From positions 36,045 to 100,044 of IMG/VR virus record IMGVR_UViG_3300037852_000055: a DNA stretch of 64,000 nt. One strand, 5' to 3'. Source of the DNA: a virus. Positions 1 to 64,000 of the stretch are shown here, piece after piece. The translations under genes were made by a program, and so were the position numbers. The notes beneath the pieces were generated by a model that searched no databases, had not been told where the DNA came from, and worked only from the letters and a program-made list of their open reading frames with translations. Numbering within the stretch: the stretch's first letter is position 1; every line of letters starts with the position of its first letter.

Positions 1-282
1 TTGCTCAGAGGCGTTGATAATCTTTGTAGTGTTGGTTACCCCATCTACTTCTTTAAGGTTCCCCAACACAGAGTCAACTAAAAAATAAACGTGGTCTTTG
101 TTTAGCTTGAGGTGGACAGTCCCATTGTATAACCATACGTCATCGTTGGTCATTCCAGTGAATCGGTTAATGAACGTGTCCAGTCCCTTTGCCTTTGGGG
201 AAGACTGTTCTATTAGCTCGGCAGAATCCTGAGGCGTACCCAAAGGATTGCCAAACTTTGCCATTAATGTGCTAAAGGTCAT
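1..282 (-). CDS. Hypothetical protein, partial (5' end only)
   Basis: A leftward frame opens with ATG at 282 (MTFSTLMAKFGNP) and stays open to the window edge, giving 94 residues. Its start overlaps the stop of the upstream gene in an ATGA arrangement, so the two are probably translationally coupled. No domain is recognised. The C-terminus lies outside the window. Confidence 0.6.
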   Translation of the reverse strand, partial: MTFSTLMAKFGNPLGTPQDSAELIEQSSPKAKGLDTFINRFTGMTNDDVWLYNGTVHLKLNKDHVYFLVDSVLGNLKEVDGVTNTTKIINASEQ

Positions 283-503
283 TCAGGTGTTTCTTCAATT
301 TTACCTTTCTTATCAGTGGCATAGTTTTCATCTTCAACTCCAGAGTGTTTTACTAGGTATAGCTTATTCTCTACAACCTTGAAGCTTACTATATCCCAAT
401 CTTGGTCTGCATCAGAGACAGTAATACAATCATTCAAAGTGTTTTTCTTAAGATTAAGACGAACTAAAGTCTCTGGTTTCTCTGTTGCTACTGTAACTTT
501 CAT
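279..503 (-). CDS. Hypothetical small protein
   Basis: This 74-residue protein starts MKVTVATEKPETL. I chose the ATG at 503 because AGGAGG lies seven bases upstream; the frame continues further up but without a ribosome site. The start overlaps the stop of the preceding gene (ATGA) and its own stop overlaps the next start. The product is small, charged and soluble, with no recognisable domain. Confidence 0.7.
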   Translation of the reverse strand: MKVTVATEKPETLVRLNLKKNTLNDCITVSDADQDWDIVSFKVVENKLYLVKHSGVEDENYATDKKGKIEETPE

Positions 504-943
504 TGGGCCTCCTGTGTGTAAAGCAATGCAAATTCTTCGGTTCCTACAACGTGATCTGGCCTCCACTCAATTACATCTTCCCCTTGGTATTTCCTAGCAA
601 CTGGAATGGAAACCTTGGTAGTACCCTTAGGTGATTCATAGGCATAAAACCTATCATACCCTACGGCTTCTGCTGAGGTTTCCCGGCGCACGATGCCATC
701 GGTGCATACCAGTTCCCCAGGCAACACCTCGGCTGTATTACCTTGTGCTGATACCTTGTTTGCCTCAATGGTTCTGCCTATCTCCACTAACAGATCAACG
801 TCTACAGCACGTTCATCTAGCGCAACAATGGGTGTTCCACAGAACGTGCCTAGAACATCCTCTGCAAATAAACCATCGTGAGAGTAAGTTGGGCCAACGT
901 TTTTACTATGGGTATACAAGTTGTCTAGCTTAAGTGTACTCAT
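500..943 (-). CDS. Hypothetical protein, 147 aa
   Basis: The protein begins MSTLKLDNLYTHSKNVGPTY and is acidic, with no membrane segment, signal peptide or family motif I recognise. It sits in the tightly coupled leftward operon that starts upstream of the ParB-like gene, with an ATGA overlap to the next gene. A function cannot be assigned. Confidence 0.7.
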   Translation of the reverse strand: MSTLKLDNLYTHSKNVGPTYSHDGLFAEDVLGTFCGTPIVALDERAVDVDLLVEIGRTIEANKVSAQGNTAEVLPGELVCTDGIVRRETSAEAVGYDRFYAYESPKGTTKVSIPVARKYQGEDVIEWRPDHVVGTEEFALLYTQEAQ

Positions 944-946
944 TGT

Positions 947-1111
947 TTATGCCTTGGCTCCAAAGTGAAGTTCTACAAATTCACGCACTGTCTTTGCAAT
1001 GGCAATATCCAAGTCTCCCCCAAATATCTCTAGGAAGTTCTTGGCCTGCTCGGTAGACAATGTGCGGTCACTGACATTCTTAATTACAAGTCGCAGTTTC
1101 TCTGGGTTCAT
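947..1111 (-). CDS. Hypothetical small protein, 54 aa
   Basis: Translation gives MNPEKLRLVIKNVSDRTLS and ends EFVELHFGAKA. The start at 1111 overlaps the stop of the ParB-like gene (ATGA), which supports expression by coupling. The composition suggests a compact helical protein. No family is recognised. Confidence 0.65.
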   Translation of the reverse strand: MNPEKLRLVIKNVSDRTLSTEQAKNFLEIFGGDLDIAIAKTVREFVELHFGAKA

Positions 1112-2385
1112 TTCTTCTTTTTCTCCTTTGTGATTGCTTCGGCCCTACGCTTGGTTTCTTCCCTAGACTTAAACTCTGCAAGTTGCTTTGTAACAGTCAT
1201 GGTAGGAAGGAATAGGCTGCTCAGGAAATCATTATACCATGAGCCTCTCTTAAGTGTTGCAGACCTGAGGCGTTCCCTATCTTCAGGTGTAAGCTTCTTC
1301 CTTGATAGCGCCTTGGCTTCCTCAGTCCATGCCGGGTCATTTCCAAGCTTAAACAACAGGGTTTCCACTTCTCTACGGATGGGGGCGTACTCATTCTGTG
1401 TCCTTAGTTCTTTCTCCTTTTTCTTGGCGGCTTCTACCTTTTCATTCAGTACGCTTATGCGTATGCTGTCTACAACCTTCTTTTCCTCTAGGGCAGCGGC
1501 ATTTTCTTCACGTTCCTTTTGTAAACGTTTGACTTCTGCTTTGTCTTTTTCTCGGCGTGCTTCAGCTTCTTTCTTGATAGAAGCTTCGTACTCATCCTTG
1601 GCTTTCTTCTCTCGTTCCTTACGCTCTTTTTCCAACCTCAGAGATTCTTTTATAGCTTCTTGTTCGGCCTTGCGAATTTCCTCCTTAGTTTTGTCTACGC
1701 GGTCAACGTTGCGCTTTATTTCACTGGTGATCTTGAGCAATTCACTGGTAGTGATAGGTACCTTTTCCCCGGTACGATCCTTGGTTACCAATAGGTTCTC
1801 ATTGAAATGCCCTGTCTCTTGCAGATGCAAAGCATTAAGAGCAGCTACAACGCTGTCATCAGGCTTCACAGTGCCGTCCCCACGATCCTTTGTTCTTCCT
1901 AGGAATGTGGCTATGTTTTTAGCCGTGTAAGGTAGCTTGGGAAACGTTTTCCCAGGCTCCTTGCCGGGGACATAACTAGGGGCGTACCTGATGTGTGCTG
2001 CCGGAGTAAACTGCTCAATCTCAAACTTTATAATGCCCTTGGCAACACATTGCACAACTGCCTTGACAGACTCAATTAAAGACTGAGGAGTAGACCCATA
2101 GGTTTCCCGGTTCTCCGAGTCCATTACCTGAATCATCTGAGCATCAGTAAGGGTTTTTATTATGAAGTCTGCTTCGGTTATACCTGAGCGTTTTGCACTT
2201 TCAAGCCTGTGATGGCCATAGGCAAGCTCATATTTTCCCTGAGCATTTTTTCTCACCATAACGTTGCTCCAAAAACCTGTTAAGTTTATGGAAGCCATTA
2301 ATTCCGCTATGCGTTCTTCAATTAAGGGATTGGCCTTCAAATCTCTAAATGGATTATTTAGGATTTCTTTCAGCTTTAAGATCAT
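1108..2385 (-). CDS. ParB/sulfiredoxin-fold N-terminal nuclease-like protein
   Basis: The 425-residue protein opens with the layout of the ParB N-terminal domain: an LKEILNNPFRD segment, an IAELMASI helix, then YGHHRLESAKRSG around residues 56-68, the usual ParB G-HR-A signature. Phage members of this family act as DNA-binding or nicking proteins or help transcription and partition. The C-terminal half is a long, very charged helix (KEERKEREKKAKDE type, about residues 225-340), likely coiled coil. A palindromic 17-mer found inside this gene (1938-1954) also occurs upstream of the replication operon at 23881-23897, so it could be a binding site. Whether it acts in partition, replication or gene control cannot be told from sequence. 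Confidence 0.75.
   Translation of the reverse strand: MILKLKEILNNPFRDLKANPLIEERIAELMASINLTGFWSNVMVRKNAQGKYELAYGHHRLESAKRSGITEADFIIKTLTDAQMIQVMDSENRETYGSTPQSLIESVKAVVQCVAKGIIKFEIEQFTPAAHIRYAPSYVPGKEPGKTFPKLPYTAKNIATFLGRTKDRGDGTVKPDDSVVAALNALHLQETGHFNENLLVTKDRTGEKVPITTSELLKITSEIKRNVDRVDKTKEEIRKAEQEAIKESLRLEKERKEREKKAKDEYEASIKKEAEARREKDKAEVKRLQKEREENAAALEEKKVVDSIRISVLNEKVEAAKKKEKELRTQNEYAPIRREVETLLFKLGNDPAWTEEAKALSRKKLTPEDRERLRSATLKRGSWYNDFLSSLFLPTMTVTKQLAEFKSREETKRRAEAITKEKKKK
1938..1954. promoter_or_regulatory. Palindromic site, copy 1
   Basis: TGGGAAACGTTTTCCCA lies inside the ParB-like coding region. The same bases with flanks, 21 nt in all, recur at 23877-23897 in an intergenic region. The arms TGGGAAA and TTTCCCA surround a 3-base centre. 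A shared 21-mer is unlikely by chance in 64 kb. It may be an operator or partition-type site; no protein partner is proven. Confidence 0.4.
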
Positions 2386-2681
2386 TGTCTCCCTTCTATT
2401 TCCTTGGCAATTTTCCCTTGGAGCTTCTTGGTATTACGCTTCTGTTGTTCCTGCGCCTGATACTGTAGGAATGCATAAGGCTTGTCTCCAAATTTGCTGG
2501 GAAGATTGCTGGGTGTCTGACAGGCCTCTACTACTTGTACACCCCCAAGTTTTACCCCTACTTTAGTAGCAGGTATTTTGTACTCCACTCCACCATCAGG
2601 ATAAATTGTCATTATGGTGGGCAATTCTACCCCGTACACTTTGACCAAACGCTTAAGAGGTTTGGTTAACAGTGCTGCCAT
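2382..2681 (-). CDS. Hypothetical protein, 99 aa
   Basis: First gene of the leftward operon that includes the ParB-like gene. It has a strong Shine-Dalgarno sequence (AAAGGAGG) before ATG 2681. The N-terminal half looks like a small beta-rich domain (GVELPTIMTIYPDGGVEYKI) and the C-terminus is a basic, Gln/Lys-rich helix. A structured 5' leader and a promoter lie directly upstream. No family is recognised. Confidence 0.65.
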   Translation of the reverse strand: MAALLTKPLKRLVKVYGVELPTIMTIYPDGGVEYKIPATKVGVKLGGVQVVEACQTPSNLPSKFGDKPYAFLQYQAQEQQKRNTKKLQGKIAKEIEGRQ

Positions 2682-2690
2682 GGATTCCTC

Positions 2691-2790
2691 CTTTGTGAGA
2701 GAACAAAGCCATAGGGTCTGGAGGTGTCTAAGCTATCTCTCATTTGCCTAAAACCCCTATGGCTTCCCTGCTGCGAGTTTCCTCCAGCAT
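2691..2790 (-). promoter_or_regulatory. Structured 5' leader with crossing helices
   Basis: On the minus strand the leader of the 2681 gene holds three complementary pairs in crossing order: CTGGAGG (2781-2787) with CCTCCAG (2718-2724), AGCCATAGGG (2755-2764) with CCCTATGGCT (2707-2716), and TGAGAGA (2736-2742) with TCTCTCA (2696-2702). The last strand sits just before the AAAGGAGG ribosome site, and CTTTG/CAAAG can also cover part of that site. This is a pseudoknot-capable leader, possibly a riboswitch-like element; the ligand is unknown. Confidence 0.5.
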
Positions 2791-2797
2791 CTTAAAT

Positions 2798-2827
2798 AGT
2801 ATACCACAAAACCACTGGTTATTGCAA
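2798..2827 (-). promoter_or_regulatory. Sigma70-type promoter for the ParB-like operon
   Basis: Reading leftward: TTGCAA (2827-2822), an 18-base spacer ending TTGTGG, then TATACT (2803-2798). The GTGG-TATACT form is shared with the promoters at 14994 and 61393. Transcription would start near 2790, making the structured leader the 5' end of the message. Confidence 0.5.
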
Positions 2828-3211
2828 GGCCATTTCCTCAGGCTTACCTCCAGCATTGTAGAAGCGTACCCTTCGTACCCCAGCTACCCTGCATAGTTCT
2901 AAGCAATTGGCACAGGGCTTGGAACACCCAAGTGTACCATCAGCACGCCTACGAGCCACGTATAGGGTCAAGTTTCTATCACCCTCATAGTAGCGCCTTC
3001 TGACAAGGGCCTGGGCCTCAGCATGGGTGCTACGCACGAAGTCTTTTCCGTTGTCAGATGCCGGGTGTGACCGTGCATATATATTGGCACCTATGGAAAG
3101 AAGCCTAGGGCCGCTGTAGAGCGCAGAGCCTAACCGTAGGGCTTTCCTAGGGGCATCCGATAGTTCCGTAGCAGCCAGAGCAGTTTCGTAACCGCGCTCT
3201 TGTTGATTCAT
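2819..3211 (-). CDS. Cytidine/deoxycytidylate deaminase-like protein
   Basis: The 130-residue protein carries the zinc signature of the cytidine deaminase fold: THAEAQALV near residues 63-71 and GCSKPCANC near 94-102 (HAE...PCxxC). The His and two Cys bind zinc and the Glu is the proton shuttle. Phage deaminases of this size usually act on dCMP or cytidine-type substrates to feed dTTP synthesis, which fits the ribonucleotide reductase and MazG-like genes elsewhere in the window. The exact substrate is inferred. The start at 3211 overlaps the preceding stop (ATGA). Confidence 0.75.
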   Translation of the reverse strand: MNQQERGYETALAATELSDAPRKALRLGSALYSGPRLLSIGANIYARSHPASDNGKDFVRSTHAEAQALVRRRYYEGDRNLTLYVARRRADGTLGCSKPCANCLELCRVAGVRRVRFYNAGGKPEEMALQ

Positions 3212-3366
3212 TTCTCTTGCAGAGCCTTAAGTTGCTGTACGACTTTGCCATAGTACACAATAGCTTTGTTTTCATTAACAGTGAAGTTTTCGCGGCCTTC
3301 CCTATTACGTCGTTTAAGTTGCTTGGAAACACTTCGCACGTACTGAGCAATCACTTTTTCAAACAT
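3208..3366 (-). CDS. Hypothetical small basic protein, 52 aa
   Basis: Begins MFEKVIAQYVRSVSKQL and is basic and mainly helical. It overlaps the end of the gene before it by 16 bases and the start of the deaminase by four (ATGA), the typical packing of this operon. No family is recognised. Confidence 0.55.
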   Translation of the reverse strand: MFEKVIAQYVRSVSKQLKRRNREGRENFTVNENKAIVYYGKVVQQLKALQEK

Positions 3367-3725
3367 AGTCCCATCCTTTGTAATTCCTTTGTGAATTCCT
3401 TGGCCCCGGCCTCGGCCTTAAGCCGTTGCCAGAACGGAAGATTTAACCAGCCGCGCACTCCTTGGGGAACCTCAGCATCAAAGCAAAGGTTTTTGTACTC
3501 CACCCAACAATGCCCTACACCTTTGATGTTATGCCCTGCAATTTTTGAGCCTTCTACAAAGTCAAACACAATGGTCGCCCATTCAAAACACTGGCCATCG
3601 TTTATGTCCTGCTCCGGCATTCCTTTGAACAATAAGGTAGCGTGTAGACAAGCCTCGGTACACAAAAGCCTGTCCCGTTTCAATGCTAGGCGTGCCTTGA
3701 ACTTCTTGTCCACCCTCTTAGTCAA
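3351..3725 (-). CDS. Hypothetical protein with a Cys-His-Asp pattern
   Basis: I set the start at TTG 3725 because GGAGG lies six bases before it and the codon overlaps the stop of the acidic 44-residue gene. The 124-residue product has NDGQCFEWATIVFD and later GVGHCWVEYKNLCFDAE. A GQC, then GH, then D order also occurs in the 8168-8617 protein, and such order is seen in papain- and transglutaminase-like folds. This is only a pattern match, so enzymatic activity is speculative. Confidence 0.5.
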   Translation of the reverse strand: MTKRVDKKFKARLALKRDRLLCTEACLHATLLFKGMPEQDINDGQCFEWATIVFDFVEGSKIAGHNIKGVGHCWVEYKNLCFDAEVPQGVRGWLNLPFWQRLKAEAGAKEFTKELQRMGLCLKK

Positions 3726-3852
3726 AATTGCCCTCCATAGGGTTATCCTCGGTTTCTTCTTCGTAATCATCAAATGGATCGTCCCAAGGATAGTCATGGT
3801 CTTCTTCATACCATGGGGAAGCATAGTCCCAATCGTCATCTATGAAGTTCAT
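3718..3852 (-). CDS. Very acidic small protein, 44 aa
   Basis: The product is MNFIDDDWDYASPWYEED and onward, with about half its residues Asp, Glu or aromatic. Such acidic phage proteins are often DNA mimics or inhibitors of nucleic-acid-binding enzymes, but nothing here proves that. Its stop overlaps the TTG start of the next gene. Confidence 0.45.
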   Translation of the reverse strand: MNFIDDDWDYASPWYEEDHDYPWDDPFDDYEEETEDNPMEGNFD

Positions 3853-4019
3853 TGTTCTACCTTTCTGGGAAGCATAATCTTTCCCCATTGCCCTGTAGAC
3901 TCATTGTACTGTTGCTGTGGTCTACCCTGGCATTTCCTTTGTTTCCACTCGGCAGCGGCCCGGTAGTTTTTCCGTGAATTATTTTTGGTTTTCTTAAGGA
4001 TTCCTTCTGGTCTAGCCAT
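3849..4019 (-). CDS. Small basic protein, 56 aa
   Basis: ATG 4019 follows GGGAGGAGAAAATTTA, a strong ribosome site, so the longer upstream frame was not used. The product (MARPEGILKKTKNNSRKNYR) is rich in Lys, Arg, Gln and Asn and may bind nucleic acid. It overlaps its upstream neighbour by one base. Confidence 0.6.
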   Translation of the reverse strand: MARPEGILKKTKNNSRKNYRAAAEWKQRKCQGRPQQQYNESTGQWGKIMLPRKVEQ

Positions 4020-4234
4020 TAAATTTTCTCCTCCCAATACCTTGTATGCTGTGCTGCCCACTCTGCATCTTTCTTGGGATACCCATCGCGCACAAGCGTA
4101 GCAGCCACGCTCAGGCCCTCCGGTAGGAATTGCTTGGGGAACCCATAGCGCCACCCACTAGGAGGGTCATAGATCGTCACAGTGTTTGGCTTGGCAATAA
4201 CCTCGTGTACTTCGGTCATGCTCAGCACTTTCAT
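4019..4234 (-). CDS. Hypothetical protein, 71 aa
   Basis: Starts MKVLSMTEVHEVIAKPNTVT and includes a YDPPSGWRYGFPKQF segment. No domain is recognised. It overlaps the upstream gene by four bases and lies in the run of small leftward genes. Confidence 0.6.
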   Translation of the reverse strand: MKVLSMTEVHEVIAKPNTVTIYDPPSGWRYGFPKQFLPEGLSVAATLVRDGYPKKDAEWAAQHTRYWEEKI

Positions 4235-4407
4235 CCTGTCACCAACTGTACACGGCCTTGGTTGTCTGCGCCGAATTCACGTTGGGCAAATTCAATGGCT
4301 TCTTTGTGGGTATGAAACACAGCAACATTTTGGAATGCACCCTCTGGATCACCAATAGCTTCTGATGTGGGAATGTCTACATAATAAGTTCTCTGTTCTT
4401 TTTCCAT
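4231..4407 (-). CDS. Small hypothetical protein, internal start within the HNH frame
   Basis: GGAGGCTTAAA immediately precedes ATG 4407, giving a 58-residue protein (MEKEQRTYYVDIPTSE). The same frame is open upstream and is continuous with the HNH endonuclease. The likely history is an endonuclease inserted in front of an existing gene that lost its stop in between. The ribosome site argues that this protein is still made on its own. Confidence 0.55.
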   Translation of the reverse strand: MEKEQRTYYVDIPTSEAIGDPEGAFQNVAVFHTHKEAIEFAQREFGADNQGRVQLVTG

Positions 4408-4884
4408 TTTAAGCCTCCATTTGGCCCACGTATCTGCTACGTTGTCGCTGTTTGTGCCTTCAAATAGATGAGAAAAACGCACACAAAGCCTGTTATCACA
4501 TTTATGCAAAGCTTGTGGGTTAGGCCATTTTCCTGTGGCTAAAAACCAAGCAACTCTGTGGGCCAGCTTAGTTACACGACGAGGTTCAATGCCAACACTT
4601 CCATATCCGCTTCCAGTTTTTGCTCCTGTCCAAAACCAACACCTTGTATCGGCAATATCCGGGTGCATTTTTGTAGACCTTTTGCTTGGCAAAGGGCCGC
4701 GTTTGTTCACTTTAGCCCAAAAACGCTCGTTTAATGGTTTTCTTTTTAGGCGGCTGTTATGCCCAGAAATAAACCTAATAGGTTGTCCTTTTACCCAGCC
4801 CATCCTTGAGCGTGTTCTAACAGCTATGGGGGCTGGTTTTCCACAGCCACATTCACATAGTTTTACTTTCCTTGTTCTAGCCAA
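4231..4884 (-). CDS. HNH homing endonuclease (HNH_3 type), fused in frame to the next gene
   Basis: Residues 1-159 are a free-standing HNH endonuclease. It has a Cys-rich start (CECGCGKPAP), CWFWTGAKTGSGYGSVG, LAHRVAWFLATG and the catalytic block HKCDNRLCVRFSHLFEGT followed by SDNVADTW. This order is typical of phage HNH_3 enzymes that nick or cut DNA and copy themselves into lacking relatives. The start at 4884 overlaps the end of the upstream gene by 22 bases. The frame runs on without a stop into the 58-residue gene at 4407, so translation may give a 217-residue fusion plus a separate short product. Confidence 0.85.
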   Translation of the reverse strand: MARTRKVKLCECGCGKPAPIAVRTRSRMGWVKGQPIRFISGHNSRLKRKPLNERFWAKVNKRGPLPSKRSTKMHPDIADTRCWFWTGAKTGSGYGSVGIEPRRVTKLAHRVAWFLATGKWPNPQALHKCDNRLCVRFSHLFEGTNSDNVADTWAKWRLKMEKEQRTYYVDIPTSEAIGDPEGAFQNVAVFHTHKEAIEFAQREFGADNQGRVQLVTG

Positions 4885-5057
4885 TATGTGTACTGTCCTC
4901 TGCTTTCTTTGTTCATTCTGTTTATAAGCTGTAAACTTTCATACTCTGGCATTCCTATGCTCATGAATGGTATTCCCATGCGTGTAAAGTGCTCTCGTTC
5001 AAAGAATAGCTCCAAAGGTTTATCCCCGACTACAGTGAAGTACGTTTGGTATCGCAT
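4863..5057 (-). CDS. Hypothetical protein, 64 aa
   Basis: Begins MRYQTYFTVVGDKPLELFFE. Its 3' end overlaps the start of the HNH endonuclease, which suggests the endonuclease inserted near the end of this gene. No domain is recognised. Confidence 0.55.
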   Translation of the reverse strand: MRYQTYFTVVGDKPLELFFEREHFTRMGIPFMSIGMPEYESLQLINRMNKESRGQYTYWLEQGK

Positions 5058-5242
5058 CTACGCTCCTTTCGATTGGGTCGTTTCTTAGACACGGCAACCA
5101 TGGCGTATACATGGGTATTAGAATGGCCCACCTTGGTTTCTCCCATGCGTGTCCTGAACCCTACCCTTCGGAGAGACACGGTTAACCCAAGGATAGTCGC
5201 TAGCCCGGCTTCGGTATGTGGGAAGATGTAGTGCTCGACCAT
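5030..5242 (-). CDS. Hypothetical basic protein, 70 aa
   Basis: GGAGGATAAA precedes ATG 5242. The product MVEHYIFPHTEAGLATILG is basic at its C-terminus (KKRPNRKERR). It overlaps the next gene by 28 bases. No family is recognised. Confidence 0.55.
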   Translation of the reverse strand: MVEHYIFPHTEAGLATILGLTVSLRRVGFRTRMGETKVGHSNTHVYAMVAVSKKRPNRKERRCDTKRTSL

Positions 5243-5243
5243 T

Positions 5244-5396
5244 TTATCCTCCAGTATATTTCAAGAAGTTTAACAGCGTGCTCACAAGCTCATGCACAGG
5301 AGTACTCAAGGATAATTGATCTACCTTTTCAATGAGCACCTGTAGTTCTGTTTTTTCGTATGCAAGGTATACAATTTCCTGCTGAGGTTCTGCCAT
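5244..5396 (-). CDS. Hypothetical protein, 50 aa
   Basis: Start ATG 5396 has AAAGGAG upstream. The sequence MAEPQQEIVYLAYEKTELQV continues as amphipathic helix. No family is recognised. The 80 bases upstream (5397-5479) hold no gene. Confidence 0.55.
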   Translation of the reverse strand: MAEPQQEIVYLAYEKTELQVLIEKVDQLSLSTPVHELVSTLLNFLKYTGG

Positions 5397-5479
5397 GGTT
5401 CTCCTTTTCTCTCTGGGCAACAAAGGCTTTACCCGATGCAATTACCCTATGGATAAATGCAAGGTTTAGTTTAATGGGT

Positions 5480-5761
5480 TTAGTAGGCTTCAATTTTGAA
5501 CCCATACTTTTTCATATCATCTGGGTAAGTAGCAGCAAAAAATTGCTGTGCAGGAAGGGACAATTGACTCCACGTAGTATCTGGGTCTGCTTCGATATTG
5601 TCAAAGTCAATTATATCAGCTTGCCCTGTGTTCAATAGGTCTACCTGAGCATTGCCAACGTATTGCACTGTGCCACCATCTACAACTACAAAGAATGGCC
5701 CAAGGTTTGCCAAGGTTTCCTTAGTAGCATCACGCTCAAGTTTGTCGTTACGTCTTGTCAT
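5480..5761 (-). CDS. Hypothetical protein, 93 aa
   Basis: I placed the start at ATG 5761 (MTRRNDKLERDATKETL) because GGGGGAAG lies just before it. An ATG that overlaps the flavoprotein stop (about 5837) would add 26 residues without a clear ribosome site. The product is acidic, with LSLPAQQFFAATYPDDM near the end. Function unknown. Confidence 0.6.
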   Translation of the reverse strand: MTRRNDKLERDATKETLANLGPFFVVVDGGTVQYVGNAQVDLLNTGQADIIDFDNIEADPDTTWSQLSLPAQQFFAATYPDDMKKYGFKIEAY

Positions 5762-5835
5762 TTGCTTCCCCTTTCCTAATGGTGATAAATTCCACGCTTT
5801 GTAGCCCCAAGACAACATAGAACCCAAGGTTTTCA

Positions 5836-6795
5836 TCACACCCCCAGCGTAGCAATGTACGCATGAATTCTTGACACAACCATTGAACCTTCCCCGGCAC
5901 TTGCAGCGATACGCTTGACCGACCCTGAGCGTATGTCTCCTGCGGCAAATACCCCTAGGCATGAAGTCTGGTAATCACTGGTGTTTATAAACCCTAGGGA
6001 ATCCAGTTCACATGCCCCCTGTAACCAAGCAGTCCTAGGAATAGCCCCAATAAATACAAAGAGTCCATCTGTTTTCACTGTAGTTGCCTTGTCTTCCGAA
6101 GGCAAAGCATGGCTGTTGATTGTGATTGACTGCAAAACTTCACCGTTACCTGTAGCAGAGGTAACCTCTGAGTCAAGCAACACGGTGATGTTCTTGGTCT
6201 GCTCAATGCGTGCCAGTAGATAAGCACTCAGGTTAGTTCCCAAGGAAGTCGAGCGTACAACTAAGCTTACTCGCTCAGCAAACTTAGCTAACCACAAAGC
6301 AGCTTGCCCTGCGCTATTAGCCCCACCCACTACAGTTACTTTCTTGTCCTTGAATTCATAAGCAGAGTCCATATTTAACCCATAGAACACACCCTTGTGA
6401 ATGTATTCTTCAACACCTGGGGCTTCCAGTTTACGCCACTGCAATCCCTGAGCCAACAACACAGCTTTGCCAATGATCTTTGAGTCGTTGCTCAATGACA
6501 CAGTGCGGTAGTGACCGTCTATAGTCAATCCTGTGGCATTAACCCCGGTAATAAACTTGGCACCAAAACGTTTGGCTTGGGTATATGCTCTGGACATTAA
6601 TTGCGGCCCCGTAAGTCCATTGGGAAACCCAAGGTAGTTTTCGATGCGCGATGAATGCTTTGCTTGTCCTCCTACTTTGTCTTCTGCTTCGATTACTACA
6701 GTAGATATACCCTCGCTTGCAGAGTTCATTGCTGCGGAAAGCCCTGCTGGGCCTGCGCCAACAATTACCAGATCAGCAAATTGCATAGGTGTCAT
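5836..6795 (-). CDS. Thioredoxin-reductase-like FAD/NAD(P) flavoprotein without the CxxC pair
   Basis: The 319-residue length and fold match low-molecular-weight thioredoxin reductase. The FAD site is VIVGAGPAGLSAA (residues 10-22), the NAD(P) site VVGGANSAGQAALWLA (about 155-170), and the second FAD motif GVFAAGDIRSG near the end. The CATC-type redox centre normally found before the NAD(P) site is replaced by FYGLNMDSA, so the usual dithiol relay to thioredoxin cannot occur. The GGxNSAGQAA form is typical of TrxR-like subfamilies that lack the cysteines. The substrate is unknown. It might serve the class II ribonucleotide reductase indirectly, but nothing in the sequence shows this. Confidence 0.8.
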   Translation of the reverse strand: MTPMQFADLVIVGAGPAGLSAAMNSASEGISTVVIEAEDKVGGQAKHSSRIENYLGFPNGLTGPQLMSRAYTQAKRFGAKFITGVNATGLTIDGHYRTVSLSNDSKIIGKAVLLAQGLQWRKLEAPGVEEYIHKGVFYGLNMDSAYEFKDKKVTVVGGANSAGQAALWLAKFAERVSLVVRSTSLGTNLSAYLLARIEQTKNITVLLDSEVTSATGNGEVLQSITINSHALPSEDKATTVKTDGLFVFIGAIPRTAWLQGACELDSLGFINTSDYQTSCLGVFAAGDIRSGSVKRIAASAGEGSMVVSRIHAYIATLGV

Positions 6796-7256
6796 AGGGT
6801 AGCTGGTTCAATTGCTTTGATGTACTTAGGCTCCACGGTACAGCGGCACACATAGCCATTGTAGTCACTGTTATCCCCTTCAAAGGCGCTGGCTAATGCA
6901 AGTGGTATATCAAAAGCTATTACTACAGGTTCTTCTTTGCACTTACAGGAGTCACCAAACTTAATAAACTCACTGCCATAAGTAGGGTGAACTAGTTTAT
7001 CTCCCTTGCTGGCCATTTCATATTCTGCCCTAAACACAGCATACCCCGTAGCTGCCAGTTTATCCTTGGTAACATATACAAAAGGCTCTTGTTCAGATGG
7101 GTAATCTTTCCATCGCCGCCGTTCATTCTCAATTCCAAAGAACATGCTAAGCATATCATGGGCACTCATATCATAGACGTATTCACGGTGAGGCACTAGG
7201 CCTTCACGTTGAATTGCCTCGGCTCTACGCTTTGTAGTTCCATGGTAATAAAGCAC
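6792..7256 (-). CDS. ADP-ribosyltransferase-like protein
   Basis: GTG 7256 is preceded by AAAGGAG at ideal spacing, giving 154 residues that begin VLYYHGTTKRRAEAIQREGL. The HGT, A-IQ-EGL and later FVYVTKDKLAATGYAV pattern is that of the NAD-binding core of ADP-ribosyltransferase / KptA-like proteins. A Glu-bearing C-terminal segment (CRCTVEPKYIKAI) ends the domain. Phage enzymes of this fold modify host polymerase or other proteins, or remove RNA phosphates. Which of these applies is not clear. It overlaps the flavoprotein start by four bases. Confidence 0.6.
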   Translation of the reverse strand: MLYYHGTTKRRAEAIQREGLVPHREYVYDMSAHDMLSMFFGIENERRRWKDYPSEQEPFVYVTKDKLAATGYAVFRAEYEMASKGDKLVHPTYGSEFIKFGDSCKCKEEPVVIAFDIPLALASAFEGDNSDYNGYVCRCTVEPKYIKAIEPATL

Positions 7257-7267
7257 TGGTTTCTCCT

Positions 7268-7357
7268 TTAGTGAATGTAAATCAAACCCACTGCGAACAC
7301 TGTGAACCACAGGGCAACCACAAGGGCTGCAAGGAAAGTTTTGAATTGGTTATACAT
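7268..7357 (-). CDS. Single-pass membrane peptide, 29 aa
   Basis: MYNQFKTFLAALVVALWFTV continues to IYIH and stop. Nearly all of it is one hydrophobic helix. It lies in a 100-base gap between two genes and ends just before the next ribosome site, as coupled small genes do. The ribosome site is weak, so expression is uncertain. Confidence 0.4.
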   Translation of the reverse strand: MYNQFKTFLAALVVALWFTVFAVGLIYIH

Positions 7358-7361
7358 GGGC

Positions 7362-7733
7362 CTAATACCTCACTCTGGTATCGGTAAATGCCGTGGTCAA
7401 AGCTTGGGCAGCATGACGTTTAATGCTGTTCATACATTTTGACAATGCTGGCCCTACTTCCATGTGGCACGCACTGAAATCTACAGGTACAGCCATTGTA
7501 ACCTCGGGCTTGTGCGTTAAAGCTTCAAAACTGTCCTGTGGGTTACTCATGTAGTTTGCATACCACTCTGGCCAGTTTTCGTCTTTGCCATGAGCCTGTT
7601 CGTATACGTGGTGAGCATCAGCGGCCTTACGCATGGCTTGTGCCAATTCATCAACAGATTCAAATACAACATGCTTATGCCCTGCATGTGCCGAAGGTAC
7701 GTTGCTTGTAAATTTAGTCAACCAAGTAAACAT
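7362..7733 (-). CDS. Hypothetical protein, 123 aa
   Basis: The central part, AADAHHVYEQAHGKDENWPE followed by WYANYM, resembles a short His/Trp-rich motif seen in uncharacterised bacterial proteins; I cannot name a function. The ribosome site GGAGGG directly follows a long RNA stem (element E, 7750-7859), hinting at control of its translation. Confidence 0.6.
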   Translation of the reverse strand: MFTWLTKFTSNVPSAHAGHKHVVFESVDELAQAMRKAADAHHVYEQAHGKDENWPEWYANYMSNPQDSFEALTHKPEVTMAVPVDFSACHMEVGPALSKCMNSIKRHAAQALTTAFTDTRVRY

Positions 7734-7749
7734 AGTTAAATGCCCTCCG

Positions 7750-7859
7750 TCACCTAGGCATCATAAGGGCTGTGCCTTGTATTGCCATCGTCTGCACGCA
7801 CTGAGTCAGGGAGAAAACCTAGTTACGCCTAGTGCAGCGGCAACTTGATACCTAGATGA
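7750..7859 (-). ncRNA. Structured RNA element E, leader of the 7733 gene
   Basis: TCACCTAGGCATC (7750-7762) and GATACCTAGATGA (7847-7859) form a 13-pair terminal stem with two G-U pairs. Inside are GTTGCC/GGCAAT and CTGCAC/GTGCAG helices, giving a branched shape. On the minus strand the terminal stem ends three bases before the GGAGGG site of the 7733 gene. The same placement is seen for element A at 10268. Confidence 0.5.
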
Positions 7860-7879
7860 CGCAGAGCATTCGCTCTGCG
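7860..7879. terminator. Perfect 8-bp hairpin
   Basis: CGCAGAGC, an ATTC loop, then GCTCTGCG. It lies eight bases past the stop of the 7887 gene on the minus strand. No U-tract follows, so it may be an RNA-processing or pausing hairpin, or part of leader E, rather than a true terminator. Confidence 0.3.
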
Positions 7880-7886
7880 CTAATAG

Positions 7887-8156
7887 TTATTTGTTTCTTA
7901 AAATATCAAAAGCTTCTGCTATGCCATGTTTAGCAAAATCATCAGGTAACCCCGCTGCACGCATAATTTCTTTAGCAAGGTCTACAAACTTATCGTGCCA
8001 GAAGTTTGCAGAGTTAACTTGATCATCCACAAGTTTAATCAATTCTTTTCGACTCTCAAGGAAATACATATCCCCATACTTGAGTCTTCCTTTTTCAGCG
8101 GCGAAGTCAAACAGTTGGAAGGCATATTGTTTCTCTGTGAACTTGGTATCAAACAT
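7887..8156 (-). CDS. Hypothetical prot., 89 aa, helical
   Basis: AAAGGAGGAGTCT precedes ATG 8156 (MFDTKFTEKQYAFQLFDF), so the longer frame upstream was not used. The product is predicted helical and soluble. No family is recognised. Confidence 0.65.
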   Translation of the reverse strand: MFDTKFTEKQYAFQLFDFAAEKGRLKYGDMYFLESRKELIKLVDDQVNSANFWHDKFVDLAKEIMRAAGLPDDFAKHGIAEAFDILRNK

Positions 8157-8167
8157 AGACTCCTCCT

Positions 8168-8617
8168 TTAATACTTGCATGGTACAGGCCGTTGCCTGTT
8201 GTTCTGTTGCTCCACCAGCTTAAGCACTGGTTCTACATAGTCGCGTGCTACGTCTATCTGAGGGTCAAGGTAGGTATCTCGGTAGGTTTTCGAGTCATTG
8301 TACGTGAGCACAGCTTTCTTGGTAACACGCACAGGTTTACGCTCAGACCAACGACACTCTGCACCTAAGCCTTGTATATCTACAAAACCCCAAGGGGATT
8401 TAACAATTACATGCCCCGGTGTTTCTTGTTCATCCAACTCATCCTCAGTGAACAAACCATATATCGGCCACTTGGTTTTCTCGTTCATTGCCAAGGCGAA
8501 ACTGTGGCACTGTCCTCTGGTAAAAACCTTCTCTACTTCTTTGCTAAGAATACCCTTGGGAATTTGAGTTTCATAGTCTGTTCCAAATACCAAGTAAGTG
8601 ACATTGCAGTATTCCAT
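8168..8617 (-). CDS. Hypothetical protein with GQCH and GHV motifs
   Basis: The 149-residue protein contains TRGQCHSFALAMNEKT, then GHVIVKSPWGFVDIQG. A Cys in GQCH, a His in GHV and an Asp in VDIQG are spaced as in papain- or transglutaminase-like folds. I have no closer family match, so hydrolase activity is only a possibility. The 3351-3725 protein has a similar order. Confidence 0.55.
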   Translation of the reverse strand: MEYCNVTYLVFGTDYETQIPKGILSKEVEKVFTRGQCHSFALAMNEKTKWPIYGLFTEDELDEQETPGHVIVKSPWGFVDIQGLGAECRWSERKPVRVTKKAVLTYNDSKTYRDTYLDPQIDVARDYVEPVLKLVEQQNNRQRPVPCKY

Positions 8618-8620
8618 GGC

Positions 8621-8854
8621 TTACTCCTCTGGTGTATTCACGGTTACCTTACCGCGTTTGCTTGGGGGCAGACACTCGATTAAGTCCCCAAGGGTTAGGT
8701 CTTTGATCTTGAGCCTAGGCAATAGGTCACGAAGATCGTAAGGCGTCTGTTGCATCACGGCATTGTCTGGGGATGCCCACAGTAGAAACTTGCCATCGTA
8801 GGTATACACAGTGCCTATCAGGTCTTGCAAGTGCTCAAGAATTGTCTTAGGCAT
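8621..8854 (-). CDS. Hypothetical protein, 77 aa
   Basis: Start ATG 8854 (MPKTILEHLQDLIGTVYTYD) overlaps the stop of the preceding gene. An in-frame ATG five codons upstream lacks a ribosome site. No domain is recognised. Confidence 0.55.
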   Translation of the reverse strand: MPKTILEHLQDLIGTVYTYDGKFLLWASPDNAVMQQTPYDLRDLLPRLKIKDLTLGDLIECLPPSKRGKVTVNTPEE

Positions 8855-9086
8855 AATGCCCTGTTGCATCCGAGAGTGTATCCACGTTTTCTACCCTTGG
8901 GGCTAAGTACATGATCTGCTCAGGCGTAAGTTCCCCAGAGCACGCCTTGAGGTACGTTGCTTCGTTCATCCATTCCCGGTGGGAATTGTCATAGGACAAA
9001 CCCTCGGATACCTCTAGTTCAGTGATAAGTGATTCGGCATCGTACACCCCAGAGCCGCACTCAGAAAAATCAACTCCGGCTCTCAC
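8847..9086 (-). CDS. Hypothetical acidic protein, 79 aa
   Basis: GTG 9086 overlaps the stop of the upstream gene (GTGA). The product is acidic, including LITELEVSEGLSYDNSHREW. No family is recognised. Confidence 0.55.
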   Translation of the reverse strand: MRAGVDFSECGSGVYDAESLITELEVSEGLSYDNSHREWMNEATYLKACSGELTPEQIMYLAPRVENVDTLSDATGHYA

Positions 9087-9208
9087 TTAGCACCGCCTTT
9101 GGGTAATGCTTTGTACATTTCCTCGGTGAACATAACTTCCCCACGTTTACGCTTGGGCACAGTCTTGAGTGTTTCCCGGCGCTGCTTGTTGCTCAGTGGT
9201 TTCTTCAT
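9083..9208 (-). CDS. Small basic protein, 41 aa
   Basis: AAAGGAG precedes ATG 9208. The product (MKKPLSNKQRRETLKTVPKR) is strongly basic and may bind nucleic acid. It overlaps the end of the zinc-binding frame at 9147-9356. Confidence 0.5.
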   Translation of the reverse strand: MKKPLSNKQRRETLKTVPKRKRGEVMFTEEMYKALPKGGAK

Positions 9209-9356
9209 TGGATTCTCCTTTAATTTCCATCGCTTTGTGTTGTTTGTGTCTTGGGCAATAACTACCGTCACCTGTTTTCCATAGACAACGGTTTACAGGG
9301 CAGAGCTTCCATGGATGATTCAGCTTGTCCTCGGCCACTTTGCTAGCGGTACTCAT
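9147..9356 (-). CDS. Small putative zinc-binding protein, 69 aa
   Basis: Residues 17-40 contain LCPVNRCLWKTGDGSYCPRH, a C-C-C-H set consistent with a short zinc knuckle. The last 20 codons overlap the start of the 41-residue gene in another frame. The ribosome site is weak. Confidence 0.4.
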   Translation of the reverse strand: MSTASKVAEDKLNHPWKLCPVNRCLWKTGDGSYCPRHKQHKAMEIKGESNEETTEQQAAPGNTQDCAQA

Positions 9357-9365
9357 TTGTCTACT

Positions 9366-9878
9366 CTACTTTCCTACTTTGACTGCATGGGCAATATGCA
9401 AACCATACTCCTTGATTTGATCCTCAGTGTATCCAGCAGCTTTGCCAATGGCTTTGTACTTCTTTTTCCACTCTGCAAACGTACGCACTTGGCAACCAAT
9501 TGCCAGTTGACCATAAGCACAGTTTGTAATGCTGTGCTTAGTGCCCTGAATATACAGAGGTGATGTTGCCCAAGCATCGCCAAACACCTGAGCATTGCCA
9601 TACACCCAAGCATTGCCATACACCCAAGCATTGCCATACACCCGAGCATAGCCATACACCTGAGCATAGCCATACACCTGAGCATAGCCATACACCTGAG
9701 CATTGCCATACACCCAAGCATCGCCAAACACCTGAGCATTGCCATACACCTGAGCATTGCCATACACCCGAGCATTTTCCCCAATAAAAGCTGTTTCCTC
9801 CACAGTGGCGGTATTAGCTACCCACCCGCCACCATTCTTATGCTGATGTTGTTCCTTTGGTTTTAGAAAAGTAATCAC
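9366..9878 (-). CDS. Left-handed beta-helix protein with GNAxVY repeats
   Basis: GTG 9878 follows GGGAGGTTACAAA, so the 170-residue frame starts VITFLKPKEQ. Residues about 20-110 are about twelve near-identical hexapeptides of the type VYGNAQ, VFGDAW, VYGYAQ. In hexapeptide proteins each run of three turns a left-handed parallel beta-helix, as in acyltransferases and carbonic-anhydrase-like trimers. The DNA is a tandem array of 18-base units (9570-9775), so copy number may change by slippage. The C-terminus carries a short Lys-rich helical region. A transferase active site is not evident; a structural or sensing role is equally possible. Confidence 0.75.
   Translation of the reverse strand: MITFLKPKEQHQHKNGGGWVANTATVEETAFIGENARVYGNAQVYGNAQVFGDAWVYGNAQVYGYAQVYGYAQVYGYARVYGNAWVYGNAWVYGNAQVFGDAWATSPLYIQGTKHSITNCAYGQLAIGCQVRTFAEWKKKYKAIGKAAGYTEDQIKEYGLHIAHAVKVGK
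9570..9775. repeat. Tandem 18-bp coding repeats
   Basis: Variants of CATTGCCATACACCTGAG follow one another with an 18-base period. They encode the hexapeptide pairs of the beta-helix gene. The third-base identity between units points to recent expansion or gene conversion. Confidence 0.85.
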
Positions 9879-10057
9879 TTTGTAACCTCCCAAATTTTCT
9901 CAGGGTACTCGCACTGCACTTAAGCCAACCATCTACGCCGGGGCTGATGCGTTGTTGTATCCTCCACTTAAATGCAGTACACGTCCTGAGGCGTTGTTCC
10001 CTCATACTACAGGCATTGGTTATTTGTTCTCTGTAGCAGTTGTACCCGTTCCTCAGG

Positions 10058-10255
10058 CTAATTCACCTTGGCAATCAGGCCATCCTTCATTGTTACACTG
10101 GCAAACCACTTGCGCTGATAAGGGGAAGGCCCAACAACAGCAAAGGTGCCATTGTCTTTGTACTCAGGGCCAAAAAATCTTGTCTCAACATAGCGCAGTG
10201 CTTTACCAACAGATTCCTTCAAGGCTTTCTTAGTCGGATAGCTAGCTCCCATCAT
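10058..10255 (-). CDS. Hypothetical protein, 65 aa
   Basis: ATG 10255 has GGAGGG seven bases upstream and begins MMGASYPTKKALKESVGKAL. It is a basic alpha/beta-type protein with FGPEYKDNGTFAVVGPSPYQ. No family is recognised. Its leader contains element A and a hairpin whose loop matches the bases after the ribosome site, so translation may be controlled by RNA structure. Positions 9879-10057 between this gene and the beta-helix gene hold no gene. Confidence 0.6.
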   Translation of the reverse strand: MMGASYPTKKALKESVGKALRYVETRFFGPEYKDNGTFAVVGPSPYQRKWFASVTMKDGLIAKVN

Positions 10256-10360
10256 TGTGATACCCTCCGTACACTCTGTAGCCAATCCACGAATGTCACG
10301 CGGCCACGTCTAGGAATTGTGCGTTTATCTACAGAGTGTACGCAAGGTATCACCCTTGCG
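10256..10360 (-). promoter_or_regulatory. Leader of the 10255 gene: element A plus RBS-pairing hairpin
   Basis: A perfect 14-pair stem joins 10268-10281 and 10329-10342. Upstream on the minus strand, CGCAAGG/CCTTGCG (10341-10360) forms a hairpin whose loop region GTGATACC is exactly complementary to GGTATCAC, which overlaps the GGAGGG ribosome site. Formed together they would make a pseudoknot that hides the site. Confidence 0.5.
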
Positions 10361-10362
10361 TT

Positions 10363-10524
10363 ACCAGTGCCATTGCGGAGTAATAGGATTAAGGTTTGCA
10401 GTTGTGCTCCCAGACACTACTCTGGTTTAGCTCCTAGCGTGGTAGTGTGTATACATGCTAGGCTTATTTGGCTGCGTACAAACGGGACGTTATCCCGTTC
10501 CTACTACTCAGTAATGGCACTGGT
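10363..10524 (-). ncRNA. Structured RNA element B, cloverleaf-like
   Basis: A 26-position terminal stem (10363-10388 with 10499-10524) has 23 Watson-Crick pairs, one G-U and two mismatches. Inside lie AACGGGA/TCCCGTT, CCTAGC/GCTAGG and CCAGA/TCTGG hairpins, giving a four-way junction. The strand is uncertain; minus is chosen because neighbour C has a T-loop sequence on that strand. Confidence 0.5.
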
Positions 10525-10527
10525 ATT

Positions 10528-10656
10528 CCTTAGCACTATGCTGAGTCTTACAGGAGTCGAACCTGTATCACGCACTCGCCCTGCTATGGGTACTTCTAGA
10601 GTGCTGCTAGTCCCCTATGATCTAGCCAAAGTTTAAGACTCAGCATAGTGCTAAGG
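10528..10656 (-). ncRNA. tRNA-like RNA element C with 23-bp terminal stem
   Basis: The first and last 23 bases (10528-10550 and 10634-10656) are perfect inverted copies. On the minus strand the inner end of the stem adjoins ACAGG-TTCGACT-CCTGT, a textbook T-arm directly followed by the 3' stem strand, as in tRNA. GCTAG/CTAGC with a GGGG loop could be a D-arm. The anticodon-arm position holds a 6-pair stem with an oversized 21-base loop, and no CCA follows. It is therefore a tRNA-like RNA or a decayed tRNA, not a standard one. Confidence 0.55.
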
Positions 10657-10661
10657 GTAGT

Positions 10662-10777
10662 CACCAGCACCTTAGTACTTAGCAGATACTTGGAAGGCTA
10701 CACCGTACATTTTTAAGCACCTTCCGGTGCCGTGGTAGTGATACATCGAAGGTCTGCTAAGAATTAAAGTGCTGGTG
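10662..10777 (-). ncRNA. Structured RNA element D
   Basis: CACCAGCAC/GTGCTGGTG (10662-10670 with 10769-10777) and CTTAGCAGA/TCTGCTAAG (10678-10686 with 10753-10761) stack into a long terminal stem. A GCACC-GGAA-GGTGC tetraloop hairpin lies inside. It directly follows element C, making an array of three such RNAs plus the leader A. Confidence 0.5.
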
Positions 10778-11424
10778 GTAGTCACCTTGCATTGGCATCT
10801 TATTGTACATGCTGGTAGGTTTCTCAGATGGGTCACTCGCGTCTATACTCCTAGGCATTTTTCGGTTCATCCTGGGCACACAATGGACGGTTCACTCTGT
10901 CGTTCTCTTTGTCAGCTTGTACAAGACTTTGGACTGAGCCAATGCTTGTGGTGTCCTGCTTTATCCCCTGTCACTCTCTCGCGCAGTGGGAAGGTATATC
11001 AATCGTATACCTGTGATGTACGTTGCACAATACAGTCGCTTGGAGTGTGCCGTGTTTGCGGCCTAGCTGGTACTCAGGCGATTACACAGCCTTGTCCCAT
11101 GCTCCATGCCCGGTTTGTGCCCGGTTCATCCTCTGCCGTATCTTGATACCAGAGTGACAATCACGCCCTGTCACCACGATGTAGCCTTTGCGTTCTGGCC
11201 TCAACGGTTTAATTGTTGGAATGCGTACCGTCCGGTAATGGCGCTCTGTACGCTATCAGTTCGGCTATCCGTGGAACCGTCCGCTAAGGGCGCTCTGTCC
11301 ACTATCGGCTTACCCGCCGAACGTGAAGCTAGACTAGTGGAATAGCAAACCATTGTCAACCACAAAATGTAGTGGTCTAATCTTTGGGCATATACAATGG
11401 GTTGTGTCTTTGTTGAAACCAATG
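10778..11424. other. Gene-poor region with small hairpins and a 49-bp repeat
   Basis: I see no convincing gene here on either strand. The region holds short hairpins such as AGGTATA/TATACCT (about 10992-11012) and a twofold repeat at 11227-11322 with period 49, sharing ACCGTCC and GGCGCTCTGT. CGGTTCATCCT occurs twice (10862 and 11121). It may contain further structured RNAs that I cannot resolve. Confidence 0.4.
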
Positions 11425-11449
11425 AAAAACCCCGGCACGGATGCCGGGG
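11425..11449 (-). terminator. Rho-independent terminator
   Basis: Reading leftward, CCCCGGCA pairs with TGCCGGGG around a 4-base loop and a T5 tract follows. It lies 20 bases past the stop of the 11469 gene and ends the operon that starts near 13125. Confidence 0.75.
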
Positions 11450-11468
11450 CTGATCCAAAGTGCAGTCC

Positions 11469-11639
11469 CTAGTCCCTGAGCAATTCCCATACCCTACGGT
11501 CACCTTCAGAGTATGGGACAATGTATTTCACGCAACCCGGTGTCACTTCTCCACGCTCCACTGGAATGTGTGTGTGTGTACGCTTGAGTTTCGCTGTGTA
11601 TGGTTCCTTACCTTCTGTTGTGTGTACGATCTCTAGCAT
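11469..11639 (-). CDS. Hypothetical protein, 56 aa
   Basis: GGGAGGAAACC precedes ATG 11639. The product (MLEIVHTTEGKEPYTAKLKR) ends WELLRD. It is the last gene before the terminator at 11425-11449. No family is recognised. Confidence 0.6.
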   Translation of the reverse strand: MLEIVHTTEGKEPYTAKLKRTHTHIPVERGEVTPGCVKYIVPYSEGDRRVWELLRD

Positions 11640-11662
11640 GGTTTCCTCCCGGCGTTATGCGC

Positions 11663-11881
11663 CTATTGTAATACCGCGTATACCCTTGAGTAACGCGGTG
11701 CTGGTGTCTTGGCTGTGCTAGGCACTTCCACAGGTGTCCCCGGCAGTTCCCTAGCTTTGGCTACGGTTTCGGCAATGTCCTGGTCTATGACTTCCAAGAC
11801 GTGTGCCGTGGTTCGCGCTATGCGTACACCCTGGGAGTGAACGTCATAGGTGTCAAGGCCTATGCGGGTGATGGTTGTCAT
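11663..11881 (-). CDS. Hypothetical protein, 72 aa
   Basis: Begins MTTITRIGLDTYDVHSQGVR. The start overlaps the stop of the zinc-ribbon gene by one base. Predicted small alpha/beta protein; no family is recognised. Confidence 0.6.
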   Translation of the reverse strand: MTTITRIGLDTYDVHSQGVRIARTTAHVLEVIDQDIAETVAKARELPGTPVEVPSTAKTPAPRYSRVYAVLQ

Positions 11882-12171
11882 TAGAGTAAGTCCAAGTGGT
11901 CACTGCCGCACCGATTGCAAAGCCATCCGGCTTCGCCATCAGCCTCGTCAAAAGCCACTAGTTCAAAAGCAGGGTTCAGGTCATTGTTGAGTGTGCCGTT
12001 GCCACAGTCCTTGCATACGCCTTGCAGTGGCAGGGGTTCATTCTCATCTATTAACGCATAGACTGTGGCTGCATACGCATCATCATCTACAATGTGTCCT
12101 ACAGCTTCGCTCCATTCTGCCTCAGTGATTCTCTCACCTTGAGGGTTCCTGTAAATACCGTCCTCTGACAT
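11881..12171 (-). CDS. Zinc-ribbon protein, 96 aa
   Basis: ATG 12171 (MSEDGIYRNPQGERITEAEW) has GGAG upstream. Residues 56-91 include GVCKDCGNG and WLCNRCGSDH, two CxxC pairs that would bind one zinc. An acidic helical N-terminus precedes the ribbon. Zinc ribbons of this kind contact nucleic acid or polymerase, but the role here is unknown. Confidence 0.65.
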   Translation of the reverse strand: MSEDGIYRNPQGERITEAEWSEAVGHIVDDDAYAATVYALIDENEPLPLQGVCKDCGNGTLNNDLNPAFELVAFDEADGEAGWLCNRCGSDHLDLL

Positions 12172-12211
12172 TGGTATACGCTCCGTTTTCCGGCCACCTA
12201 AGGCCTGTAGT

Positions 12212-12577
12212 CTAGTTAACTCGCACAGCACACTCCCAAGGTATGCTGTACACGTGCTCATTCACAAACTCATAGCCCATGATGAACTTGAACTCCCCAA
12301 ACCCAACCAAGTCAACCTCGAACCCATTGGGTGTTTCTCTGACGTTCTTGGCTTCCGGCCAGTACAACCATGAGTCGTTGCCAGTGCGTGCATTCTTCAT
12401 GGCAATGGCATTGCTACGCACGATAACAACAGGCCGAATATCACCCACAGCAATTCCCGGCTTGATTACTGACTGCCCAAGGTTGCCATTGACAATCAAG
12501 GGTTTCAGCCAGTCATGGCGCACCAGTTTCAACAGTGTGCCCTTAACCACTTTGCGTTTGATCGAAGCTAGACTCAC
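12212..12577 (-). CDS. Hypothetical protein, 121 aa
   Basis: Begins MSLASIKRKVVKGTLLKLVR and has beta-rich segments such as GDIRPVVIVRSNAIAMK and NGFEVDLVGFGEFKFI. The stop-start overlap with the upstream gene is ATGA-like. No family is recognised. Confidence 0.65.
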   Translation of the reverse strand: MSLASIKRKVVKGTLLKLVRHDWLKPLIVNGNLGQSVIKPGIAVGDIRPVVIVRSNAIAMKNARTGNDSWLYWPEAKNVRETPNGFEVDLVGFGEFKFIMGYEFVNEHVYSIPWECAVRVN

Positions 12578-12774
12578 AGGCCACCTCCTATGGCTTTGAA
12601 AAATGTTTCTGGTTTGAACCTCGGGTTATCCCGTTCCAGTTCCCTTGCCAGCAACCTAGCAAGGCCTTTGATTGTTTCGGTACGCTCAACTTGCCAACCT
12701 TCGGATACAGCAAGTTCACGCCCAAGGAACCGCGCCAAGAATTCGTAATGCCGTTTCTGAAACTTTGCTGCCAT
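12574..12774 (-). CDS. Hypothetical protein, 66 aa
   Basis: Start ATG 12774 (MAAKFQKRHYEFLARFLGRE) fits the start of the homologous-looking helical domain, with GGAGCGTAG just upstream. The product is basic and helical. Function unknown. Confidence 0.55.
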   Translation of the reverse strand: MAAKFQKRHYEFLARFLGRELAVSEGWQVERTETIKGLARLLARELERDNPRFKPETFFKAIGGGL

Positions 12775-12778
12775 TGTT

Positions 12779-12931
12779 CTACGCTCCTTGTTTCTGGCAC
12801 AGTACATGCCAAGGTGTCATACTGTCTAATTTTTGCATGAGGATGCCGCCATGCACTTCCCAATAAACCAAGGCATCCTCATAGGTAGGGAACACTCTGC
12901 GGTTAACTTCATACTTTGGGTAGGTTGTCAT
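12779..12931 (-). CDS. Hypothetical protein, 50 aa
   Basis: MTTYPKYEVNRRVFPTYEDA leads into LVYWEVHGG. The start overlaps the upstream stop by one base (12931). No family is recognised. Confidence 0.5.
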   Translation of the reverse strand: MTTYPKYEVNRRVFPTYEDALVYWEVHGGILMQKLDSMTPWHVLCQKQGA

Positions 12932-13125
12932 TAGGCTGCCCATCCTATGTCACAAAGAACAAACCATTTTCCGGTAGCCAAGCATAACCCTAAGGTTTTC
13001 CCTTTGACCGACTTGGCTTTGATAATGCGATACCACTCCCCATCAGGGTCAATGCCTAGGACTTGAGGCCCATGGCCATTTTCATTTTCCCTAATGTCTC
13101 GGTTAATCTCACGTGGAGTCATCAT
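12931..13125 (-). CDS. Hypothetical protein, 64 aa; first gene of its operon
   Basis: ATG 13125 (MMTPREINRDIRENENGHGP) has GGAGGG eight bases upstream. It has a small beta-rich core (EWYRIIKAKSVKGKTLG). This is the first gene after the long control region, so a leftward promoter should lie just to its right. Confidence 0.6.
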   Translation of the reverse strand: MMTPREINRDIRENENGHGPQVLGIDPDGEWYRIIKAKSVKGKTLGLCLATGKWFVLCDIGWAA

Positions 13126-14361
13126 AGACAAAACCCTCCAGTCTCATTTTAGCAAACGCCTAGGCAATTGCAACAACATAATGTAGCGGTGCCAGACTCA
13201 GGTAACCACAATTAGTAGTGTATATTTGTACCACCAATAGTAAAGGCCTAACCCGAAGGCTAGGCCCTTGTGATTCGCTCGATATGTACAGGCTACTAAC
13301 CCTGCATAACCTAGCCCTCCTCTGGCTGTGTCCAGTTCCTCAAAAAGGTTGAAAAGACTCAAGCACCTTAGCATACCGCAAGGAACAAGTCAAGTGTACA
13401 TTTATACGCTTGTCTCCCGGCTTACAAAGGTCTGAATACTCTATAAGGACAGAGGAGTACACGATCATCGTTCCTAGGCCTTCCCTGTGCCAGCAAACAC
13501 TATCCTAGGCGTAAGACCTAATACCAGTATCTATGCTTCTTTTCCAGTGTAGTGCACCTAGCTTGGAACCATGGGTGTTGTAGTCAAGTATAACACCATA
13601 ACACACCTAAAGAATCATACACTTACAAACGCATGTAAAGTATGCTTGACAATGCTAGGCTATTGACCCATGGGTTTCCCTAAGCATTGTCCTTTGGATT
13701 CAATCACTTAGCTTTACCCAAGGGTTCACTGTGTATATACAGTTGCCCTGTCTCCTATTGCAAACCCTTGCGTATCCACGGCATAAACCCCATGGGAAAC
13801 CCTCAGGCAAACCCCCGGCATTCTCCCCTGTCCCTCTCCTCTAGCTCAGTACACAGGTGGCTCGGTTCCTAGGCGTACATATTTATGCGTTAACCCCAAC
13901 CTGGTGCCCTTCCTCAGGTTTGGCCCTAAACTTGCTCAGGCTTTCCCTTCGCTGTTTCTTCGCCCCGCTTCGCCTTTTGTTCCCTAGCTGGATTGCGTTC
14001 CTAGCCCCGTACAGCCCCGAACGTACACTTGTACGCCCTTGACCCCACCCACCTAATATCTGACGATCCTAGGGGAAATACAAGAATCCATATTTAGCGA
14101 AGACAAGGCGAACCCAGGCCCAGTTATCCACAGGTACTCAGTGGTTACCCTTTGGGCTGTGCCTATGCACATCCTAGGTAGTAACAGAGTAGTAACATTG
14201 GGAACACCCAATGGGTTAGAGCTTAGGTAGTAACCAATGGGTACTGCTTTGGGTTACCAGTGTTGACCCCAGAGGTACCCCTTGCAAGGCACTCCACCAC
14301 ACGTCGCGGGGGTGGTCACGTTTGGTTTTTTCCCTATGCGTGTGGGCCCCTATGATTTCCC
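13126..14361. other. Long non-coding control region
   Basis: No gene is convincing here. The region separates leftward and rightward transcription. It contains a GGCCTA/TAGGCC hairpin (about 13251-13265), at least three copies of a near-palindromic 15-mer of the form YGTAYAYTTRTACSC (13212, 13395, 14022; a looser one at 13874), a pyrimidine-rich top strand at 13.78-14.05 kb, GGTAGTAAC repeats at about 14175-14240, and 13 CTAG tetramers by my count. It looks like a regulatory or replication-control region. Confidence 0.5.
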
Positions 14362-14390
14362 TTGTATTCTTAGGCCTCTTATGGTATAAT
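14362..14390 (+). promoter_or_regulatory. Sigma70 promoter for the endonuclease gene
   Basis: TTGTAT (14362-14367), 17 bases, TATAAT (14385-14390). Transcription would begin about 12 bases before the ATG, giving a very short leader. Confidence 0.6.
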
Positions 14391-14409
14391 GTTTTTCATA
14401 GGGGAAAAT

Positions 14410-14913
14410 ATGCCTAGAAAAGAACGCTATGCACTTGTTAAGAAACACATGGCCGAAGACCCTGTGTTTGAAAAAGAATATAAAGCTATGAAAAAAGCTG
14501 AAGGTAAACGCCTGAGAGATGCTAAGCTAACACCTGAGGAACTAGAGCTTCGGAAGTTCCGTAGGGAGCATCCTAAGGAATATGAAAAGCAGAGAATCAA
14601 GAAGAAACGAGCAGAGGACCCTGAGTACAACACCAAGTATCTTAATCGTGTACACGCGAAGAGAAAAAGAATGAAGCACAAGAAGTGGGGTTGGACACCT
14701 GAAGCTTTAGAACTTGCTAGGAACACTCAAAATGAAAGATGTGCAGTATGTAACGAAATAGCTGAGCTTGTTCCCGACCACGAACACAGTGTTCCACCTA
14801 AGCCAAGGCAACTACTTTGTAAACTGTGCAACACTGGCCTAGGAATGTTTAGGGATGATCCCAAGCTCTTGGAACTAGCGGCATCTTATCTTAGAAAATG
14901 GGGTAAATCATAA
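14410..14913 (+). CDS. Endonuclease VII-type HNH endonuclease (free-standing)
   Basis: ATG 14410 follows GGGGAAAAT. The 167-residue protein has a highly charged helical N-terminus, then the endonuclease VII zinc/active-site block: CAVCNE (about residues 112-117), PDHEHS and LLCKLCNTGLGMF. It closes with LLELAASYLRKWGKS. This is the gp49-like fold, common in phages both as a Holliday-junction nuclease and as a homing-type gene. With an own promoter and no partners nearby, a selfish gene is more likely. It lacks the pseudoknot leader found at five other endonuclease loci. Confidence 0.8.
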   Translation: MPRKERYALVKKHMAEDPVFEKEYKAMKKAEGKRLRDAKLTPEELELRKFRREHPKEYEKQRIKKKRAEDPEYNTKYLNRVHAKRKRMKHKKWGWTPEALELARNTQNERCAVCNEIAELVPDHEHSVPPKPRQLLCKLCNTGLGMFRDDPKLLELAASYLRKWGKS

Positions 14914-14993
14914 GGACACCCATAGCCCCCACCCTATGCATCTCTCTTGTTTTCATAGGCTATAACCTATGCAAGCACTTTAGGCAGGAGGCC

Positions 14994-15023
14994 TTGACTT
15001 CTTTGTGGGTAAGGTGGTATACT
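14994..15023 (+). promoter_or_regulatory. Sigma70-type promoter
   Basis: TTGACT (14994-14999), an 18-base spacer ending AAGGTGG, then TATACT (15018-15023). It would transcribe the six-gene block up to the terminator at 16698. It shares GTGG-TATACT with two other promoters in the window. Confidence 0.7.
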
Positions 15024-15068
15024 GTTCTTAGATGGGACGGAATTTTAAACGTACACAAAGGAGAAACA

Positions 15069-15290
15069 ATGAAACAAGTAGCCATCCTAGAGGGTGGAGA
15101 TTGGGCAGATGCAGGGGTACACCATTTTGCATTGTCAGACGATGCAAATCTAAAGGAACTTCACAAGGAATATAAAGATTTGTGCAAAACAACATGGAGA
15201 ACCCAAGGCAAATTCATAACTTTCCCAACATGGCTTGAGGAAGAGAAGGGAGCCCAAGAATCTTCAGTGGAAGAGTTCTGGGATGAATAA
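15069..15290 (+). CDS. Hypothetical acidic protein, 73 aa
   Basis: AAAGGAGAAACA precedes ATG 15069. The product (MKQVAILEGGDWADAGVHHF) is acidic at its C-terminus. First gene of the short rightward block. No family is recognised. Confidence 0.6.
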   Translation: MKQVAILEGGDWADAGVHHFALSDDANLKELHKEYKDLCKTTWRTQGKFITFPTWLEEEKGAQESSVEEFWDE

Positions 15291-15475
15291 TGGAAGAGAA
15301 AACTGAAAGCATGGTGCTGGCAACGGAACCGTGCCCAGACTGTGGTAGCAGTAAGCACAAGAGCTGCGATAGGTTTAGACCTCCGGTATGTGGAGAAGAT
15401 TTTTGTGATGCTTGTGGAGACTGCTTGTATTGCTATGCAGAGGATACGTGTGCAGTAACAGGAGACCACCATTGA
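15290..15475 (+). CDS. Cys-rich zinc-binding protein, 61 aa
   Basis: TAATG coupling to the preceding gene fixes the start at 15290. Ten cysteines include CPDCGS, CGEDFCDACGDC and YCYAEDTC, enough for at least two zinc sites. It may be a small nucleic-acid- or protein-binding factor. Confidence 0.6.
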   Translation: MEEKTESMVLATEPCPDCGSSKHKSCDRFRPPVCGEDFCDACGDCLYCYAEDTCAVTGDHH

Positions 15476-15630
15476 TTAAACCTGAGGATATTTACGAAGT
15501 TCTCAAAGAGCAACTACATTCTCCTTGGGGATACATAGGACTGGAAGGAAACTTTAAGGCAGTAGCCGTGGATGGCACAGTAGATTGCCAAGAAATTGCT
15601 AAGTTTTTAAATGAAAGGAATAAGAATTGA
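15472..15630 (+). CDS. Hypothetical protein, 52 aa
   Basis: TTG 15472 is preceded by AGGAG at seven bases and overlaps the stop of the Cys-rich gene. The product MIKPEDIYEVLKEQLHSPWG has a compact alpha/beta pattern. No family is recognised. Confidence 0.55.
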   Translation: MIKPEDIYEVLKEQLHSPWGYIGLEGNFKAVAVDGTVDCQEIAKFLNERNKN

Positions 15631-16130
15631 AAACCATTGTGCTTGCAACACTAATGCTCTTGGTATCCCTAGGAATTTCACAAGGGCAGAACGCTGAACT
15701 ACCCGATGCACCTTCAGCTGTAATGGAAGCTGCATGGGCTCAGAACACCCCTAGCACACGCCCAGCATTGTCTTATGAAAAACCTACGGTTAAACCTAGG
15801 GGTAAGAAGAAGCTATTAGCTCTGGCCGGAGTTGTGGCTTTTTCCTTAGCGACTGAAGTATATGACATACGAGAGACAGAGAAAGGGCTCAAGGCTGGAG
15901 TGGCGCAGGAAGGGTATACATTTTTAGTCGGTAGTCACCCCTCGGCACATGCACTGTATACCCGAGACACGATAACCCTGGGGTTACTCACTATACCCTC
16001 ATTGTTGGGGTATTTTTATAGAAAGCCAGTGCTTTACTACAGCATGCTATCTATACCTGCGGCTCAAGGCATTGATCACATTCAAGGGGGAAACCAATGG
16101 AAGGATTTATTGCAGGAGGTGGGTAAGTAA
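15627..16130 (+). CDS. Secreted or membrane protein with LPDAPSA motif
   Basis: TTG 15627 follows AAAGGA and overlaps the upstream stop. A signal peptide (MKTIVLATLMLLVSLGISQG) is followed at once by NAELPDAPSA, a sequence I associate with exported proteins of Acidobacteriota. Two further hydrophobic stretches occur (LLALAGVVAFSLA and LGLLTIPSLLGYF). The 167-residue protein is probably host-derived in style and acts at the envelope, but its job is unknown. It is the best pointer to the host. Confidence 0.6.
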   Translation: MKTIVLATLMLLVSLGISQGQNAELPDAPSAVMEAAWAQNTPSTRPALSYEKPTVKPRGKKKLLALAGVVAFSLATEVYDIRETEKGLKAGVAQEGYTFLVGSHPSAHALYTRDTITLGLLTIPSLLGYFYRKPVLYYSMLSIPAAQGIDHIQGGNQWKDLLQEVGK

Positions 16131-16134
16131 GCCG

Positions 16135-16542
16135 ATGCATACCTTATTGTTAATCTTAGAGATCTTCTTTGGGTCTATAGCCGGGCTTATCGGTTTGGGG
16201 TTCATCGTGAGTGCGCTGAAATCAAACGTACATCAGATCGTAACCTGGAATCCTGCTGTGGATATACCCTACGCTATGAACCAGGCAGCGCACGAAGGTT
16301 GGCCCCACAGGGCTCTAGTAGCATTTGATATTTTTGTAAACGTAGTGCTATGTAAGGGACAGCAGGACGAAACCATTTCTACCCACAGCTGGCGTGCTGC
16401 ACAAGAAGGCAAAACTTGGGGAAAAGTAATGTGCTGGTGGCTGAATTTGTTTCAGGACAACCATGGCCCACAGGCGGCTTCTGGGGATTTACTCAGGGCT
16501 ACTGAACGGGTAGAAGTACTTAAGAAAGCTCTGGGACTATGA
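16135..16542 (+). CDS. Membrane-anchored phage protein, 135 aa
   Basis: ATG 16135 opens with one strong membrane helix (LLLILEIFFGSIAGLIGLGF). The soluble part contains AFDIFVNVVLCKGQQDETIS followed by THSWRAA. This FDxxVNVxxxG-DETIS pattern is familiar from uncharacterised proteins of many phages and prophages. Function is unknown. An AGGAGG lies 15 bases upstream, farther than usual. Confidence 0.6.
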   Translation: MHTLLLILEIFFGSIAGLIGLGFIVSALKSNVHQIVTWNPAVDIPYAMNQAAHEGWPHRALVAFDIFVNVVLCKGQQDETISTHSWRAAQEGKTWGKVMCWWLNLFQDNHGPQAASGDLLRATERVEVLKKALGL

Positions 16543-16697
16543 ATCAGCATGATGAAGTACGACTAAAACGCGCAAAGGAATGGATAAACCAGCAGGAATA
16601 CGAAGGGAAAAACCTAGAAGAAAACCTTGTAGATACCTTAGTAAAATACGAGCATTACTTAATGGAATGTGAAGCAAAGCGTATGAGTGAAAAATAA
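16539..16697 (+). CDS. Hypothetical protein, 52 aa
   Basis: ATGA overlap with the preceding gene sets the start at 16539 (MNQHDEVRLKRAKEWINQQE). It is charged and helical. Its stop codon abuts the terminator stem. No family is recognised. Confidence 0.55.
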   Translation: MNQHDEVRLKRAKEWINQQEYEGKNLEENLVDTLVKYEHYLMECEAKRMSEK

Positions 16698-16738
16698 AAA
16701 AGCCCTAGGAAACCTTTAATAGGAATCCTAGGGCTTTT
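16698..16738. terminator. Bidirectional terminator
   Basis: AAAAGCCCTAGGA (16698-16710) pairs with TCCTAGGGCTTTT (16726-16738). It lies between converging operons, with A and T tracts on each side suited to ending transcription both ways. Confidence 0.85.
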
Positions 16739-16772
16739 CTTTTGTTTATTTGGGAACTATATACATAACTCC

Positions 16773-17333
16773 CTAAGTACCTACTTTCGGCCCAGTTGTG
16801 CCGTCCATCTCGTACCAGACAAATTCCCCATCTTCGCCAATCGGAAAGTGGCCCCCGCATGTAGTGCAGAATGTGCCGGAGTAAAATGCCGGATCGCGGG
16901 CATACGTTTCCGAGATAGACCGACTCATGGTTGTGATCTTCCCGCACTTCAGGTGCCTATAAGCATCACGGTATGGCCGAACGAAACCCTTGCTTCTTTC
17001 TTCAGGACTCAACACCACGTAGCCTTCCTGCTGCCCATCGGCCCGCAGCGTCGTGTGGCTGCGATCTTCTGGGACAGGTGAGCCATCCGTAAGGATTTGA
17101 ACGCTGCGATCTACCGGGATTTTCGCGGCTTCCTGTCGTCGCTTTTCGATGATCTCTTCCTCCGCGCTATGTGCTTTCTGCTGGAGGAGAAAGGCTAGAG
17201 CGCGGGCCTGCTCAGGCGAAAATATGATGTGCCCGACACCGTTCTCATCCGGCTGCAAATCGGGATGATTGACCACCACTTCCCCTGCCCCGTTTGTGCC
17301 GACTTCTAGAGTGTTCTTTGCGATCTCCGTCAT
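16773..17333 (-). CDS. Protein with C-terminal zinc ribbon, 186 aa; foreign-looking composition
   Basis: AAAGGAGAGCG precedes ATG 17333. The N-terminal half is helical (SPEQARALAFLLQQKAHSAE). The C-terminal 80 residues read RPYRDAYRHLKCGKITTM, SETYARDPAFYSGTFCTTCG and HFPIGEDGEFVW, a zinc-ribbon domain seen at the end of several phage and bacterial hypothetical proteins. The gene is clearly richer in G+C than its neighbours, suggesting recent transfer. Its role is unknown. Confidence 0.6.
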   Translation of the reverse strand: MTEIAKNTLEVGTNGAGEVVVNHPDLQPDENGVGHIIFSPEQARALAFLLQQKAHSAEEEIIEKRRQEAAKIPVDRSVQILTDGSPVPEDRSHTTLRADGQQEGYVVLSPEERSKGFVRPYRDAYRHLKCGKITTMSRSISETYARDPAFYSGTFCTTCGGHFPIGEDGEFVWYEMDGTTGPKVGT

Positions 17334-17379
17334 CGCTCTCCTTTCCAGTTTTCAAGGGAGTTAACTATATAATTCCCGT

Positions 17380-17580
17380 TTATTTAATTCTCACAACATT
17401 GGGAGAAACATAGGTTCCTCCAGAGCAACATACTAACGTACAACAGGGTTCACACAAGGGAGTAAGCTTAGCCACACTACAAGGGGTAGCTCCTCTGGCA
17501 CCACACCATGCACACTTAGTTGTTGCTATCTTAAGCTCACGCCTAAGCCACAGATACAGTACCCTGAGCTTTTGTTTCAT
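17380..17580 (-). CDS. Small zinc-binding protein, 66 aa
   Basis: Start ATG 17580 (MKQKLRVLYLWLRRELKIAT) overlaps the end of the RNase H gene. CAWCGARG and CEPCCTLVCCSGG supply four or more Cys for zinc. Function unknown. Confidence 0.5.
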   Translation of the reverse strand: MKQKLRVLYLWLRRELKIATTKCAWCGARGATPCSVAKLTPLCEPCCTLVCCSGGTYVSPNVVRIK

Positions 17581-18010
17581 TCCAGTTTGACCCCCTTGGT
17601 ACTTCATTGTCATCTAGCACTTTGTTACACAACCTATCCACGAATTCATTACCAGCATTCCCAGAGTGGCCCTTCACATGTTTAAGCACATGGCAACCTC
17701 TTACCAATAACCCATACGCCTTGCTCATGAGCGGACGTATTTCTGTGTTTATTACGTTCCACCTTTGGTTGACTTGCTCAACCACTAACTTTGAATCGCA
17801 ATGAATAAGCACATTCCTCCAGTTGTGCTTCTCTAGGTATTCGAGCAGATAGATCAGAGCCCAATATTCAGCAAAATTATTGGTATGCACTTCTTTCCCT
17901 AAGAAATACCCTTGGGACACTGCACCTCCCGGCAGTTCCACAAGCCAACTTGCCGAGCATATGCCAGGGTTTCCTACCCGGCACGCACCGTCACAGTACG
18001 CTTGTATCAT
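17543..18010 (-). CDS. Ribonuclease HI
   Basis: The 155-residue protein has the whole RNase HI active site: Asp in AYCDGACRVGNPG (residue 7), Glu in NNFAEYWALIYLLEYL (about 48), Asp in IHCDSKLVVEQVN (about 72) and the C-terminal HVKGHSGNAGNEFVDRL. These acidic residues bind two metal ions and cut the RNA of RNA-DNA hybrids. In a phage with its own polymerase it would remove primers. It lies in the leftward replication block and overlaps its upstream gene by ATGA. Confidence 0.9.
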   Translation of the reverse strand: MIQAYCDGACRVGNPGICSASWLVELPGGAVSQGYFLGKEVHTNNFAEYWALIYLLEYLEKHNWRNVLIHCDSKLVVEQVNQRWNVINTEIRPLMSKAYGLLVRGCHVLKHVKGHSGNAGNEFVDRLCNKVLDDNEVPRGSNWNETKAQGTVSVA

Positions 18011-18138
18011 AAGTCAGCTCCTCTTGCTGCTAAGCTGTCTAACCATTGGGTATACAACTTCTTTGCCTCGTACTCAGACTCAGGAATAACATAGGTTTCC
18101 CCAAGTTCTTTATTGATTCTTTCTAGGTTGTTTTGCAC
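18007..18138 (-). CDS. Small hypothetical protein, 43 aa
   Basis: GTG 18138 has GGAGAGACTCA upstream; the frame upstream has no other start before a stop. The product VQNNLERINKELGETYVIPE is helical and overlaps the RNase HI start by four bases. Confidence 0.45.
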   Translation of the reverse strand: MQNNLERINKELGETYVIPESEYEAKKLYTQWLDSLAARGADL

Positions 18139-18166
18139 TGAGTCTCTCCAGTACTTAGGATAAACG

Positions 18167-18421
18167 TTAGTTGTAATGGGAATACCCTACACCTTCCTGT
18201 TGTCCCCAAGCTTCATCCACAAGTTTAAAACCTGCCGTAAAAGCTTTTCTCAAAAGGGTTTCAAAGTCTTCGGTTTGGCTTATGTTTTCTTCATTGTTTT
18301 TAAACCACTCATCATAAGCGTCATCAATAAGACTCTCTGTATAACCATTGTCTTCTTTGTTTAGCATATCTGTTGCGGTGTTTACAAGTCTCTGTAAATT
18401 CTGCAAATACTCTACACCCAT
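18167..18421 (-). CDS. Hypothetical acidic protein, 84 aa
   Basis: Starts MGVEYLQNLQRLVNTATDML and is acidic and helical. It abuts the MazG-like gene with no gap. No family is recognised. Confidence 0.6.
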   Translation of the reverse strand: MGVEYLQNLQRLVNTATDMLNKEDNGYTESLIDDAYDEWFKNNEENISQTEDFETLLRKAFTAGFKLVDEAWGQQEGVGYSHYN

Positions 18422-18859
18422 CTAAAACCTCTTTCCATTGGCTTTGCTACGTTCTTCAAAGGTATGATCCTTGCGTTGTGCATTGTATCTGCGCTTCTCT
18501 ATAAAGGCTCCTCCTAGGTCTAACCCGTGCTCTGCCGCATAATCAAACGTGCGTATCAGTAGGTCTGCCAATTCTACCTCTACCATTTTACGGTGGGGCA
18601 GATGGGTATCCATAAGATCCTTCCGTTCACCCTCCATGGCTTCTGCAATTTCAGAAACCATGAGCATCAATAGTTCTCCCTTGTTTCTCTTAATGGGTTC
18701 CTTAGTGTGTGGATCATGCCACCACTTGTCATTGTCCTTTCGGCAAATGTTGGCAAGCGTATTGATCATGGACTTAGCCAACTGTTCAGAAGTGCCTACT
18801 CCATTGGTGCCTTGCATATACTCAAACGTTGGCGATGCTTCCACTTCGTATTCTCCCAT
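18422..18859 (-). CDS. MazG-like nucleoside triphosphate pyrophosphohydrolase
   Basis: ATG 18859 follows AAAGGAAACTAC; an alternative GTG at 18886 has AGGAG and would add nine residues. The core matches the all-alpha NTP pyrophosphatase fold: LLMLMVSEIAEAMEGE, then VEVELADLLIRTFDYA and FIEKRRYNAQRKDH. The Glu and Asp residues (E-E...E-D) would hold magnesium. Such phage enzymes hydrolyse dNTPs or alarmone-like nucleotides. Its place next to ribonucleotide reductase suggests a role in pool control. Confidence 0.75.
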   Translation of the reverse strand: MGEYEVEASPTFEYMQGTNGVGTSEQLAKSMINTLANICRKDNDKWWHDPHTKEPIKRNKGELLMLMVSEIAEAMEGERKDLMDTHLPHRKMVEVELADLLIRTFDYAAEHGLDLGGAFIEKRRYNAQRKDHTFEERSKANGKRF

Positions 18860-18875
18860 GTAGTTTCCTTTGTTT

Positions 18876-20762
18876 TTATAATTCACATTTATCTCCTACA
18901 CATGCGTAGGTTTTTGCTCCGGTTGTGTGGTCTTCCTGTTCATACTTGCTCAGCTGTGCATAATCAATTTTGGGGAACTCTGCATCCAATTTCTTAAACG
19001 TGGGTTCATCAATTTCTTGATAAGGAGCTAATTGGTATATCCCAGCATCTTTGGGAAGAAACGAGACACCACATAAACTATCAAAGTGCTTATAGCACCA
19101 TGCTCCAGTGGTTAACCACTCATCTTGATCTACATATATAGTTATGGATGGATTATGTTCAGTCCAAAACTCCTTTACTACTAACCAATGTTCTAACTGC
19201 TGTATTGCATTTATATCGTGCCTAGTTTTCCCACCCTCCGGCGCAGAAATAGGAAAATCTAAAACAAACGTGTTGGCTGTGTTTGGTTCTTGTCCAACCT
19301 CAGGAGAATAGGGAACCCCTTGGTCTTTCAGTAGCTGGAACAAAGGGTCTGTAGCACTGATTCTGTAGCGTCTAATGTAATACTTAGCATATCTCGCATG
19401 AATACCGCTGGCTGAATTCACAAGTTGGCTAACCGTACCTGAAGGCTTAATGCATGTAATGGCGGCAGACATGTTTATCTTAAGTCTATCCGACCACTTC
19501 TCAGCTTCTCTAAGGGCTACTCCTTTTAAATCCCCAAGCCACTTCTTCATTGTGTCATTTACATTGTTTAAAACCTTGTGATCCATCATTCCTGTTAAAC
19601 TAACACCTAAAAGGCGTTCTTCTTCACAGTTCTTTTTCCACTCTGGACGTAGATAAGGAAATTTTGTGAATGTAGCCTGCCAAGACCCAAGCATAACTGC
19701 TGTGCGTACTTTTCTACGCAAAGTTTCAAGTGTGTCATCGGGACGTACAACTACTTCACTAAGATTACAGAACTCTTGATCACGCAGAATAATCTCTCCA
19801 CAAGGATTGGTACCAATGCAATCCCATGGTTTCCTACGGCTAGAGGCCAGCATTTGCTTAGCAGCGCCTTCTTTGTTAAAAATACCCCGTTCACCTGAAC
19901 CTGACTCCATCAGGTTTAACCATTCCTTCATAAAGGTTATTTCATCAGGCTTTCCTAGGTATATAGCACTGTTGTTACTCATACTTCTATGAGGTGCACT
20001 GTCCCAGAACTTACCACTTTTGGATGTGGCAATTTTTTGATCGTCTAAATCACTCAGACTAATTAGGCTAGATCTTCGTACCCCCCCTACCACAACAATT
20101 TCTGCTATCTTGCAGATCAAATCGTGACAATCAATGGGTCTAAGTTTTTGGCCTTGGCGAGACTTAAAAAGTTTCGTAGCAAACTCGATGAGGTTTTGCA
20201 GAGGCTCTGGGCCTGAAGCACGACCTCCCATGGTTAACAATCGGTTACCTCTGGGTCTAACTTTAGTATAGTCTACGTTTACGTTGCCACCAGAGTATAG
20301 TACTGTTAAAACAGTGTTTAGAGCTTTGGCCCACCCTTCTTTTGAGTCTTCAACTACAACATTTTCTACAGTATTCTTATTCAGGAACACCGTAGGTAAT
20401 TGCTCCGTATAGCTGTGTTCCACACTGAAGCCCACTCCAGTTCCACACATTAAAATGTACAGAATTTCACTGAACACCTTGAGGTTATTCACTGCCACAA
20501 ACGAACAGTTATACATTGTAATGTTGTTCTGCTTAGCAGCAGGGCCAGCAGCCCAGGCAACTCGCATAGAAGGCATAACTTCCTGAGCAAGCCACGCCTT
20601 CTTTGCAAAGTTTTTATGAACAGGAACAATGGCTTCACCTAGTTCATCACAAAAAAATCCGAGCCATCTATCCCCGGTTTCCTCATAGGTTTCCCTACGT
20701 TTTTCTTCTTCTAACCACCTAGAGTATGTCCGGGTGAATGTGAACAATTGACTCTGATTCAA
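18876..20762 (-). CDS. Adenosylcobalamin-dependent ribonucleotide reductase (class II, monomeric RTPR type)
   Basis: The 628-residue protein starts at TTG 20762 after a GA-rich ribosome site. Diagnostic parts: NITMYNCSFVAVNN (first redox Cys), GGVRRSSLISLSD, the active-site block NPCGEIILRDQEFCNLSEV with the thiyl-radical Cys and Glu, KPSGTVSQLVNSASGIH, and the C-terminal redox pair CVGDKCEL. This is the monomeric triphosphate reductase family, which needs coenzyme B12. It is about 100 residues shorter than the classical lactobacillar enzyme. It supplies dNTPs for phage replication and needs a B12-making or importing host. Confidence 0.9.
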   Translation of the reverse strand: MNQSQLFTFTRTYSRWLEEEKRRETYEETGDRWLGFFCDELGEAIVPVHKNFAKKAWLAQEVMPSMRVAWAAGPAAKQNNITMYNCSFVAVNNLKVFSEILYILMCGTGVGFSVEHSYTEQLPTVFLNKNTVENVVVEDSKEGWAKALNTVLTVLYSGGNVNVDYTKVRPRGNRLLTMGGRASGPEPLQNLIEFATKLFKSRQGQKLRPIDCHDLICKIAEIVVVGGVRRSSLISLSDLDDQKIATSKSGKFWDSAPHRSMSNNSAIYLGKPDEITFMKEWLNLMESGSGERGIFNKEGAAKQMLASSRRKPWDCIGTNPCGEIILRDQEFCNLSEVVVRPDDTLETLRRKVRTAVMLGSWQATFTKFPYLRPEWKKNCEEERLLGVSLTGMMDHKVLNNVNDTMKKWLGDLKGVALREAEKWSDRLKINMSAAITCIKPSGTVSQLVNSASGIHARYAKYYIRRYRISATDPLFQLLKDQGVPYSPEVGQEPNTANTFVLDFPISAPEGGKTRHDINAIQQLEHWLVVKEFWTEHNPSITIYVDQDEWLTTGAWCYKHFDSLCGVSFLPKDAGIYQLAPYQEIDEPTFKKLDAEFPKIDYAQLSKYEQEDHTTGAKTYACVGDKCEL

Positions 20763-20910
20763 TCTCTTTCTCTCTTTCTTTCTCTACGTAAAACGTATGC
20801 TTTGAAACACAACGGTACAAAACTAAGTCTGGTCTAATTTGCAAAACTCCTTTTTCTAGCGGCACAGGAAATGCCTGGGCAGGGCAGAACGGGCAGTTTA
20901 GATAACTCAT
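20719..20910 (-). CDS. Small Cys-containing protein, 63 aa
   Basis: ATG 20910 (MSYLNCPFCPAQAFPVPLEK) is TAATG-coupled to the gene before. A single CPFC pair and a later C suggest a partial zinc site. The last 44 bases overlap the reductase start. No family is recognised. Confidence 0.55.
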   Translation of the reverse strand: MSYLNCPFCPAQAFPVPLEKGVLQIRPDLVLYRCVSKHTFYVEKEREKEIESESIVHIHPDIL

Positions 20911-21107
20911 TAGCATCCCTCGAATGCAAAGTCCCACTCTAACCAAAGGTAATCAAGGGCACGGTTTTCCAAATCTGTGCCTTTATACCCAACGATTCTA
21001 GGACGAATAACAAAACCTTTACCAACTTCATAGTTATTCTCAATTGTTTTTAAAGCAACTGAATCATCTTCAAATTCCTCTTGCAAATATGTTGGTGCTT
21101 GCGGCAT
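20910..21107 (-). CDS. Hypothetical acidic protein, 65 aa
   Basis: AGGGGTAACT precedes ATG 21107 (MPQAPTYLQEEFEDDSVALK). It lies between the polymerase and reductase genes. No family is recognised. Confidence 0.55.
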   Translation of the reverse strand: MPQAPTYLQEEFEDDSVALKTIENNYEVGKGFVIRPRIVGYKGTDLENRALDYLWLEWDFAFEGC

Positions 21108-21109
21108 AG

Positions 21110-23590
21110 TTACCCCTTTAACCACCTATTAGAAATATGATAGTCCGACTCCATAACTACTATATCACCCATAACTTCAGCAGCAGCCCTTTTAAAAGCA
21201 TCTGCTATTAATTCTGCTACTTGTTTAGCATAACGTAAGGGACAATGGGCTAAGATTTCATCATGAATCATTGCTTGAATTCTAGCACCGTATTGGGGCA
21301 AAGTGTGCCAAAGATAAGGCCTACCTTGCGTGTCGTGCCCCGCCCCCATAGCCCTCTTAATTATCGAAGCATTACTGCCTTGGATGCAATGGTTCTTCCC
21401 TCGTCTTCCAATGCTTCCCATCAAAGCCCTGTAGCCTTGCTTAATCTCGGATTCCGTAGGATTCCTATGGGTAAGCTTGTACTCCTCTTCAGCATTTGGT
21501 TCTCTTAAATTTTTAACTTTGAAATCAAAGATGTTTTTCTTTTGTACTTCCTCTTCAACCTCAAGCCTTTCAGTGTTTTCTTCTTCAAACCATTCCCTAG
21601 CCATCTGCCAAGTAGGTATGGGGAAAGAGCGACGGCGACCAAACATATCTCGTGCTTCTTTTTCTCTCTTAGCCCGTTCACCGGATTCTCTTAAGTAGTT
21701 CCATACATCTGGGAACTTTTCTTCGTGCAACTTCATTAACTCCTTGGCAGCATCAATGGTTACTCCAATTTGATCAGCCAAGGCATCCGGCCCTCCTCCA
21801 TAGCACAACAAGAAATTTACAGCTTTGGTATTATCCCTTAACTTCTTGTGGCCTTTGCATTTGCACTTTGCGTACTTTTGCTCTCCTTTTTCATTCAGAG
21901 CATAATACTCGCAGCCTTCTTCTCTAAGTTGTGGCCACTTCTCTGGGTACAAAATTTCTGTAGAGACAGAGTGTACGTCCCATCCTTTGTTAAATGCGTT
22001 GATCCATGTCTGAGCATTAGCAAGCACTGCAATGATTCGCAATTCAGCCCCAGACATATCAATAGTTACAATGCAGTTCTCTTCTCCAGTTACAGGGTCT
22101 GGTGGATCTGCAATAAAACAAGAACGAACCTCATCATCTTGTGGAAGGTTTTGCCCATTGGGTTTCTCCGAAGATGTACGCCCAGTTTCTGCCATCAACT
22201 GGTTGAAGATGCAGTGCAGCCTACCGTCCCCTGGGTGTCTCCAGCCTTCTGCCTTGGATGCTTTGGTTACCCATCGTTGTGTCCATTGTACGCCATAGGT
22301 TCCTGTATCTTTCTTGCCTTTTCGGAACTTACGTAATGTTTGGATCAGCGGACGATCATTGAAGCGCAGAAGTGTGTCATCTGTTACATCTTGAATCCCA
22401 CGCATACCCGGCAGCTTGCGAAGGGCCGCTAACATTTGCGGCTGAGAGTCATAGTTTAAATAAGCATCCCCTTCACATTTCTCAAGGTTGTTCAGGTACT
22501 TAGTTTTTTCTTTGCTTAATTCAGAAAAATTTTTACGGGCCTGCGCCTTAGCTTCTTTTCGTTTCTTCTCTTCTTCCTTCAGGAGCGCAGAAATTTCCGT
22601 TTTTTTAAGCTTGTCTTTTTCTTGGCGTTTTAACGCGGCAAGCTCTAGCTCCTTTGAAGATGCAGTTTCAAACCCATTGCGCCATAAGTTTTCTAACTCG
22701 GCAAGTTTCTTTTCATCAATCTGCTCAGTCTTTAGACCAACAATAGGAATAAATGCTTCGTCTAAAATCTTCAGTTCATCTTTACGCCTAGCCAAAACGT
22801 TTTCAATACGCTTAAGCCACCGTGCATCATCAAGGTTTTGCCCAATCAAATGCATGTCCTTGAATGTTCCAATAGCATCATTCTCAATTTGTGCTGTGGT
22901 TAACAACTGGTCTACTGTCATCAAATTGATTTGTGCTTGGCGTATAGCTAAAGGCATACGCACGTCAAATGCTGCGTATAAAACTTGTTCTTCAGTTAAA
23001 GAAGATTTGAGATCAAAGCTGGTCTGCTTGGTTTTATCAATGATTATACCAAAATATCTAGCAGCAATAGCTGACATGCTAAACTCTGCCATCTTTTTCA
23101 GTGGGATGGTTCCGGCACGTATAACTCGTTCTGCCATATCTGTGCTATACAGGTGCCAGATGCGATATCCAAAGTTCCAATGGAAAACCGAGTATTCAAA
23201 CTCAAGGCTCTGCCCAACTTTTAAAAAGTTGTTTGTGCAAAGTATGGGCTCAAGAATCTCAAAGATTTTCTTATAAGTATCTCCACAGTTTTTACCATAG
23301 TGCCCTTGGGTAGCAATAAGATTTTCTTCAGAACCTGCAAAGGGTAGCAGGTCAATCACGAACTGTCTGTCTCTGTCCCCTACCTGAATGGTTCTCACGT
23401 AGCGATAAAAAAAGTCGGACACCACGTTAGTTTCGGTGTCAATGCATAGCATCTTATCTGTTGTACCTTTGTACGCCAACCATTCCGCCAAAGACTGCAG
23501 GCCGGAGTCATCGGTGACAAGCGTGACATTCATCTTAGGATTCAAATCAGCCAGAACCAAGGGTTTCAACTGCTTTTCAATTTCTGCCAC
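21110..23590 (-). CDS. DNA polymerase, family A, with 3'-5' exonuclease domain
   Basis: The 826-residue protein has an N-terminal proofreading exonuclease: LCIDTETNV (residues 48-56), GQSLEFEYSVF and YAAFDVRMPLA carry the metal-binding acids. A Lys/Glu-rich coiled segment (about 330-385) links to the polymerase. Motif A is VTIDMSGAELRIIAVLA, motif B DNTKAVNFLLCYGGGPDALA and motif C QAMIHDEILAHC. In motif A, SG replaces the more usual SQ. The enzyme would be the phage replicase. No 5'-nuclease domain is present, as in T7-type polymerases. Confidence 0.92.
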   Translation of the reverse strand: MAEIEKQLKPLVLADLNPKMNVTLVTDDSGLQSLAEWLAYKGTTDKMLCIDTETNVVSDFFYRYVRTIQVGDRDRQFVIDLLPFAGSEENLIATQGHYGKNCGDTYKKIFEILEPILCTNNFLKVGQSLEFEYSVFHWNFGYRIWHLYSTDMAERVIRAGTIPLKKMAEFSMSAIAARYFGIIIDKTKQTSFDLKSSLTEEQVLYAAFDVRMPLAIRQAQINLMTVDQLLTTAQIENDAIGTFKDMHLIGQNLDDARWLKRIENVLARRKDELKILDEAFIPIVGLKTEQIDEKKLAELENLWRNGFETASSKELELAALKRQEKDKLKKTEISALLKEEEKKRKEAKAQARKNFSELSKEKTKYLNNLEKCEGDAYLNYDSQPQMLAALRKLPGMRGIQDVTDDTLLRFNDRPLIQTLRKFRKGKKDTGTYGVQWTQRWVTKASKAEGWRHPGDGRLHCIFNQLMAETGRTSSEKPNGQNLPQDDEVRSCFIADPPDPVTGEENCIVTIDMSGAELRIIAVLANAQTWINAFNKGWDVHSVSTEILYPEKWPQLREEGCEYYALNEKGEQKYAKCKCKGHKKLRDNTKAVNFLLCYGGGPDALADQIGVTIDAAKELMKLHEEKFPDVWNYLRESGERAKREKEARDMFGRRRSFPIPTWQMAREWFEEENTERLEVEEEVQKKNIFDFKVKNLREPNAEEEYKLTHRNPTESEIKQGYRALMGSIGRRGKNHCIQGSNASIIKRAMGAGHDTQGRPYLWHTLPQYGARIQAMIHDEILAHCPLRYAKQVAELIADAFKRAAAEVMGDIVVMESDYHISNRWLKG

Positions 23591-23616
23591 CTAGACTCCT
23601 TTCCTATTGATTTTAT

Positions 23617-23835
23617 TTAAATAAGGCCTAAATTAAACTCTGAGCGTAAATTTACCAGTGCTTGTTTTTCTTTTTGCTTACTAATTAAGGTTTTCTCTAG
23701 TGAATCTATCTCCTCCACCAGCTCATTGATACGATAATTTATATCAGATGTTGCACCTACAGATCTTCCATGTTCTGTTAAGCTGACATAAAAAGGTCTC
23801 CACTCTGTCTCCCACTCTTTAACTGTATACTTCAC
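23617..23835 (-). CDS. Hypothetical protein, 72 aa
   Basis: AAAGGAGAAACA lies before ATG 23835 (ATG reads MKYTVKEWETEWRPFYVSLT). It is helical with a likely coiled coil in its second half. It may be the first gene of the polymerase operon. Confidence 0.6.
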   Translation of the reverse strand: MKYTVKEWETEWRPFYVSLTEHGRSVGATSDINYRINELVEEIDSLEKTLISKQKEKQALVNLRSEFNLGLI

Positions 23836-23876
23836 TGTTTCTCCTTTGGATTAAGTGTATCACACCTATGTACCAG

Positions 23877-23935
23877 AGCTTGGGAAACGTTTTCCCAAGC
23901 TAAGGCAACCGGGGCTGAATTTGCCCCGCCTTACC
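23877..23935. promoter_or_regulatory. Palindromic site copy 2 and GC-rich hairpin
   Basis: GCTTGGGAAA and TTTCCCAAGC form 10-base arms around CGT at 23878-23900, matching the site within the ParB-like gene. Next to it AAGGCAACCGGGGC and GCCCCGCCTT form a hairpin that could end the 23966 gene. The palindrome lies upstream of a TGTGATACACT candidate -10 for the polymerase operon, a good place for an operator. Confidence 0.45.
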
Positions 23936-23965
23936 TTTGGGTATATTTGTACGTTTGAATTCTGG

Positions 23966-24196
23966 TCAGCCAATTTTGCCGGAGGCCCATGATCTCTGCT
24001 TATACACAGAGCGGTCTAAGGATCGGGCCACCTTTTGGAGCTTAAGCACCTCGGCTTTGCAGTACCTAAGGGTTTCCTGATCATTGGCCCCAGGGTCAGC
24101 AACAATCTTGTACTCAATTTCTTTGACTTTTTGGAGCCATAGAGCCAGTTGCCTATGAACTTCTTGGCGTTCTTTGCTTAACTTCTTTCTTTTCAT
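23966..24196 (-). CDS. Basic helical protein, 76 aa
   Basis: Begins MKRKKLSKERQEVHRQLALW and is almost wholly helical and basic. It is the rightmost gene of the leftward replication block. Probably DNA-binding by composition only. Confidence 0.6.
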   Translation of the reverse strand: MKRKKLSKERQEVHRQLALWLQKVKEIEYKIVADPGANDQETLRYCKAEVLKLQKVARSLDRSVYKQRSWASGKIG

Positions 24197-24575
24197 AAGC
24201 TTAAGTACCTCTATGTATACTATGTATATGCCGGGAGGGGTTCATAAATTTATTTTATCACAGTACTGCCAAGATTTAGCGGGCATCAAAGCTGTGTTTT
24301 TCCTTTGTTTTGTTATACTTAGTTTATACATAGTTCCATATAGGAAGTAGGAACATCGGTGTTTTCATAGGTTTATAGGACTTTTGTGGTTGGCGTACCA
24401 AGTATTTTCTATGGTTTTCCATATGGTATGAAAATAACACTTGACAGGGTTAAAATTATACTTAACTCCTTTGTTTTCAGTATTATGTGTCATTATTATA
24501 CTCCGTAAGTGTATGAAAATAAAGGAAGCATGTACTAAAGATAAAAGAGTATAATTAGTTTAGAGATTGAATAAT
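24197..24575. other. AT-rich divergent intergenic region
   Basis: No gene is seen. Several TATACT and TATAAT boxes occur (about 24215, 24314, 24500, 24551) but I could not pair them with well-spaced -35 boxes. It separates leftward replication genes from the rightward structural arm. Confidence 0.4.
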
Positions 24576-24645
24576 ACCTAAGCCTTGATCAGCTTAGGTT
24601 AGAAGAAGGGGTAGCTATCCCTACCCCTTCTTCGACTTTGGATAG
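24576..24645 (+). promoter_or_regulatory. Endonuclease-type pseudoknot leader I
   Basis: P1 is ACCTAAGC/GCTTAGGT (24576-24599). P2 is a 12-pair stem (24603-24614 with 24621-24632) whose 6-base loop CTATCC is complementary to GGATAG at 24640-24645, linked by TTCGACTTT. The 3' strand lies just before the ribosome site of the endonuclease at 24659. Same architecture as leaders II-V. Confidence 0.75.
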
Positions 24646-24658
24646 AAAGAAAATACAA

Positions 24659-25144
24659 ATGAGAACTAAGTCTAACGCAAAAGATTACTATATTTATTTG
24701 ATGAGCTGTGGCCAGTATAACTGGCAAAAGATTGGAATATCTACTAGACCACAGGGTAGAGAGAAAGACATTACTGTACCTTTCAAGTTGGAACTAAGTG
24801 CCACACACGTTATAGCAAACAATTTATCAGACGCAGTAAGAGTTGAGTCAGAAGTACATAAATTGTTGCACTACTTAAGAATAAAGCAAGAATGGTTTCA
24901 TTCTGTGACGGTGGAAGTGTTTGAAGAAGCACTGAAAGAAGTCACTGACAACCCCAACAGAAGATACATAGGGGTTACTCATTCTAAACAAGGTAGTTAT
25001 GTAGCTAAAATACGTGTTCAAGGAGAGGTTAGGCACGTAGGGAGCTTTAGTACTGCTAAGAGAGCAGCAGAGGCCTATGATAGAGCTTCAAAACTGTGGT
25101 ATGGTAACAGTAGACCATTGAATTTCTCAATAGAAAATTCTTAA
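24659..25144 (+). CDS. GIY-YIG endonuclease (T5orf172-like) with AP2 DNA-binding domain
   Basis: I use ATG 24659 (MRTKSNAKDYYIYLM), placing the pseudoknot leader upstream; a TTG at 24638 would overlap it. Residues 9-95 match the T5orf172 branch of GIY-YIG nucleases: YYIYLMSCGQYNWQKIGIST, then RVESEVHKLLH with the catalytic Glu region. Residues 100-161 are an AP2 domain (RRYIGVTHSKQGSYVAKIRV, VGSFSTAKRAAEAYDRAS, LNF). AP2 domains guide homing endonucleases to target DNA. It is a free-standing mobile gene at the head of the rightward arm. Confidence 0.85.
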   Translation: MRTKSNAKDYYIYLMSCGQYNWQKIGISTRPQGREKDITVPFKLELSATHVIANNLSDAVRVESEVHKLLHYLRIKQEWFHSVTVEVFEEALKEVTDNPNRRYIGVTHSKQGSYVAKIRVQGEVRHVGSFSTAKRAAEAYDRASKLWYGNSRPLNFSIENS

Positions 25145-25584
25145 CCTCTCCTCCCCTCGTGCATGCAATGTGCACTTTCTATACGCGCTTCGCGCCTCCG
25201 GTTAACTCCTTTACCCGGTGGGGCGAAACCTAAGCGTATACCTGTACAGAATCTGCAGTGTGATCAGCGATTGCTATGACACTTATCCCCGCAAGGGTGC
25301 TACGTAACTGTCCAATGACAAGGTGTAGGTGCGAACGAGAATGGACGGACTGCAGATAAAGTTTAAAAAGTTTTGTATCAAGAGATCTTCAGCAGCGAAA
25401 TTAAAAGTTGTAAGTCTGATTTGGATTGAGATGCAAATGACCGCCCGTTGGGGCGAGGCCTATGCGCGGCGGCGCTTAGTGGTCTTGCCCAAAAAGAACC
25501 GAGATAGAGAGCAAGATTACCCCTTAGCCTAGCCAGTGAGTGTAAAGGGAAATTTCTACTTTCTGGTTCCACTGGCAAATTTAT
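25145..25584. other. Non-coding region before tRNA-Asn
   Basis: No credible gene. Contains short GC hairpins (CGCGCTTCGCGC at about 25182; GCCCGTTGGGGC near 25443) and another copy of the 15-mer operator-like sequence (CGTATACCTGTACAG at 25219). A 67-codon frame at 25329-25532 lacks a ribosome site and looks random. Confidence 0.4.
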
Positions 25585-25659
25585 TGGCCTGTAGCATAAC
25601 GGCAGTGCTTTTCACTGTTAATGAAACGGGTGTAGGTTCGAGTCCTACCGGGCCAGCCA
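25585..25659 (+). tRNA. tRNA-Asn (GTT), CCA encoded
   Basis: Acceptor TGGCCTG pairs with CGGGCCA (one T-G pair); D-stem GCAT/GTGC; anticodon arm TTTCA-CTGTTAA-TGAAA gives anticodon GTT; T-arm GTAGG-TTCGAGT-CCTAC; then G and CCA. A complete cloverleaf, so it should be functional. It probably helps translate the Asn-rich virion proteins downstream. Confidence 0.93.
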
Positions 25660-25744
25660 TTCCTTGTGAAAGGCAAATATGAACTCAGAGAAATGCAAAG
25701 AAGAACTTTTAGAAAATTTACTGAATACCCTAAGGAGAATACAC

Positions 25745-25933
25745 ATGAGCGTAACGCAACTTGATGCGGACATTCAAACATTGACAACCAACGTACAGGC
25801 CTTGATTACGCAGAGCGCGAACTCAGTGCCTCAATCCGAAGTGGATGCAGCCGATGCCCAAGTGGTTGCTCTGAACACAACTGTAGTTGCTGCGCTGGCA
25901 CCTCCTGCAGCTCCAGCAGCGGCCAAGGCCTAA
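25745..25933 (+). CDS. Small Ala/Thr-rich protein, 62 aa
   Basis: AAGGAGAATACAC precedes ATG 25745 (MSVTQLDADIQTLTTNVQAL). Heptad-like helix then an Ala/Pro tail. An in-frame ATG at 25679 would add 22 residues. Likely a coiled-coil oligomer; function unknown. Confidence 0.55.
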   Translation: MSVTQLDADIQTLTTNVQALITQSANSVPQSEVDAADAQVVALNTTVVAALAPPAAPAAAKA

Positions 25934-26016
25934 GTTTAAAAAGATTAGGAACCGCATAGTCCTTTGACTCTTTAGAGCCAGGGAGAGGTTCCTAAAGAAG
26001 GAGTAAAGTTTCCTCC

Positions 26017-26118
26017 ATGGCCAATCTGAAACTAACCCATTGGGAACCCTACGCCTTTGTGCAAAGAACCAGTGGCAGTCCGTCCTGTACTTGTACCACA
26101 GGCTCCGGCGCGGGGTAA
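26017..26118 (+). CDS. Possible small protein, 33 aa (frame uncertain)
   Basis: ATG 26017 (MANLKLTHWEPYAFVQRTSG) has AAGGAG 12 bases upstream. A second frame, +1 to this one and open from 26050 to 26173 (KEPVAVRPVLVPQAPARGKK), reads more like protein near its end. A frameshift at GTGCAAAG (about 26060) would join them into about 50 residues. Either or neither may be real. Confidence 0.3.
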   Translation: MANLKLTHWEPYAFVQRTSGSPSCTCTTGSGAG

Positions 26119-26256
26119 GAAGGGAAACCGCTTTGTGCACATAGCGCAGCCTCCTGTCGCGCATTCTCAGTAGCGCATAAAATGAGAACCAAAGTTAGTA
26201 AGCCGCGTCCGTGCATGGACGTGCAGACAACAGGACACTTTTATTTGTAAAACCAA

Positions 26257-26287
26257 AGCTCTGCCAGAAATGGTAGGGCTATTTTTA
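26257..26287 (+). terminator. Rho-independent terminator with GAAA tetraloop
   Basis: AGCTCTGCCA-GAAA-TGGTAGGGCT is a 10-pair stem followed by ATTTTTAT. It ends transcription of the tRNA-Asn and small-gene unit before the structural genes. Confidence 0.8.
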
Positions 26288-26360
26288 TGCGTTGAAGACT
26301 CAGGTGAACATACTTTGTCCAGATGATCCGCGCAAGCGGTGCGGACTTAGGAAAATCACT

Positions 26361-26669
26361 ATGAAATACGTATCACAAGCCTTGCTCGAAGCTACGTATA
26401 AAAAATACAACAAGAAATACTTTGGAAATTCTTTACCCAAAGATATTGACCTTCGTTTTGGTCATACCCAGGGAGATCTTGGGTATCAATTGGGTGAAGA
26501 AATTGTGTTGAACAAAAGCAAAGCGTATCGTAGGGATTCCATTTGGAAAGGTACGTTACTACACGAACTTGTCCACTTAAAAGTGGCAGAGAGCAACGAT
26601 CACGGCCCGAAGTTCCAAAAAGAAATGCTAAGACTTGCAAAGGCAGGAGCCTTCAAAGGAATTTGGTAG
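26361..26669 (+). CDS. SprT-like zinc metalloprotease domain protein
   Basis: ATG 26361 follows TTAGGAAAATCACT and gives 102 residues. The zincin motif LHELVHLKVAESNDHGPKF (about residues 68-86) carries HExxH plus the downstream His used as third ligand in SprT/Spartan-like proteins. YNKKYFGNSLPKDIDLRFG is the usual N-terminal part. Such proteins cleave DNA-bound proteins or bind DNA. A TTG start at 26292 is possible but has no ribosome site. Confidence 0.8.
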   Translation: MKYVSQALLEATYKKYNKKYFGNSLPKDIDLRFGHTQGDLGYQLGEEIVLNKSKAYRRDSIWKGTLLHELVHLKVAESNDHGPKFQKEMLRLAKAGAFKGIW

Positions 26670-26698
26670 GTTAAATTAAAAAGACTCAGGAGAATACA

Positions 26699-27031
26699 AT
26701 GGCAGAAACAGTAGAAGCAGCGGCAGAACAACTAGGAACAGCAGTGGAGGGTTCAACGGTAGCGCCTGTGGAGAAGGCAGCAGTGGCTGCAAAAGTGGAA
26801 GTGACAACGGAAGAGAACCTATTTCTACGCACAACCGAGGCCGCGTTCTTACGCGCACAAGTACGCATTAGAGATGCACAGAAGGGCCTAGAAAACCTTG
26901 TAAAAGAAGCGGAAGCCCATAGCAAGACCTATAGTGAAAAAGTGGAGGCATTGTTTAAGAAGTATAGTGTGACTCCTGCAGAATTTTTATGGGATAACTT
27001 AGAGAATTCTTTTAAATCTATAAAGAAGTAA
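26699..27031 (+). CDS. Hypothetical helical protein, 110 aa
   Basis: ATG 26699 follows the extended ribosome site AGACTCAGGAGAATACA. The N-terminus is Ala/Glu/Val-rich (AETVEAAAEQLGTAVEG) and the rest forms long helices. It precedes the terminase genes. No family is recognised. Confidence 0.6.
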   Translation: MAETVEAAAEQLGTAVEGSTVAPVEKAAVAAKVEVTTEENLFLRTTEAAFLRAQVRIRDAQKGLENLVKEAEAHSKTYSEKVEALFKKYSVTPAEFLWDNLENSFKSIKK

Positions 27032-27046
27032 AATTTAGACACACAT

Positions 27047-27114
27047 ATCGGAACTTATAATCCCGATTAGAGTTGGGCAGTGCTCGTTACACTGCCCTTC
27101 TCGACCTTAACGAG
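27047..27114 (+). promoter_or_regulatory. Endonuclease-type pseudoknot leader II
   Basis: P1 is a weak ATCGG/CCGAT. P2 is GGGCAGTG/CACTGCCC (27075-27097) with loop CTCGTTA exactly complementary to TAACGAG (27108-27114), linked by TTCTCGACCT. AGAGGAAAACACA and the ATG follow. The downstream endonuclease is decayed, yet the leader is intact. Confidence 0.75.
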
Positions 27115-27125
27115 AGGAAAACACA

Positions 27126-27350
27126 ATGGGAAGAAAAGTAGTTAATTTTGTTGGGCAAGTTGTTGGTAGCCTTACTATTTTAAAAAGAGTTGAAAACGGT
27201 AATAGAGGAGAAGCCAGATGGCTACTAGAAAAAGCAGCAGCTTATCTTAGAGAATTTGGGTATAAAGATGCAAGACTCAGTGCCAGTGAATATATCCCAG
27301 GAACAAAAACCACAGGAAGTGCCTCAGGAAGTTCCAAAGGAATCTACTGA
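27126..27350 (+). pseudogene. Decayed chimeric homing endonuclease remnant
   Basis: The first 32 residues (MGRKVVNFVGQVVGSLTILK) look like the start of phage HNH proteins that usually continue with zinc Cys residues. Here the frame jumps to WLLEKAAAYLREFGYKD, which matches the C-terminal tail of the endonuclease VII-type genes at 14410 and 41760. The catalytic middle is absent, so a deletion seems to have joined two ends. The remaining codons overlap the next gene in another frame. Confidence 0.65.
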
Positions 27351-27837
27351 GGAGAAACCTAAGGGGCCTTTGGAGTTAGTCGTACGTAATACAAACGGAA
27401 CTTTTAGCACGCGACTGAAAGACCCAAAGACTGGGCACTTCATGAAGAAGGATCGCCCACTTCCTAGTGCCAAGGAATTGGTCAGAGCAGGAAGGCAACT
27501 TCTTACAAGCGCAGAGGCTGGGCCGGATGGCAAGCTTATCAAAGGCAGTAAGACTCGGCATAGAAAGATATTTGACAACCTTGTGCGAATAGCTACATTG
27601 GAAACCGACGACCCCAAAGCACTCATGTCAATTATAAAGGCGGCAGAATTGCTGTACCTAAGGTTCTATGGGAAACCAGCAGTGTCAGACGACGAGCTAG
27701 ACGCGCTTCGTGTGCACGGTGTGAAAGTGGTAATCGTGCAAGCACCTGAGCTTCAAAACAAAGAAGTTGTTCAAGAAAAACCAAAGGAAATGCTTAAACC
27801 GTCATTCATTGAGGCTGAGGTGATTAGTACCAACTAG
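27268..27837 (+). CDS. Possible terminase small subunit
   Basis: The frame is open from ATG 27268 (MQDSVPVNISQEQKPQEVPQ). The position just before the large terminase and the central helical part (SAKELVRAGRQLLTSAEAG and DPKALMSIIKAAELLYLRFY) fit a small terminase, but I see no clear family motif. A Lys-rich segment follows a disordered Pro/Glu-rich start. The 5' end overlaps the endonuclease remnant, so the natural start may have been altered by that insertion. Confidence 0.5.
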   Translation: MQDSVPVNISQEQKPQEVPQEVPKESTEEKPKGPLELVVRNTNGTFSTRLKDPKTGHFMKKDRPLPSAKELVRAGRQLLTSAEAGPDGKLIKGSKTRHRKIFDNLVRIATLETDDPKALMSIIKAAELLYLRFYGKPAVSDDELDALRVHGVKVVIVQAPELQNKEVVQEKPKEMLKPSFIEAEVISTN

Positions 27838-27849
27838 GGGTAAAGAATA

Positions 27850-29562
27850 ATGCCACGGAAACAAGCTCAGGAAGTTGAAGAACGTCCAAAGTATATAGAT
27901 GAAAATGGCGTTCTTAACTTTGATAGTTTATTTAAGTTTCAACCCAAACAAACAGAGTTACTTTGCAATGTTATGCGTGGGGGTCATATGTATACCATGG
28001 CAAAGGCCCCTAAGTGTCTTTCAGTCGGAGGAATTCGCGGTGGAAAAACCTTAGGCTGGTTCATGTTTGGCGTACTTCACTATATTCTTAGGTATCCCGG
28101 TTGTAATATGCTGGTGTTGCGTAGGACATTCAAAGAAATTGAAAAGTCTGTAATTGTAGATGTAACTTCAGGAAAATTTATTCCTAAGGAACTGTTCACG
28201 TATGATCAAACAAAACATGTCATGACCTTTATGAATGGGTCACGAATTGTAATGGGCCATTGTGAACATAATTCTGAAAGAGATTTAGCCGCTTATCTGG
28301 GTTCGGCTTATCCAATAATTCTTCTAGATGAGTGTGGACAATTTTCTCCTGATGCTTGGCTTAGGTTGTACACAAGAAATACTGTTAATGCTGGGTGTGA
28401 AGAAGATGAGTTTGGTAATTTGCCAATTCCAGTTTTAATTGGTTGTACAAACCCTATAGGCCCATTCTATGAGTACTATCGCGCACTTTTTACTTTAAAG
28501 GAACCTTGGAATAAGCCTGAGGATGCACGTAAGGACGAAACCAATGGAACTTGGTGGGTGCCTGAGAGTGGTGAGTGGAGATGTATATATAATCCAAAGG
28601 AATATGCGTGTCAACGTTCCACGGTTTTAGATAACCAAGAACTATTGTTACGTGATCCTGGGATTCTTGCTCGTTTAAATAGTCTACCTAAAGCAAAACG
28701 AGACAAAGAACTTCTTGGGCTTGATGGTGCATATGAAGGACAATTTTTCGATGTGTGGTCTGACGATGCACACACAATAAATTTGAGAGAAGATCCAGAA
28801 GCAGTTATTTGGCAGGACTACCAACCATGCTGGGCTGGAGAAGATTGGGGAATGGGAAGCCAGACTTCAGGTAGCGCAAACGCAACATATTTGTTTACAA
28901 AAGCACTTGTGCGGCAGACCCCAGACTCTGATTACAAACAAAAAACAGTTTGTTTCCAAGAAATAGTTACGGTTGGTGGTAAGACATATAAAGAGCTTGC
29001 CGCTATTATACACAGCAAGTGCCGATTACCAAATGGAAAATCTATTCAACTTAAATCTATTCATTTCAGTCATGAGAAATTTGCACGGCAGATGGATAGG
29101 CATTCTCCTGCAGATGACTATTCAAGGGAATTGAGAACCTATGGACTACCTTCAGTTACTCCTGGTACAAGAGACCGTATAGGACGAGCATCTCTTTTGT
29201 ATAATATGTTAAAAAACGGGGATGTGGCAGTGATGGACACCTGCAAGGATATTATTCTTGCTATACCTTCATTGATGCGAGATCCTGATCATCCCGATGA
29301 TGTACTTAAAGTAAGTACACGTAGTGATGATTGCTACGATGGGTTTACCCTTGGTTTGTATGGGCAGCACGCCTCTAAGAAGAGGCCCACTGAAGAGACC
29401 ATAAGGGACAGGGCTCAGGAGCTGGCGCGTACAGATAAGGTTGCTGCTCACTTCTACCTTTTAAAGAAGGCGGCAGAGGAAGCAAACCGTACAGTTACGT
29501 TTGTTCCAAGAAAACAACCAGTGTGGGTGGGAAAAATGGGTATAACAGGAGACTCAGTGTGA
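27850..29562 (+). CDS. Terminase large subunit
   Basis: The 570-residue protein has the packaging ATPase: Walker A SVGGIRGGKTLGWFMFG (about residues 57-73), a Walker B strand YPIILLDECGQFS (about 154-166) and the nuclease domain with WAGEDWGMGSQTSG (about 330) and SDDCYDGFTLGLYG near the C-terminus. It cuts concatemeric DNA and drives it into the procapsid through the portal. It follows its probable small subunit by 12 bases. Confidence 0.93.
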   Translation: MPRKQAQEVEERPKYIDENGVLNFDSLFKFQPKQTELLCNVMRGGHMYTMAKAPKCLSVGGIRGGKTLGWFMFGVLHYILRYPGCNMLVLRRTFKEIEKSVIVDVTSGKFIPKELFTYDQTKHVMTFMNGSRIVMGHCEHNSERDLAAYLGSAYPIILLDECGQFSPDAWLRLYTRNTVNAGCEEDEFGNLPIPVLIGCTNPIGPFYEYYRALFTLKEPWNKPEDARKDETNGTWWVPESGEWRCIYNPKEYACQRSTVLDNQELLLRDPGILARLNSLPKAKRDKELLGLDGAYEGQFFDVWSDDAHTINLREDPEAVIWQDYQPCWAGEDWGMGSQTSGSANATYLFTKALVRQTPDSDYKQKTVCFQEIVTVGGKTYKELAAIIHSKCRLPNGKSIQLKSIHFSHEKFARQMDRHSPADDYSRELRTYGLPSVTPGTRDRIGRASLLYNMLKNGDVAVMDTCKDIILAIPSLMRDPDHPDDVLKVSTRSDDCYDGFTLGLYGQHASKKRPTEETIRDRAQELARTDKVAAHFYLLKKAAEEANRTVTFVPRKQPVWVGKMGITGDSV

Positions 29563-29930
29563 CCATTGTAGAAGTAGCTCAGACAATTAGGGAAGTGTTC
29601 AGACAACTCTTTAGTACACGCCTAGTCGCGCAATTGACAATGGACTTAATGAATACCAGAGCAGATGCTGAGCGTATGCGTAGCGAATATCAGGGAATCA
29701 TAGCCGATTTGCGGCAGGATAAAGCACAGCTTATCGCAAGGCTTACTATGCACGAGAGCAAAATCGGATTGATTCCATTGGATCAAAAAAAGATAGTACC
29801 CCATTTTGATTTTAGTACATTCCCTCCAGTTAAAACAAGTTGGCAACTGCTTCAGGAAAAGCATGATGAGCAAATGCGACAAGAGTTGGCTGAGGAAGAA
29901 GCACAGAAAAACCAAGTATCAACTGTGTAA
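29559..29930 (+). CDS. Coiled-coil protein, 123 aa
   Basis: GTG 29559 overlaps the terminase stop (GTGTGA) and has AGGAG seven bases upstream. The middle is a helical coiled coil (TRADAERMRSEYQGIIADLR). Position between terminase and portal suggests a virion or assembly role; not assignable. Confidence 0.6.
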   Translation: MTIVEVAQTIREVFRQLFSTRLVAQLTMDLMNTRADAERMRSEYQGIIADLRQDKAQLIARLTMHESKIGLIPLDQKKIVPHFDFSTFPPVKTSWQLLQEKHDEQMRQELAEEEAQKNQVSTV

Positions 29931-29940
29931 GGAGATAAAT

Positions 29941-30171
29941 GTGGCAGATAAGAAAGACAAAGGAACATTAACTCGTATCTACATTAATGTTGCTAAGAAC
30001 GGTTTTGAGCTAGAGTGTAGCTACGAGAAGAAAGCCACTTTATCTCAGAAGGCTGGGTGGGTGCCTTCACCTTATTGTGAACCAGAAAAATACGTAGCAA
30101 AAAGTAAGGCAGATTTAATCAAACAACTAAACGATGTTCTTAAAGACTGCAAAGACTGCAGCGAGAAATAA
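29941..30171 (+). CDS. Hypothetical protein, 76 aa
   Basis: AAGGAGATAAAT precedes GTG 29941. The product has an alpha/beta pattern (RIYINVAKNGFELECSYEKK) and ends with a CKDC pair. Function unknown. Confidence 0.65.
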   Translation: MADKKDKGTLTRIYINVAKNGFELECSYEKKATLSQKAGWVPSPYCEPEKYVAKSKADLIKQLNDVLKDCKDCSEK

Positions 30172-30183
30172 TAGGAGAATACC

Positions 30184-30618
30184 ATGGCTTTTAAGACCGC
30201 TGATGGAGAACGCAGTTTTGGTAGTGGGTTTCGTGCTAAGAAGTATGATGAGCACCATGCTCCCGCAGAACGCAAAGAAGAATCCCGTACAAATGCAATG
30301 GGCATGTCAAAGAAATCCCAACCTGCTGCAGAGAATAAAGAAGACGAAGGGATGAATCCAGAGTCTGTGGTTGCTGAGCACGGAAAAGCTACCACGGTTC
30401 ATGTTAAGCACGATCACGTAGCCAACAAGCACCACGTCACTAGTACGCACGAAGACGGCCACGTTCATGAATCTGATCATGCTTCTTCTGCCGACGCACA
30501 CGAACACGGAAAGAAACTCGCAGGAGCAGAGAATCCTGAGGAAAACCCAGACGAAATGGGTCAGGAAGACAATAGCTCTGGTATGGAAAGTTTTGGTCTA
30601 GGTAATCAACCTGTATAA
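30184..30618 (+). CDS. His/Glu-rich disordered protein, 144 aa
   Basis: Start ATG 30184 follows AGGAGAATACC. The middle is very rich in His, Asp and Glu (HVHESDHASSADAHEHGKK). It could bind metals or be a disordered virion component. No family is recognised. Confidence 0.65.
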   Translation: MAFKTADGERSFGSGFRAKKYDEHHAPAERKEESRTNAMGMSKKSQPAAENKEDEGMNPESVVAEHGKATTVHVKHDHVANKHHVTSTHEDGHVHESDHASSADAHEHGKKLAGAENPEENPDEMGQEDNSSGMESFGLGNQPV

Positions 30619-30627
30619 AGGAGCAGT

Positions 30628-30975
30628 ATGAGCACTGCATTTAATATTAATGGAAACCCTGTTAATGTTGGTGATAGAGTTTCTATTTTAGGAGTGATTA
30701 CCGCAGTAGGCACAGGTTCAAACCCTAATGTAACAGTGCAGCCTCCTCTGTCTGCTTCTACGTTTGTAGTCACGGCACAAGATATTTATACTGTAGAGGG
30801 CACAGCTTGTGGTGGGTCTGCTGGAAATCTTCCCACGGTTGGAAATGATTGCACTACTTTTGGCATTGTTAAGTCAATAAGTGGTAGTGGAAACACGGCC
30901 ACCCTTACTGTTAAACCTAATGTAGCAGGACTTATTACTGTACCTAGCGGCGCGTGCCAAAGCGATTTAGTTTAG
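30628..30975 (+). CDS. Small beta-barrel-like protein, 115 aa (paralogue family)
   Basis: NINGNPVNVGDRVSILGVIT continues into VTAQDIYTVEG. The same plan (xGxPxxxGDxVxIxGxVTAI) recurs in the proteins at 36953 and 55551 and at the C-terminus of the protein at 50080. The domain is probably a small OB- or KOW-like barrel; its ligand is unknown. Confidence 0.6.
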   Translation: MSTAFNINGNPVNVGDRVSILGVITAVGTGSNPNVTVQPPLSASTFVVTAQDIYTVEGTACGGSAGNLPTVGNDCTTFGIVKSISGSGNTATLTVKPNVAGLITVPSGACQSDLV

Positions 30976-30984
30976 GAGAACCCT

Positions 30985-31143
30985 ATGCCTTTCAAAAGTC
31001 AAGCCCAGCAAAAGTTCATGTTTGCCAATAAAAAGGCTCTTGAGAAAAAAGGTGTAGATGTGCAAGAGTGGGCAGATGCTACGGATTACTCTAAACTTCC
31101 TAAAAAGGCTTCTGGGGTAGGCAGGAAGAGAACCCATGGGTAA
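30985..31143 (+). CDS. Small conserved phage protein (MPFKSxAQ type), 52 aa
   Basis: AGGAGAACCCT precedes ATG 30985. MPFKSQAQQKFMFANKKALE and a W-A-DAT-Y-KLP ending match a small family frequent in phages and prophages (MPFKS-AQ-RFMFA...). The role of that family is not known to me. Confidence 0.65.
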   Translation: MPFKSQAQQKFMFANKKALEKKGVDVQEWADATDYSKLPKKASGVGRKRTHG

Positions 31144-31360
31144 ATTCGTACATATACAATTGAAACCTGAACCTAAAACTAGTTACGTGGATTATAAACC
31201 CGGTGGGCCTAAGCATTGTTTTAATTGTGAACACTTTTTACGAGAAGAAAACGGATGTGATGGGCCGAAGATGATGAAGCTAAGTGAACGGCCTAAGCTA
31301 GAAAATGGGCATGTTAAGGTTCATCCTGTGGGACTGTGTAAATTCTGGGAGGCAGACTGA
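31136..31360 (+). CDS. Cys-rich protein, 74 aa
   Basis: KHCFNCEHFLREENGCDGPK and later VGLCKFWEAD give a C-C-C-C set, a pattern seen in small phage proteins with a bound metal or iron-sulfur site. It overlaps the previous gene by eight bases. Function unknown. Confidence 0.6.
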   Translation: MGKFVHIQLKPEPKTSYVDYKPGGPKHCFNCEHFLREENGCDGPKMMKLSERPKLENGHVKVHPVGLCKFWEAD

Positions 31361-31560
31361 TGATTGGTATTGCATCTACTAAGAAAAGACCAAAGCTTCC
31401 TCCTCCGGCTACTAATACTACTCCAAGTGTTAAGCAGGACTACCTCAGTGCTATGGGGCTTCCTCCTGTGCAACAACCAGAGGTTACTCCTGCAAAAAAG
31501 AAACGTGTGCACTTGGATTCCGGTGGACAATTGTTTCGTGGTGAATTAAGAGGTGCATAA
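31360..31560 (+). CDS. Hypothetical protein, 66 aa
   Basis: TGATG coupling to the Cys-rich gene sets the start at 31360. Pro/Lys-rich (KKRPKLPPPATNTTPSVKQD), probably disordered. An overlapping frame at 31364-31549 is less convincing. Confidence 0.5.
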   Translation: MIGIASTKKRPKLPPPATNTTPSVKQDYLSAMGLPPVQQPEVTPAKKKRVHLDSGGQLFRGELRGA

Positions 31561-31778
31561 TGCTAGGGATTGGTAGTAAGAAAAAGAAGAAGACACAAAG
31601 TGTAGACCTTGGAGAAAAAGGAAGTTTCACTACGCACCCTGGAAAGCTGCACCGTGCCCTTGGGATTCCTGAGGACGAAACCATTGGACAAGAAAGAATT
31701 TCCAAGGCATTACACTCAAATAAACCAGAAGTACGCAGAATGGCCGCTAGCGCAAAGGGCCTTACACATATGAAGTAA
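31560..31778 (+). CDS. Small conserved phage protein, 72 aa
   Basis: TAATG coupling sets ATG 31560. After a Lys-rich start the product reads GKLHRALGIPEDETIGQERI followed by KALHSNKPEVRRMAASAKG, like a short family found upstream of phage portals (K-G-LHR-LGVPEGE-IP...). Function unknown. Confidence 0.6.
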   Translation: MLGIGSKKKKKTQSVDLGEKGSFTTHPGKLHRALGIPEDETIGQERISKALHSNKPEVRRMAASAKGLTHMK

Positions 31779-31799
31779 AGAACGACAGGAGCAATTTAA

Positions 31800-34472
31800 A
31801 TGGCTGACAGTGAAAGCTTGGGATTACCTCAGCAAACCAGTGCTGGTACAGAAAACATGGCTCCTGAAACCCCAGATGATAGTGCCCTGGGTTTGTACTC
31901 TTGGTTCCCTTTCAGCCCAGAACCTTTTGTTAAATTGGGGCAAGAAGCACGAGCAGCATTAATTACCTTAGATCAAATTTCTACTCAGACAGATGAAGCT
32001 GCGCGTAGAATGGAGATTGAGCAATCCTGGGAGTCTTGGCACTTTGATCGAGGTTACCAACATTTGCTAAAAGGTAAGCGGGGTGGTTGGGTTATCCCTG
32101 GTCAAGGCACAGGTTTTGGTACAGATAAAAACTCAAATAGCACTACGTATGATACAAATATTTATGGGGCCAAAGGCGACATTATAGTAGCTGCCTTGTC
32201 CAGAGAAATACCCAAGGTAGAATTCTTTCCTGACAACCCTGAGTACGGGCCTGACATTGTGGCCGCTGAAGAAGCTAATAACTTTAAAGACATTTGGGCA
32301 CGTAACAATAATCTTCACGATTTACTGGTGAAATGCGCTAGAATATTTTGGAATGATGAACGGGTACTCCTGTGGACATACTATGAATTAAATGCCCAGA
32401 AATATGGTTTTGAAAAACCTGAAGAAGCACCAACTGTTCCTGAGAATGTGCTTGAGCCACCCAGTGCAGAGCCTACAGGACAGAATGAAGAAGACAACGT
32501 ACTAGACGCAGAAGAATCTGCGGTTACTGAGGAAAATTCTGAAGAATCTCCTGATGAAGAAAACGGAGAAGATATAGATGATATTCTTGGTGGAGTAGTG
32601 GATGAGAACCAAAAGCCACTAGGTATGGAAGTAACCAAGGTTTTTGGTGTGCTAGACCATAAAGTTCCTATTTCCACTGATCTAGTTAGTGACATGCCTT
32701 GGGCACAAATTTCTTTAGATGTAGACGTTACTATTGCCAAAGCTATGTTCCCATGGATTGCTGAGAAGATTAACCCCGGCACCGATGGGCAGTCAGACAC
32801 TCAGTTGGATCGTATTGCGCGTCAAAATGTACGCCAAGCGGTGCTGGGTGCTTATGTAACTGGGGACTCATTATCTAGACAGACTACTATAAAGTTTACT
32901 TGGTTAAGGCCTTCGATGTTTTTGGACAAGCAAGTAAACGATGCGGCCAGAGCAGAGTTGTTAGAGAATTTTCCCAACGGCTGTCTTATGGTTAAGGCTG
33001 GGTCTGAATTGGCGTTTGCTAGAAATGAAAGCATGGATGATCACCTAGCAATAGGCCACGCATTTTCTGGCATGGGACAAAATAGACGATCCCTTGGATC
33101 GGCTTTGATTTCTATTCAAAAAAGAATCAATGACTGGGTAGACCTATTGGATGACTTTTTCAAACGCACTGTACCTAAGAAATGGTACAATGCTGAAGCT
33201 TTTGATATGGAAGCTATGAAGAAGGAACCAAATGTACCCGGCAGTAGTGGCCCGTTCCAACCACAACCTGGAATGGCTTCTACAGAGCAGTATATAATGG
33301 TGGAACCCACACCACAACCACAAGCTGCACTAGCAGACTTTATTAAGTGGTTTATAACCGGGTTGTCTGAAGAAATTTGTGGGGCTCTCCCATCGTTATT
33401 CGGAGCAGCTACTGGGGAGCAAACAGCTACCAACGGTTTGTTACAAAATTCTTCAGCCCTGCAACGCATTGGGTGTCCTTGGAATTCTATTCAGGATTTA
33501 TTTGCAGTTGCTGCTAAGCAAGCAGTTAAATGCGCGGCAGAATGCCGAGATGGTAAGAGGATTTCTCAGAACCTTCCCGGTAGAGGAATTGTAAATGTAA
33601 ATAGTGCTAATCTTTTGCGTGGCAATGTGTTGTGTTATCCAGAGTCTAATCCTAGTATTCCTGAGTCTTGGGAACAACGGGAAATGAAACTGCTTAACAT
33701 GATTGATGCCAGTTCCCAAAACCCAATGCTTCAAGCTTGGCTTATGAGTCCTGATAATATTTCTGCGCTAGCCGATGGCATACGTATGAAACAATTCAAG
33801 GTTCCCGGAGCAGTCTCTGTCACTAAACAGAAGTGTGAACTGGAGCTGTTGCTACGTTCTGGGCCTCAGGATAACCCTAAGGTTCTACAAGGCAAACAGG
33901 CACTGGAGCAAGCAACGCAAGGCATGCAACAAAGTCAATTGGCAGGACAACCTGTTCCTCCACAAGCTGGGGCAATGGTTGCCCAAGTTACACAAATGCT
34001 GCAAAGCTTACCACCAATGGTTAGTAGCGTTCCAGTTGCTCAGGATGATAGCGAAAACCATGTGGTTGAGGCCTCCTACCTCTTTGACTGGCTCAACGGG
34101 CCAGAAGGTCAGAAGTTTCGTTTTGGGACGCCACAACAAAAAGCTGCATTTGCAAATGTTGGATTGCACCGTACTGAGCATTTGGCAGTTGCTAAAAAAT
34201 TAGCAGCACAAAATGCTCCCCCACCTCCAGTGAAGCCTGCATCCTTTAGCGGAGCAATTGATAAGCTTCCTCCAGAGGTGAGTTCTCAAATTTTAGCTAA
34301 GTCTGGAATAAAGGCACCTCCACAAGCGTTTGCTCAACATACGCAGGATATGCTACAAGAGAAGATATATGCTAAAACTATCCCCGACGTGTTAACTAAT
34401 GATGGTGGAAATAAACCTACGCCACAACCGGGACAAGAACAACAGCAGCAACCAAGGCAATTACGGAGATAA
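31800..34472 (+). CDS. Portal protein
   Basis: The position after the terminase and before the scaffold and capsid genes, and the 890-residue size, fit a large podovirus-type portal. Visible support: an N-terminal ring-like segment with WESWHFDRGYQHLLKGKRGG, a long acidic insertion (about residues 205-270), LPSLFGAATGEQTATNG in the core and a Gln/Pro-rich C-terminal tail typical of portal barrels. The portal forms the dodecameric DNA gate. Identification rests mainly on order and size. Confidence 0.75.
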   Translation: MADSESLGLPQQTSAGTENMAPETPDDSALGLYSWFPFSPEPFVKLGQEARAALITLDQISTQTDEAARRMEIEQSWESWHFDRGYQHLLKGKRGGWVIPGQGTGFGTDKNSNSTTYDTNIYGAKGDIIVAALSREIPKVEFFPDNPEYGPDIVAAEEANNFKDIWARNNNLHDLLVKCARIFWNDERVLLWTYYELNAQKYGFEKPEEAPTVPENVLEPPSAEPTGQNEEDNVLDAEESAVTEENSEESPDEENGEDIDDILGGVVDENQKPLGMEVTKVFGVLDHKVPISTDLVSDMPWAQISLDVDVTIAKAMFPWIAEKINPGTDGQSDTQLDRIARQNVRQAVLGAYVTGDSLSRQTTIKFTWLRPSMFLDKQVNDAARAELLENFPNGCLMVKAGSELAFARNESMDDHLAIGHAFSGMGQNRRSLGSALISIQKRINDWVDLLDDFFKRTVPKKWYNAEAFDMEAMKKEPNVPGSSGPFQPQPGMASTEQYIMVEPTPQPQAALADFIKWFITGLSEEICGALPSLFGAATGEQTATNGLLQNSSALQRIGCPWNSIQDLFAVAAKQAVKCAAECRDGKRISQNLPGRGIVNVNSANLLRGNVLCYPESNPSIPESWEQREMKLLNMIDASSQNPMLQAWLMSPDNISALADGIRMKQFKVPGAVSVTKQKCELELLLRSGPQDNPKVLQGKQALEQATQGMQQSQLAGQPVPPQAGAMVAQVTQMLQSLPPMVSSVPVAQDDSENHVVEASYLFDWLNGPEGQKFRFGTPQQKAAFANVGLHRTEHLAVAKKLAAQNAPPPPVKPASFSGAIDKLPPEVSSQILAKSGIKAPPQAFAQHTQDMLQEKIYAKTIPDVLTNDGGNKPTPQPGQEQQQQPRQLRR

Positions 34473-34478
34473 CAGGCT

Positions 34479-35105
34479 ATGGCGAACACAAAGACACTAG
34501 TAGGCATTTGCGTTCGCCATGGTTCTACTACTGTAAACAAAGACAATTGCTTCCGTAGCAGGCTCGACCCCCCTTTGGATGAGGCTGGTATAGAGCAAGC
34601 AAAGAAAGCAGCAGAGGATGTTGCTAAAGAGCACAAAGGATTTGTTAAGAAGATCGTTTCATCCCCAATGCTTAGAGCATTACAAACTGCGGACTTTTTA
34701 GCAGAAAAGTTAGGTTTAGAAGTTGTACAAGAAAGAGGCTTGATAAGCTGGAATCTTGGATTTTTGAGTGGGAAAAACAAAGATGAATACAATGATATAC
34801 TAAATTACTATGTGGATCACCCAAAGAAAGTAATTCCTGAGGGAGAAGCATTAGATGATTTAGAAACACGTATTCAAGAATTCTTTGAAAAGGAGCTACG
34901 TACAGAAGGAACTGTATACTTCACTCATAACAGCAACCTCGTGACGATAGAGAACCTAATAAGAGGAAACAAAGATGGAAGACCAGAAAGCTCAGAAACC
35001 TCGGTGGACACCGGGGGTATCATTGGTATCTATGTTGACGAAGATGGAAAATACTCAACTGAAGTACTCTTTGGTAAAGAAGAAGCCGCAGTCTTTGGAT
35101 CTTAA
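34479..35105 (+). CDS. Histidine phosphatase (phosphoglycerate-mutase-like)
   Basis: The 208-residue protein carries the phosphatase motif GICVRHGSTTVNKDNCFRSR (RHG, residues 13-15), the IVSSPMLRALQTADFL segment and the second catalytic His in VYFTHNSNLVTIENL. The RHG His becomes phosphorylated in the reaction. A phosphatase between portal and scaffold is uncommon. It may act on a host metabolite, a nucleotide or a virion protein; the substrate is unknown. It follows the portal stop by six bases. Confidence 0.85.
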   Translation: MANTKTLVGICVRHGSTTVNKDNCFRSRLDPPLDEAGIEQAKKAAEDVAKEHKGFVKKIVSSPMLRALQTADFLAEKLGLEVVQERGLISWNLGFLSGKNKDEYNDILNYYVDHPKKVIPEGEALDDLETRIQEFFEKELRTEGTVYFTHNSNLVTIENLIRGNKDGRPESSETSVDTGGIIGIYVDEDGKYSTEVLFGKEEAAVFGS

Positions 35106-35172
35106 GTATCCGAAGCTATGGGAACATGCATCATTTTTTAGAGACTCAGAATAAGACTCAAGGAGCCAATTA

Positions 35173-36720
35173 ATGGCAGCAAGTGATAGTGCAATCGTGG
35201 ACTTCGCAATTGCGGAGGAAGCAGCAGCAACAGCCGTTGTGGATGCAACGGTAGACTCAACAACAGATGACTCAGCAGTAACCACGGACGAAACCACTGC
35301 AACTACAGAGGACACAAGCACTGTAGACTCAGGTAAAAACGCAGACGGTACCGATAAAACTCAGGAACAAAAGGACGAAGAAGCACGAGTCGTTGCCGCA
35401 GGTAAGGGCAAGACTCAGACCACAGTTGATGGCAAAGGTACTCCAGATAGTATTAGCAAAGTTCTAAAAGCAATTAAAGATGCTGACCCAAACAATGCCG
35501 GGGCTGTAAAGACCCTGCGTGACTCATATTTTGGAGAACAAGCGTACAAAAAGACTTTTCCTACGGTGCAATCTGCGAGAGAAGCCAAGGCGTTTATTGA
35601 TGCTGTTGGGGGCGCAGAAGGCTGGGAAAGTACCCAAGGGATTATTCAGAGTATTAAGCAGTCTGATGAACTGTTGCACGCTGGAGACCCCAAGATTTGG
35701 GACAACATTGTAGATGACTTAAAGACTGAAAACCATTTAGATGCGTTGCCAAAACTCGCATCCGGTGGGTTGGACACGCTTAAGAAAAACAATGCAGATC
35801 AGTACTATGAAGTAATTGCCCCACATTTCCTTGCAGGCTTGGAAACTGTACGTCTTCCTAATGCCGTGGCTTCCCTAGGAAAATATCTAGGAATTGCTAA
35901 AGAAGAACTGGCAAAGGCCGAGTACAAAGGTGACACCAAGGGTATTCAGGCTCTTGAACAAATCACTAAGGATATGGACGAGTGGATCAAGGGCTTACAA
36001 TCGGAAGAAAAGAACCGTAAGGAAGCTGCCACCAAAGTTGATCCAGAGCGTTTGAAGTTAGAGGCAGATCGCAAGGCATTTACTGAGCAGCAAACCAAGG
36101 CAGAACAAACCAAGGCTACTGAGTTTAAACAAGGGGTTGCTAAGGAATTAGATAGCCACAGCAATGTGTCCCTAGGGAAAGAGCTTACATCATATCTTTC
36201 CATGCCATTTTTCAAAGGAATGCCCCAAAAGGGTGCCGATGGTGGGCATGCCCCATGGAAGATTGATTTAGGCAACGGAATTAAGCAGGCATTGTACAGT
36301 GCGTTGGAAGCAGACAAGTCATACCAAATTGCAATGAAGGCCCAGTGGGGTGCTAAGGTACCTGATAAAGCTAAGATCCAAGAAATTCACAAAACATTCT
36401 TAGCAAATAATGGGGCTGATATTGTTAAACAGGTTATTGAAAGCCGTTACCCAGGATATGCTAAGGGTGGTAGTGCAGCTGGACGTGTAGCTGCCGCCGC
36501 TGTCAAGAAGGATAAGGAAACAAAAATTACTGATACCAGTGTATCCACAGGGAAGCCAGTTTATGTTGCGGTAAAACCCAAGGAATTGGTTAGGGATACA
36601 ATCCGCGTGGCCGGGAAAGAGTACAGTCCATCGGATTTGACAATGCTGGAAATCGGTGGTAAGGGATTCGTGAAGACCTCTGATAACAAGGTGCGCTACA
36701 TCACCTGGAGAAAGCCTTAG
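35173..36720 (+). CDS. Putative scaffolding protein
   Basis: AAGGAGCCAATTA precedes ATG 35173. The 515-residue protein is low in complexity at the start (Ala, Thr, Asp; TTDDSAVTTDETTATTED), helical and charged in the middle and basic at the end (RDTIRVAGKEYSPSDLTMLE). This build and its place before the capsid gene suit a scaffold. No enzymatic motif is seen. Confidence 0.6.
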   Translation: MAASDSAIVDFAIAEEAAATAVVDATVDSTTDDSAVTTDETTATTEDTSTVDSGKNADGTDKTQEQKDEEARVVAAGKGKTQTTVDGKGTPDSISKVLKAIKDADPNNAGAVKTLRDSYFGEQAYKKTFPTVQSAREAKAFIDAVGGAEGWESTQGIIQSIKQSDELLHAGDPKIWDNIVDDLKTENHLDALPKLASGGLDTLKKNNADQYYEVIAPHFLAGLETVRLPNAVASLGKYLGIAKEELAKAEYKGDTKGIQALEQITKDMDEWIKGLQSEEKNRKEAATKVDPERLKLEADRKAFTEQQTKAEQTKATEFKQGVAKELDSHSNVSLGKELTSYLSMPFFKGMPQKGADGGHAPWKIDLGNGIKQALYSALEADKSYQIAMKAQWGAKVPDKAKIQEIHKTFLANNGADIVKQVIESRYPGYAKGGSAAGRVAAAAVKKDKETKITDTSVSTGKPVYVAVKPKELVRDTIRVAGKEYSPSDLTMLEIGGKGFVKTSDNKVRYITWRKP

Positions 36721-36757
36721 TAAATAAATACGCTCAGGGGCCGGGAGAATACCCAAT

Positions 36758-36940
36758 GTGCAACTTGATTACAATGTTATTATCGTAGCCCTGATCGTAG
36801 CTGTTCCTCCTACTATTTTGTCTCTTATAAACAGAGGCAAATTGCAGGATATACACATAGACATGAACAGCAGATTGTCACAATTAATAACCGCGTCTAA
36901 AGCGTTAGGGGCGCAAGAAGAACGAGATAAAAAGAAGTAA
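36758..36940 (+). CDS. Small membrane protein, holin-like candidate, 60 aa
   Basis: GTG 36758 has GGGAGAATACCCAAT upstream. One membrane helix (VIIVALIVAVPPTILSLI) is followed by HIDMNSRLSQLITASKALG, a layout common among small phage membrane proteins with a helical tail. It could be a holin, but other small membrane proteins lie at 43077 and 43204. Confidence 0.45.
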   Translation: MQLDYNVIIVALIVAVPPTILSLINRGKLQDIHIDMNSRLSQLITASKALGAQEERDKKK

Positions 36941-36952
36941 CAAGGAGATTCT

Positions 36953-37138
36953 ATGGCACAAGCAGTTGACCGTGCAGGAAAACCGATAAATACGGGAGAT
37001 GGAGCTACAATTGTAGGTTCAGTAACCGCAATTACTGGCAGTGGCCCTACAGCTACTATTGCAATTACCCTAGCAGGTTCAGGGGTATCAGTGAATGTAC
37101 AAGCGCAAGACATTGGCGCTACCACACAAACGCTTTAA
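36953..37138 (+). CDS. Small beta-barrel-like protein, 61 aa (paralogue family)
   Basis: DRAGKPINTGDGATIVGSVT followed by AITGSGPTATIAI matches the plan of the proteins at 30628 and 55551. AAGGAG is upstream of the ATG at 36953. Probable small virion component; function unknown. Confidence 0.6.
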   Translation: MAQAVDRAGKPINTGDGATIVGSVTAITGSGPTATIAITLAGSGVSVNVQAQDIGATTQTL

Positions 37139-37245
37139 CAAGATTGCCCTAGGATTATCCATGTGTGCCTAGGGGACGGGACGGTGGGTGCTGCCATGGA
37201 CAGTTCACCACCGCTCCACCAATTAAAAAACCAAAGGAGGCTCTA

Positions 37246-37263
37246 TGTCAATTCACCGTTAGG
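37246..37263 (+). CDS. Possible five-codon leader ORF
   Basis: AAAGGAGG with good spacing precedes ATG 37246, followed by codons for MSIHR and a stop just before the GGAGG of the next gene. So strong a site before so short a frame suggests a translated leader or a remnant. Function unproven. Confidence 0.3.
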
Positions 37264-37274
37264 GAGGATTGCAA

Positions 37275-37640
37275 ATGAGTCGAAGCTTTAGACACCAACC
37301 GTTTCAAGCGATATGTGGCAGTGGAAGTGCAAAACACGATAAACAGTTAGCAAACCGTGGTGTACGCAAGGCACATCGCTCCGCTCTGCATAAGGCAGTT
37401 ATTGAGCAAGACTATGATGTACTTTTGCCACATCGTTTGGAGTGCAGTTGGAATCAAGTATATAGTTGGGGCAGGGATGGGCACCAAAATTACGAAGGGT
37501 TAGATGCTAGGGATTGGTTTAGGTATTTAAAAGCTATTGACCCTGAGCTTCACCCTAGGTATCCTTGGGATGAGAGAAGGTACAATAAGTACCCAGAGAC
37601 TTGGCCACCTCAATGGTATGTTGAAATGATGAGAAAGTAA
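37275..37640 (+). CDS. Hypothetical protein, 121 aa
   Basis: ATG 37275 follows GGAGGATTGCAA. Motifs include GSGSAKHDKQLANRGVRKAH and LLPHRLECSWNQVYSWGRDG, a pattern I associate with small uncharacterised phage proteins. Basic N-terminus and aromatic C-terminus. Function unknown. Confidence 0.6.
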   Translation: MSRSFRHQPFQAICGSGSAKHDKQLANRGVRKAHRSALHKAVIEQDYDVLLPHRLECSWNQVYSWGRDGHQNYEGLDARDWFRYLKAIDPELHPRYPWDERRYNKYPETWPPQWYVEMMRK

Positions 37641-37653
37641 CAAGGAAGATACC

Positions 37654-37741
37654 CTATGTATCTCCTTAGTAACTAGAATTAGGTGCTTGCACAAAAGAGT
37701 GCAAGGTAAATCCCAAGAATAGCTACTAAGGAGCTACATAG
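37654..37741 (+). ncRNA. Structured repeat element, copy 1
   Basis: CTATGTATCTCCTTAGTA (37654-37671) pairs with TACTAAGGAGCTACATAG (37724-37741) with one mismatch. An inner CTTGCA/TGCAAG hairpin lies at 37686-37705. A similar element with compensated bases is at 39348-39435. Function unknown. Confidence 0.5.
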
Positions 37742-37756
37742 CTCTTTGTTAAATCA

Positions 37757-37794
37757 ACAGACTTAAATATACGCCCTTAGTCTGTGGGCGGTAT
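37757..37794 (+). promoter_or_regulatory. Pseudoknot leader VI, before a non-endonuclease gene
   Basis: ACAGACT/AGTCTGT (37757-37763 with 37779-37785) forms a stem whose loop ATACGCCC is complementary to GGGCG-TAT at 37786-37794 with one bulge. The ribosome site AAGGAAAACA and ATG 37805 follow at once. The layout matches the endonuclease leaders but the sequence differs. Confidence 0.55.
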
Positions 37795-37804
37795 AAGGAA
37801 AACA

Positions 37805-38653
37805 ATGATGATGTACCAAGATAAATTAGTTGCTGCTATAAAAGTCAATGGTAAGGTTTTGCGTGAACAAGGGGACACAGTAACAATTCCCTTTGGTTCA
37901 GAGTACTCAGTGCTACTTAAGAATTTGAACTCAGTTCGCGTGCAGGCTAAGGTTTCTGTGGACGGCAAGGATGCTACAGAGGGAACTTGGCTTATTATTG
38001 AGCCTAACTCAAGTTTAGAGTTAGAGAGATTCATTAAGAATGGAAACTTAGACTCAGGAAATAAGTTGAAGTTCATTGAACGTACAAAAGTAATTGAAGA
38101 CCATCGCGGAATCAAGGAAGACGATGGCATTGTACGTATTGAGTATAAAACAGAGCGTAAACCTAAGGTTGTTGACAAGACAATTGTGCGAGAGCACTAT
38201 GTAGATAACTATCATTACTGGGATTACTACTGGCCTTATCATTATTGGCCTTATACTAAACCATGCACCCCATATAATAGACCAGGGCTTTGGATGAGCA
38301 CCCTTAGCAAGTCTTCAGGCCTTACAGGTACTATACAAACAAGCTCTGGTGTGCAATGCATGGCCATGAATTCTTCAGGAGATTCTGGGGCTACGCTGGA
38401 TTCTTCTTTTAATGACTCAGGGATTACAGTCCCTGGCAGCAAGAGCGAACAAAAGTTCACCTCAGTTTCCGGCTTCGACACGTATGAACAAAGCCAAGTA
38501 TTAGTGATTAGGCTCAGGGGGGAAGTAAAAGGTAAACCAGTTAGTAAACCAGTGTTTGTTGCTACAAAGTTAGTATGTGAAACCTGTGGTAAAACCAGTG
38601 GAAGTGACTCAAGGTTTTGCAATGGGTGTGGCACAGCATTGGAGATAGTTTAA
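37805..38653 (+). CDS. Hypothetical protein with C-terminal zinc ribbon, 282 aa
   Basis: ATG 37805 follows AAGGAAAACA. The first third looks like a beta-sandwich (LLKNLNSVRVQAKVSVDGKD). An aromatic, His/Trp/Tyr-rich stretch lies near residues 140-155 (YHYWDYYWPYHYWPY). The C-terminus is a zinc ribbon (LVCETCGKTSG and RFCNGCGTALE). It may be a capsid-decorating or head protein given its place before the capsid gene. Its 3' end may have been cut by the endonuclease insertion that follows (see 39464). Confidence 0.55.
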   Translation: MMMYQDKLVAAIKVNGKVLREQGDTVTIPFGSEYSVLLKNLNSVRVQAKVSVDGKDATEGTWLIIEPNSSLELERFIKNGNLDSGNKLKFIERTKVIEDHRGIKEDDGIVRIEYKTERKPKVVDKTIVREHYVDNYHYWDYYWPYHYWPYTKPCTPYNRPGLWMSTLSKSSGLTGTIQTSSGVQCMAMNSSGDSGATLDSSFNDSGITVPGSKSEQKFTSVSGFDTYEQSQVLVIRLRGEVKGKPVSKPVFVATKLVCETCGKTSGSDSRFCNGCGTALEIV

Positions 38654-38665
38654 GTTACAAAGAAT

Positions 38666-38732
38666 ACCCAAGGGTTGCTCCTTGGGTTAGAGCTTGGGGG
38701 TGCTCGTACACCCCTAGGCTCGACCTTACGAG
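38666..38732 (+). promoter_or_regulatory. Endonuclease-type pseudoknot leader III
   Basis: P1 ACCCAAGG/CCTTGGGT (38666-38687). P2 GGGGTG/CACCCC (38697-38714) with loop CTCGTA complementary to TACGAG (38727-38732), linked by AGGCTCGACCT. The AGAGGAAAT ribosome site and ATG 38746 follow. Confidence 0.75.
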
Positions 38733-38745
38733 AGGAAATAGAGAA

Positions 38746-39348
38746 ATGTTTGGTATTATTTACAGGATTACAAATAAAATTACAGACATGTCCTATGTGG
38801 GACAAACTGTGCAAACCTTAAGAGAGCGGTGGGTGGAGCACGTTTCTCATGCTAAGAACAAAACCACCGATTCCTATATTGCTAAGGCAATACTTAAGTA
38901 CGGAGCAGAAAACTTTGAAATAGCAATCCTGCAAGAGTGTGAAAGTAGAGAAGAGTTGGATTTCTCAGAAGTATTCTATGTATCTCTGCTTAATACTAAA
39001 GTGCCCAATGGGTATAACTTAGCTGATGGTGGTGGAGGAGTATCTGGGTGGGCCAATGGAAAAGGTTGGGTACCTACCGAGGAAACGCGCAGGAAGCTCA
39101 GTGAAGCAGGAAAAGGAAATACCAATGCTTTAGGCAAAAAGTATTCTGCTGAGTTTAGAGTTAAGGTTAGTGCAGCTTTAAAAAGAAGAATACGTAGGAA
39201 AGAATCTTATGAAAAGGCAGCACGAACTGCAATAGAGAACCAAAGCCACAAGCGACCTCTTACTGCTAAACAAATAGCAGGCAACACATCAAGAAGAGGA
39301 AAGCCGTGGTCAGCAGCACGAAGAGAAGCACAAAATAAACGGAGATAG
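38746..39348 (+). CDS. GIY-YIG homing endonuclease with NUMOD3 repeats
   Basis: ATG 38746 is set by the leader and AGAGGAAAT. The catalytic domain starts GIIYRITNKITDMSYVGQTV (GIY...YVG), with Arg in LRERWVEH, Glu in REELDFSEVFYVSLL and NGYNLADGGGG. The C-terminal half has NUMOD3-type DNA-binding repeats (ETRRKLSEAGKGNTNALGKK, FRVKVSAALKRR). It is a free-standing homing gene just upstream of the intron-bearing capsid gene, so it may cut capsid-gene sites. Confidence 0.88.
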   Translation: MFGIIYRITNKITDMSYVGQTVQTLRERWVEHVSHAKNKTTDSYIAKAILKYGAENFEIAILQECESREELDFSEVFYVSLLNTKVPNGYNLADGGGGVSGWANGKGWVPTEETRRKLSEAGKGNTNALGKKYSAEFRVKVSAALKRRIRRKESYEKAARTAIENQSHKRPLTAKQIAGNTSRRGKPWSAARREAQNKRR

Positions 39349-39435
39349 TGTATCTCCTCAGCACTTGCATCCAGAAACGGGATGTTCAAGCCGGAATCTA
39401 GGTGAATGCTAGACAGGTGCTAAGGAGCTATACGC
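39348..39435 (+). ncRNA. Structured repeat element, copy 2
   Basis: GTGTATCTCCTCAGCAC (39348-39364) pairs with GTGCTAAGGAGCTATACGC (39417-39435). Inner stems CATCC/GGATG and CTAG/CTAG follow. Relative to copy 1 (37654) the stem keeps CTCCT/AGGAG but changes AGTA/TACT to AGCA/TGCT, a compensated change. Confidence 0.5.
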
Positions 39436-39463
39436 TCAGATTTCTGGCCTTCAAAACGTTTAG

Positions 39464-39553
39464 CCCGAACCAATCCCTAAAGATTTAAAACTTGATAAGG
39501 CAGAGCGCAGAGAAGCGATTAAGAAACAAACTCAGGCGGAAAAGCCCCGGTAA
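39464..39553 (+). pseudogene. Start-less coding fragment (3' exon or gene remnant)
   Basis: The frame CCC GAA CCA to TAA reads PEPIPKDLKLDKAERREAIK and ends TQAEKPR. It has no ATG, GTG or TTG, and a TAG stands just before it. The composition is clearly protein-like. It could be the displaced C-terminus of the gene at 37805, separated by the endonuclease cassette, or a 3' exon of a further intron. Confidence 0.5.
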
Positions 39554-39614
39554 ATGTTCAGAAATATTTACCATACATACGTGTGGGTTAACCGAAGTAG
39601 TAGGTAATAAGTAT

Positions 39615-41632
39615 ATGGCACTATTAGAGGCTTAACAACAGCAGGCCTCGTTAAATTTCTCCTGATTGTCTTGGAACCTGTGACGGTAACAAGGCGGAAG
39701 ATTTAGAAAAAGTAGCACACAATTTCTAAATCACCGTGAGAGACTAAGCGGAGAAACGTCCAAGGACGATGCGATAGTCCGAGCTTTACGAGAACAGAAT
39801 CGTAAGAGGTTGGCAGAAATGACTAACCATGCATTTTACAATGCATTAACAAAATGGCTGTAGAAGCAGTCGAACTGGACGCCTTTGCTAAGGAAATTCC
39901 TGATTTGGTTTTCCATGGCACAACGGCCTACAGTATGTTCAAAAACGAAGCTACGAAGATCCCTGTGTCTAACCAGAGTAACGCTGGTGGCGTGCAGAGA
40001 CCAAGCTTCAGAGTACCTTTCCGGGTACAGGCTGGTGCTGCAATTAGCCAAGGCACTGGCAACGCAGATTCAATGAACCGGGGAACTGGTAGCCAATGGG
40101 CTTCCTTTGCTCTGGCTCCCGTATATCTGTTTAATGTCTGTGAAATTTCTTGGCTGGCCCAGGCTTCAACGGACAGTAAGCAGAAGGGTTTGTTCGCTGT
40201 CAAAGCCCAGGAGATGAAGAATTCTCTGGATGCGGCTATGCAAGGCATCGAGGGCCTAATCAACTCCGATGGTTCTGGTATGATTGACCAGATTCCTAGC
40301 ACTGCGACCATTGTGCTTTCTGGTGGTTCCCCTGCTTCACAAACTGCTAGTATCGCAGGAGTGAACGTTGCTGTGGCCTTTACGGATCAGCAAGTAGTTC
40401 AGTTCTTCAGTACTGGCGGGGTTCAGCGTACAGGTGGACGTACAACTGCGACCATCTCCTATTCTGATGGCCCAAGCAACACTTTGTACTTCAGTACCGC
40501 TCTCCCTACCGACGTAGTTGTTACCGATTACATCGTTGTGGCTGGCGCAACTTATGGAGCTGGTAACTCCATTCTGGGTATTAAGGCTTGGGATGTGAAT
40601 AGCAATACTGGAACTATCGGCGGATTGAATCGCAATGCTTATCCTGGCCGTTTGAGCACCCCAACCATTAATTTGGCTGGAGCAGCTTTGACCCCAGGCA
40701 TCGGGCAACGCGCAGAAGTACTCCTAGGCCGCGCCCTAGGACCAGATGCGGACAGCATTAAGTCGGGCATTTGGTATGGCCCACCTGAGCAAGCATTCGC
40801 ACAGAGCAATTTGATGTACAATGTGCAAATTGCAAATGCCCAGGATATTAAGGGAGACAAAACCCTTGACATGGGTAAGAAGTACTTCAGTGATACGTTC
40901 TGCGGACGCAAGTATCACAAGAGCTGGACTGCGATTAACAACCGCATGGATTTGCTTGTACTAGACAACTGGTACATTGGAGAGTTGAGCCCACTTGAGC
41001 TGTACGACTTCGGTGGCGGTGAGAAATAACGCTGCTCTATTCAGAAATGAATATTGTGAATCGAGAGAATTCAGGGAAACTCCTTAATGGACAATCCTGA
41101 GCCGAGCCTCGCAAGGGGAAGGTGCAACGACTATTCCGAAAGGAAGTAGGGAACAGTGTTCCCGAAGTACTCGATACCCGTTAGGGTAATGATATAGTCT
41201 GATCTTACAAGGAATTGTGAGAGAGCAAATGGAAACGATTTGCTCGTAACATGAATGAACGTAGTTGCTCCTGTTCCAGACATTAATGGTCAAGCTGGAA
41301 CTTCTAGTTATTTGACCTCGCACATGTTTGCGTATAATACGTGCTTGTCCCAAAAGGTTAGAGCACTTTAAATTCAATCTGATTGACTCGAACCCTGAGA
41401 TGGCAACGAGGCGGAAGGCAAGTTTTTTTGTAACAAAACTTGACACCGTGAGAGACTAAGCGATTGAACACAGTAATGTGATGCAATAGTCCGAGCTTTA
41501 CGAGAACAAAATCGTAAGAGTGTAGCAGAAATGACTACACCATGCTTAAGCATGCAACAATAACGTAACCTAGCAAACGCCGCTCCCAGAGCGGGTCTTT
41601 ATGTGCAAAATGCTGCGGTTCCAACAGTATAA
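39615..41632 (+). CDS. Major capsid protein, four exons
   Basis: Exons 39615-39632, 39857-41020, 41258-41358 and 41566-41632 join to 450 codons including the stop (449 residues). Exon 1 encodes only MALLEA; exon 2 continues AVEAVELDAFAKEIPDLVFH; exon 3 gives NVVAPVPDINGQAGTSSYLT onward; exon 4 ends NLANAAPRAGLYVQNAAVPT V. The joined N-terminus has the helix-then-loop form of HK97-like capsid proteins, and gene order (scaffold just before) agrees. Without splicing, translation from 39615 would stop after six codons. An ATG at 39854 at the end of intron 1 would give a nearly full exon 2 product ending GGGEK. The ribosome site (AGGT) is weak. Confidence 0.8.
39633..39856 (+). ncRNA. Group I intron 1 of the capsid gene (224 nt, no ORF)
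   Basis: P1: exon GAGGCU pairs with internal guide GGCCUC (39644-39649), with the required U-G pair at the splice site. P10: ACAGC just upstream of the guide pairs with GCUGU, the start of exon 2. P3 UUUCUCC/GGAGAAA; P7 GACUA/UAGUC (GUGAGAGACUAAGCG and GCGAUAGUCCGAGC); a 10-pair arm GAUUUAG/CUAAAUC; P9 hairpins; last base G (39856). All the signs of a group I ribozyme are present. Confidence 0.88.
41021..41257 (+). ncRNA. Group I intron 2 of the capsid gene (237 nt, no ORF)
   Basis: Exon end GGCGGU pairs with guide GCUGCU (41031-41036), U-G at the splice site. P3 region UCAGG...CCUGA; the classical strings GACAAUCCUGAGCC, GUGCAACGACUAUUCC and AUGAUAUAGUCUGAUC give P4, P7 (GACUA/UAGUC) and neighbours; UACCC/GGGUA and GAGCAAAU/GAUUUGCUC hairpins. 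It differs in core sequence from introns 1 and 3 and is closer to T4 td-type or tRNA-Leu-type introns. The 3' end (41257) is set by frame and a terminal G; P10 is weak, so it may be off by a few bases. Confidence 0.82.
41359..41565 (+). ncRNA. Group I intron 3 of the capsid gene (207 nt, no ORF)
   Basis: Closely related to intron 1: shared GAUUG(U/A)CU and GAGGCGGAAG, CACCGUGAGAGACUAAGCG, AUAGUCCGAGCUUUACGAGAAC and the P9 end. P3 is UUCAAUC/GAUUGAA here against UUUCUCC/GGAGAAA in intron 1, a compensated change. P1 is short (AAAGGU with GC-A-CUUU), so the 5' boundary is less certain. The 3' end is G 41565. Frame continuity through exon 4 supports the joint. Confidence 0.8.
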
Positions 41633-41649
41633 TTGGAACAATACTTAAG

Positions 41650-41679
41650 TTGACTTAGCCTCATGAACTTTGTTATACT
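41650..41679 (+). promoter_or_regulatory. Promoter of the endonuclease VII-type gene
   Basis: TTGACT (41650-41655), an 18-base spacer, TATACT (41674-41679). It would start a message covering leader V and the endonuclease. Confidence 0.65.
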
Positions 41680-41702
41680 AAGTATAGTAACAAATTGGGA
41701 AA

Positions 41703-41746
41703 GGGAGCAGCCTGACACTGCTCCCGATTCCATAAATCGTGTCAGG
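41703..41746 (+). promoter_or_regulatory. Endonuclease-type pseudoknot leader V
   Basis: GGGAGCAG/CTGCTCCC (41703-41725) with loop CCTGACA complementary to TGTCAGG (41740-41746). The single-stranded linker of the other leaders is here a small GATT/AATC hairpin. AGGAG and ATG 41760 follow. Confidence 0.72.
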
Positions 41747-41759
41747 AGATTTTATTAGG

Positions 41760-42299
41760 ATGCCAACCAGCAAAGGAACATTGCATTTAAGTAGTACAAA
41801 ACTTGAGAAGTATGGAATTACAGCAGAGATGTACAGGGAGTCTAGAGAAAAAGGGCTAAAGTGGTGTGGATGGCACAAGAGGTTTGAAGAGCCTTTGTTG
41901 TTTAATAAAGGGTGTAAGTTGTGTAGAGAAGGTGCCAAAGAAAGAGACAGGGAACTTTATGGTAAGTTTGGGAATGCAAGAAAACACCATGCTCCTAAAA
42001 ACCACTATGAAGATACTTTGTTAAAGCAAGACGGACACTGTGCATTATGCTCAGCAACTGAAGGAACAGGTCTTCATATTAGGCTACACATTGACCATGA
42101 CCACAAGTGCTGTAACAAAAAATCTTCCTGTGGCAAGTGCTTACGGGGTCTTCTTTGTTGGGAATGCAACCATCAATTGGGAAGATTAGAAGAACTGCTA
42201 ACACAAGTAGAAACCATTGTTCCCGCCCCCGGTACGTGGCTAGAGAAAGCCTTGGGGTATCTTAAGCATTGGCAAGAGGTTCATAATGGTACTCACTGA
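41760..42299 (+). CDS. Endonuclease VII-type HNH endonuclease (free-standing)
   Basis: ATG 41760 (MPTSKGTLHLSSTKLEKYG) follows AGGAG at about 11 bases. The 179-residue protein has a Cys/His knuckle (KWCGWHKRF, CKLCREG) and then the catalytic block GHCALCSATEGTG, LHIDHDHKCCNKK and CLRGLLCWECNHQLG typical of endonuclease VII. The C-terminal helix ALGYLKHWQEV resembles the gene at 14410. It lies 128 bases after the capsid stop with its own promoter, so it is well placed to mobilise capsid-gene introns in trans. Confidence 0.85.
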   Translation: MPTSKGTLHLSSTKLEKYGITAEMYRESREKGLKWCGWHKRFEEPLLFNKGCKLCREGAKERDRELYGKFGNARKHHAPKNHYEDTLLKQDGHCALCSATEGTGLHIRLHIDHDHKCCNKKSSCGKCLRGLLCWECNHQLGRLEELLTQVETIVPAPGTWLEKALGYLKHWQEVHNGTH

Positions 42300-42435
42300 A
42301 CAACAAAAAGTAGAGACTAAGAACTTCCTAGCAGGCCTAGAAGAAACCGAAGGTTATGCCTGTGAATGTGAGCAGTGTGAAGAACTCAGGGAAGCAATTA
42401 AAGATTCGACTCAGGATATCCATAGTGAAACCTAA
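42286..42435 (+). CDS. Small Cys-containing protein, 49 aa
   Basis: ATG 42286 overlaps the end of the endonuclease. MVLTEQQKVETKNFLAGLEE then CECEQCEEL. Acidic; perhaps a metal-binding hairpin. Function unknown. Confidence 0.5.
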   Translation: MVLTEQQKVETKNFLAGLEETEGYACECEQCEELREAIKDSTQDIHSET

Positions 42436-42628
42436 TGAGCATGACTTACCTCACAGTGATGCTGGGCACAACCCTTTGTGGTGTGGTGGTGATTGCAATG
42501 GGCAGTGCTGCGGTGATGACCCTTGTTGGTCTTGTATTTTATGGGCATTTGATAAGCTAGTTGATTTAGAGCATGGCGTTCCTAAGGCTAACCCTTGTCC
42601 AGAATGCCATGAGGAGATGACTCAGTGA
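42425..42628 (+). CDS. Cys-rich protein, 67 aa
   Basis: GTG 42425 has AGGA eight bases upstream. Eight cysteines include WCGGDCNGQCCGDDPCWSC and CPECHEEM, fit for two metal sites. A second frame (42435-42560) within it encodes a 41-residue hydrophobic protein. Confidence 0.5.
   Translation: MKPNEHDLPHSDAGHNPLWCGGDCNGQCCGDDPCWSCILWAFDKLVDLEHGVPKANPCPECHEEMTQ
42435..42560 (+). CDS. Nested membrane-protein frame, 41 aa (uncertain)
   Basis: TAATG coupling to the 42286 gene gives ATG 42435. MSMTYLTVMLGTTLCGVVVI continues as one long hydrophobic stretch to HLIS. Nested small membrane genes occur in phage lysis cassettes, but here either frame might be the only real one. Confidence 0.3.
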   Translation: MSMTYLTVMLGTTLCGVVVIAMGSAAVMTLVGLVFYGHLIS

Positions 42629-43092
42629 ATGACTTTTATTTAAATATGTCAGGAGCTATGATTGCTCCCGGTAACATAGATTTGTTACTTATGCGCTCAG
42701 GATTGCAGTGGGAAATGCACCCGGCGCAGGTATTTGCCTTGGAACTTAGGGCTATAGAGATGGGTACCCAAGTTTACATAGAATATGATGAGACAAAACC
42801 TTTTGACATTGAAGATACTAAGGAATTATTTAAGCCTACCCCACACACACTCATGGGTATACCTGTAGTACTTAAGCAAAACTATCCCATGTCTCTTATA
42901 CGCCTAATGTATGAGGGCCGGGAAATTAGCCGTATAGAAAACGCAGCTATTCCTTATGGATGGGCAGATCTTGCTAATTATGATGAATGGCAGAAGTCTG
43001 AGGTTGAAAAGTTCCAAAAGATTGGACTAAGAAGCAAGTTAAACCCACGGTGTAAAGAGTGCAACCAGGAACTCCCATGCGTGAATTCTTAA
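42625..43092 (+). CDS. Hypothetical protein, 155 aa
   Basis: GTG 42625 follows GAGGAGATGACTCA and overlaps the Cys-rich gene stop. The product reads NDFYLNMSGAMIAPGNIDLL and ends with CKECNQELPC, a possible zinc hook. Function unknown. Confidence 0.6.
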   Translation: MNDFYLNMSGAMIAPGNIDLLLMRSGLQWEMHPAQVFALELRAIEMGTQVYIEYDETKPFDIEDTKELFKPTPHTLMGIPVVLKQNYPMSLIRLMYEGREISRIENAAIPYGWADLANYDEWQKSEVEKFQKIGLRSKLNPRCKECNQELPCVNS

Positions 43093-43211
43093 TATATGCA
43101 GTGATGTTCGTGGCATTTATGTTTGGTATAGGGCAGTGGAATTTTAAGAGATTAAGACCTAAGATTGCGCGGAGAGAGCGTACAAAGATTCAGGAGAATA
43201 AGTATGAGTAG
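43077..43211 (+). CDS. Small membrane protein, 44 aa
   Basis: ATG 43077 (MREFLIYAVMFVAFMFGIGQ) gives one N-terminal membrane helix and a basic tail. It overlaps the previous gene by 16 bases and the next by eight. With the holin-like 43204 gene it may form a lysis unit. Confidence 0.45.
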   Translation: MREFLIYAVMFVAFMFGIGQWNFKRLRPKIARRERTKIQENKYE

Positions 43212-43452
43212 ATTTTCAGAAATTATGGATGACATTGGAAGCAATGGTCACCTACCGATTGGCTTGGTAATGTTCCTTGTAGGTGCGGTGGTGTATTTAC
43301 GGCATGGACTCGATGCATCTTTTGTGACGTTCTCAGGGAGTATTTTGACATTCTTAGGTGGGCATATGTTTATACAAAACAATAATAAAGGAAGCGACAG
43401 CACTCCCATCACTAATAGTACGCCAACGGTTCCGCCTACACCGAAACCATAA
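43204..43452 (+). CDS. Holin-like membrane protein, 82 aa
   Basis: TCAGGAGAATAAGT precedes ATG 43204. Two hydrophobic segments (PIGLVMFLVGAVVYL; VTFSGSILTFLGGHMFI) are joined by a short charged turn, with a polar Pro/Thr tail. This is the form of class II holins, but no endolysin gene is recognised beside it, so the call is tentative. Confidence 0.45.
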   Translation: MSRFSEIMDDIGSNGHLPIGLVMFLVGAVVYLRHGLDASFVTFSGSILTFLGGHMFIQNNNKGSDSTPITNSTPTVPPTPKP

Positions 43453-43569
43453 GTTTCTGTTCCTTTGGATGCATATCTATACAGGGACAGACTAGCCCTG
43501 CGGGGTTCCCTGTATGCAAAGTGTGAACCCCGCCGTGGGCATAATTGTAAGACTCAGGAGATGACTCAG

Positions 43570-44391
43570 ATGTGGTTTAAGAAAAAGCCCAAGGTGGAAC
43601 CTAAGGTTGTACCTTTGGAGCCTGTAGAAGAAAAAGAAGAGCCACTAGAACCTGTATGTTCTATTAGGTATAGTAGAGAATTAACCTCAGGGCTAAATAG
43701 GGGACATGCTTTTCCTCCAGTATTTGCAAATGTGCCAGAGTATAATTATCTCAATAGGGTGTGGGTATACAACGTAAGTACTATGGATTTTGAAGTTGAT
43801 AACCCAGTACTTAAAGTAGCTAAGATACCAGGAAGAACTTTAGAAGAGAAATACTCTGTATACACTAGTTTTCCAATGGCAATGAAGATGCCCAAAGAAA
43901 ATGTGGATAATGGAGAAGTTCAGTTTGTGTTTATGGATGGCAGACGTTTTGCAATGGATCTTATAAACCCAGACAATTTAGGCCTAGATCAAGATGCTAA
44001 GTTAATATACATCACTTCCCCAGGAAGAGACCTAGGAGCAAAGGGAGTTTTCTGGTCATTACAAAATCCTCCTCCTAAAGAAGCAATAGATGCGGCTAGG
44101 AAACGCATGGTTAAGCGTTACAAAATGCTTCTGGAGCAAGTTGGTACTAAAATTTTTGTAACAGGTATGTCTTTTAACCAGAAAGTAAAAGCATTGGTTA
44201 GTGAGTTTAAGAAGACTAAGTACTATGCTCAGTATAAACCTAAGCAGCTTAAGCAAATGGCTGAAGACCGTATAAAGTTTCAATTGGGAATTACACCGGA
44301 GCACCATGCAGCCGCAGAGCATTATAAGTTGAAGACCGAGTGGCACCCAGCATTAGAACCTAGACTCAGGAGAACTCAGAAATGCCAGTAG
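43570..44391 (+). CDS. Virion-associated protein, paralogue of 46560
   Basis: ATG 43570 follows GACTCAGGAGATGACTCAG. The 273-residue protein shares with the 46560 product the blocks PLNLPKGNVDSNEV-like (MKMPKENVDNGEVQFVF), DMINPDNLG-QDA, DLGAKG-FWSL and SPEHHAAAEY. A Pro/Glu-rich N-terminus precedes. The pair may be duplicated head or connector components; no known family is recognised. Confidence 0.6.
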   Translation: MWFKKKPKVEPKVVPLEPVEEKEEPLEPVCSIRYSRELTSGLNRGHAFPPVFANVPEYNYLNRVWVYNVSTMDFEVDNPVLKVAKIPGRTLEEKYSVYTSFPMAMKMPKENVDNGEVQFVFMDGRRFAMDLINPDNLGLDQDAKLIYITSPGRDLGAKGVFWSLQNPPPKEAIDAARKRMVKRYKMLLEQVGTKIFVTGMSFNQKVKALVSEFKKTKYYAQYKPKQLKQMAEDRIKFQLGITPEHHAAAEHYKLKTEWHPALEPRLRRTQKCQ

Positions 44392-45158
44392 GGGATCGTT
44401 TAGCAAGAGGTGATGCCAGTGCTCAGTTTACTACTGGGTCTGGACTCAGTGATTTTCAGCATGACCTAGCTGTACGACCAGAAATTGTGTCTGAGAAGTA
44501 TGGGCTAAGTCAAGTAGAAGTAGCTCAATACATGGTGCAAAGAGAGCGTGGGGAAGCCCTGCCAGACCTTAAGGCTGTAGATACGGATGAATCTCAGGAC
44601 ATTGCTGGGGGTATATCTGTAGTAGATAAAAGACATACCTATGACTCTAAGCCTATAAAGAAAGCAGAGAAAAAGTTTCAGGATAAGGAGTATTCAGATC
44701 CTTCTACAATTCTTGACCGTATCTTAGTTAAGCGCATTCCAGAGGATGAGGAGAGGTTTGAAATTCTTGAGGATGGAAGTCTAAGAAACAAGGAAACAGG
44801 ATTTGTTATTCCTTACGCTTACCGCCAACACAACAACATTGGTATTGTATTAGCAGTGGGGCAATTTGTAGTCCTTGGAGGACTCAGGGTGCCCATGGGT
44901 GCAATTGTACGCCCAGGTGATCGCGTGACGTTCGGTGATTACAATTCAGAGGTTTATAAACAACCAACAGAAAAGACTAAGAAAATGTGTGATGCAGTAC
45001 AGATGAACTATGAGGCAGATGAAGAAGGACTACGAGTGGTTCGTGTACAGGATATACGTACTGTAGAGCGTCCTAAGCAAATGTCATGGTTTAAAACTCT
45101 GTTAGTTTCATTTCGTACTCTATACCTTACTCAGGGGGTTTACGATGGGAGAACCTAG
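44382..45158 (+). CDS. GroES-like (Cpn10) co-chaperonin with N-terminal extension
   Basis: Residues about 107-235 follow the Cpn10 pattern: ILDRILVKRIPEDEERFEIL, GFVIPYAYRQHNNIGIVLAV (mobile loop then beta strand), GAIVRPGDRVTFGDYNSEVY and LRVVRVQDIRTVE. Cpn10 is normally about 95 residues; here 105 extra residues precede it. Phage co-chaperonins (T4 gp31 type) let host GroEL fold the major capsid protein. The nearby capsid gene supports that role. It could also be a virion protein built on this fold. Confidence 0.65.
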   Translation: MPVGDRLARGDASAQFTTGSGLSDFQHDLAVRPEIVSEKYGLSQVEVAQYMVQRERGEALPDLKAVDTDESQDIAGGISVVDKRHTYDSKPIKKAEKKFQDKEYSDPSTILDRILVKRIPEDEERFEILEDGSLRNKETGFVIPYAYRQHNNIGIVLAVGQFVVLGGLRVPMGAIVRPGDRVTFGDYNSEVYKQPTEKTKKMCDAVQMNYEADEEGLRVVRVQDIRTVERPKQMSWFKTLLVSFRTLYLTQGVYDGRT

Positions 45159-45420
45159 TGAATTGGTTCAACCTGCCTTCGATAAATTCTGGGACAACCC
45201 CCCATCTCGCAGAGAACTACAGAAGGCCTTCAACAAGATTGGTCAGAACCAAGACTACTTGTTTGGTGCTGTTGATACTCAGGCCCTTGTTGGAAACTTC
45301 CTTTGTGAAACCCTAGGAGTTACTAAGGGTCAACTTGATGCTTATGTTGCCAAGAAAGCTGCAGAGTTAGAAGAGCAAAGGAAAAAAGCTGAAGAGGAAG
45401 CAAAGATAAATGCTCAGTAG
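45145..45420 (+). CDS. Hypothetical protein, 91 aa
   Basis: ATG 45145 overlaps the GroES-like gene end. The product (MGEPSELVQPAFDKFWDNPP) ends in a Lys/Glu/Ala helix (AAELEEQRKKAEEEAKINAQ). Likely assembly-related; no family recognised. Confidence 0.6.
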   Translation: MGEPSELVQPAFDKFWDNPPSRRELQKAFNKIGQNQDYLFGAVDTQALVGNFLCETLGVTKGQLDAYVAKKAAELEEQRKKAEEEAKINAQ

Positions 45421-45784
45421 AGTTGAAAAAAAGAAGGCTTCTATAAGAGCATCAAAGTGGAACAAAGAAAACCCTAAACGCCATAAAGAGATACACAAAG
45501 CTATGAGAGCACGTAGAAAGTTGGATGTGCTTACACATTATGGCCCTAAAGGAAAACTTGGGTGTTGTTGGAAGGGTTGTAAAGTTATTGACATTGATAT
45601 GCTATCTTTAGACCATATGAACAATGATGGCCATCTTCATCTTAAGAACGGTTTAAAAGTTCAGGGACAAGCCTTGTATTTAGATGTAAAGAACAGGAAT
45701 TTTCCAAAGGGTTTTCAAACTCTGTGCCACAATCATCAACAAAAGAAGATGATTATGTTAGCGAGAGGAGAACCCCTTGTATAG
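45410..45784 (+). CDS. HNH homing endonuclease (free-standing)
   Basis: The 124-residue protein has a basic start (RVEKKKASIRASKWNKENPK) and the HNH site LSLDHMNNDGHLHLKNGLKV with FQTLCHNHQQKKM at the end. It overlaps the gene before by 11 bases and the TTG start of the next by eight, with no own promoter or pseudoknot leader, so it relies on the operon message. Confidence 0.8.
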   Translation: MLSRVEKKKASIRASKWNKENPKRHKEIHKAMRARRKLDVLTHYGPKGKLGCCWKGCKVIDIDMLSLDHMNNDGHLHLKNGLKVQGQALYLDVKNRNFPKGFQTLCHNHQQKKMIMLARGEPLV

Positions 45785-46544
45785 TGATGTTGAAAAATAT
45801 CAATGTTATATATGTCCAGAGGAATTTCAACAACGATTAACGGATGTAGGAGGTATTAACTCTTATGATGAGCCAAATTTTCGCCTCGTGTGGTCTCAGG
45901 GAGGAGATGAGCATGCTCTGTATCGTGCTGGAGGAGCTTGGGACATAGAAGGATTACCCTCCTTTCGTGGTTATAGGGATCTTCTTGTTGGTGGAGGAAC
46001 ACCAAGTTGGGCACTTCTTCAATGGCATCCTGCTATAGAATATGGAACCCCTGAGAGCTATTATGTGATGAATCACGATGGTGATACTGGGCTGCAAGAC
46101 TTAGGAGAGTTTCCTTATTCAGGACGATACCAGCTTCTGTATAATCTTCGTTGGAGTGAACGTCGAGGCAATAAGCTTTACTTTGAAGCTATGCCATTAA
46201 ATTCTTTCCTTTTGGAGACTGTCATACCCATTATTACTCAGGCTAGGGAAATTTCTTGGGAAAAAACTAAGGCAGCTTTACAAGACCAAAAGAACAAAGA
46301 AGATCAAGCAGATATTAGTATGATTGAGGACGTAATGCACGACAATAAGGTGCCCTTTGGGGGAAACCCTGTGTCGTATACCAAACAAGGGTGCAGAACC
46401 TCACTTATAGACAAAAAAATAGAAGCAATGACTCGGAATATGAACACCATTATGTTCAATGCTAAATCCTTGGGGAAAGGTTTGGCTAATCCAGACCAGA
46501 ATTCCCCAACAGTACAAGCAGAACTCAGAAGACGAGCAACTTAG
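45777..46544 (+). CDS. Probable virion protein, 255 aa
   Basis: TTG 45777 has GGAG six bases upstream and overlaps the HNH gene stop. Contains YQCYICPEEFQQRL and WERTKAAL-like helices (ISWEKTKAALQDQKNKEDQA). Conserved-looking and placed among head genes. Function unknown. Confidence 0.6.
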   Translation: MYSDVEKYQCYICPEEFQQRLTDVGGINSYDEPNFRLVWSQGGDEHALYRAGGAWDIEGLPSFRGYRDLLVGGGTPSWALLQWHPAIEYGTPESYYVMNHDGDTGLQDLGEFPYSGRYQLLYNLRWSERRGNKLYFEAMPLNSFLLETVIPIITQAREISWEKTKAALQDQKNKEDQADISMIEDVMHDNKVPFGGNPVSYTKQGCRTSLIDKKIEAMTRNMNTIMFNAKSLGKGLANPDQNSPTVQAELRRRAT

Positions 46545-46559
46545 ACTCAAGGAGATATA

Positions 46560-47474
46560 ATGCCAGAAGTACAAGCATCAGTAAAATATAGTGAAGGACT
46601 CAGTAGAAGCCAGACCACAGCACATAACGATGGTTTTTCAGTATTTGGTAGTCAGAACTATGCGTTTAGCCGCCCACCCGACTATTTAGTTTATGTGTAC
46701 AACATTTCGGAGCAAGAGCATGTAGTTTCTCGTCCTCCTTTGTTTTCTGAGATGAAACTCAAAGGACGTTTGCCTAGTGAGGAGTATAGATTGGTTGCCG
46801 TGTTTCCGCAGCCCTTAAACCTGCCGAAGGGAAACGTAGATTCAAACGAAGTAGATTTCTTCGTACAAGACACGCGCCGCTTTGTGACAGACATGATTAA
46901 CCCTGATAACCTTGGGATTAACCAGGATGCGTTCATTGAAAAAAGCACTTCAGGTGGAACCAATGATTTAGGTGCCAAGGGATTGTTTTGGAGTCTCAAT
47001 GGGCCTAGTAACAAAGCTTACAAGAATCCTTATGGGGAGGCTCCAACTGCTGAAGAAGTTTTAGCAGCTCGTAAACGCCTAGAGAAGCGTTACCGTCATC
47101 TTTTGGATCAAGCCAAGGCAACAGAAGTATCAAACCCAGCAAATCTTAGGGAAATACTTAGTCCTGAGCACCATGCGGCTGCTGAGTACTTCGGAGAAAC
47201 CTACAGCTGGCACAATAAGCAGGTACGAGCAGACTACTGCCCTCAGTGTGGTGAAAAGGTACGCGCAGGAGCGGCCTTCCATAAAACAGAGGACGGTGGG
47301 TACTGTGTGCTTGATTGGGATAGAACTATTAAAGCTGGTGTCCGTACCCGAGCGCAGGCTTATGAAGCTACGGAAAACCCAAAGTATGCGCCTAAGGTCG
47401 CTGGCCCAGTAGTGGGAACAGGAACTGCTGGAGACCTAGGAAGAGGCTCAGCAGTCCCTCAGGAAAAACTTTAG
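46560..47474 (+). CDS. Virion-associated protein with zinc ribbon, paralogue of 43570
   Basis: Preceded by AGACTCAAGGAGATATA. The 304-residue protein repeats the paralogue blocks (TDMINPDNLGINQDA, DLGAKGLFWSLN, KRLEKRYRHLLDQA, SPEHHAAAEYF) and adds a C-terminal zinc ribbon (DYCPQCGEKVRAGAAFHK ... YCVLDWDRT). Position fits a head or head-tail component. Confidence 0.65.
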   Translation: MPEVQASVKYSEGLSRSQTTAHNDGFSVFGSQNYAFSRPPDYLVYVYNISEQEHVVSRPPLFSEMKLKGRLPSEEYRLVAVFPQPLNLPKGNVDSNEVDFFVQDTRRFVTDMINPDNLGINQDAFIEKSTSGGTNDLGAKGLFWSLNGPSNKAYKNPYGEAPTAEEVLAARKRLEKRYRHLLDQAKATEVSNPANLREILSPEHHAAAEYFGETYSWHNKQVRADYCPQCGEKVRAGAAFHKTEDGGYCVLDWDRTIKAGVRTRAQAYEATENPKYAPKVAGPVVGTGTAGDLGRGSAVPQEKL

Positions 47475-47484
47475 TAACAAAGCT

Positions 47485-47551
47485 TGTCATCCAAAAGACG
47501 TGCAGCCCAGTTCGTCCTGAGTCCGAACTATAAGCAGGTCTTAGGGTGACA
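47485..47551 (+). ncRNA. Long structured RNA stem
   Basis: TGTCATCC/GGGTGACA, then AAGAC/GTCTT and AGTTCG/CGAACT, stack into one long interrupted hairpin right after the 47474 stop. It is followed by a terminator. It may protect a 3' end or act as a processing site. Confidence 0.45.
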
Positions 47552-47572
47552 TGTAATTTCAGTAAATATCAA

Positions 47573-47632
47573 TGGGGTATCCAAAGGAGAGCGATTAAAT
47601 CCGCATAGACTTCTTACGGATACCCCATTTTT
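47573..47632 (+). terminator. Terminator with 10-bp stem and 35-nt loop
   Basis: TGGGGTATCC (47573-47582) pairs with GGATACCCCA (47618-47627) and a T5 tract follows. The loop is long, so efficiency may depend on inner structure. It separates head genes from the connector gene. Confidence 0.65.
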
Positions 47633-47650
47633 GTGTTTTAAGGAGAGTTA

Positions 47651-48508
47651 ATGTCATCCCCAACAATTAATAGTACGCAGGCATTTGGCTCAACTTCCCT
47701 TGAAACCATTATGAACCTTGCGCGAAGTTTAGTGAACGACACACAGCCTGGCTCCCAAGGAATTGTTGGTGAGGGCCAGATCCTGGTGGATAACCCACAA
47801 ATTTCAGCTTTTACCCTACCGTTTCTTATGGCTTCTATCAGGGAAGTATATAGAGAGCTAAGGAATGTTGGAGATCCAGAACTTATTTTTGATAACGTAA
47901 TTATAGAGAACTTACCCATTGTAAATTCTCCTGTAAATGGCCCCGGCTCCAGTGACCCGGCAGTGCAGACAATTTTATCAACCAATGGGTACTTCGATGG
48001 TGTGCAACAGTGGCCTAATTTTTTACTTCCGGCAAACATGCTTTACCCAGAGAAGCTGTGGGAACGAGCCTCTGGTACTAACAATAATTTTCATGAGATG
48101 ACCCAAGTGCAAAGTGGTCTGCCTTCTAGAGCACAGCAGCCTGACTTAGTGCACTGGGAGTGGCGTAACAACAACCTTAATTTTTGTGGTGCTACACAGA
48201 ACAGGGACATTCGGATGAGATACTATGGTACTCTTCCAGTTCCCTATGGTACTACTTTGAATTTTGAAACAACCTATGTTCCAATTTTTGACTGCACGGA
48301 AGCGGTGGCATATAAAGTGGCTGTAAAGTATGCTCGTATGCTTGGGTCTCCTGGGTTACAAGACCTTGTAGGAGAAGCCAAGGAGCAGATGTTTCAACTA
48401 AAGAATCAAGTTACACGTAGAATGCAGTCCATTGATTACCACAGAATACCTTTTGGTAATTCCGATGGTGATATAAACAATGCTACTACCAATTTTGGTT
48501 TTTGGTAA
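47651..48508 (+). CDS. Head-tail connector/adaptor candidate, 285 aa
   Basis: AAGGAGAGTTA precedes ATG 47651. The protein contains TSLETIMNLARSLVND and VAYKVAVKYARMLGSPGLQD followed by LVGEAKEQMFQLKNQVTRRM, a helical pattern typical of adaptor proteins that sit under the portal. First gene after the terminator and before the tail appendage genes. Assignment is by order and fold impression only. Confidence 0.5.
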   Translation: MSSPTINSTQAFGSTSLETIMNLARSLVNDTQPGSQGIVGEGQILVDNPQISAFTLPFLMASIREVYRELRNVGDPELIFDNVIIENLPIVNSPVNGPGSSDPAVQTILSTNGYFDGVQQWPNFLLPANMLYPEKLWERASGTNNNFHEMTQVQSGLPSRAQQPDLVHWEWRNNNLNFCGATQNRDIRMRYYGTLPVPYGTTLNFETTYVPIFDCTEAVAYKVAVKYARMLGSPGLQDLVGEAKEQMFQLKNQVTRRMQSIDYHRIPFGNSDGDINNATTNFGFW

Positions 48509-48513
48509 ACCTT

Positions 48514-48609
48514 ATGTGGGTGCGTGTTTGTCCGGTCTGTGGAAGAGAACTTAGAAAAGAAAGCCTAGCAGAAACTTTGAAATGTTTCTGTGGATGGGTC
48601 TGGGGTTAA
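48514..48609 (+). CDS. Mini zinc-ribbon protein, 31 aa
   Basis: MWVRVCPVCGRELRKESLAE then LKCFCGWVWG: CxxC and CxC pairs for one zinc. It lies between the connector and fibre genes. No strong ribosome site. Confidence 0.45.
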   Translation: MWVRVCPVCGRELRKESLAETLKCFCGWVWG

Positions 48610-48612
48610 ACA

Positions 48613-50070
48613 ATGTTATTTAGATACGATGCATGGGTTAAGGCTGCAAACGGCCCAGCTGTTGCCGGAGCACAAGTGTATGTGCTGGGACAGCCTGCTA
48701 ATTTGAATAGTTCCCCATCTCCTTTGCTCTCAGTTTTTGCAGATGTGAACGGTTTGTTGCCCTTGTCGCAACCCTTGGTAACGGATGGTTTTGGTCATGT
48801 AGATTTCTACATCTCCGGTGGGCCATTTACAGTTGGCTCTTATTTTAATGGAGTACTACAGAATAGTTATGCTGATCAATACCCCATGGGGGCTTCTGTA
48901 AGCACCGCTATTCTTTTGGAAACCAACGGGACTACTAATCCTGTACAGAATGTACTGAATTTAGTAGCAGGAAGCAATGTTACTTTAGCTTCAGATAACA
49001 GCGGGGATGTAACTATATCTTCAGCACTAGGTACCTCTATACTGCTACAAACCAATGGGACTTCTAATGTTTCTCAAACAAAGCTAAATCTCGTAGCGGG
49101 GACTAATATTTCTCTAGCTTCTGACGGATCTGGTGATGTTACCATTACCAATAGTTTGTCTCCTTTGACTTTGCAGACTAACGGCACCAACAACACTTCT
49201 CAAGCAAAACTTAATTTAGTAGCTGGAACAAATGTTACTTTGTCTTCCGATGGCTCTGGTGATGTTACTATAAACTCTTCTGCTTCTTCTGGCCTCCCTT
49301 CATCTCCTCAAATTGGAGACACTATACGCTACAATGTGTATGGTAACAGTGTGTGGAATGCTACACAACAAGCATTCAGGGGTTCTGTTAGCTATTTTTA
49401 TGACCCATTGGGTGGTGGACATTATGTGTTCGGGGCTACAGAGACTACTATACTTTTAACAGCTACAGGATCTACAGCTATTGTATTTCCAAACGCCACA
49501 GACATTGCTGGACTTACTTACACTTCAGCGGCAACTTCTTCTGCAAGCACAGTGATAGGTGCTTCTTTAGGAACAGGGGCTAATTATGGGCAGTGGTCTT
49601 TTGGTAGTATATACCGTTGGTCAATAAAGTTTGCTGCTGCTGCCAGTGTAACCAACACTCGGTACTGGATGGGCACCACTGTATATAATACAGGAGGAAG
49701 TGGTGGAGAAACTTCCATATCTGGAGGAACTACTAGTTTTGCTTCTAATAACCCTAACAGATCAATGATTGGTTTTAGATATTCTAATGGAACAGATGCA
49801 CACTGGGTTGCAGTAACACAAGTTACAGGTGGAGCACAAACTATTGTTGATACAGGTGTTTCTGTGGATGCTAATTCTCATTTGTTTGAGTATGCATACA
49901 ATGGAGGTGCAGTAGGATTTTACATTGACGGGTCTTTGGTTGCTACTATAAATACTAATGTCCCAACCGCAGCGACTTTCCGTGTATATATGTTTTGGTG
50001 TGGGGATAACGAGGCAACAAACACTGCCGTTTCTGGAACAGACTATGGAATGGCTATATCAACCAAGTAA
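48613..50070 (+). CDS. Tail fibre-like appendage protein, 485 aa
   Basis: An N-terminal virion-anchor-like domain (AWVKAANGPAVAGAQVYVLG) is followed by three tandem repeats of the form LLQTNGTSNxSQxKLNLVAG with SDGSGDVTI (about residues 96-220). The C-terminal half is a beta-rich, Gly/Ser/Thr-rich domain with SHLFEYAYNGGAVGFYIDGS, like a lectin fold. This is the build of trimeric fibres that bind host sugars. Confidence 0.7.
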   Translation: MLFRYDAWVKAANGPAVAGAQVYVLGQPANLNSSPSPLLSVFADVNGLLPLSQPLVTDGFGHVDFYISGGPFTVGSYFNGVLQNSYADQYPMGASVSTAILLETNGTTNPVQNVLNLVAGSNVTLASDNSGDVTISSALGTSILLQTNGTSNVSQTKLNLVAGTNISLASDGSGDVTITNSLSPLTLQTNGTNNTSQAKLNLVAGTNVTLSSDGSGDVTINSSASSGLPSSPQIGDTIRYNVYGNSVWNATQQAFRGSVSYFYDPLGGGHYVFGATETTILLTATGSTAIVFPNATDIAGLTYTSAATSSASTVIGASLGTGANYGQWSFGSIYRWSIKFAAAASVTNTRYWMGTTVYNTGGSGGETSISGGTTSFASNNPNRSMIGFRYSNGTDAHWVAVTQVTGGAQTIVDTGVSVDANSHLFEYAYNGGAVGFYIDGSLVATINTNVPTAATFRVYMFWCGDNEATNTAVSGTDYGMAISTK

Positions 50071-50079
50071 AGGATACCT

Positions 50080-51489
50080 ATGGCAAAACTTTTTGTAGTA
50101 TTTCCTCCCGGCAATGGTAGTTCTAGTTTAGACACAATATATGCCAACGCAGATGGAGCAACCCTTAGCATTCCATGGTCAGCAGACAATGTAAGTGCTA
50201 CTTTAGGAGGCTGGGAAACTTCCAACGGAGGAGGCACAGCTAGTGCAGGGTATAATTATACTCAGATGGACGCAATCATTAACCGCCATTTGGGATACGG
50301 AGCAAAATCTATAGGTCTTATCTTGCAGCCTGTTACAGGCACTTCTCCCAACCAGTTTACACCAAATTATGTGTTTACTACAAATTGGTCTACAGCAATA
50401 GGATCACCTACTGGACAGCTATACACTGGGTCTAGTACTAATTACCCAGGTGCCGGAACTATTCCAAATAACACAGCGGCCCAGGGCGTGGATAATACTG
50501 CTTTTCCAATGTGTTTCCAAGCTCCTTTTTACACAGCATGGTTCAATGCCGTAACTGATGTTCTTAAGCACATTAAAAACTCTAGCTACGCAGGTCAAAT
50601 TGCCTATGTTAGAGTAGGGACAAGTACGGGCGGTGAAGCATGGATCTATGCCCTTGCAGCTATGGAGACTTTGTGTACTCCAGCTACTGTAGTTGGAGCT
50701 AGACATGCATGGGCAACTTATCGTTCATCACTGGAAAACATCATATTAGCCAATAAGGGGCCTATAAATGTTTTCATGTCCCTTAGCGGAGGGGCAACTG
50801 CTCCTATAAGTGTTCCATATTATTTTGCAGATGACCAAGCCTCTATTACCCTTGGTAATAACATGGGAATAAGTGAGTCTGGATTGCAAAACAATGACAT
50901 ACTTACCTACCAAAACAATGGAACTAATTCTGGCGGCAGTGCTCTTACAGGATTTTCTTCCAATGATTTTATATACAATTGGACAGCAGGAGGGGCTCCT
51001 ACAGGTGCTCCTGCATTCCTTTGTCAAACATATAAAGCCAGTGATCCAACATACCCTACAAACAGCATACCCCCTCGAAATACCATGGGATCGTTGGTTC
51101 CTCTGCTTCCTTTTGCAGTTAAGTTAGGTACTACTTATTTTGAACTGTACTATACAGACTGGCAAGTAGCCTATGATCCTACCAATGCCAATTATGCATT
51201 GTATAGTTCTACGTATATTAATCTATTTGACCAGATAAGGGAAGAAGTTGCCCCTAATACGGTGGTTGAACGAGATAAGTTTGGGGCTACGTTTGGGGTT
51301 GGAGATTACGTGGCTGTACGTTGTTTAGTGTCTAGCATTACTGCGGTACCTTCTAACGGTACAGGTGGGGCGGCTGATTTGGTAAATCTTACAGTGCAAA
51401 CTCCAGGTAATATTGGAGAACAGCAAGGAGTTACCCTTGTAGTCAGCCCTACACAATGTAAGAAAGCAGGATCAACAGAGCAAGCATAA
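50080..51489 (+). CDS. Appendage protein with glycosidase-like TIM-barrel candidate
   Basis: The 469-residue protein has segments arranged like a beta/alpha barrel: LSIPWSADNVSATLGGWE, SIGLILQPVTG, IAYVRVGTSTGGEAWIY with a Glu after a strand, and FELYYTDWQVAYDP with a second Glu. These fit clan GH-A glycosidases only loosely. The last 80 residues copy the small domain found alone at 55551 (VVERDKFGATFGVGDYVAVR). It may degrade surface glycans at the tail. Confidence 0.5.
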   Translation: MAKLFVVFPPGNGSSSLDTIYANADGATLSIPWSADNVSATLGGWETSNGGGTASAGYNYTQMDAIINRHLGYGAKSIGLILQPVTGTSPNQFTPNYVFTTNWSTAIGSPTGQLYTGSSTNYPGAGTIPNNTAAQGVDNTAFPMCFQAPFYTAWFNAVTDVLKHIKNSSYAGQIAYVRVGTSTGGEAWIYALAAMETLCTPATVVGARHAWATYRSSLENIILANKGPINVFMSLSGGATAPISVPYYFADDQASITLGNNMGISESGLQNNDILTYQNNGTNSGGSALTGFSSNDFIYNWTAGGAPTGAPAFLCQTYKASDPTYPTNSIPPRNTMGSLVPLLPFAVKLGTTYFELYYTDWQVAYDPTNANYALYSSTYINLFDQIREEVAPNTVVERDKFGATFGVGDYVAVRCLVSSITAVPSNGTGGAADLVNLTVQTPGNIGEQQGVTLVVSPTQCKKAGSTEQA

Positions 51490-52163
51490 TGAAAACCCTT
51501 ATTTCTGTCATTAGTTGCTTTTCTTTACGACACTGGCACGAAGCCATAAAAAGCACATGGCATAAAGATATACCCCACGAAGTGGATTGTAGGTTTTTCT
51601 TAGGTAATCAGAAGGGTTTTGCAGAGAAGGGTGAAGTGTTTTTAAACGTGGGGGATACTCTGCAAGATCTTTCTCATAAAACTGTAGCTACCTTTGGATG
51701 GGCATTGGAGTACGATTATGATTTTTGTCTAAAAATAGATCTAGACACACTAGTTAACCCTGTTTTGTTCTCCAAAAGTGGTTACGAAGACTATGATTGG
51801 GTAGGTGGGCAGAACAGTTTTTTTGCAAGTGGAGGAGCTGGATATTGTTTAAGCAAAAAAGCAATGAAGGCAGTTGTAGCCCACTTGATAGAGCCGGGGC
51901 CTGCTGAAGATGTTAATACAGCTCATGCACTTTTAGAAAAAGGCATAAAATTACATTCTGATAGTAGATATAAGTTTGTGCCTGGGGATAGATTGGAACC
52001 CAACACTATAACTTATCATTTATCTAGCGTTAAAGGGTGGGATCAAAAATCTACACCAGAGGAATTAGTAAAGGTTTATACAGAAGCTAAGAACGGTTTA
52101 TATGTACCACAAACCGCTGTTGTACCTATGACTAGAACGTGGAAAAGGCTCAGGAGACCATGA
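51489..52163 (+). CDS. Glycosyltransferase, galactosyltransferase (GT31)-like
   Basis: The 224-residue protein begins TLISVISCFSLRHWHEAIKS followed by TWHKDIP, the usual GT31 start, and has CLKIDLDTLVNPVLF with the DxD metal site. FASGGAGYCLSKKAMK is the conserved acceptor-site region. It overlaps the previous stop by one base. With its neighbours it may add sugars to virion or host glycans. Confidence 0.75.
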   Translation: MKTLISVISCFSLRHWHEAIKSTWHKDIPHEVDCRFFLGNQKGFAEKGEVFLNVGDTLQDLSHKTVATFGWALEYDYDFCLKIDLDTLVNPVLFSKSGYEDYDWVGGQNSFFASGGAGYCLSKKAMKAVVAHLIEPGPAEDVNTAHALLEKGIKLHSDSRYKFVPGDRLEPNTITYHLSSVKGWDQKSTPEELVKVYTEAKNGLYVPQTAVVPMTRTWKRLRRP

Positions 52164-53023
52164 TGGATGCGTTAACTATTTTTGGGGGGCATGGATTTGT
52201 TGGTACTGCTTATACTAAGCAGTTTTATGACGCTGCCATCGGCAACATAGTAAGCGTGAATAGAAGAGATGATCACAAGATATACAGTGAAGATGTTTTG
52301 TATTTGCTATCTACTGTGCATAACTATCACATATTCAATGATCCACACTTAGACATAAACACAAACCTTAATACTCTTGTAACAATCTTAGAGAATTGGA
52401 AAGAGTATCAAGAAAAACAAGGGAAAAAAGGGGTGTTCAATTTTATTAGCTCGTGGTCAGTGTACGGGAACCAGGGGCTTGATGTAAAGGAAACTTCACA
52501 ATGTGATCCCCACGGTTGGTATATTATTACCAAGAGATGTGCTGAACAGTTACTTGTAGAGTATTGCGATACCTTTGGTTTACAGTATAGAATCTTAAGG
52601 TTAGGAAATGTAGTTGGGCTGGGGGATAAGAAAGTATCAGAAAAGAAGAATGTTCTACAGCACAATATAAACCTTCTTAAGAACAACAAGAATGTTGAGC
52701 TATATGGTACGGGTAGGTTTTACAGGGACTTTATTCATATAGAGGATGTTGTTAGGGCCATAGAGCTTGTAATGTGCAAAGGCAATGTCAATGAGGTATA
52801 TAACATTGGTAATGGGAAGCCTGCTAATTACTATATAGATCTTTTGCGATACATCAAGGGACAATTGGATTCCACAGGAGATATACTGCTTAAAGAGCCA
52901 ACGGAGTTTCAGAAGAAAGTGCCTGTTCAGAGTTTTTACATGGACAACACTAAGCTTAAAAATTTAGGGTATGTACCAGAGTACTTAGGAAATAAGTTAT
53001 ATGACTCCCTTATTAAAGGTTAG
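52160..53023 (+). CDS. NAD-dependent sugar epimerase/dehydratase
   Basis: ATG 52160 follows GGCTCAGGAGACC. The 287-residue protein is an extended SDR: FGGHGFVGTAYTKQF near the start is a GxxGxxG NAD site, NFISSWSVYGNQG holds the catalytic Ser, HGWYIITKRCAEQLL the YxxxK pair, and IHIEDVVRAIELV is typical of the family. It would make or modify a nucleotide sugar used by the three flanking glycosyltransferases. Confidence 0.85.
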   Translation: MMDALTIFGGHGFVGTAYTKQFYDAAIGNIVSVNRRDDHKIYSEDVLYLLSTVHNYHIFNDPHLDINTNLNTLVTILENWKEYQEKQGKKGVFNFISSWSVYGNQGLDVKETSQCDPHGWYIITKRCAEQLLVEYCDTFGLQYRILRLGNVVGLGDKKVSEKKNVLQHNINLLKNNKNVELYGTGRFYRDFIHIEDVVRAIELVMCKGNVNEVYNIGNGKPANYYIDLLRYIKGQLDSTGDILLKEPTEFQKKVPVQSFYMDNTKLKNLGYVPEYLGNKLYDSLIKG

Positions 53024-53025
53024 AA

Positions 53026-54162
53026 ATGGATCGAACTCAGGATGTAATATTAGGAGTTCTTACTGGTCAGCAGTATTTATTTAAGTACCCCGGTATAGAA
53101 GCCTACGTGGAGAGCATAAGACGGTCTGGGTTTACAGGACGCAAAGTTATGTTGTCTTGGAACTTGAACCCAGCAACAAGAGAAACTTTTGTAAAGTATG
53201 GCTTTGAGGTAATAGACTTGTTGCCATGGCCACCAGAGAGTTTTTTCCACGCAAGGATGAGAGTCGCCTGGGAATACCTTAGAGATCACCATAAAGAGTT
53301 TAGATATGTTTTGTGGTTGGATATTAAGGACTTAGTACTACAGACAGATCCCAGCATTTGGCTGGAGAACCACATTAAAAACTACAAACTCATAGGCTCA
53401 ACAGAATGTGTTACGATTAAACAAGAAGAAACTAACCAGCTGTGGGCCAAGAGCATTCTTGGAGAAGACAAATACCAAGAAATAAAAAATGAGGAAGTGA
53501 TTAACGGAGGAACTTGGGCCGGGGATTCAGAGACAATGACAGAGGTTTTCCATCAAGTTCACTTAGGGTGTCAGACTTATAGTGGAGGATTTCCTCCATG
53601 CCAAATATGGATAAACTACGTAATGAGACAAAGCCCTTTTAAACAGGTTTTGCACATTCCCCGGTGGGCTGAGGGATTTGCGGCCTGTTTGCACCCTTGT
53701 TGGTCTCCTTGGCGCACTCCTTGCTGGCCCTATATGAGAGATCCACACCCAGTACTGCACTTGGACAGCTGCGTATTGTACCCAGGACTTGCTTTGAATC
53801 CAGATCACAGAATGCTGTCGTTTAATAACAGAGATAATTTTGAACGTGCATGGATACACAACAAAGGGATGCAGATTATAAAAGCCTCTTCAGGGTGTTT
53901 ACAAGGAATAGAGCTTATAGATACACCAAACAATAAACCTTTTTCTATAGTCCATGGGTATGATAGGGATTATAATACTAGAGAAATGTTTGAGTTTAAA
54001 TATAGGTTTCACAGAGATTTTGATTGGGAAGCTTTTAAAAGAGAAAAAGCGGAGTTAATGGCAAATGCTAGGCCAGAGTTTAGACGCTTGAGAGACCCAA
54101 AGATTTATGAGGAAATAAGGTCGGCAGCTGCAGCAGGAAGACCTTTAAGGCGCAAAATATGA
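53026..54162 (+). CDS. Glycosyltransferase-like protein (GT-A fold), 378 aa
   Basis: Residues about 90-165 include FRYVLWLDIKDLVLQTDP with a DxxD metal-type site, then NGGTWAGDSETMTEVF, as in GT-A enzymes that use nucleotide sugars. A Cys/Trp/Pro-rich stretch (HPCWSPWRTPCWPY) is unusual. The C-terminus is basic. It overlaps the next gene by four bases. Donor and acceptor unknown. Confidence 0.65.
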   Translation: MDRTQDVILGVLTGQQYLFKYPGIEAYVESIRRSGFTGRKVMLSWNLNPATRETFVKYGFEVIDLLPWPPESFFHARMRVAWEYLRDHHKEFRYVLWLDIKDLVLQTDPSIWLENHIKNYKLIGSTECVTIKQEETNQLWAKSILGEDKYQEIKNEEVINGGTWAGDSETMTEVFHQVHLGCQTYSGGFPPCQIWINYVMRQSPFKQVLHIPRWAEGFAACLHPCWSPWRTPCWPYMRDPHPVLHLDSCVLYPGLALNPDHRMLSFNNRDNFERAWIHNKGMQIIKASSGCLQGIELIDTPNNKPFSIVHGYDRDYNTREMFEFKYRFHRDFDWEAFKREKAELMANARPEFRRLRDPKIYEEIRSAAAAGRPLRRKI

Positions 54163-54887
54163 AGGCACTAATAGCCATAGTAAACGCGCACTGCAGAGAA
54201 GAGTTCGCAGACACAGTGAGATCTACATGGGTTCCTAAAGTTCCAAACACAACGGATGTTAAGTTTTTTAGAGGCAGAGGAGCACAACGAGAGCCTAAAG
54301 AAGATGAAGTGTTCTTGGATTGTGATGACACCTATCTGGGGTTACCTGATAAAGTACGCTCTATTGTTCGTTGGGCGTATAACCATGGTTATGACTACGT
54401 TTTAAAGTGCGACGATGACGTAGTATTGAAGCCTGTGGAAATGTTGGTCTCTGGTTTTGATAGGCATGATTTTACAGGAAGTCAAGATCCTAAGGTTGTA
54501 TCTGGAGAAATAAGAACTCCTTGGGGTTTTTGTTATTGGCTGTCTAGAAAGGCCATGAAGTTAGTAGTGGATGCTCCTTTGCCTGGAGAGCCTGGAAGCA
54601 CACATTCTTATGTACACAACAACGATGAGGCTTGGGTTAGTACTGTACTTTATGTAAATGGCATTTTCTTGAACAATGACCAAAGGTACTTTTTGTACCG
54701 TGGTAAAGTAGACTGCCCACGTAAAGATAACCCCAGGGCTTTACGTAGACACAAAGAAAGACCATATCAAGAGCCTTATCCTGTGGGTACATTTGCATGG
54801 TGCCTTTACATAGACGCAGGTTTACACCATTTACCTGCTCACGTTATATTAACAGAGTTTAGAAAAATATTTGAAGAGAATAAATAA
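54159..54887 (+). CDS. Glycosyltransferase, GT31-like, paralogue of 51489
   Basis: Start MKALIAIVNAHCREEFADTV then RSTWVPKVPNTTDVKFF is the GT31 pattern; YVLKCDDDVVLKPVEML carries the DDD metal site; GFCYWLSRKAMKLVV matches the acceptor region of its paralogue. The two genes look like a duplication within the cluster. Confidence 0.78.
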   Translation: MKALIAIVNAHCREEFADTVRSTWVPKVPNTTDVKFFRGRGAQREPKEDEVFLDCDDTYLGLPDKVRSIVRWAYNHGYDYVLKCDDDVVLKPVEMLVSGFDRHDFTGSQDPKVVSGEIRTPWGFCYWLSRKAMKLVVDAPLPGEPGSTHSYVHNNDEAWVSTVLYVNGIFLNNDQRYFLYRGKVDCPRKDNPRALRRHKERPYQEPYPVGTFAWCLYIDAGLHHLPAHVILTEFRKIFEENK

Positions 54888-54899
54888 GAGGCTCAGTGA

Positions 54900-55085
54900 A
54901 TGTCCACTATAGATATTATAAAGAAAAACAATGAGGAGCAGGTTCAGGAAAAACATGACTCAGCTCTAGAGTACATGGAAGAGCTAGAAAGAAAGCGTGT
55001 AGCTGCTGAGGGATATACAGACCCACACTTGGCGCTTTTCAAAGAGAAGCGCAAGAAGTATGCTATGCGTAATAAGAGATTCTAA
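54900..55085 (+). CDS. Hypothetical helical protein, 61 aa
   Basis: GAGGCTCAGTGA precedes ATG 54900 (MSTIDIIKKNNEEQVQEKHD). Charged, helical. A small hairpin (GGCT/AGCC, 55131-55150) follows before the next gene. Function unknown. Confidence 0.55.
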   Translation: MSTIDIIKKNNEEQVQEKHDSALEYMEELERKRVAAEGYTDPHLALFKEKRKKYAMRNKRF

Positions 55086-55163
55086 CTGAGCAATCAGTAG
55101 AACAACGACAACGTATCCGATAGGCTGGGTATACCCAAGCCGAGGCGGGGAAAAGAGAAAAGT

Positions 55164-55541
55164 ATGAGTTCAGTAAATGCATCAGTAACACTTTCAATCT
55201 TGTGTTTCCCAGACATTACCGGAGCCACTATTAAGGCTTGGCTGCTTGTAACAGTCAATTCTGGTACCTATGTAACTGGTGGCATTCCTTTTGGTTTGCT
55301 AGCTTTTGCAGATACACACACAGTGGATTTCAATGGATTCTTGGATTGTGCAGTTAAGTCTGAACTGCCTTTAGTTGTGGGTACTAGCGGAGAGTACACT
55401 TACCGCTACTCACCTTCAACTGACGGTCTGCAGATCCTAAAAAATGGAACAGAGATTGCAGCCGGGGCCATCCCAGCTGAAGTGTTGGCAGATGATATTA
55501 TTGCCCAAGCAACTTGGAATCGTACAACTGTTCTTGGATAA
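55164..55541 (+). CDS. Probable tail/decoration protein, 125 aa
   Basis: Beta-rich: SSVNASVTLSILCFPDITGA and FADTHTVDFNGFLDCAVKSE. It precedes the small-domain gene and the giant tail gene. No family recognised; virion role inferred from position. Confidence 0.5.
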   Translation: MSSVNASVTLSILCFPDITGATIKAWLLVTVNSGTYVTGGIPFGLLAFADTHTVDFNGFLDCAVKSELPLVVGTSGEYTYRYSPSTDGLQILKNGTEIAAGAIPAEVLADDIIAQATWNRTTVLG

Positions 55542-55550
55542 GGAGCACTA

Positions 55551-55769
55551 ATGGCGGTGATAGAGCGTGATAAATCTGGGGCACCATTCTCTGTAGGAAC
55601 CTATGTATATGTCCGTTGTTTGGTCACAGCCATAGAAACAGTGTCGGAGAATGGCACAGGTGGGGCAGCAGACTTCGTTACCTGCCTAGTTGATACCCCT
55701 GGTAATGTAGGAGAACAGGCTAATGTGTTTTTTGTAGTTAGCCCTGTTCAATGTAAGAAGTCTAGTTAA
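55551..55769 (+). CDS. Small beta-barrel-like protein, 72 aa (paralogue family)
   Basis: VIERDKSGAPFSVGTYVYVR followed by GTGGAADFVTCLV and VSPVQCKKSS is nearly collinear with the C-terminal domain of the 50080 protein and shares its plan with 30628 and 36953. A stand-alone copy of a tail-appendage domain. Confidence 0.65.
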   Translation: MAVIERDKSGAPFSVGTYVYVRCLVTAIETVSENGTGGAADFVTCLVDTPGNVGEQANVFFVVSPVQCKKSS

Positions 55770-55838
55770 ACACAGAATCTACTCTGGATAAGTAGAGATG
55801 GCCGTGAGAATCGGCCTACATTTTAGGAGGAGAACACA

Positions 55839-58800
55839 GTGGGCCACAACCTTGAGCAATTAGGTACAGCTTCTTTAGATACGATGGGTGGTCTCTATGC
55901 ACAGGCTAATCCTCAGGATCTTCCAGAGGGAGCTTCTCCTCGAACCTATGATACAGATTTTATTGTAGGCAGTGTGTTTACTCGACCAGGCCTTGTTTCT
56001 ATATACACATACACTAACACTCTAAACATTACCAAAGTGATCATTGGTAGCGGTAATGTTGGTATGTTTTCTTACAATGGGGCAACAATCCCAGTTATAA
56101 ACGAAGGCTTTTTACTACAGGGATTTACTGGTGCAGCTGAGTTTCTTAACGATCAAGTAGTGTATGTATTAGCTACCAACACTATGCTAGGCATATTCAC
56201 TGCAGTTGTTGTGGGGCCTTCTGGAGCGTATATAAATTTATCAGGAACTGCTATATCTACTGTGGGGCAGTTTGTCGGCCCCAATGCCCCAACGGTTGCA
56301 GTCAATGCAGTTTTAGATGGGGTTCCTTGGAGTAACCCAGGGGGTATTCTTGGGGACACTAGTTATGCTTCTGTGGCTTCTTCTGGACTAGTAAACTCAG
56401 AACTGATACCAGAAGTGTCTGTGAATGACGGTTCAGGGACAACTTCAAAGCCTGCTTGGTCTAATCCCAGTAATGTGACTTCTACTTCTAGTTTAGCAAC
56501 TGTAGTGTTGACCAGTTCGCCTTTGCAGCTTAGCTCTGTAGATATAGTTTCTACAGGACTTGGATTAGAGTTGCCTAGTAATGCGGTTATAGAAGGGCTT
56601 TCAATATCTTTACAATCGGCCTTTGCATTTTCCGGCACCACTACAGGAAATCAAGGCCCTTTAGAGGGTAGTGTGTCATCAGGAGCAGGGTGGTCTGGTT
56701 CTATAGCTTCTGGAGGCTCAGCCTCTATAGTTGTAAACCCTGGAACACAATCTTCAGTACTAACAGGCTCTTCCTTTGGTTTTAGTATTCCTACTACAGC
56801 CACTATAACGGGGATTTCTGCTACAGTGACAGCTTCTACTATAAATGGGGCAAACCAAATAGGGACTTTGATTCTTCACTTAACTTTAGGAGGAGAAAAG
56901 GTACAGCTTCTAACGTCTTCCCCAGTAAGAACTACATATGGAGGAAGTACAGACCTTTGGAGTATTCCAAGTGTTTCTGTTTCTCAAATAAATTCTTCTA
57001 GTTTTGGAATAGAACTACAAGGCTCGGCCCCTGTATCTACAGACCCCCCACACTTTGTAGCTGGGACTGCGGACATAACTGTTAGTGATGTAGTTTTGAC
57101 TGTGTATTATAACAATGGTGGGGCGTCTGGAAATGCTTCTGTAAGCCTACAGCTTACCCAGGCCGGGACAGCTATAGGGTCAGTAACAAGTTTTGCTTTG
57201 ACTAACTCCCTTACCACCTATGTGGCAGGGTCTCCTTTTTATCTTTGGGGAACAGCATTAACTCCGTCTGTGGTAAATGATCCAACTTTTGGGGTTTTAA
57301 TTGGAGCACAATCTGGGGTGTTTGAACCTAACACTTCTTACACCATTGATGCTAACAATCTTCAATTTACTTTGTACTACAGTGTTACTGGTACAGACGG
57401 TTTACAAGCCAAAGCTTTTAATTTTTCAATACAACCCACTAACGGAGTGACAGGTTTAGAAACTACTTATCAAGCTTATAGTAGTTCTTCCAATACATTA
57501 ACTTTCCAGTTGATAAAGAATGGGGTAGCCGTAGGTGTGCCTAAGGTGCAAACTATTACTACTACACCTACTATTTATTCTCTAGGAGGAGGAAATGATC
57601 TCTGGGGAACTGCATGGTCTTACTCTGACATAAACAGCGTAGGGTTTGGATGGCAGGTTACTTCTTCTGGCGGTGGCACAGCGTTTATAAATGATGTTGA
57701 TATGCTTGTATTTATCACGCCTGGACTAGCAGACTTTAACTACATAAAATCTTACATACAGAACAACGAGAGAATCACTACGTTAGCTTTAGATTCTCTT
57801 GGAAATATGTGGGGTGAAGATGTAACGGATCTCCCTGGTATTTTTTCTTTGGAGAGCATTTATATAACCCCTGGAACTTATGCTAAGAGCGCAACTTCAG
57901 ACAATCAAGAGTATATTGTATTCTCTAATCTAAGAGTTGGAACGGACAGACCTAGGGTAGCAAGTATAAATTCATCGGATGAAGTACAATTTTTGCCGTT
58001 GTCACAAATAGGCCCAGGGGCTCCCCCATCGTTTACAGCTTCTTTAGGCAATGGTATTAATGCTCTGGTAGTAACCGCATACTCTATAGTATCTGGGGTA
58101 GCAACTTTTACATTTACTGCCGTAGCAGGATTTACACCTTCCGTGGGGTCTCTATATTTGATCTCAGGAACAGGAAACACTGGGTTGGATGGAAATACTT
58201 TTATAGTTCTTGGAACCCCAGCACCAACTTCTACTACGTTTTCTGTTTCAACAACTGCAGTGGGGTCTGGATCAGGCCTAAGTGCCGAAGCAACTCCAGC
58301 CTATAGCTACAGCATTTCTTCTATAACACAACCAGCGGCAGCGCCATTTAACGGACAAATACTTCTATGGAGTGCTGGCCCTAGTTCTACCACCCCAGGA
58401 ACTACTCTTACATTTTTCTATGGGGGAGCAGGGCAAGCAGAGAACCCCGGCATATTAACAGCTTTTAACTCTAATAACCCATGTATAGTTTACATTACAG
58501 GGGTTCCAGCCGGAGCGCCTGGAAACGGTACATGGTTAGTTACAAGCCACGGCATAGGGGTTCCTCCTAGTGAAAACCTTAGTGTTCCTTTCTTTACTGT
58601 AACTTATACCTCCTCTAATTACCAAAGGTATGGTGGGCCAGGAGGTTCTGGGCCAAACGGCCCCGGAAATGATGGTAACTTCCAAATAACTTTAGCCACT
58701 ATAGACACAAACACTTTTGTGGCAGACTTATCTTCAGGGGATACCATACAAATTACCGGAGCAATTCCGGCTGGATGGAACAGTAGTTGGACAGTACAAA

Positions 58801-61409
58801 GCCCTCTTAAGAGCGCAACGCTTAATATCACTTCCAGTGCTATGAGTTCTGGAGGAGTTGCAACCTATGGGTATACCATCACTAGTACCCCAGCAGTGTC
58901 CCCTGTTAATGGGCAATTGGTTACCACCAGCAACTTAACCAACGCTGCAGTATTTAATACTACAGGGGTTATGTCTAATGTAACTGGGTCAACTTTCCAA
59001 ATTTCGGGGTTTCCAGCAGGAAATGCAATACTCCAAGCAGTGGAAGATGGACAAGCAGTTACATTTGGAACTTCCTTTACATTTGATCCTGGTACTAATG
59101 ATGTTGGCACTACTACTCCTTCCCCTATATTTGGAAATGATACAGGAACGGGACTGTTATCGGTGGTGGGGTCTTCTATTGTTCCTATAGGAGCAGGTAC
59201 ACGGCAGGGTGTAGTGTTTTTTATAACGGAAAGTGGGTATGAAACTGCAGCATCTGCCCCAGCAGTATTTACTACGTCAGAGGATGCTAATTTTATCTTT
59301 GCTAGTAATCTTCCTATTGGCCCTCCCAATGTTATTGCAAGAGGCATTGCTTTTACAGAGGCAGGGCAAAACGGTGTACCTGGAGAAAATTTTTATGTAA
59401 TACCAAATCCAGTAACCATTACCGTAGGAAACACATCAACAACCTACACAGCTACTATTGTACAAGATAACACCACAACTAGTGCTAAGTTTTCGTTTAC
59501 AGATGCTGTTCTTCTTAAATCTCAAGCCATAGATATACAAGGTAATGACCTGTTTAACTTGGTTGAGCTTGGAAGTTCTGCTTGGTGTTTGCCTTATGCT
59601 GGTCGTATGTTTTATGGGTTACAATTAAACAAAATTAACAACTGGACTTCCGGTGGAGGACTTACCTTTGACGGAGGCTACTTGTCCAACGGGGTAAATG
59701 GCAGTGCTGCTAGCGAGAACGTTGCACTCCTTGGTGGCCCCTATGCTAATTTACAGCCTTTAGGTTGGAACATAGGCACGGCTGTTGACCAAACATTAGT
59801 AACTAGTCCTATTGCTGGGCAGTCCTTGTATATAAAAGACACATATCCTGGCACAACTGCTAAGGTGGGACTTATATGGCAAACTGCATACAGAGATCCA
59901 TACCAAGTTGCTATCATAAACCCTAATACAGAATACTCGGTTAGAGTAACCGCAGAGTGTCCTTCCGGTGTAAACCAAGGAACATTAGTGATTGATCTTA
60001 CTGACTATAACCCAGGCATTGGCTTTGGCCAAACTTATGGGTCATTTTCTGTGCCACTGATTAGCATGACTTCTAACATGCAGGTATTTGTAGGAGCATT
60101 GTTGACCACTCCATTTACAACAGGAGTATCACAAAATTTACAGATACGTATGTATGTACAAAACATGGGATACTTATCGGACTGCCTTGTGGATAGAGTA
60201 GAGGTTTTCCCCACGGCACAACCTTATATACTCGCCCAGGTGTATGGGTCTTACGCAGACGATCTAGAAGCAATTGATGCGTCTGGTTCTGGTGGAATCA
60301 TTAATACCACATCAGAGAATCCCCAAGCATGTCTGGGTGGTTTTGTAATGCACGATGAGATGTATCTTCTAAAGTTAAACTCATGGTATGCAGCACAGGA
60401 CAACCCAAACTCTGAGCCGGGAGGCTGGTCTCTTAGGGAGATCTCTAATAGAGTTGGTACCTGCGGCATAAATGCCTATGATACTGGAGAAGAGTGGGCG
60501 GTCACTGCTTGTAGAGAAGGAATCTACGGCTTTAACGGTGGACAGCCAGTTAAGCTGATGCAAGAACTGTGGAATCTTTGGGAAACAATTAATTGGGAAG
60601 CTGGGAATACAATTTGGCTTCGCAATGACATTGTTAACAAGAGAATCCTATGTGCTGTGCCTTTACCTACGGGCACTAATCCTGTTACAGGGGTTCCAAC
60701 AGCCACTACCCTATGGTTGCCTAATTCACCATACAACCCTGCTCCGGTTTCCCCAAACGTAATGCTCATGCTCAATTACCAAGCATTTGCCACGTTTGAT
60801 GAAATGATCAGCGGCATGCCTGTCCACTCTACTATGTTTGGCACCTTAGCGGCTCCAGACATGAGGAGAAAGTGGTCTATTTGGCAGATACCTAGTCCAT
60901 ACGCTGATTTTATTACAAGGCAAGATGGGTTAGATCAACCTTTATTCATAGGGAACGGAATAGACTCTTCTAAGATTTATAGGTTAGACAATAACCAAAA
61001 ATCTGACGATGGTGTTGCTATAGATTCTCTTTATTGTACCTATGGGTTTACGAACGCGACGAAGAGCACTACCATCCCCATACTAGGCATGCACCGAAAA
61101 CAGTTTTCTGTTTTTCAAACAACTATTGAAGGTGCAGGAAATGCTAGTGTTACTTTGTACCCAGATACATTGGGAGCTAAGTATCCCTATGTTATACCAG
61201 GAGGAATAAACCTAAGTAACCCTGCAATGCAAGATGCATTTAGACCTTTGAATGTGGTTGGCAATAGACTCTTTGTAGAGACTAGAACCAATGCAGTTGG
61301 AAGCTGGTTCAACCTTGATAAACTGTTGCTTACTGGCAGAAGTGCTCCTTACTCTAACCTCAATCCTCTTGGAGGAATGAATAGAGGCATAGTTGCAGGA
61401 GCTACATAG
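55839..61409 (+). CDS. Giant tail protein with beta-propeller-like end, 1856 aa
   Basis: GGAGGAGAACACA precedes GTG 55839. The start (LGTASLDTMGGLYAQANPQD, then GASPRTYDTDFIVGSVFTRP) is a form known from podovirus tail nozzle-type proteins. The middle (about residues 200-1150) is Ser/Thr/Gly-rich with repeated beta modules. The C-terminal 500 residues (GGFVMHDEMYLLKLNSWYAA, GEEWAVTACREGIYGFNGG, VMLMLNYQAFATFDEM) resemble the propeller part of T7 gp12-like nozzles. It is twice the usual size because of the inserted modules. Confidence 0.55.
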   Translation: MGHNLEQLGTASLDTMGGLYAQANPQDLPEGASPRTYDTDFIVGSVFTRPGLVSIYTYTNTLNITKVIIGSGNVGMFSYNGATIPVINEGFLLQGFTGAAEFLNDQVVYVLATNTMLGIFTAVVVGPSGAYINLSGTAISTVGQFVGPNAPTVAVNAVLDGVPWSNPGGILGDTSYASVASSGLVNSELIPEVSVNDGSGTTSKPAWSNPSNVTSTSSLATVVLTSSPLQLSSVDIVSTGLGLELPSNAVIEGLSISLQSAFAFSGTTTGNQGPLEGSVSSGAGWSGSIASGGSASIVVNPGTQSSVLTGSSFGFSIPTTATITGISATVTASTINGANQIGTLILHLTLGGEKVQLLTSSPVRTTYGGSTDLWSIPSVSVSQINSSSFGIELQGSAPVSTDPPHFVAGTADITVSDVVLTVYYNNGGASGNASVSLQLTQAGTAIGSVTSFALTNSLTTYVAGSPFYLWGTALTPSVVNDPTFGVLIGAQSGVFEPNTSYTIDANNLQFTLYYSVTGTDGLQAKAFNFSIQPTNGVTGLETTYQAYSSSSNTLTFQLIKNGVAVGVPKVQTITTTPTIYSLGGGNDLWGTAWSYSDINSVGFGWQVTSSGGGTAFINDVDMLVFITPGLADFNYIKSYIQNNERITTLALDSLGNMWGEDVTDLPGIFSLESIYITPGTYAKSATSDNQEYIVFSNLRVGTDRPRVASINSSDEVQFLPLSQIGPGAPPSFTASLGNGINALVVTAYSIVSGVATFTFTAVAGFTPSVGSLYLISGTGNTGLDGNTFIVLGTPAPTSTTFSVSTTAVGSGSGLSAEATPAYSYSISSITQPAAAPFNGQILLWSAGPSSTTPGTTLTFFYGGAGQAENPGILTAFNSNNPCIVYITGVPAGAPGNGTWLVTSHGIGVPPSENLSVPFFTVTYTSSNYQRYGGPGGSGPNGPGNDGNFQITLATIDTNTFVADLSSGDTIQITGAIPAGWNSSWTVQSPLKSATLNITSSAMSSGGVATYGYTITSTPAVSPVNGQLVTTSNLTNAAVFNTTGVMSNVTGSTFQISGFPAGNAILQAVEDGQAVTFGTSFTFDPGTNDVGTTTPSPIFGNDTGTGLLSVVGSSIVPIGAGTRQGVVFFITESGYETAASAPAVFTTSEDANFIFASNLPIGPPNVIARGIAFTEAGQNGVPGENFYVIPNPVTITVGNTSTTYTATIVQDNTTTSAKFSFTDAVLLKSQAIDIQGNDLFNLVELGSSAWCLPYAGRMFYGLQLNKINNWTSGGGLTFDGGYLSNGVNGSAASENVALLGGPYANLQPLGWNIGTAVDQTLVTSPIAGQSLYIKDTYPGTTAKVGLIWQTAYRDPYQVAIINPNTEYSVRVTAECPSGVNQGTLVIDLTDYNPGIGFGQTYGSFSVPLISMTSNMQVFVGALLTTPFTTGVSQNLQIRMYVQNMGYLSDCLVDRVEVFPTAQPYILAQVYGSYADDLEAIDASGSGGIINTTSENPQACLGGFVMHDEMYLLKLNSWYAAQDNPNSEPGGWSLREISNRVGTCGINAYDTGEEWAVTACREGIYGFNGGQPVKLMQELWNLWETINWEAGNTIWLRNDIVNKRILCAVPLPTGTNPVTGVPTATTLWLPNSPYNPAPVSPNVMLMLNYQAFATFDEMISGMPVHSTMFGTLAAPDMRRKWSIWQIPSPYADFITRQDGLDQPLFIGNGIDSSKIYRLDNNQKSDDGVAIDSLYCTYGFTNATKSTTIPILGMHRKQFSVFQTTIEGAGNASVTLYPDTLGAKYPYVIPGGINLSNPAMQDAFRPLNVVGNRLFVETRTNAVGSWFNLDKLLLTGRSAPYSNLNPLGGMNRGIVAGAT

Positions 61410-61422
61410 TTTGTGGTATACT
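61393..61422 (+). promoter_or_regulatory. Promoter of the GIY-YIG/AP2 gene
   Basis: TTGCAG (61393-61398), 18 bases ending TTTGTGG, TATACT (61417-61422). It overlaps the last codons of the giant tail gene and drives leader IV. The -10 context TTGTGGTATACT is the same as at 2798. Confidence 0.6.
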
Positions 61423-61439
61423 AAAGTTAGGTGAGAAAT

Positions 61440-61510
61440 CCTAAGGCTTAGCGGCCTTAGGCTAGAGTTTGGGAGGTGCCTGATACACCTCCCTTCTCGA
61501 CCTTATCAGG
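61440..61510 (+). promoter_or_regulatory. Endonuclease-type pseudoknot leader IV
   Basis: P1 CCTAAGGC/GCCTTAGG (61440-61461). P2 GGGAGGTG/CACCTCCC (61471-61493) with loop CCTGATA complementary to TATCAGG (61504-61510), linked by TTCTCGACCT. The 3' strand itself ends in the GG of the AGGAGG ribosome site, so pairing would hide part of it. ATG 61518 follows. Confidence 0.78.
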
Positions 61511-61517
61511 AGGAAAA

Positions 61518-62237
61518 ATGCAAGTGTACTTAATTACGAACAAAGTTAATGGTAAACAATATGTAGGACAGACCACCAAGACACTGAGTCATAGGTGGAC
61601 AGAGCATTTAGATTACAGTAATAACCCAAACAAAAGATTAACAGTTTTTCATAAAGCCCTTTTTAAATATGGAAAAGACGCTTTTTCTATAGAGCCTCTG
61701 CACGGTTGTGTTAGTAAATTTGAAATGGATTTTGTTGAAACTTTCTACATACACTTTTTAGGCACTAAACTTCCTAATGGTTACAACATGACAGAGGGTG
61801 GGGACGGAGTTTTTGGGTACAAAGCCACAGATGGTACTATACAGAAAATAAAAGAAGCACGTGCTAAGCAAGTTATGCCTCCTGTAACTGAAGAGACTAG
61901 ACGTAAAATGAGCATAGGCATAAGTGCAGCTAAGCCTTGGAAACATGGAACTAAAACTGGGAGAGTAAATCACAAATGTGATTGTGAGCTGTGCAGACAG
62001 TGGGCTAGAGATAAGTGGCAGAGAGATAAAGCCAAGATAATTCAAAAGAAAATAGAACAAGGGTTGCCTTTAGAACGGCAATCATGGAACAAAGGCACTG
62101 CCAGAGGTTACTACAAAACTACAAATAATAACTGGCAAATAACCTTTTGGATAAAAGGAAAACTAAAAAGCTTTGGTACTTTTGATAAAAAGAGAGATGC
62201 CAAAGCTTGGGCAGACATTATTAAAAAGGACATATAA
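61518..62237 (+). CDS. GIY-YIG homing endonuclease with AP2-like C-terminus
   Basis: ATG 61518 follows AGGAGGAAAA. The nuclease domain reads VYLITNKVNGKQYVGQTTKT, with Arg in LSHRWTEHL, Glu in KFEMDFVETFYIHFLGTK and NGYNMTEGGDG. A helical linker with HKCDCELCRQWARDKWQ follows. The last 45 residues (ARGYYKTTNNNWQITFWIKG, SFGTFDKKRDAKAWAD) are AP2-like. A free-standing mobile gene with own promoter and leader, inserted between tail genes; it ends three bases before the next start. Confidence 0.85.
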   Translation: MQVYLITNKVNGKQYVGQTTKTLSHRWTEHLDYSNNPNKRLTVFHKALFKYGKDAFSIEPLHGCVSKFEMDFVETFYIHFLGTKLPNGYNMTEGGDGVFGYKATDGTIQKIKEARAKQVMPPVTEETRRKMSIGISAAKPWKHGTKTGRVNHKCDCELCRQWARDKWQRDKAKIIQKKIEQGLPLERQSWNKGTARGYYKTTNNNWQITFWIKGKLKSFGTFDKKRDAKAWADIIKKDI

Positions 62238-62240
62238 CCC

Positions 62241-62867
62241 ATGGCACTTGGCAAAACAGCTCAACTTGAATATGGCAGGGAAATACCCTACTTAGATCAA
62301 AAGGACTCATACCTTGGGTCAATCCTTAGGAGAGTCGTGGATGCAGTTAATCAAGTAGCTACTTCCTCTGGTGTTGCTGCTGTGGGTAAAGTAGCTCTCC
62401 CACCTAATGTGGATTCGGTTCAAGTCCAAGGTGCTCAAGCTGGGAACGTGATCACTTGCCCATCAGAAGTTTTGCATTGGACAATTGCCCATAATCAAAC
62501 TGTTAGTAAAAATATTAGGTATTTCTCGGAGATAGATACTACTCCAAACTTTACACAACCTCACGTAGTTGACCACGGTACTTCCCGTACAGGGTTCTTG
62601 ACACTACCAACGTTTTCAAGTGCAGGAGTTAAAACTAATTACTATTTACGAAGTTACGCGCAATACCCAGGATCAGACCCATGCAGGCCAACGGTGGTAG
62701 GTAATCTTACGGGAGCAACACAAATAAACATGGGAGGAACCAGTGTTACTGCCTTACTTCCTTCCACAGGTTCAGGAACAGCAAGTTTTAGTGGTGAGCA
62801 GGGTGGTCAGGGTCTTGGTGCAAACCAACAACGCCCTAAACCTCAACCAAAGAGAAATGTAACTTAG
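62241..62867 (+). CDS. Probable virion protein, 208 aa
   Basis: Starts MALGKTAQLEYGREIPYLDQ. Helical start (LRRVVDAVNQVATSSGVAAV), beta-rich middle, Gly/Gln/Pro-rich tail. Located between the tail nozzle and ejection-like genes. No family recognised. Confidence 0.55.
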   Translation: MALGKTAQLEYGREIPYLDQKDSYLGSILRRVVDAVNQVATSSGVAAVGKVALPPNVDSVQVQGAQAGNVITCPSEVLHWTIAHNQTVSKNIRYFSEIDTTPNFTQPHVVDHGTSRTGFLTLPTFSSAGVKTNYYLRSYAQYPGSDPCRPTVVGNLTGATQINMGGTSVTALLPSTGSGTASFSGEQGGQGLGANQQRPKPQPKRNVT

Positions 62868-62874
62868 GAAGGCA

Positions 62875-63528
62875 ATGATGAACGTTATTTATAAGTTTTG
62901 GTTACAGCAGTTTTTACAAATGATATGCCCAGCCTTCTTGGGTTTAGGTTCTGGCACGTTTTCTGGGCAAGCGTCTAATCAATATAATCAAGCAAACACA
63001 GCTGCTGGTCAGTATGGACAGGGTGCACAAGCTGAGAGTGCTCAGCTCAATCCTTTTTTCTCTCAAGAGATGAAAGCCAAGCATCTCTATGACCCAAATC
63101 AAATAAACGAAATGCTTACGGCGTCCGAAGCAGGAAGCGGGGGAGCTGCTGGTGCACTCACTGGTCAAGCTGGGTTAGAAGCTCAGCGTACTAGAAACGC
63201 CTCTGGGTTTACTAAGTCACTCGATGAGATTGCTAGGGATCAAACCAAAGCATCTGCAGGAACTTCCGAAGGAATTGCCGCTGAAGATATAATGGGAGCA
63301 AAGAAACTAAATCAAGAAGGGGCCGCAGGAATGCAGGGCCTCTATGGTACAAATGTTGGCGCTCAATTGAAAGCCATGGGTCAAGCCAACGAAGACATTG
63401 GTACAGAAATGAAAGCCCAACAGCAAGGGCCAACTTGGTTGCAAGGGTTAAAACAATTTAGCCAAGCAACCGATACTTTGGGCAACATAGCTGGAAATGC
63501 TACTATGATCCCAGGCGTAGACTTTTAA
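62875..63528 (+). CDS. Probable ejection (internal virion) protein, 217 aa
   Basis: A hydrophobic start (VIYKFWLQQFLQMICPAFLG) is followed by Gly/Ala/Gln-rich helical sequence (NQANTAAGQYGQGAQAESAQ; KLNQEGAAGMQGLYGTNVGA). This low-complexity helical build with one hydrophobic end is common in podovirus ejection proteins. Assignment is by composition and position. Confidence 0.45.
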   Translation: MMNVIYKFWLQQFLQMICPAFLGLGSGTFSGQASNQYNQANTAAGQYGQGAQAESAQLNPFFSQEMKAKHLYDPNQINEMLTASEAGSGGAAGALTGQAGLEAQRTRNASGFTKSLDEIARDQTKASAGTSEGIAAEDIMGAKKLNQEGAAGMQGLYGTNVGAQLKAMGQANEDIGTEMKAQQQGPTWLQGLKQFSQATDTLGNIAGNATMIPGVDF

Positions 63529-63546
63529 TTTTACACAGGAGAAAAC

Positions 63547-64000
63547 ATGACTACATCAATGATGAAACGATTGGATACTCCTAAGGGAATCCCTGTGTAT
63601 GATAGAGGAGGAGAAGTTGACACTAAGGGCAAAGAACCCACAGGAATGCACACTAAGAGGGGTGGAAGTGCAGCTACAGGCATGGAAGGGTATAAGCCTG
63701 GGTTTTGGAACAGAGTTAAATACAATGTTCAGCACCCTGAGAATGAAAAGGACAAAACCAAAACTGATCCTAATTTAGAAGAAATGGACAAGGAAAACAC
63801 TAATCAGCCTGACCCTTCTAGACAAAGCCCTATTTACAATCCTTCTACTCCTAATTATGATTCTGGAGGTGAAGTACCTGAGCCAAATAATGAAAAACAG
63901 GTTGACGTAGCCGATGGGCAGCATCAATTAGCTGTGCTCAAAGACGGGGAAAAGGTATTGTCTCCTGAGGAATCCGTTGCGTACAAAGCTGGACAACAAA
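63547..64000 (+). CDS. Virion protein with DRGGEV motifs, partial
   Basis: CACAGGAGAAAAC precedes ATG 63547 (MTTSMMKRLDTPKGIPVYDR). The frame is open to the window edge (151 codons). VYDRGGEVDTKG, NYDSGGEVPEP and DGEKVLSPEESVAYKAG occur; GGEV-type motifs are frequent in disordered phage structural proteins. Function unknown; the C-terminus lies outside the window. Confidence 0.6.
   Translation, partial: MTTSMMKRLDTPKGIPVYDRGGEVDTKGKEPTGMHTKRGGSAATGMEGYKPGFWNRVKYNVQHPENEKDKTKTDPNLEEMDKENTNQPDPSRQSPIYNPSTPNYDSGGEVPEPNNEKQVDVADGQHQLAVLKDGEKVLSPEESVAYKAGQQ

Follow-up and report, generated by a model that had tools for sequence, protein, structure and literature searches.

The window, a 64,000-base stretch of a 100,044-base virus record, contains five leaders on the plus strand, each directly 5′ of a start codon. 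In all of them a P2 hairpin, whose stem we call S1, presents a loop complementary to a downstream strand (the S2 pairing), and a short third hairpin, P3 (stem S3), closes around the ribosome-binding site. At locus 1, a P1 hairpin (ACCTAAGC/GCTTAGGT; 24576–24599) is followed by a 13-bp P2 stem-loop (24602–24633) with the loop CTATCC (24615–24620). P3 (24635–24649) joins ACTTT (24635–24639) to AAAG (24646–24649), and its loop, GGATAG (24640–24645), pairs with that of P2. The gene (24659–25144) encodes a 161-residue T5orf172/MUG113 endonuclease of the GIY-YIG superfamily, the C-terminal part of which is akin to AP2 endonuclease. All helices are kept at this locus, though a recognizable Shine–Dalgarno (SD) sequence is absent. 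About 440 bases with no likely gene and no Rfam match (25145–25584) separate the gene from a tRNA-Asn (25585–25659).

Loci 2, 3 and 5 share the linker GACCT. Locus 2 comprises P1 (27048–27066), a P2 stem-loop of GAG/CTC plus 8 bp (27070–27102; loop CTCGTTA, 27083–27089) and, at 27103–27118, the linker, the S2 3′ strand TAACGAG (27108–27114) and the SD AGGA, which together form P3. Behind it lies a 74-residue remnant open reading frame (ORF; 27126–27350), the beginning of which is like an HNH/AP2-type endonuclease only to the eye, with no family match, and the 3′ part of which shares bases with the beginning of the next ORF. Locus 3 has P1 at 38666–38687, a 13-bp P2 stem-loop at 38690–38721 (loop CTCGTA, 38703–38708) and the linker, the strand TACGAG (38727–38732) and the SD in P3 at 38722–38736, before a 200-residue GIY-YIG endonuclease with NUMOD3 (38746–39348). 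At locus 5, P1 (61440–61461) and a P2 stem-loop of GAG/CTC plus 8 bp (61465–61498; loop CCTGATA, 61479–61485) precede the linker, the strand TATCAGG (61504–61510) and the SD AGGAGG in P3 (61499–61514); the gene (61518–62237) encodes a 239-residue GIY-YIG endonuclease with a weak NUMOD3 match. Locus 4 has no P1. Its P2 stem-loop (GGGAGCAG/CTGCTCCC; 41703–41725; loop CCTGACA, 41711–41717) is followed by a P3 (41732–41755) that pairs ATAAATC (41732–41738) with GATTTTAT (41748–41755) around the S2 3′ strand TGTCAGG (41740–41746), and by a gene for a 179-residue endonuclease VII-type protein (41760–42299). A promoter-like TTGACT-18-TATACT (41650–41679), a consensus match only, lies upstream of the whole fold.

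A preliminary description of this DNA had reported these five leaders and every loop/partner pair, all of which are present as described. The architecture it proposed, of P1, P2 and a 3′ strand, holds at every locus as far as P2 and S2 are concerned, locus 4 lacking P1. The genes, which it had called unrelated, fall into four kinds, since loci 3 and 5 belong to the same GIY-YIG family. Between loci 3 and 4, a group I intron match (41011–41221) adjoins a 391-residue ORF (39854–41029) for which tblastn returned nothing, and the non-coding stretches 39349–39853 and 41330–41560 have in common, as judged by eye, a group I-like 3′ core (GAGACTAAGCG...ATAGTCCGAGCTTTACGAGAAC). We rejected the idea that the leader belongs to a group I intron; such introns are found close to some loci, and the leaders fall outside the matches.

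A mechanical scan of both strands of the whole 100-kb record for stems of 6 bp or more whose loops have 6 nt or more exactly complementary to a strand 4–18 nt downstream returned the five loci and three other matches. These three sit away from start codons, and shuffled sequence yields 0–2 matches per strand. RNAfold, which is blind to pseudoknots, gives nested z-scores of −5.7, −4.2, −5.5, −2.8 and −3.6 for loci 1–5 and predicts P2 and the hairpin around the ribosome-binding site at every locus, together with P1 in four of the five.

To extend the sample, we gathered related records from IMG/VR through homologues of the terminase and the endonucleases and through the pattern TAGAGTTGGGN{15,33}TCTCGACCT, for which 10 of 10 matching stretches carry a pseudoknot leader 5′ of a start codon. 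A covariance model, the search proposed in the preliminary description, was built from 22 seed leaders on P1 and S1 only and was therefore blind to S2. It gave 68 matches (60 distinct) in loci of the related records, 38 of the distinct matches being further to the seed; at locus 4, where the linker is divergent, it matches the P2 part only, and weakly (E 0.03). In 33 of those 38, 6–7 nt of the P2 loop are exactly complementary to the strand that precedes the SD; permuting the 3′ strands gives 1.5 such cases on average and never more than 7 (2000 trials). Fifty other virus records, chosen by pattern matches or as homologues of two endonucleases, contributed two weak matches (E 0.02–0.05). A leader blastn search of 50,697 phage records found nothing. 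Two stricter patterns were discarded: CTCGACCTTAN{3,7}AGGAAA gave 25 matches in IMG/VR, all by chance, and the exact TAGAGTTGGG...TTCTCGACCT gave three in 84,980 cellular genomes, none of them a leader.

The covariation cited earlier in support of the fold is thin on five sequences and strong with about 60 more. An alignment of 30 leaders without gaps has 99.1% of S1 cells and 87.6% of S2 cells paired; both sides have changed in 9 of the 11 S1 pairs and in all seven S2 pairs. Among the unpaired S2 cells are those of a leader that lacks a complement and of others whose strands are shifted by one base. By pair counts, S2 scores 0.712, against 0.184 for shuffled and at most 0.170 for slid controls, the shuffles ignoring the tree. 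Mean energies over 49 leaders are −15.8 kcal/mol for S1 and −11.1 kcal/mol for S2. P1 stems vary freely while their loops fall into a few recurrent types, several of them palindromic (GATC, TATA, TCGA, AATT and CATG centers).

The linker had been noted as kept at four of the loci; we add that its 3′ end is complementary to what follows the S2 strand, in most cases the remainder of the SD or its surroundings, and so makes the third helix. The partners change together, as GACCT/AGG, GATCT/AGAT, GTCC/GGAC and ACCCT/AGGGT and, in the window, ACTTT/AAAG at locus 1 and AAATC/GATTT at locus 4. Across 68 leaders, S3 positions 1–4 are paired in 94, 97, 90 and 43%, and positions 2, 3 and 4, though not position 1, lie above all 5000 shuffles. 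Because the linker pairs 3′ of the S2 strand, that strand sits as a loop on a small hairpin, and S2 may be seen as a loop–loop kissing interaction. The overall fold is thus a P1 hairpin followed by two hairpins with mutually pairing loops and a buried SD. In the main leader type S3 spans only 3–4 bp, and the two pairings, S2 and S3, may be alternatives instead of forming at once; both points weigh against the lock proposed below.

A GC-rich H-type pseudoknot in which the first stem makes about one turn has the look of a frameshift stimulator, which favors reading the leader as a frameshift element, or else as a ribozyme or transcription-termination element, that stands before these genes by chance. 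That reading is exceedingly unlikely: the leader occupies the gap before a start codon in nearly all cases and has no U tract, and Rfam 15 (cmscan, E up to 1, the window and five other leader-bearing loci) gave no ribozyme or other match on any leader, a search of Rfam having been proposed at the outset.

The position of the fold relative to the ribosome-binding site is nearly fixed. The 3′ strand of S2 covers 1–4 nt of the SD in 48 of 49 leaders and ends 7–9 nt 5′ of the start codon in 41. Farther upstream, the stop codon of a same-strand ORF lies mostly 6–17 nt 5′ of P1, so that most leader genes are probably read from the message of the upstream gene. Computation establishes the helices, the SD overlap, the fixed spacing and the association with nuclease genes described below, and we infer that the structure lowers translation. 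The hiding of the ribosome-binding site proposed earlier accordingly stands as predicted structure, the regulation being our reading of it, and the structural burial of the SD lends support to the suggestion of a common control signal.

We consider it likely that the leader acts in cis as a translational lock on homing endonuclease genes. On this model, the mRNA would fold with P1 upstream, a long GC-rich P2 of about one helical turn and a short P3 around the ribosome-binding site, and the P2 loop would pair fully with the P3 loop over 6–7 bp. The SD would be divided, its first 1–4 nt in S2 and the remainder in S3, so that the 30S subunit could not bind well until the fold opens. With the genes only a few nucleotides behind a same-strand stop, the lock would keep nuclease levels low on a read-through message and would also prevent coupling to the upstream gene. 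The one non-nuclease gene with an intact leader (below) and the lack of a recognizable SD at locus 1 weigh against the model, as does the precedent of timP, in which a pseudoknot near the ribosome-binding site belongs to the active conformation and is required for translation (PMC11228461).

That precedent, the short distance from upstream stops to P1 and the many leaderless endonuclease genes that start within the upstream gene or at its stop, seemingly using coupling, would also suit a leader that keeps terminating upstream ribosomes out or, by presenting the ribosome-binding site in a defined manner, sets a moderate, constant rate. An enhancer, however, would not need the SD to be base-paired, as it is in almost all leaders, and we regard an insulating or enhancing role as unlikely. 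An example of a leaderless gene in the window is an HNH-like gene (45410–45784), the beginning of which shares 11 nt with the end of the preceding ORF, an arrangement that suggests translational coupling in place of the lock. A few other leaderless endonuclease genes have a promoter-like site just 5′.

The leader is strongly linked to endonuclease genes, as had been expected. In five large genomes a pseudoknot precedes the start of 25 of 47 endonuclease genes and 5 of 515 others (Fisher p = 8e-26), and the covariance model adds two more leader-bearing endonuclease genes. Only one of the five other genes has what looks like a real leader: in G084, an intact copy stands 5′ of a 331-residue protein with no match in Pfam, PHROGs or NCBIfam (L286:12653–13730, equivalent to G084:51653–52730), and an endonuclease gene overlaps the end of this gene. 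By Pfam and PHROGs, the downstream proteins are of the GIY-YIG, HNH, HNH/AP2, endonuclease VII and T5orf172/MUG113 types and also include the GIY-YIG-like/NUMOD3 homing endonuclease family. Just 12 of 56 distinct homologues of the GIY-YIG-like family have a pseudoknot leader, indicating that the leader belongs to phage groups rather than to a nuclease family.

The alternative suggested earlier, a leader that travels as a module, also has support. In six records (L032, L043, L044, L047, L284 and L299) a leader and nuclease occupy exactly the interval from the terminase stop codon to the next gene; in relatives without the insertion the two genes adjoin one another. This single gap has received leaders with nucleases of at least three classes, and model matches adjoin the terminase end in further records as well. 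Nearest-neighbor leaders share a nuclease class in 26% of cases, against 17% by permutation (p = 0.09), so tight co-inheritance of leader and nuclease class is unsupported, and they share a genome in 4%. Since neighbors seldom share class or genome, leaders and ORFs have been reshuffled. Insertion as a block and the independence of leader likeness from nuclease class would fit a purely DNA-level role, in which the leader offers homologous sequence for swapping nuclease ORFs by recombination and regulates nothing. Recombination alone cannot explain pairing that is kept as the sequence diverges, nor the register with the SD and start codon, and none of the five model matches that lack a pairing loop is followed at the usual distance by a full nuclease ORF. 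Covariation has already largely refuted this idea, which we hold to be very unlikely.

A second leader type, found in records G098–G100 (at L399, L400, L404 and L405), has AATTCT or ACTCT as its linker, lacks the GAG/CTC extension and has a longer S3, but keeps the same architecture and again stands mostly 5′ of nucleases. A homologous terminase was not found in G098–G100, nor in G087, which has many leaders of the main type; these records may be fragments. The leader-bearing phages are uncultured and probably span more than one lineage.

The second type bears on whether the lock also has a key, that is, whether the leader, riboswitch-like or operator-like, is bound by a small molecule or by a protein of phage or host origin that turns all the homing endonuclease genes on or off as a single nuclease regulon. 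Such a switch, which is compatible with the lock, would use as its binding site the TAG before S1, the linker GA, a TT/TT internal loop and the recurrent P1 loops. Near-invariant bases that are unpaired or do not covary do lie beside the helices, P1 has few loop types, one leader class serves unlike genes within one genome, and the SD of class I preQ1 riboswitches is likewise hidden in H-type pseudoknots of a comparable kind (PMC11625349). The second leader type, however, keeps the fold without the CTAG/GACC bases, which are thus not an absolute requirement; no candidate ligand or protein emerged, and no Rfam riboswitch matched. We consider a regulated switch possible but rather doubtful. Autoregulation by the nuclease itself was rejected because unrelated nucleases have the leader in common.

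Sequestration of the ribosome-binding site by RNA structure is established for homing genes of the T4 group: in I-TevI, I-TevII, I-TevIII, Aeh1 mobE and T4 segB, the translation start is likewise hidden on read-through transcripts (PMC2988022, PMC3014915). As in I-TevI and mobE, the SD of the leader is engaged in base pairs of a stable structure that precedes a homing endonuclease gene. The T4-group hairpins, however, are simple and gene-specific, whereas the leader is one covarying pseudoknot or kissing fold common to unrelated nucleases. The T4-group genes also have a late promoter so placed that late transcripts escape the inhibitory structure. We saw no promoter inside the leader at the five window loci, where the arms are too close together, phage-specific promoter types being possible; we therefore place the leader outside the T4-group arrangement. 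The same genome does hold an I-TevI-like arrangement, in a leaderless endonuclease VII-type gene (14310–14913) with a promoter-like TTGTAT-17-TATAAT (14362–14390) between a TTTCCC-rich upstream arm and the SD AGGGGA, so that its transcripts would not include the inhibitory arm. In Aeromonas phage 25, a stable hairpin just before the ribosome-binding site of seg43(25) resembles the leader, but it is reported without that site inside and no loop–loop pairing is described (PMC2988022).

Two other pseudoknots invite comparison. Although class I preQ1 riboswitches place the SD in a pseudoknot helix, as the leader does, the leader differs in its much longer first stem, its additional P1 and P3 and its unrelated genes, and the lack of an Rfam match means that it has the consensus aptamer sequence and fold of neither preQ1 nor SAM-II riboswitches. 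The autoregulatory pseudoknot of T4 gene 32 is also a phage mRNA-leader pseudoknot in translational control (PMC3014915); it lies ~67 nt upstream of the start, binds gp32 and controls a single-strand-binding protein gene, whereas the leader contains the SD and precedes nucleases of several classes. None of the open-access papers that we searched describes the leader, which agrees with the initial impression that no such shared pseudoknot class was known.

The most likely role of the leader is to bury the SD and to reduce nuclease translation on read-through messages. The control of phage homing endonucleases has so far been known gene by gene, in T4 and its relatives; what is new here is an undescribed covarying RNA class that serves at least five nuclease types, with several copies per genome. 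We put forward, as a tentative extension that is possible though not probable, that this one RNA class with its two linker types is a transferable regulatory RNA, taken up by unrelated selfish nucleases as they entered these phages, and forms a selfish-gene regulon across the genome, which some phage factor may unlock at a set time. The leader provides an annotation handle that marks homing genes, remnants included, a compact SD-burying RNA for study and a system for asking how selfish genes stay quiet inside essential-gene operons. If the regulon reading is true, homing endonucleases would be quieted in these phages by a common mRNA lock and not gene by gene.

What the first reader, a model, noticed from the sequence alone, without database searches (positions are those of the whole stretch)
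39615..41632. Major capsid gene split by three ORF-less group I introns, first exon of six codons
Splicing at 39632/39857, 41020/41258 and 41358/41566 restores one frame of 450 codons with capsid-like order in the gene map. P1 with the U-G pair is visible for introns 1 and 2, P10 is clear for intron 1, and P3, P7 and P9 can be drawn for all. Group I introns in phages are well known, but three in one capsid gene is unusual, and such a short first exon means almost no capsid is made without splicing. Capsid output thus depends fully on RNA splicing.
Basis: partly seen in the sequence, partly recalled or inferred. Interest (0 to 1): 0.88.

Follow-up and report, generated by a model that had tools for sequence, protein, structure and literature searches.

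The report
Phage capsid gene riddled with introns
The gene for this phage's shell protein is cut into four pieces by three self-splicing group I introns, and in related phages the same gene carries introns at over twenty other places, including tiny introns without a catalytic core that look as if a neighbouring intron must cut them out.

Summary
The three introns are real. Six full-length intron-less relatives (87-91% identical) read straight through all three junctions. Covariance models built only from other phages' introns hit all three (162, 212 and 187 bits) and nothing else in the 100-kb record. P3, P4, P6, P7, P8 and P9 covary. One coordinate is wrong: exon 3 ends at 41346, not 41358, so the product has 445 residues. 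A model of an intron-less homologue has the HK97 capsid fold.

The larger find lies in the relatives. In about 36 contigs this one gene carries group I introns of two sequence families at 23 sites, with up to seven elements per gene. A phage about 95-96% identical to this one shares none of its intron sites; exon identity falls from 96% to about 73% exactly at two of that phage's intron sites. In about nine distinct contigs, at three sites including that of window intron 1, the insert is only 34-49 nt. It has P1, the U-G pair and a terminal G but no catalytic core, and it always lies one short exon upstream of a complete family-A intron. I propose these are core-less group I introns spliced by the neighbour's core. 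No RNA evidence exists yet.

The parts
39615..39632 (+). capsid gene exon 1 (MALLEA, six codons)
   Evidence: Intron-less relatives have MALLEA joined directly to exon 2.
39633..39856 (+). group I intron 1, family A, ORF-less, 224 nt, site aa 6; ends in an in-frame ATG
   Evidence: R1 model (built without the window) 161.8 bits, 3.4e-39; P1 GAGGCU/GGCCUC; same site holds a full intron in L041, L045, L047 and a core-less insert in L059.
39857..41020 (+). capsid gene exon 2 (aa 7-394)
   Evidence: Co-linear with intron-less homologues.
41021..41257 (+). group I intron 2, family B, ORF-less, 237 nt, site aa 394
   Evidence: R2 model 212.1 bits, 1.2e-63; Rfam RF00028 73.1 bits; blastn match to the intron-bearing gene of Staphylococcus phage Twort.
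41258..41346 (+). capsid gene exon 3 (aa 395-424, part)
   Evidence: 5' splice site corrected from 41358 to 41346 by relatives and by P1.
41347..41565 (+). group I intron 3, family A, ORF-less, 219 nt, site aa 423 phase 2
   Evidence: R1 model 187.1 bits, 1.6e-45; P1 GUGCUU/GAGCAC; same site in L016, L020, L022, L023, L045, L057.
41566..41632 (+). capsid gene exon 4 and stop codon
38737..39348 (+). free-standing GIY-YIG/NUMOD3 homing-endonuclease gene just upstream
   Evidence: Pfam GIY-YIG 2.7e-10; 38% identical to the endonuclease inside intron aa21 of L020. Proposed helper in intron spread; not shown.
41739..42299 (+). free-standing endonuclease VII (HNH-type) gene just downstream
   Evidence: Pfam 4e-13; 38% and 47% identical to endonucleases inside capsid introns of L042 and L048.
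39500..39614 (+). 5' leader with conserved ACTCAG and (C/U)UCAGA motifs, the second in the loop of a variable hairpin
   Evidence: Seen by eye in the aligned leaders; RNAalifold finds no consensus; no Rfam match.

Best explanation
This is the major capsid gene of an uncultivated tailed phage, interrupted by three self-splicing group I introns of two families. Introns 1 and 3 are family A, intron 2 is family B. After transcription each intron folds its own core, pairs its guide sequence with the exon end (P1, U-G at the splice site) and excises itself, leaving one 445-residue HK97-fold capsid protein. The gene is a standing target for such introns in its clade: they are gained, lost and exchanged with flanking exons between phages, with homing endonucleases inside introns or next to the gene as the likely drivers. 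Shown here: the gene structure, the intron folds, the many sites and the recombination signature. Inferred: splicing in the cell, the role of the endonucleases, and the way introns reach new sites.
For: Intron-less homologues read through all three junctions in frame. Models built from other loci only: 161.8, 187.1 and 212.1 bits, and no other hit in the 100-kb record beyond these introns. Family A pairs: 96.6% of cells paired, 37 of 48 pairs with compensatory change, versus 9-15 for slid controls; P7 itself covaries. Family B: 42 of 58 pairs with compensatory change. The reliably placed full introns of the clade start after a U and end in G, nearly all with a P1 closed by U-G (the mapping rewards U and G, P1 was not used in it). 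Capsid fold: AlphaFold model pLDDT 78, pTM 0.79; 288 PDB chains with E<=0.001, the top 50 being phage or phage-like heads; best BFVD match is a phage major capsid protein, 2.4e-23. 23 sites in about 36 contigs. Window and L039 are 94-96% identical over several kb yet share 0 of 7 sites, with exon identity falling at L039's intron sites aa33 and aa328.
Against: No RNA data: splicing is inferred. The in-frame ATG at the end of intron 1 leaves room for unspliced expression of exon 2. No family library recognises the capsid protein by sequence; its identity rests on the predicted fold and on gene order. Records are metagenomic assemblies and some near-identical contigs were counted separately.
Confidence: 0.93

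Rival explanations
1. Intron 1 is not needed: translation starts at ATG 39854, and 39615-39853 is untranslated leader.
For: In-frame ATG with 391 open codons; in L045 the site-6 intron also ends in ATG.
Against: MALLEA is conserved and contiguous in intron-less relatives; no Shine-Dalgarno sequence before 39854; full group I fold at 161.8 bits with P1 and P10; L047's intron at the same site ends in CTG.
Confidence: 0.05
2. The gene is decaying: introns and inserts mark a dying or duplicated capsid gene, with another copy doing the work.
For: L044 has frame breaks and L015 a 10-nt insert at aa6.
Against: The window exons are fully open and collinear with relatives; L039 differs from the window at 144 of 1338 CDS positions yet translates to a nearly identical protein; only one place in the record matches the gene at DNA level.
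Confidence: 0.02
3. The 34-49-nt inserts in relatives are translational bypass elements (as in T4 gene 60), not introns.
For: Similar length and early stop codons.
Against: Take-off and landing codons do not match at sites aa15 and aa21; all have a guide sequence pairing with the exon end, closed by U-G, and end in G; full group I introns occupy the same sites elsewhere.
Confidence: 0.05
4. The short inserts are assembly artefacts or collapsed alleles.
For: Metagenomic contigs only; L015 carries just 10 nt.
Against: About nine distinct contigs, at least six sequence types, three sites, matched compensatory changes between exon and guide (L019 versus L045), and a constant arrangement with a downstream family-A intron.
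Confidence: 0.05

Closest known systems
Group I introns of Staphylococcus phage Twort (three introns in one gene, exon skipping; Landthaler and Shub 1999, cited in PMC11878797)
   Same: Three small group I introns in one phage structural gene; window intron 2 matches the Twort gene at DNA level.
   Different: Another gene (listed as tail tube protein in one Twort record); to my knowledge no core-less members and not twenty-odd sites within one gene.
Mycobacteriophage LittleE capsid intron (PMC3706429)
   Same: A probable group I intron in a phage major capsid gene, splicing shown by RT-PCR and N-terminal sequencing.
   Different: One intron of about 819 bp with an endonuclease gene; here three ORF-less introns and a clade-wide hot spot.
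Faustovirus E12 major capsid gene (PMC6247863)
   Same: A viral capsid gene with many introns, five of them group I, and very short exons.
   Different: Virus of amoebae; the other seven introns are spliceosome-like.
Bastillevirinae group I introns (PMC11878797)
   Same: Up to three group I introns per phage gene.
   Different: DNA polymerase and terminase genes; mean length about 802 nt; capsid not mentioned.
Spliceozymes (engineered, PMC4094466)
   Same: A group I core removes a separate core-less intron, the mechanism proposed here for the mini-introns.
   Different: Laboratory construct whose guide sequence lies on the ribozyme; here the guide lies in the mini-intron.
Group III introns of Euglena plastids (own knowledge)
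   Same: Core-less descendants of self-splicing introns thought to depend on help from outside.
   Different: Derived from group II, not group I, introns.

Membership tests
Group I intron (window introns 1-3) | P1 with U-G at the 5' splice site | tested here: met
   6 bp each at 39632, 41020 and 41346; alone each reaches only a shuffle fraction of 0.02-0.04.
Group I intron (window introns 1-3) | terminal guanosine | tested here: met
   G39856, G41257, G41565.
Group I intron (window introns 1-3) | P3, P4, P6, P7, P8 core with covariation | tested here: met
   window scores against models made without it.
Group I intron (window introns 1-3) | Rfam RF00028 match | tested here: inconclusive
   Intron 2 only (73.1 bits); introns 1 and 3 missed even at E<=5.
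Group I intron (window introns 1-3) | GTP-dependent self-splicing and exon joining | not testable with these tools
   Needs RNA.
HK97-fold major capsid protein | HK97 fold | tested here: met
   Model of an intron-less homologue (L005), pLDDT 78; HK97 1ohg TMt 0.62, E 6.7e-8; top PDB match E 1.3e-10.
HK97-fold major capsid protein | sequence match to a known capsid family | tested here: not met
   No Pfam or PHROGs family; one of 20 homologues shows a weak PHROG major head hit, E 0.074. Not a defining requirement of the fold; the family may simply be undescribed.
Core-less inserts of relatives as group I introns | P1 with U-G and terminal G | tested here: met
   5-9 bp; shuffle fractions 0.00005 to 0.004, L025 0.02.
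Core-less inserts of relatives as group I introns | own catalytic core (P3-P8) | tested here: not met
   34-49 nt; no room for a core. They are therefore not filed as autonomous group I introns.

The most novel reading that the evidence does not exclude
Natural core-less group I introns exist. Inserts of 34-49 nt that keep only P1, usually an A-rich joining stretch, and the terminal G are cut out of capsid pre-mRNA by the catalytic core of a complete family-A intron that lies one short exon (18 to about 83 nt) downstream, so that one ribozyme performs two splicing reactions. These would be the group I counterpart of the step by which core-less introns became dependent on a shared catalytic RNA.
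Probability: 0.55. Interest if true: 0.93.

Novelty: new variant of a known kind. Interest (0 to 1): 0.8.

Why it matters
Group I introns in phage genes are old news, but one essential, highly expressed gene holding them at 23 sites across a single clade, with full turnover between phages about 95% identical, is a natural record of intron gain and loss. If the core-less inserts are spliced by a neighbour's core, they show in phages the step long assumed in the origin of spliceosomal introns: an intron gives up its own catalyst and lives off another one. That can be tested with short transcripts in a test tube.

Tried and rejected
(1) Rfam alone: finds intron 2 only, even at E<=5 in the focused stretch, so custom models were built. 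(2) My early idea that the upstream GIY-YIG gene lies in a fourth intron of the preceding gene, with a C-terminal exon ending near 39551: rejected, because the stretch aligns with L039's leader but does not keep a reading frame there. (3) Phage record collection: no protein relative of the capsid, so all relatives come from viral contigs. (4) A scan of bacterial and archaeal genomes found no relative, so no host or prophage. (5) First structure model with 20 sequences was poor (pLDDT 47); 50 sequences gave 78. (6) Translational bypass for the mini-inserts: codons do not match. (7) Exon skipping instead of mini-intron removal: would delete FAKEIP or DLVFHGTTAYSM, which are conserved. (8) A second hairpin straddling the 3' splice site of the minis looked conserved (L045, L039, L053, L059) but is absent or weak in L316 and L025, so it is not used as evidence. 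(9) Consensus folding of the 5' leader gave nothing, probably from poor alignment. (10) Pattern hits L318 and L320 for site aa15 are chance. (11) Hits of the spliced-alignment script at aa2-4 in distant relatives are artefacts of forcing MALLEA onto different N-termini.

Full report
WHAT IS IN THE WINDOW. The window is the last 64 kb of a 100,044-base virus record. At 39615-41632 lies one gene in four exons: 39615-39632, 39857-41020, 41258-41346 and 41566-41632, giving 445 residues and a stop.

WHY THESE ARE INTRONS. A scan with the exon-2 protein found 70 viral loci with the same gene. In L002, L004, L005, L012, L013 and L055 (87-91% identical) the gene is one unbroken frame through all three junctions, with MALLEA (or a close variant) directly before AVEAVEL. 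I then aligned ORF-less introns from other loci only, 30 of family A (A2) and 9 of family B (A3), and built models R1 and R2. They score window introns 1, 3 and 2 at 161.8, 187.1 and 212.1 bits; at the significance used there are no hits outside these three introns in the whole record. On A2 with P7 written as a pseudoknot, 96.6% of cells are paired, 37 of 48 pairs have changes on both sides and the covariation score is 0.546, against 0.06-0.09 for the six slid controls and 0.18 for shuffles. P7 covaries in three of its five pairs. Rfam's general model sees only intron 2.

WHAT THE GENE MAKES. No Pfam or PHROG family matches the exon-2 protein, PHROGs barely touch its homologues and no PDB sequence matches. 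An AlphaFold model of the intron-less homologue L005 with 50 diverse sequences (pLDDT 78, pTM 0.79) matches phage capsid proteins: PDB top hit cyanophage A-1(L) E 1.3e-10, HK97 itself 6.7e-8 with TMt 0.62; BFVD top hit Arthrobacter phage Jasmine major capsid protein 2.4e-23. 'Major capsid protein' is therefore well supported by fold, not by sequence.

HOW MUCH DEPENDS ON SPLICING. Unspliced RNA from the first ATG makes only MALLEA. Intron 1, however, ends in ATG in frame with exon 2, giving 391 open codons if a ribosome could start at 39854; no Shine-Dalgarno sequence precedes it. With only intron 1 removed the product stops after 396 residues; with introns 1 and 2 removed, after 431. So full-length capsid needs removal of introns 2 and 3; for intron 1 the need is likely, not proven.

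THE HOT SPOT. A protein-to-DNA spliced alignment that I wrote, rewarding U before and G at the end of introns, mapped introns in all relatives. In about 36 contigs (some near-identical) they sit at 23 sites: aa 6, 10, 15, 21, 33, 38, 100, 120, 147, 326, 328, 352, 377, 394, 416, 417, 419, 422, 423, 427, 431, 435 and 441; L015 has two more near its 3' end that I could not place. L045 has seven insertions. The introns fall into two families by sequence, each spread over a dozen or so sites, each with its guide matched to its own site. Window intron 3 (aa423) is about 75% identical to introns at aa416, aa419 and aa38, so related introns have reached many sites of one gene. Larger introns carry LAGLIDADG (aa100, 120, 147), GIY-YIG (aa21) or endonuclease VII type (aa377, 419) genes. 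Nearly all homologues below about 66% identity have an uninterrupted frame; exceptions are L047 (aa6, aa15) and L203 (aa10).

TURNOVER. L039 is a close relative: 94-96% identical DNA over several kb around the gene. Its capsid gene has insertions at aa21, 33, 100 and 328; the window's has aa6, 394 and 423: none shared. Exon identity is 96-97% from aa34 to aa328 and 71-87% outside, with the steps exactly at L039's aa33 and aa328 sites. That is what co-conversion of flanking exons during homing leaves (T4 literature, PMC2988022). The window's introns have no ORF, but free-standing GIY-YIG and endonuclease VII genes flank the capsid gene and are 38-47% identical to enzymes inside capsid introns of relatives. 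Collaborative homing by such neighbours (PMC2988022) is my preferred explanation for spread; it is inference. Reverse splicing could explain spread to new sites; it is not tested.

CORE-LESS INSERTS. At aa6 (L059, 46 nt), aa15 (L019, L020, L025, L040, L045 and its near copies L046 and L068, 39-41 nt) and aa21 (L039, L053 and its copy L054, L316, 34-49 nt) the gene has inserts too short for a core. Each follows a U, ends in G, breaks the frame, and carries a guide about 13-15 nt in that pairs with the exon end over 5-9 bp closed by U-G; shuffles reach this in 0.005-0.4% of cases (L025: 2%). Between L019/L020 and L040/L045 a silent exon change (CTT to CTA) is matched in the guide. Where the usual U is missing in L025 (GCC for GCT) the insert sits one base on, after the next U. 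Full introns occupy all three sites in relatives (L001, L041, L045, L047 at aa6; L047 at aa15; L019, L020, L040, L045 at aa21), so the inserts look like core-deleted introns. In all nine cases counted where a full family-A intron sits at aa21, 33 or 38 and the 5' side is readable, one such insert lies upstream; no other intron-bearing gene has one (a naive count gives p of order 1e-8, but related loci are not independent; there are five distinct arrangements). The simplest reading is that the downstream core excises both. This is a hypothesis; engineered spliceozymes show that a group I core can remove a separate core-less intron (PMC4094466).

NOVELTY. Phage capsid introns (PMC3706429), three introns in a phage gene (Twort; PMC11878797) and intron-rich giant-virus capsid genes (PMC6247863) are known. 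I found no report, in the library at hand, of a phage gene with this many sites or of core-less group I introns; most subscription journals are not in that library. The window gene itself is a new variant of a known kind; the mini-introns of its relatives, if they splice, would be more than that.

Noticed in passing
window 39500-39614; leaders of L002-L057 (A6): The leader before the capsid ATG keeps ACTCAG and, further on, (C/U)UCAGA in the loop of a hairpin whose stem varies in matched fashion (e.g. GUAGAC/GUCUAC, GCAAGA/UCUUGC, GUAGAA/UUCUAC); present with and without introns. Possibly a new regulatory RNA.
   Followed up: partly
L015 5973-6020: A 10-nt insert TAATAGTTAC at the aa6 site, identical to the first 10 nt of the 46-nt insert of L059, breaks the capsid frame; a deletion scar, a collapsed allele or a dead gene.
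   Followed up: partly
L022 7648-7670: A 23-nt exon lies between two full group I introns (aa416 and aa423).
   Followed up: no
L015 7532-8061, L038 6986-7222, L022 308-549: Further family-B introns at the very end of, just after, or well upstream of the capsid gene; host frames not worked out.
   Followed up: no
window 44382-45158: Downstream gene has a weak Cpn10 (co-chaperonin) match, Pfam 6.1e-05.
   Followed up: no
L044 4884-6720: Capsid gene with apparent single-base frame breaks (mapped as spurious 31-32-nt introns): sequencing errors or decay.
   Followed up: no
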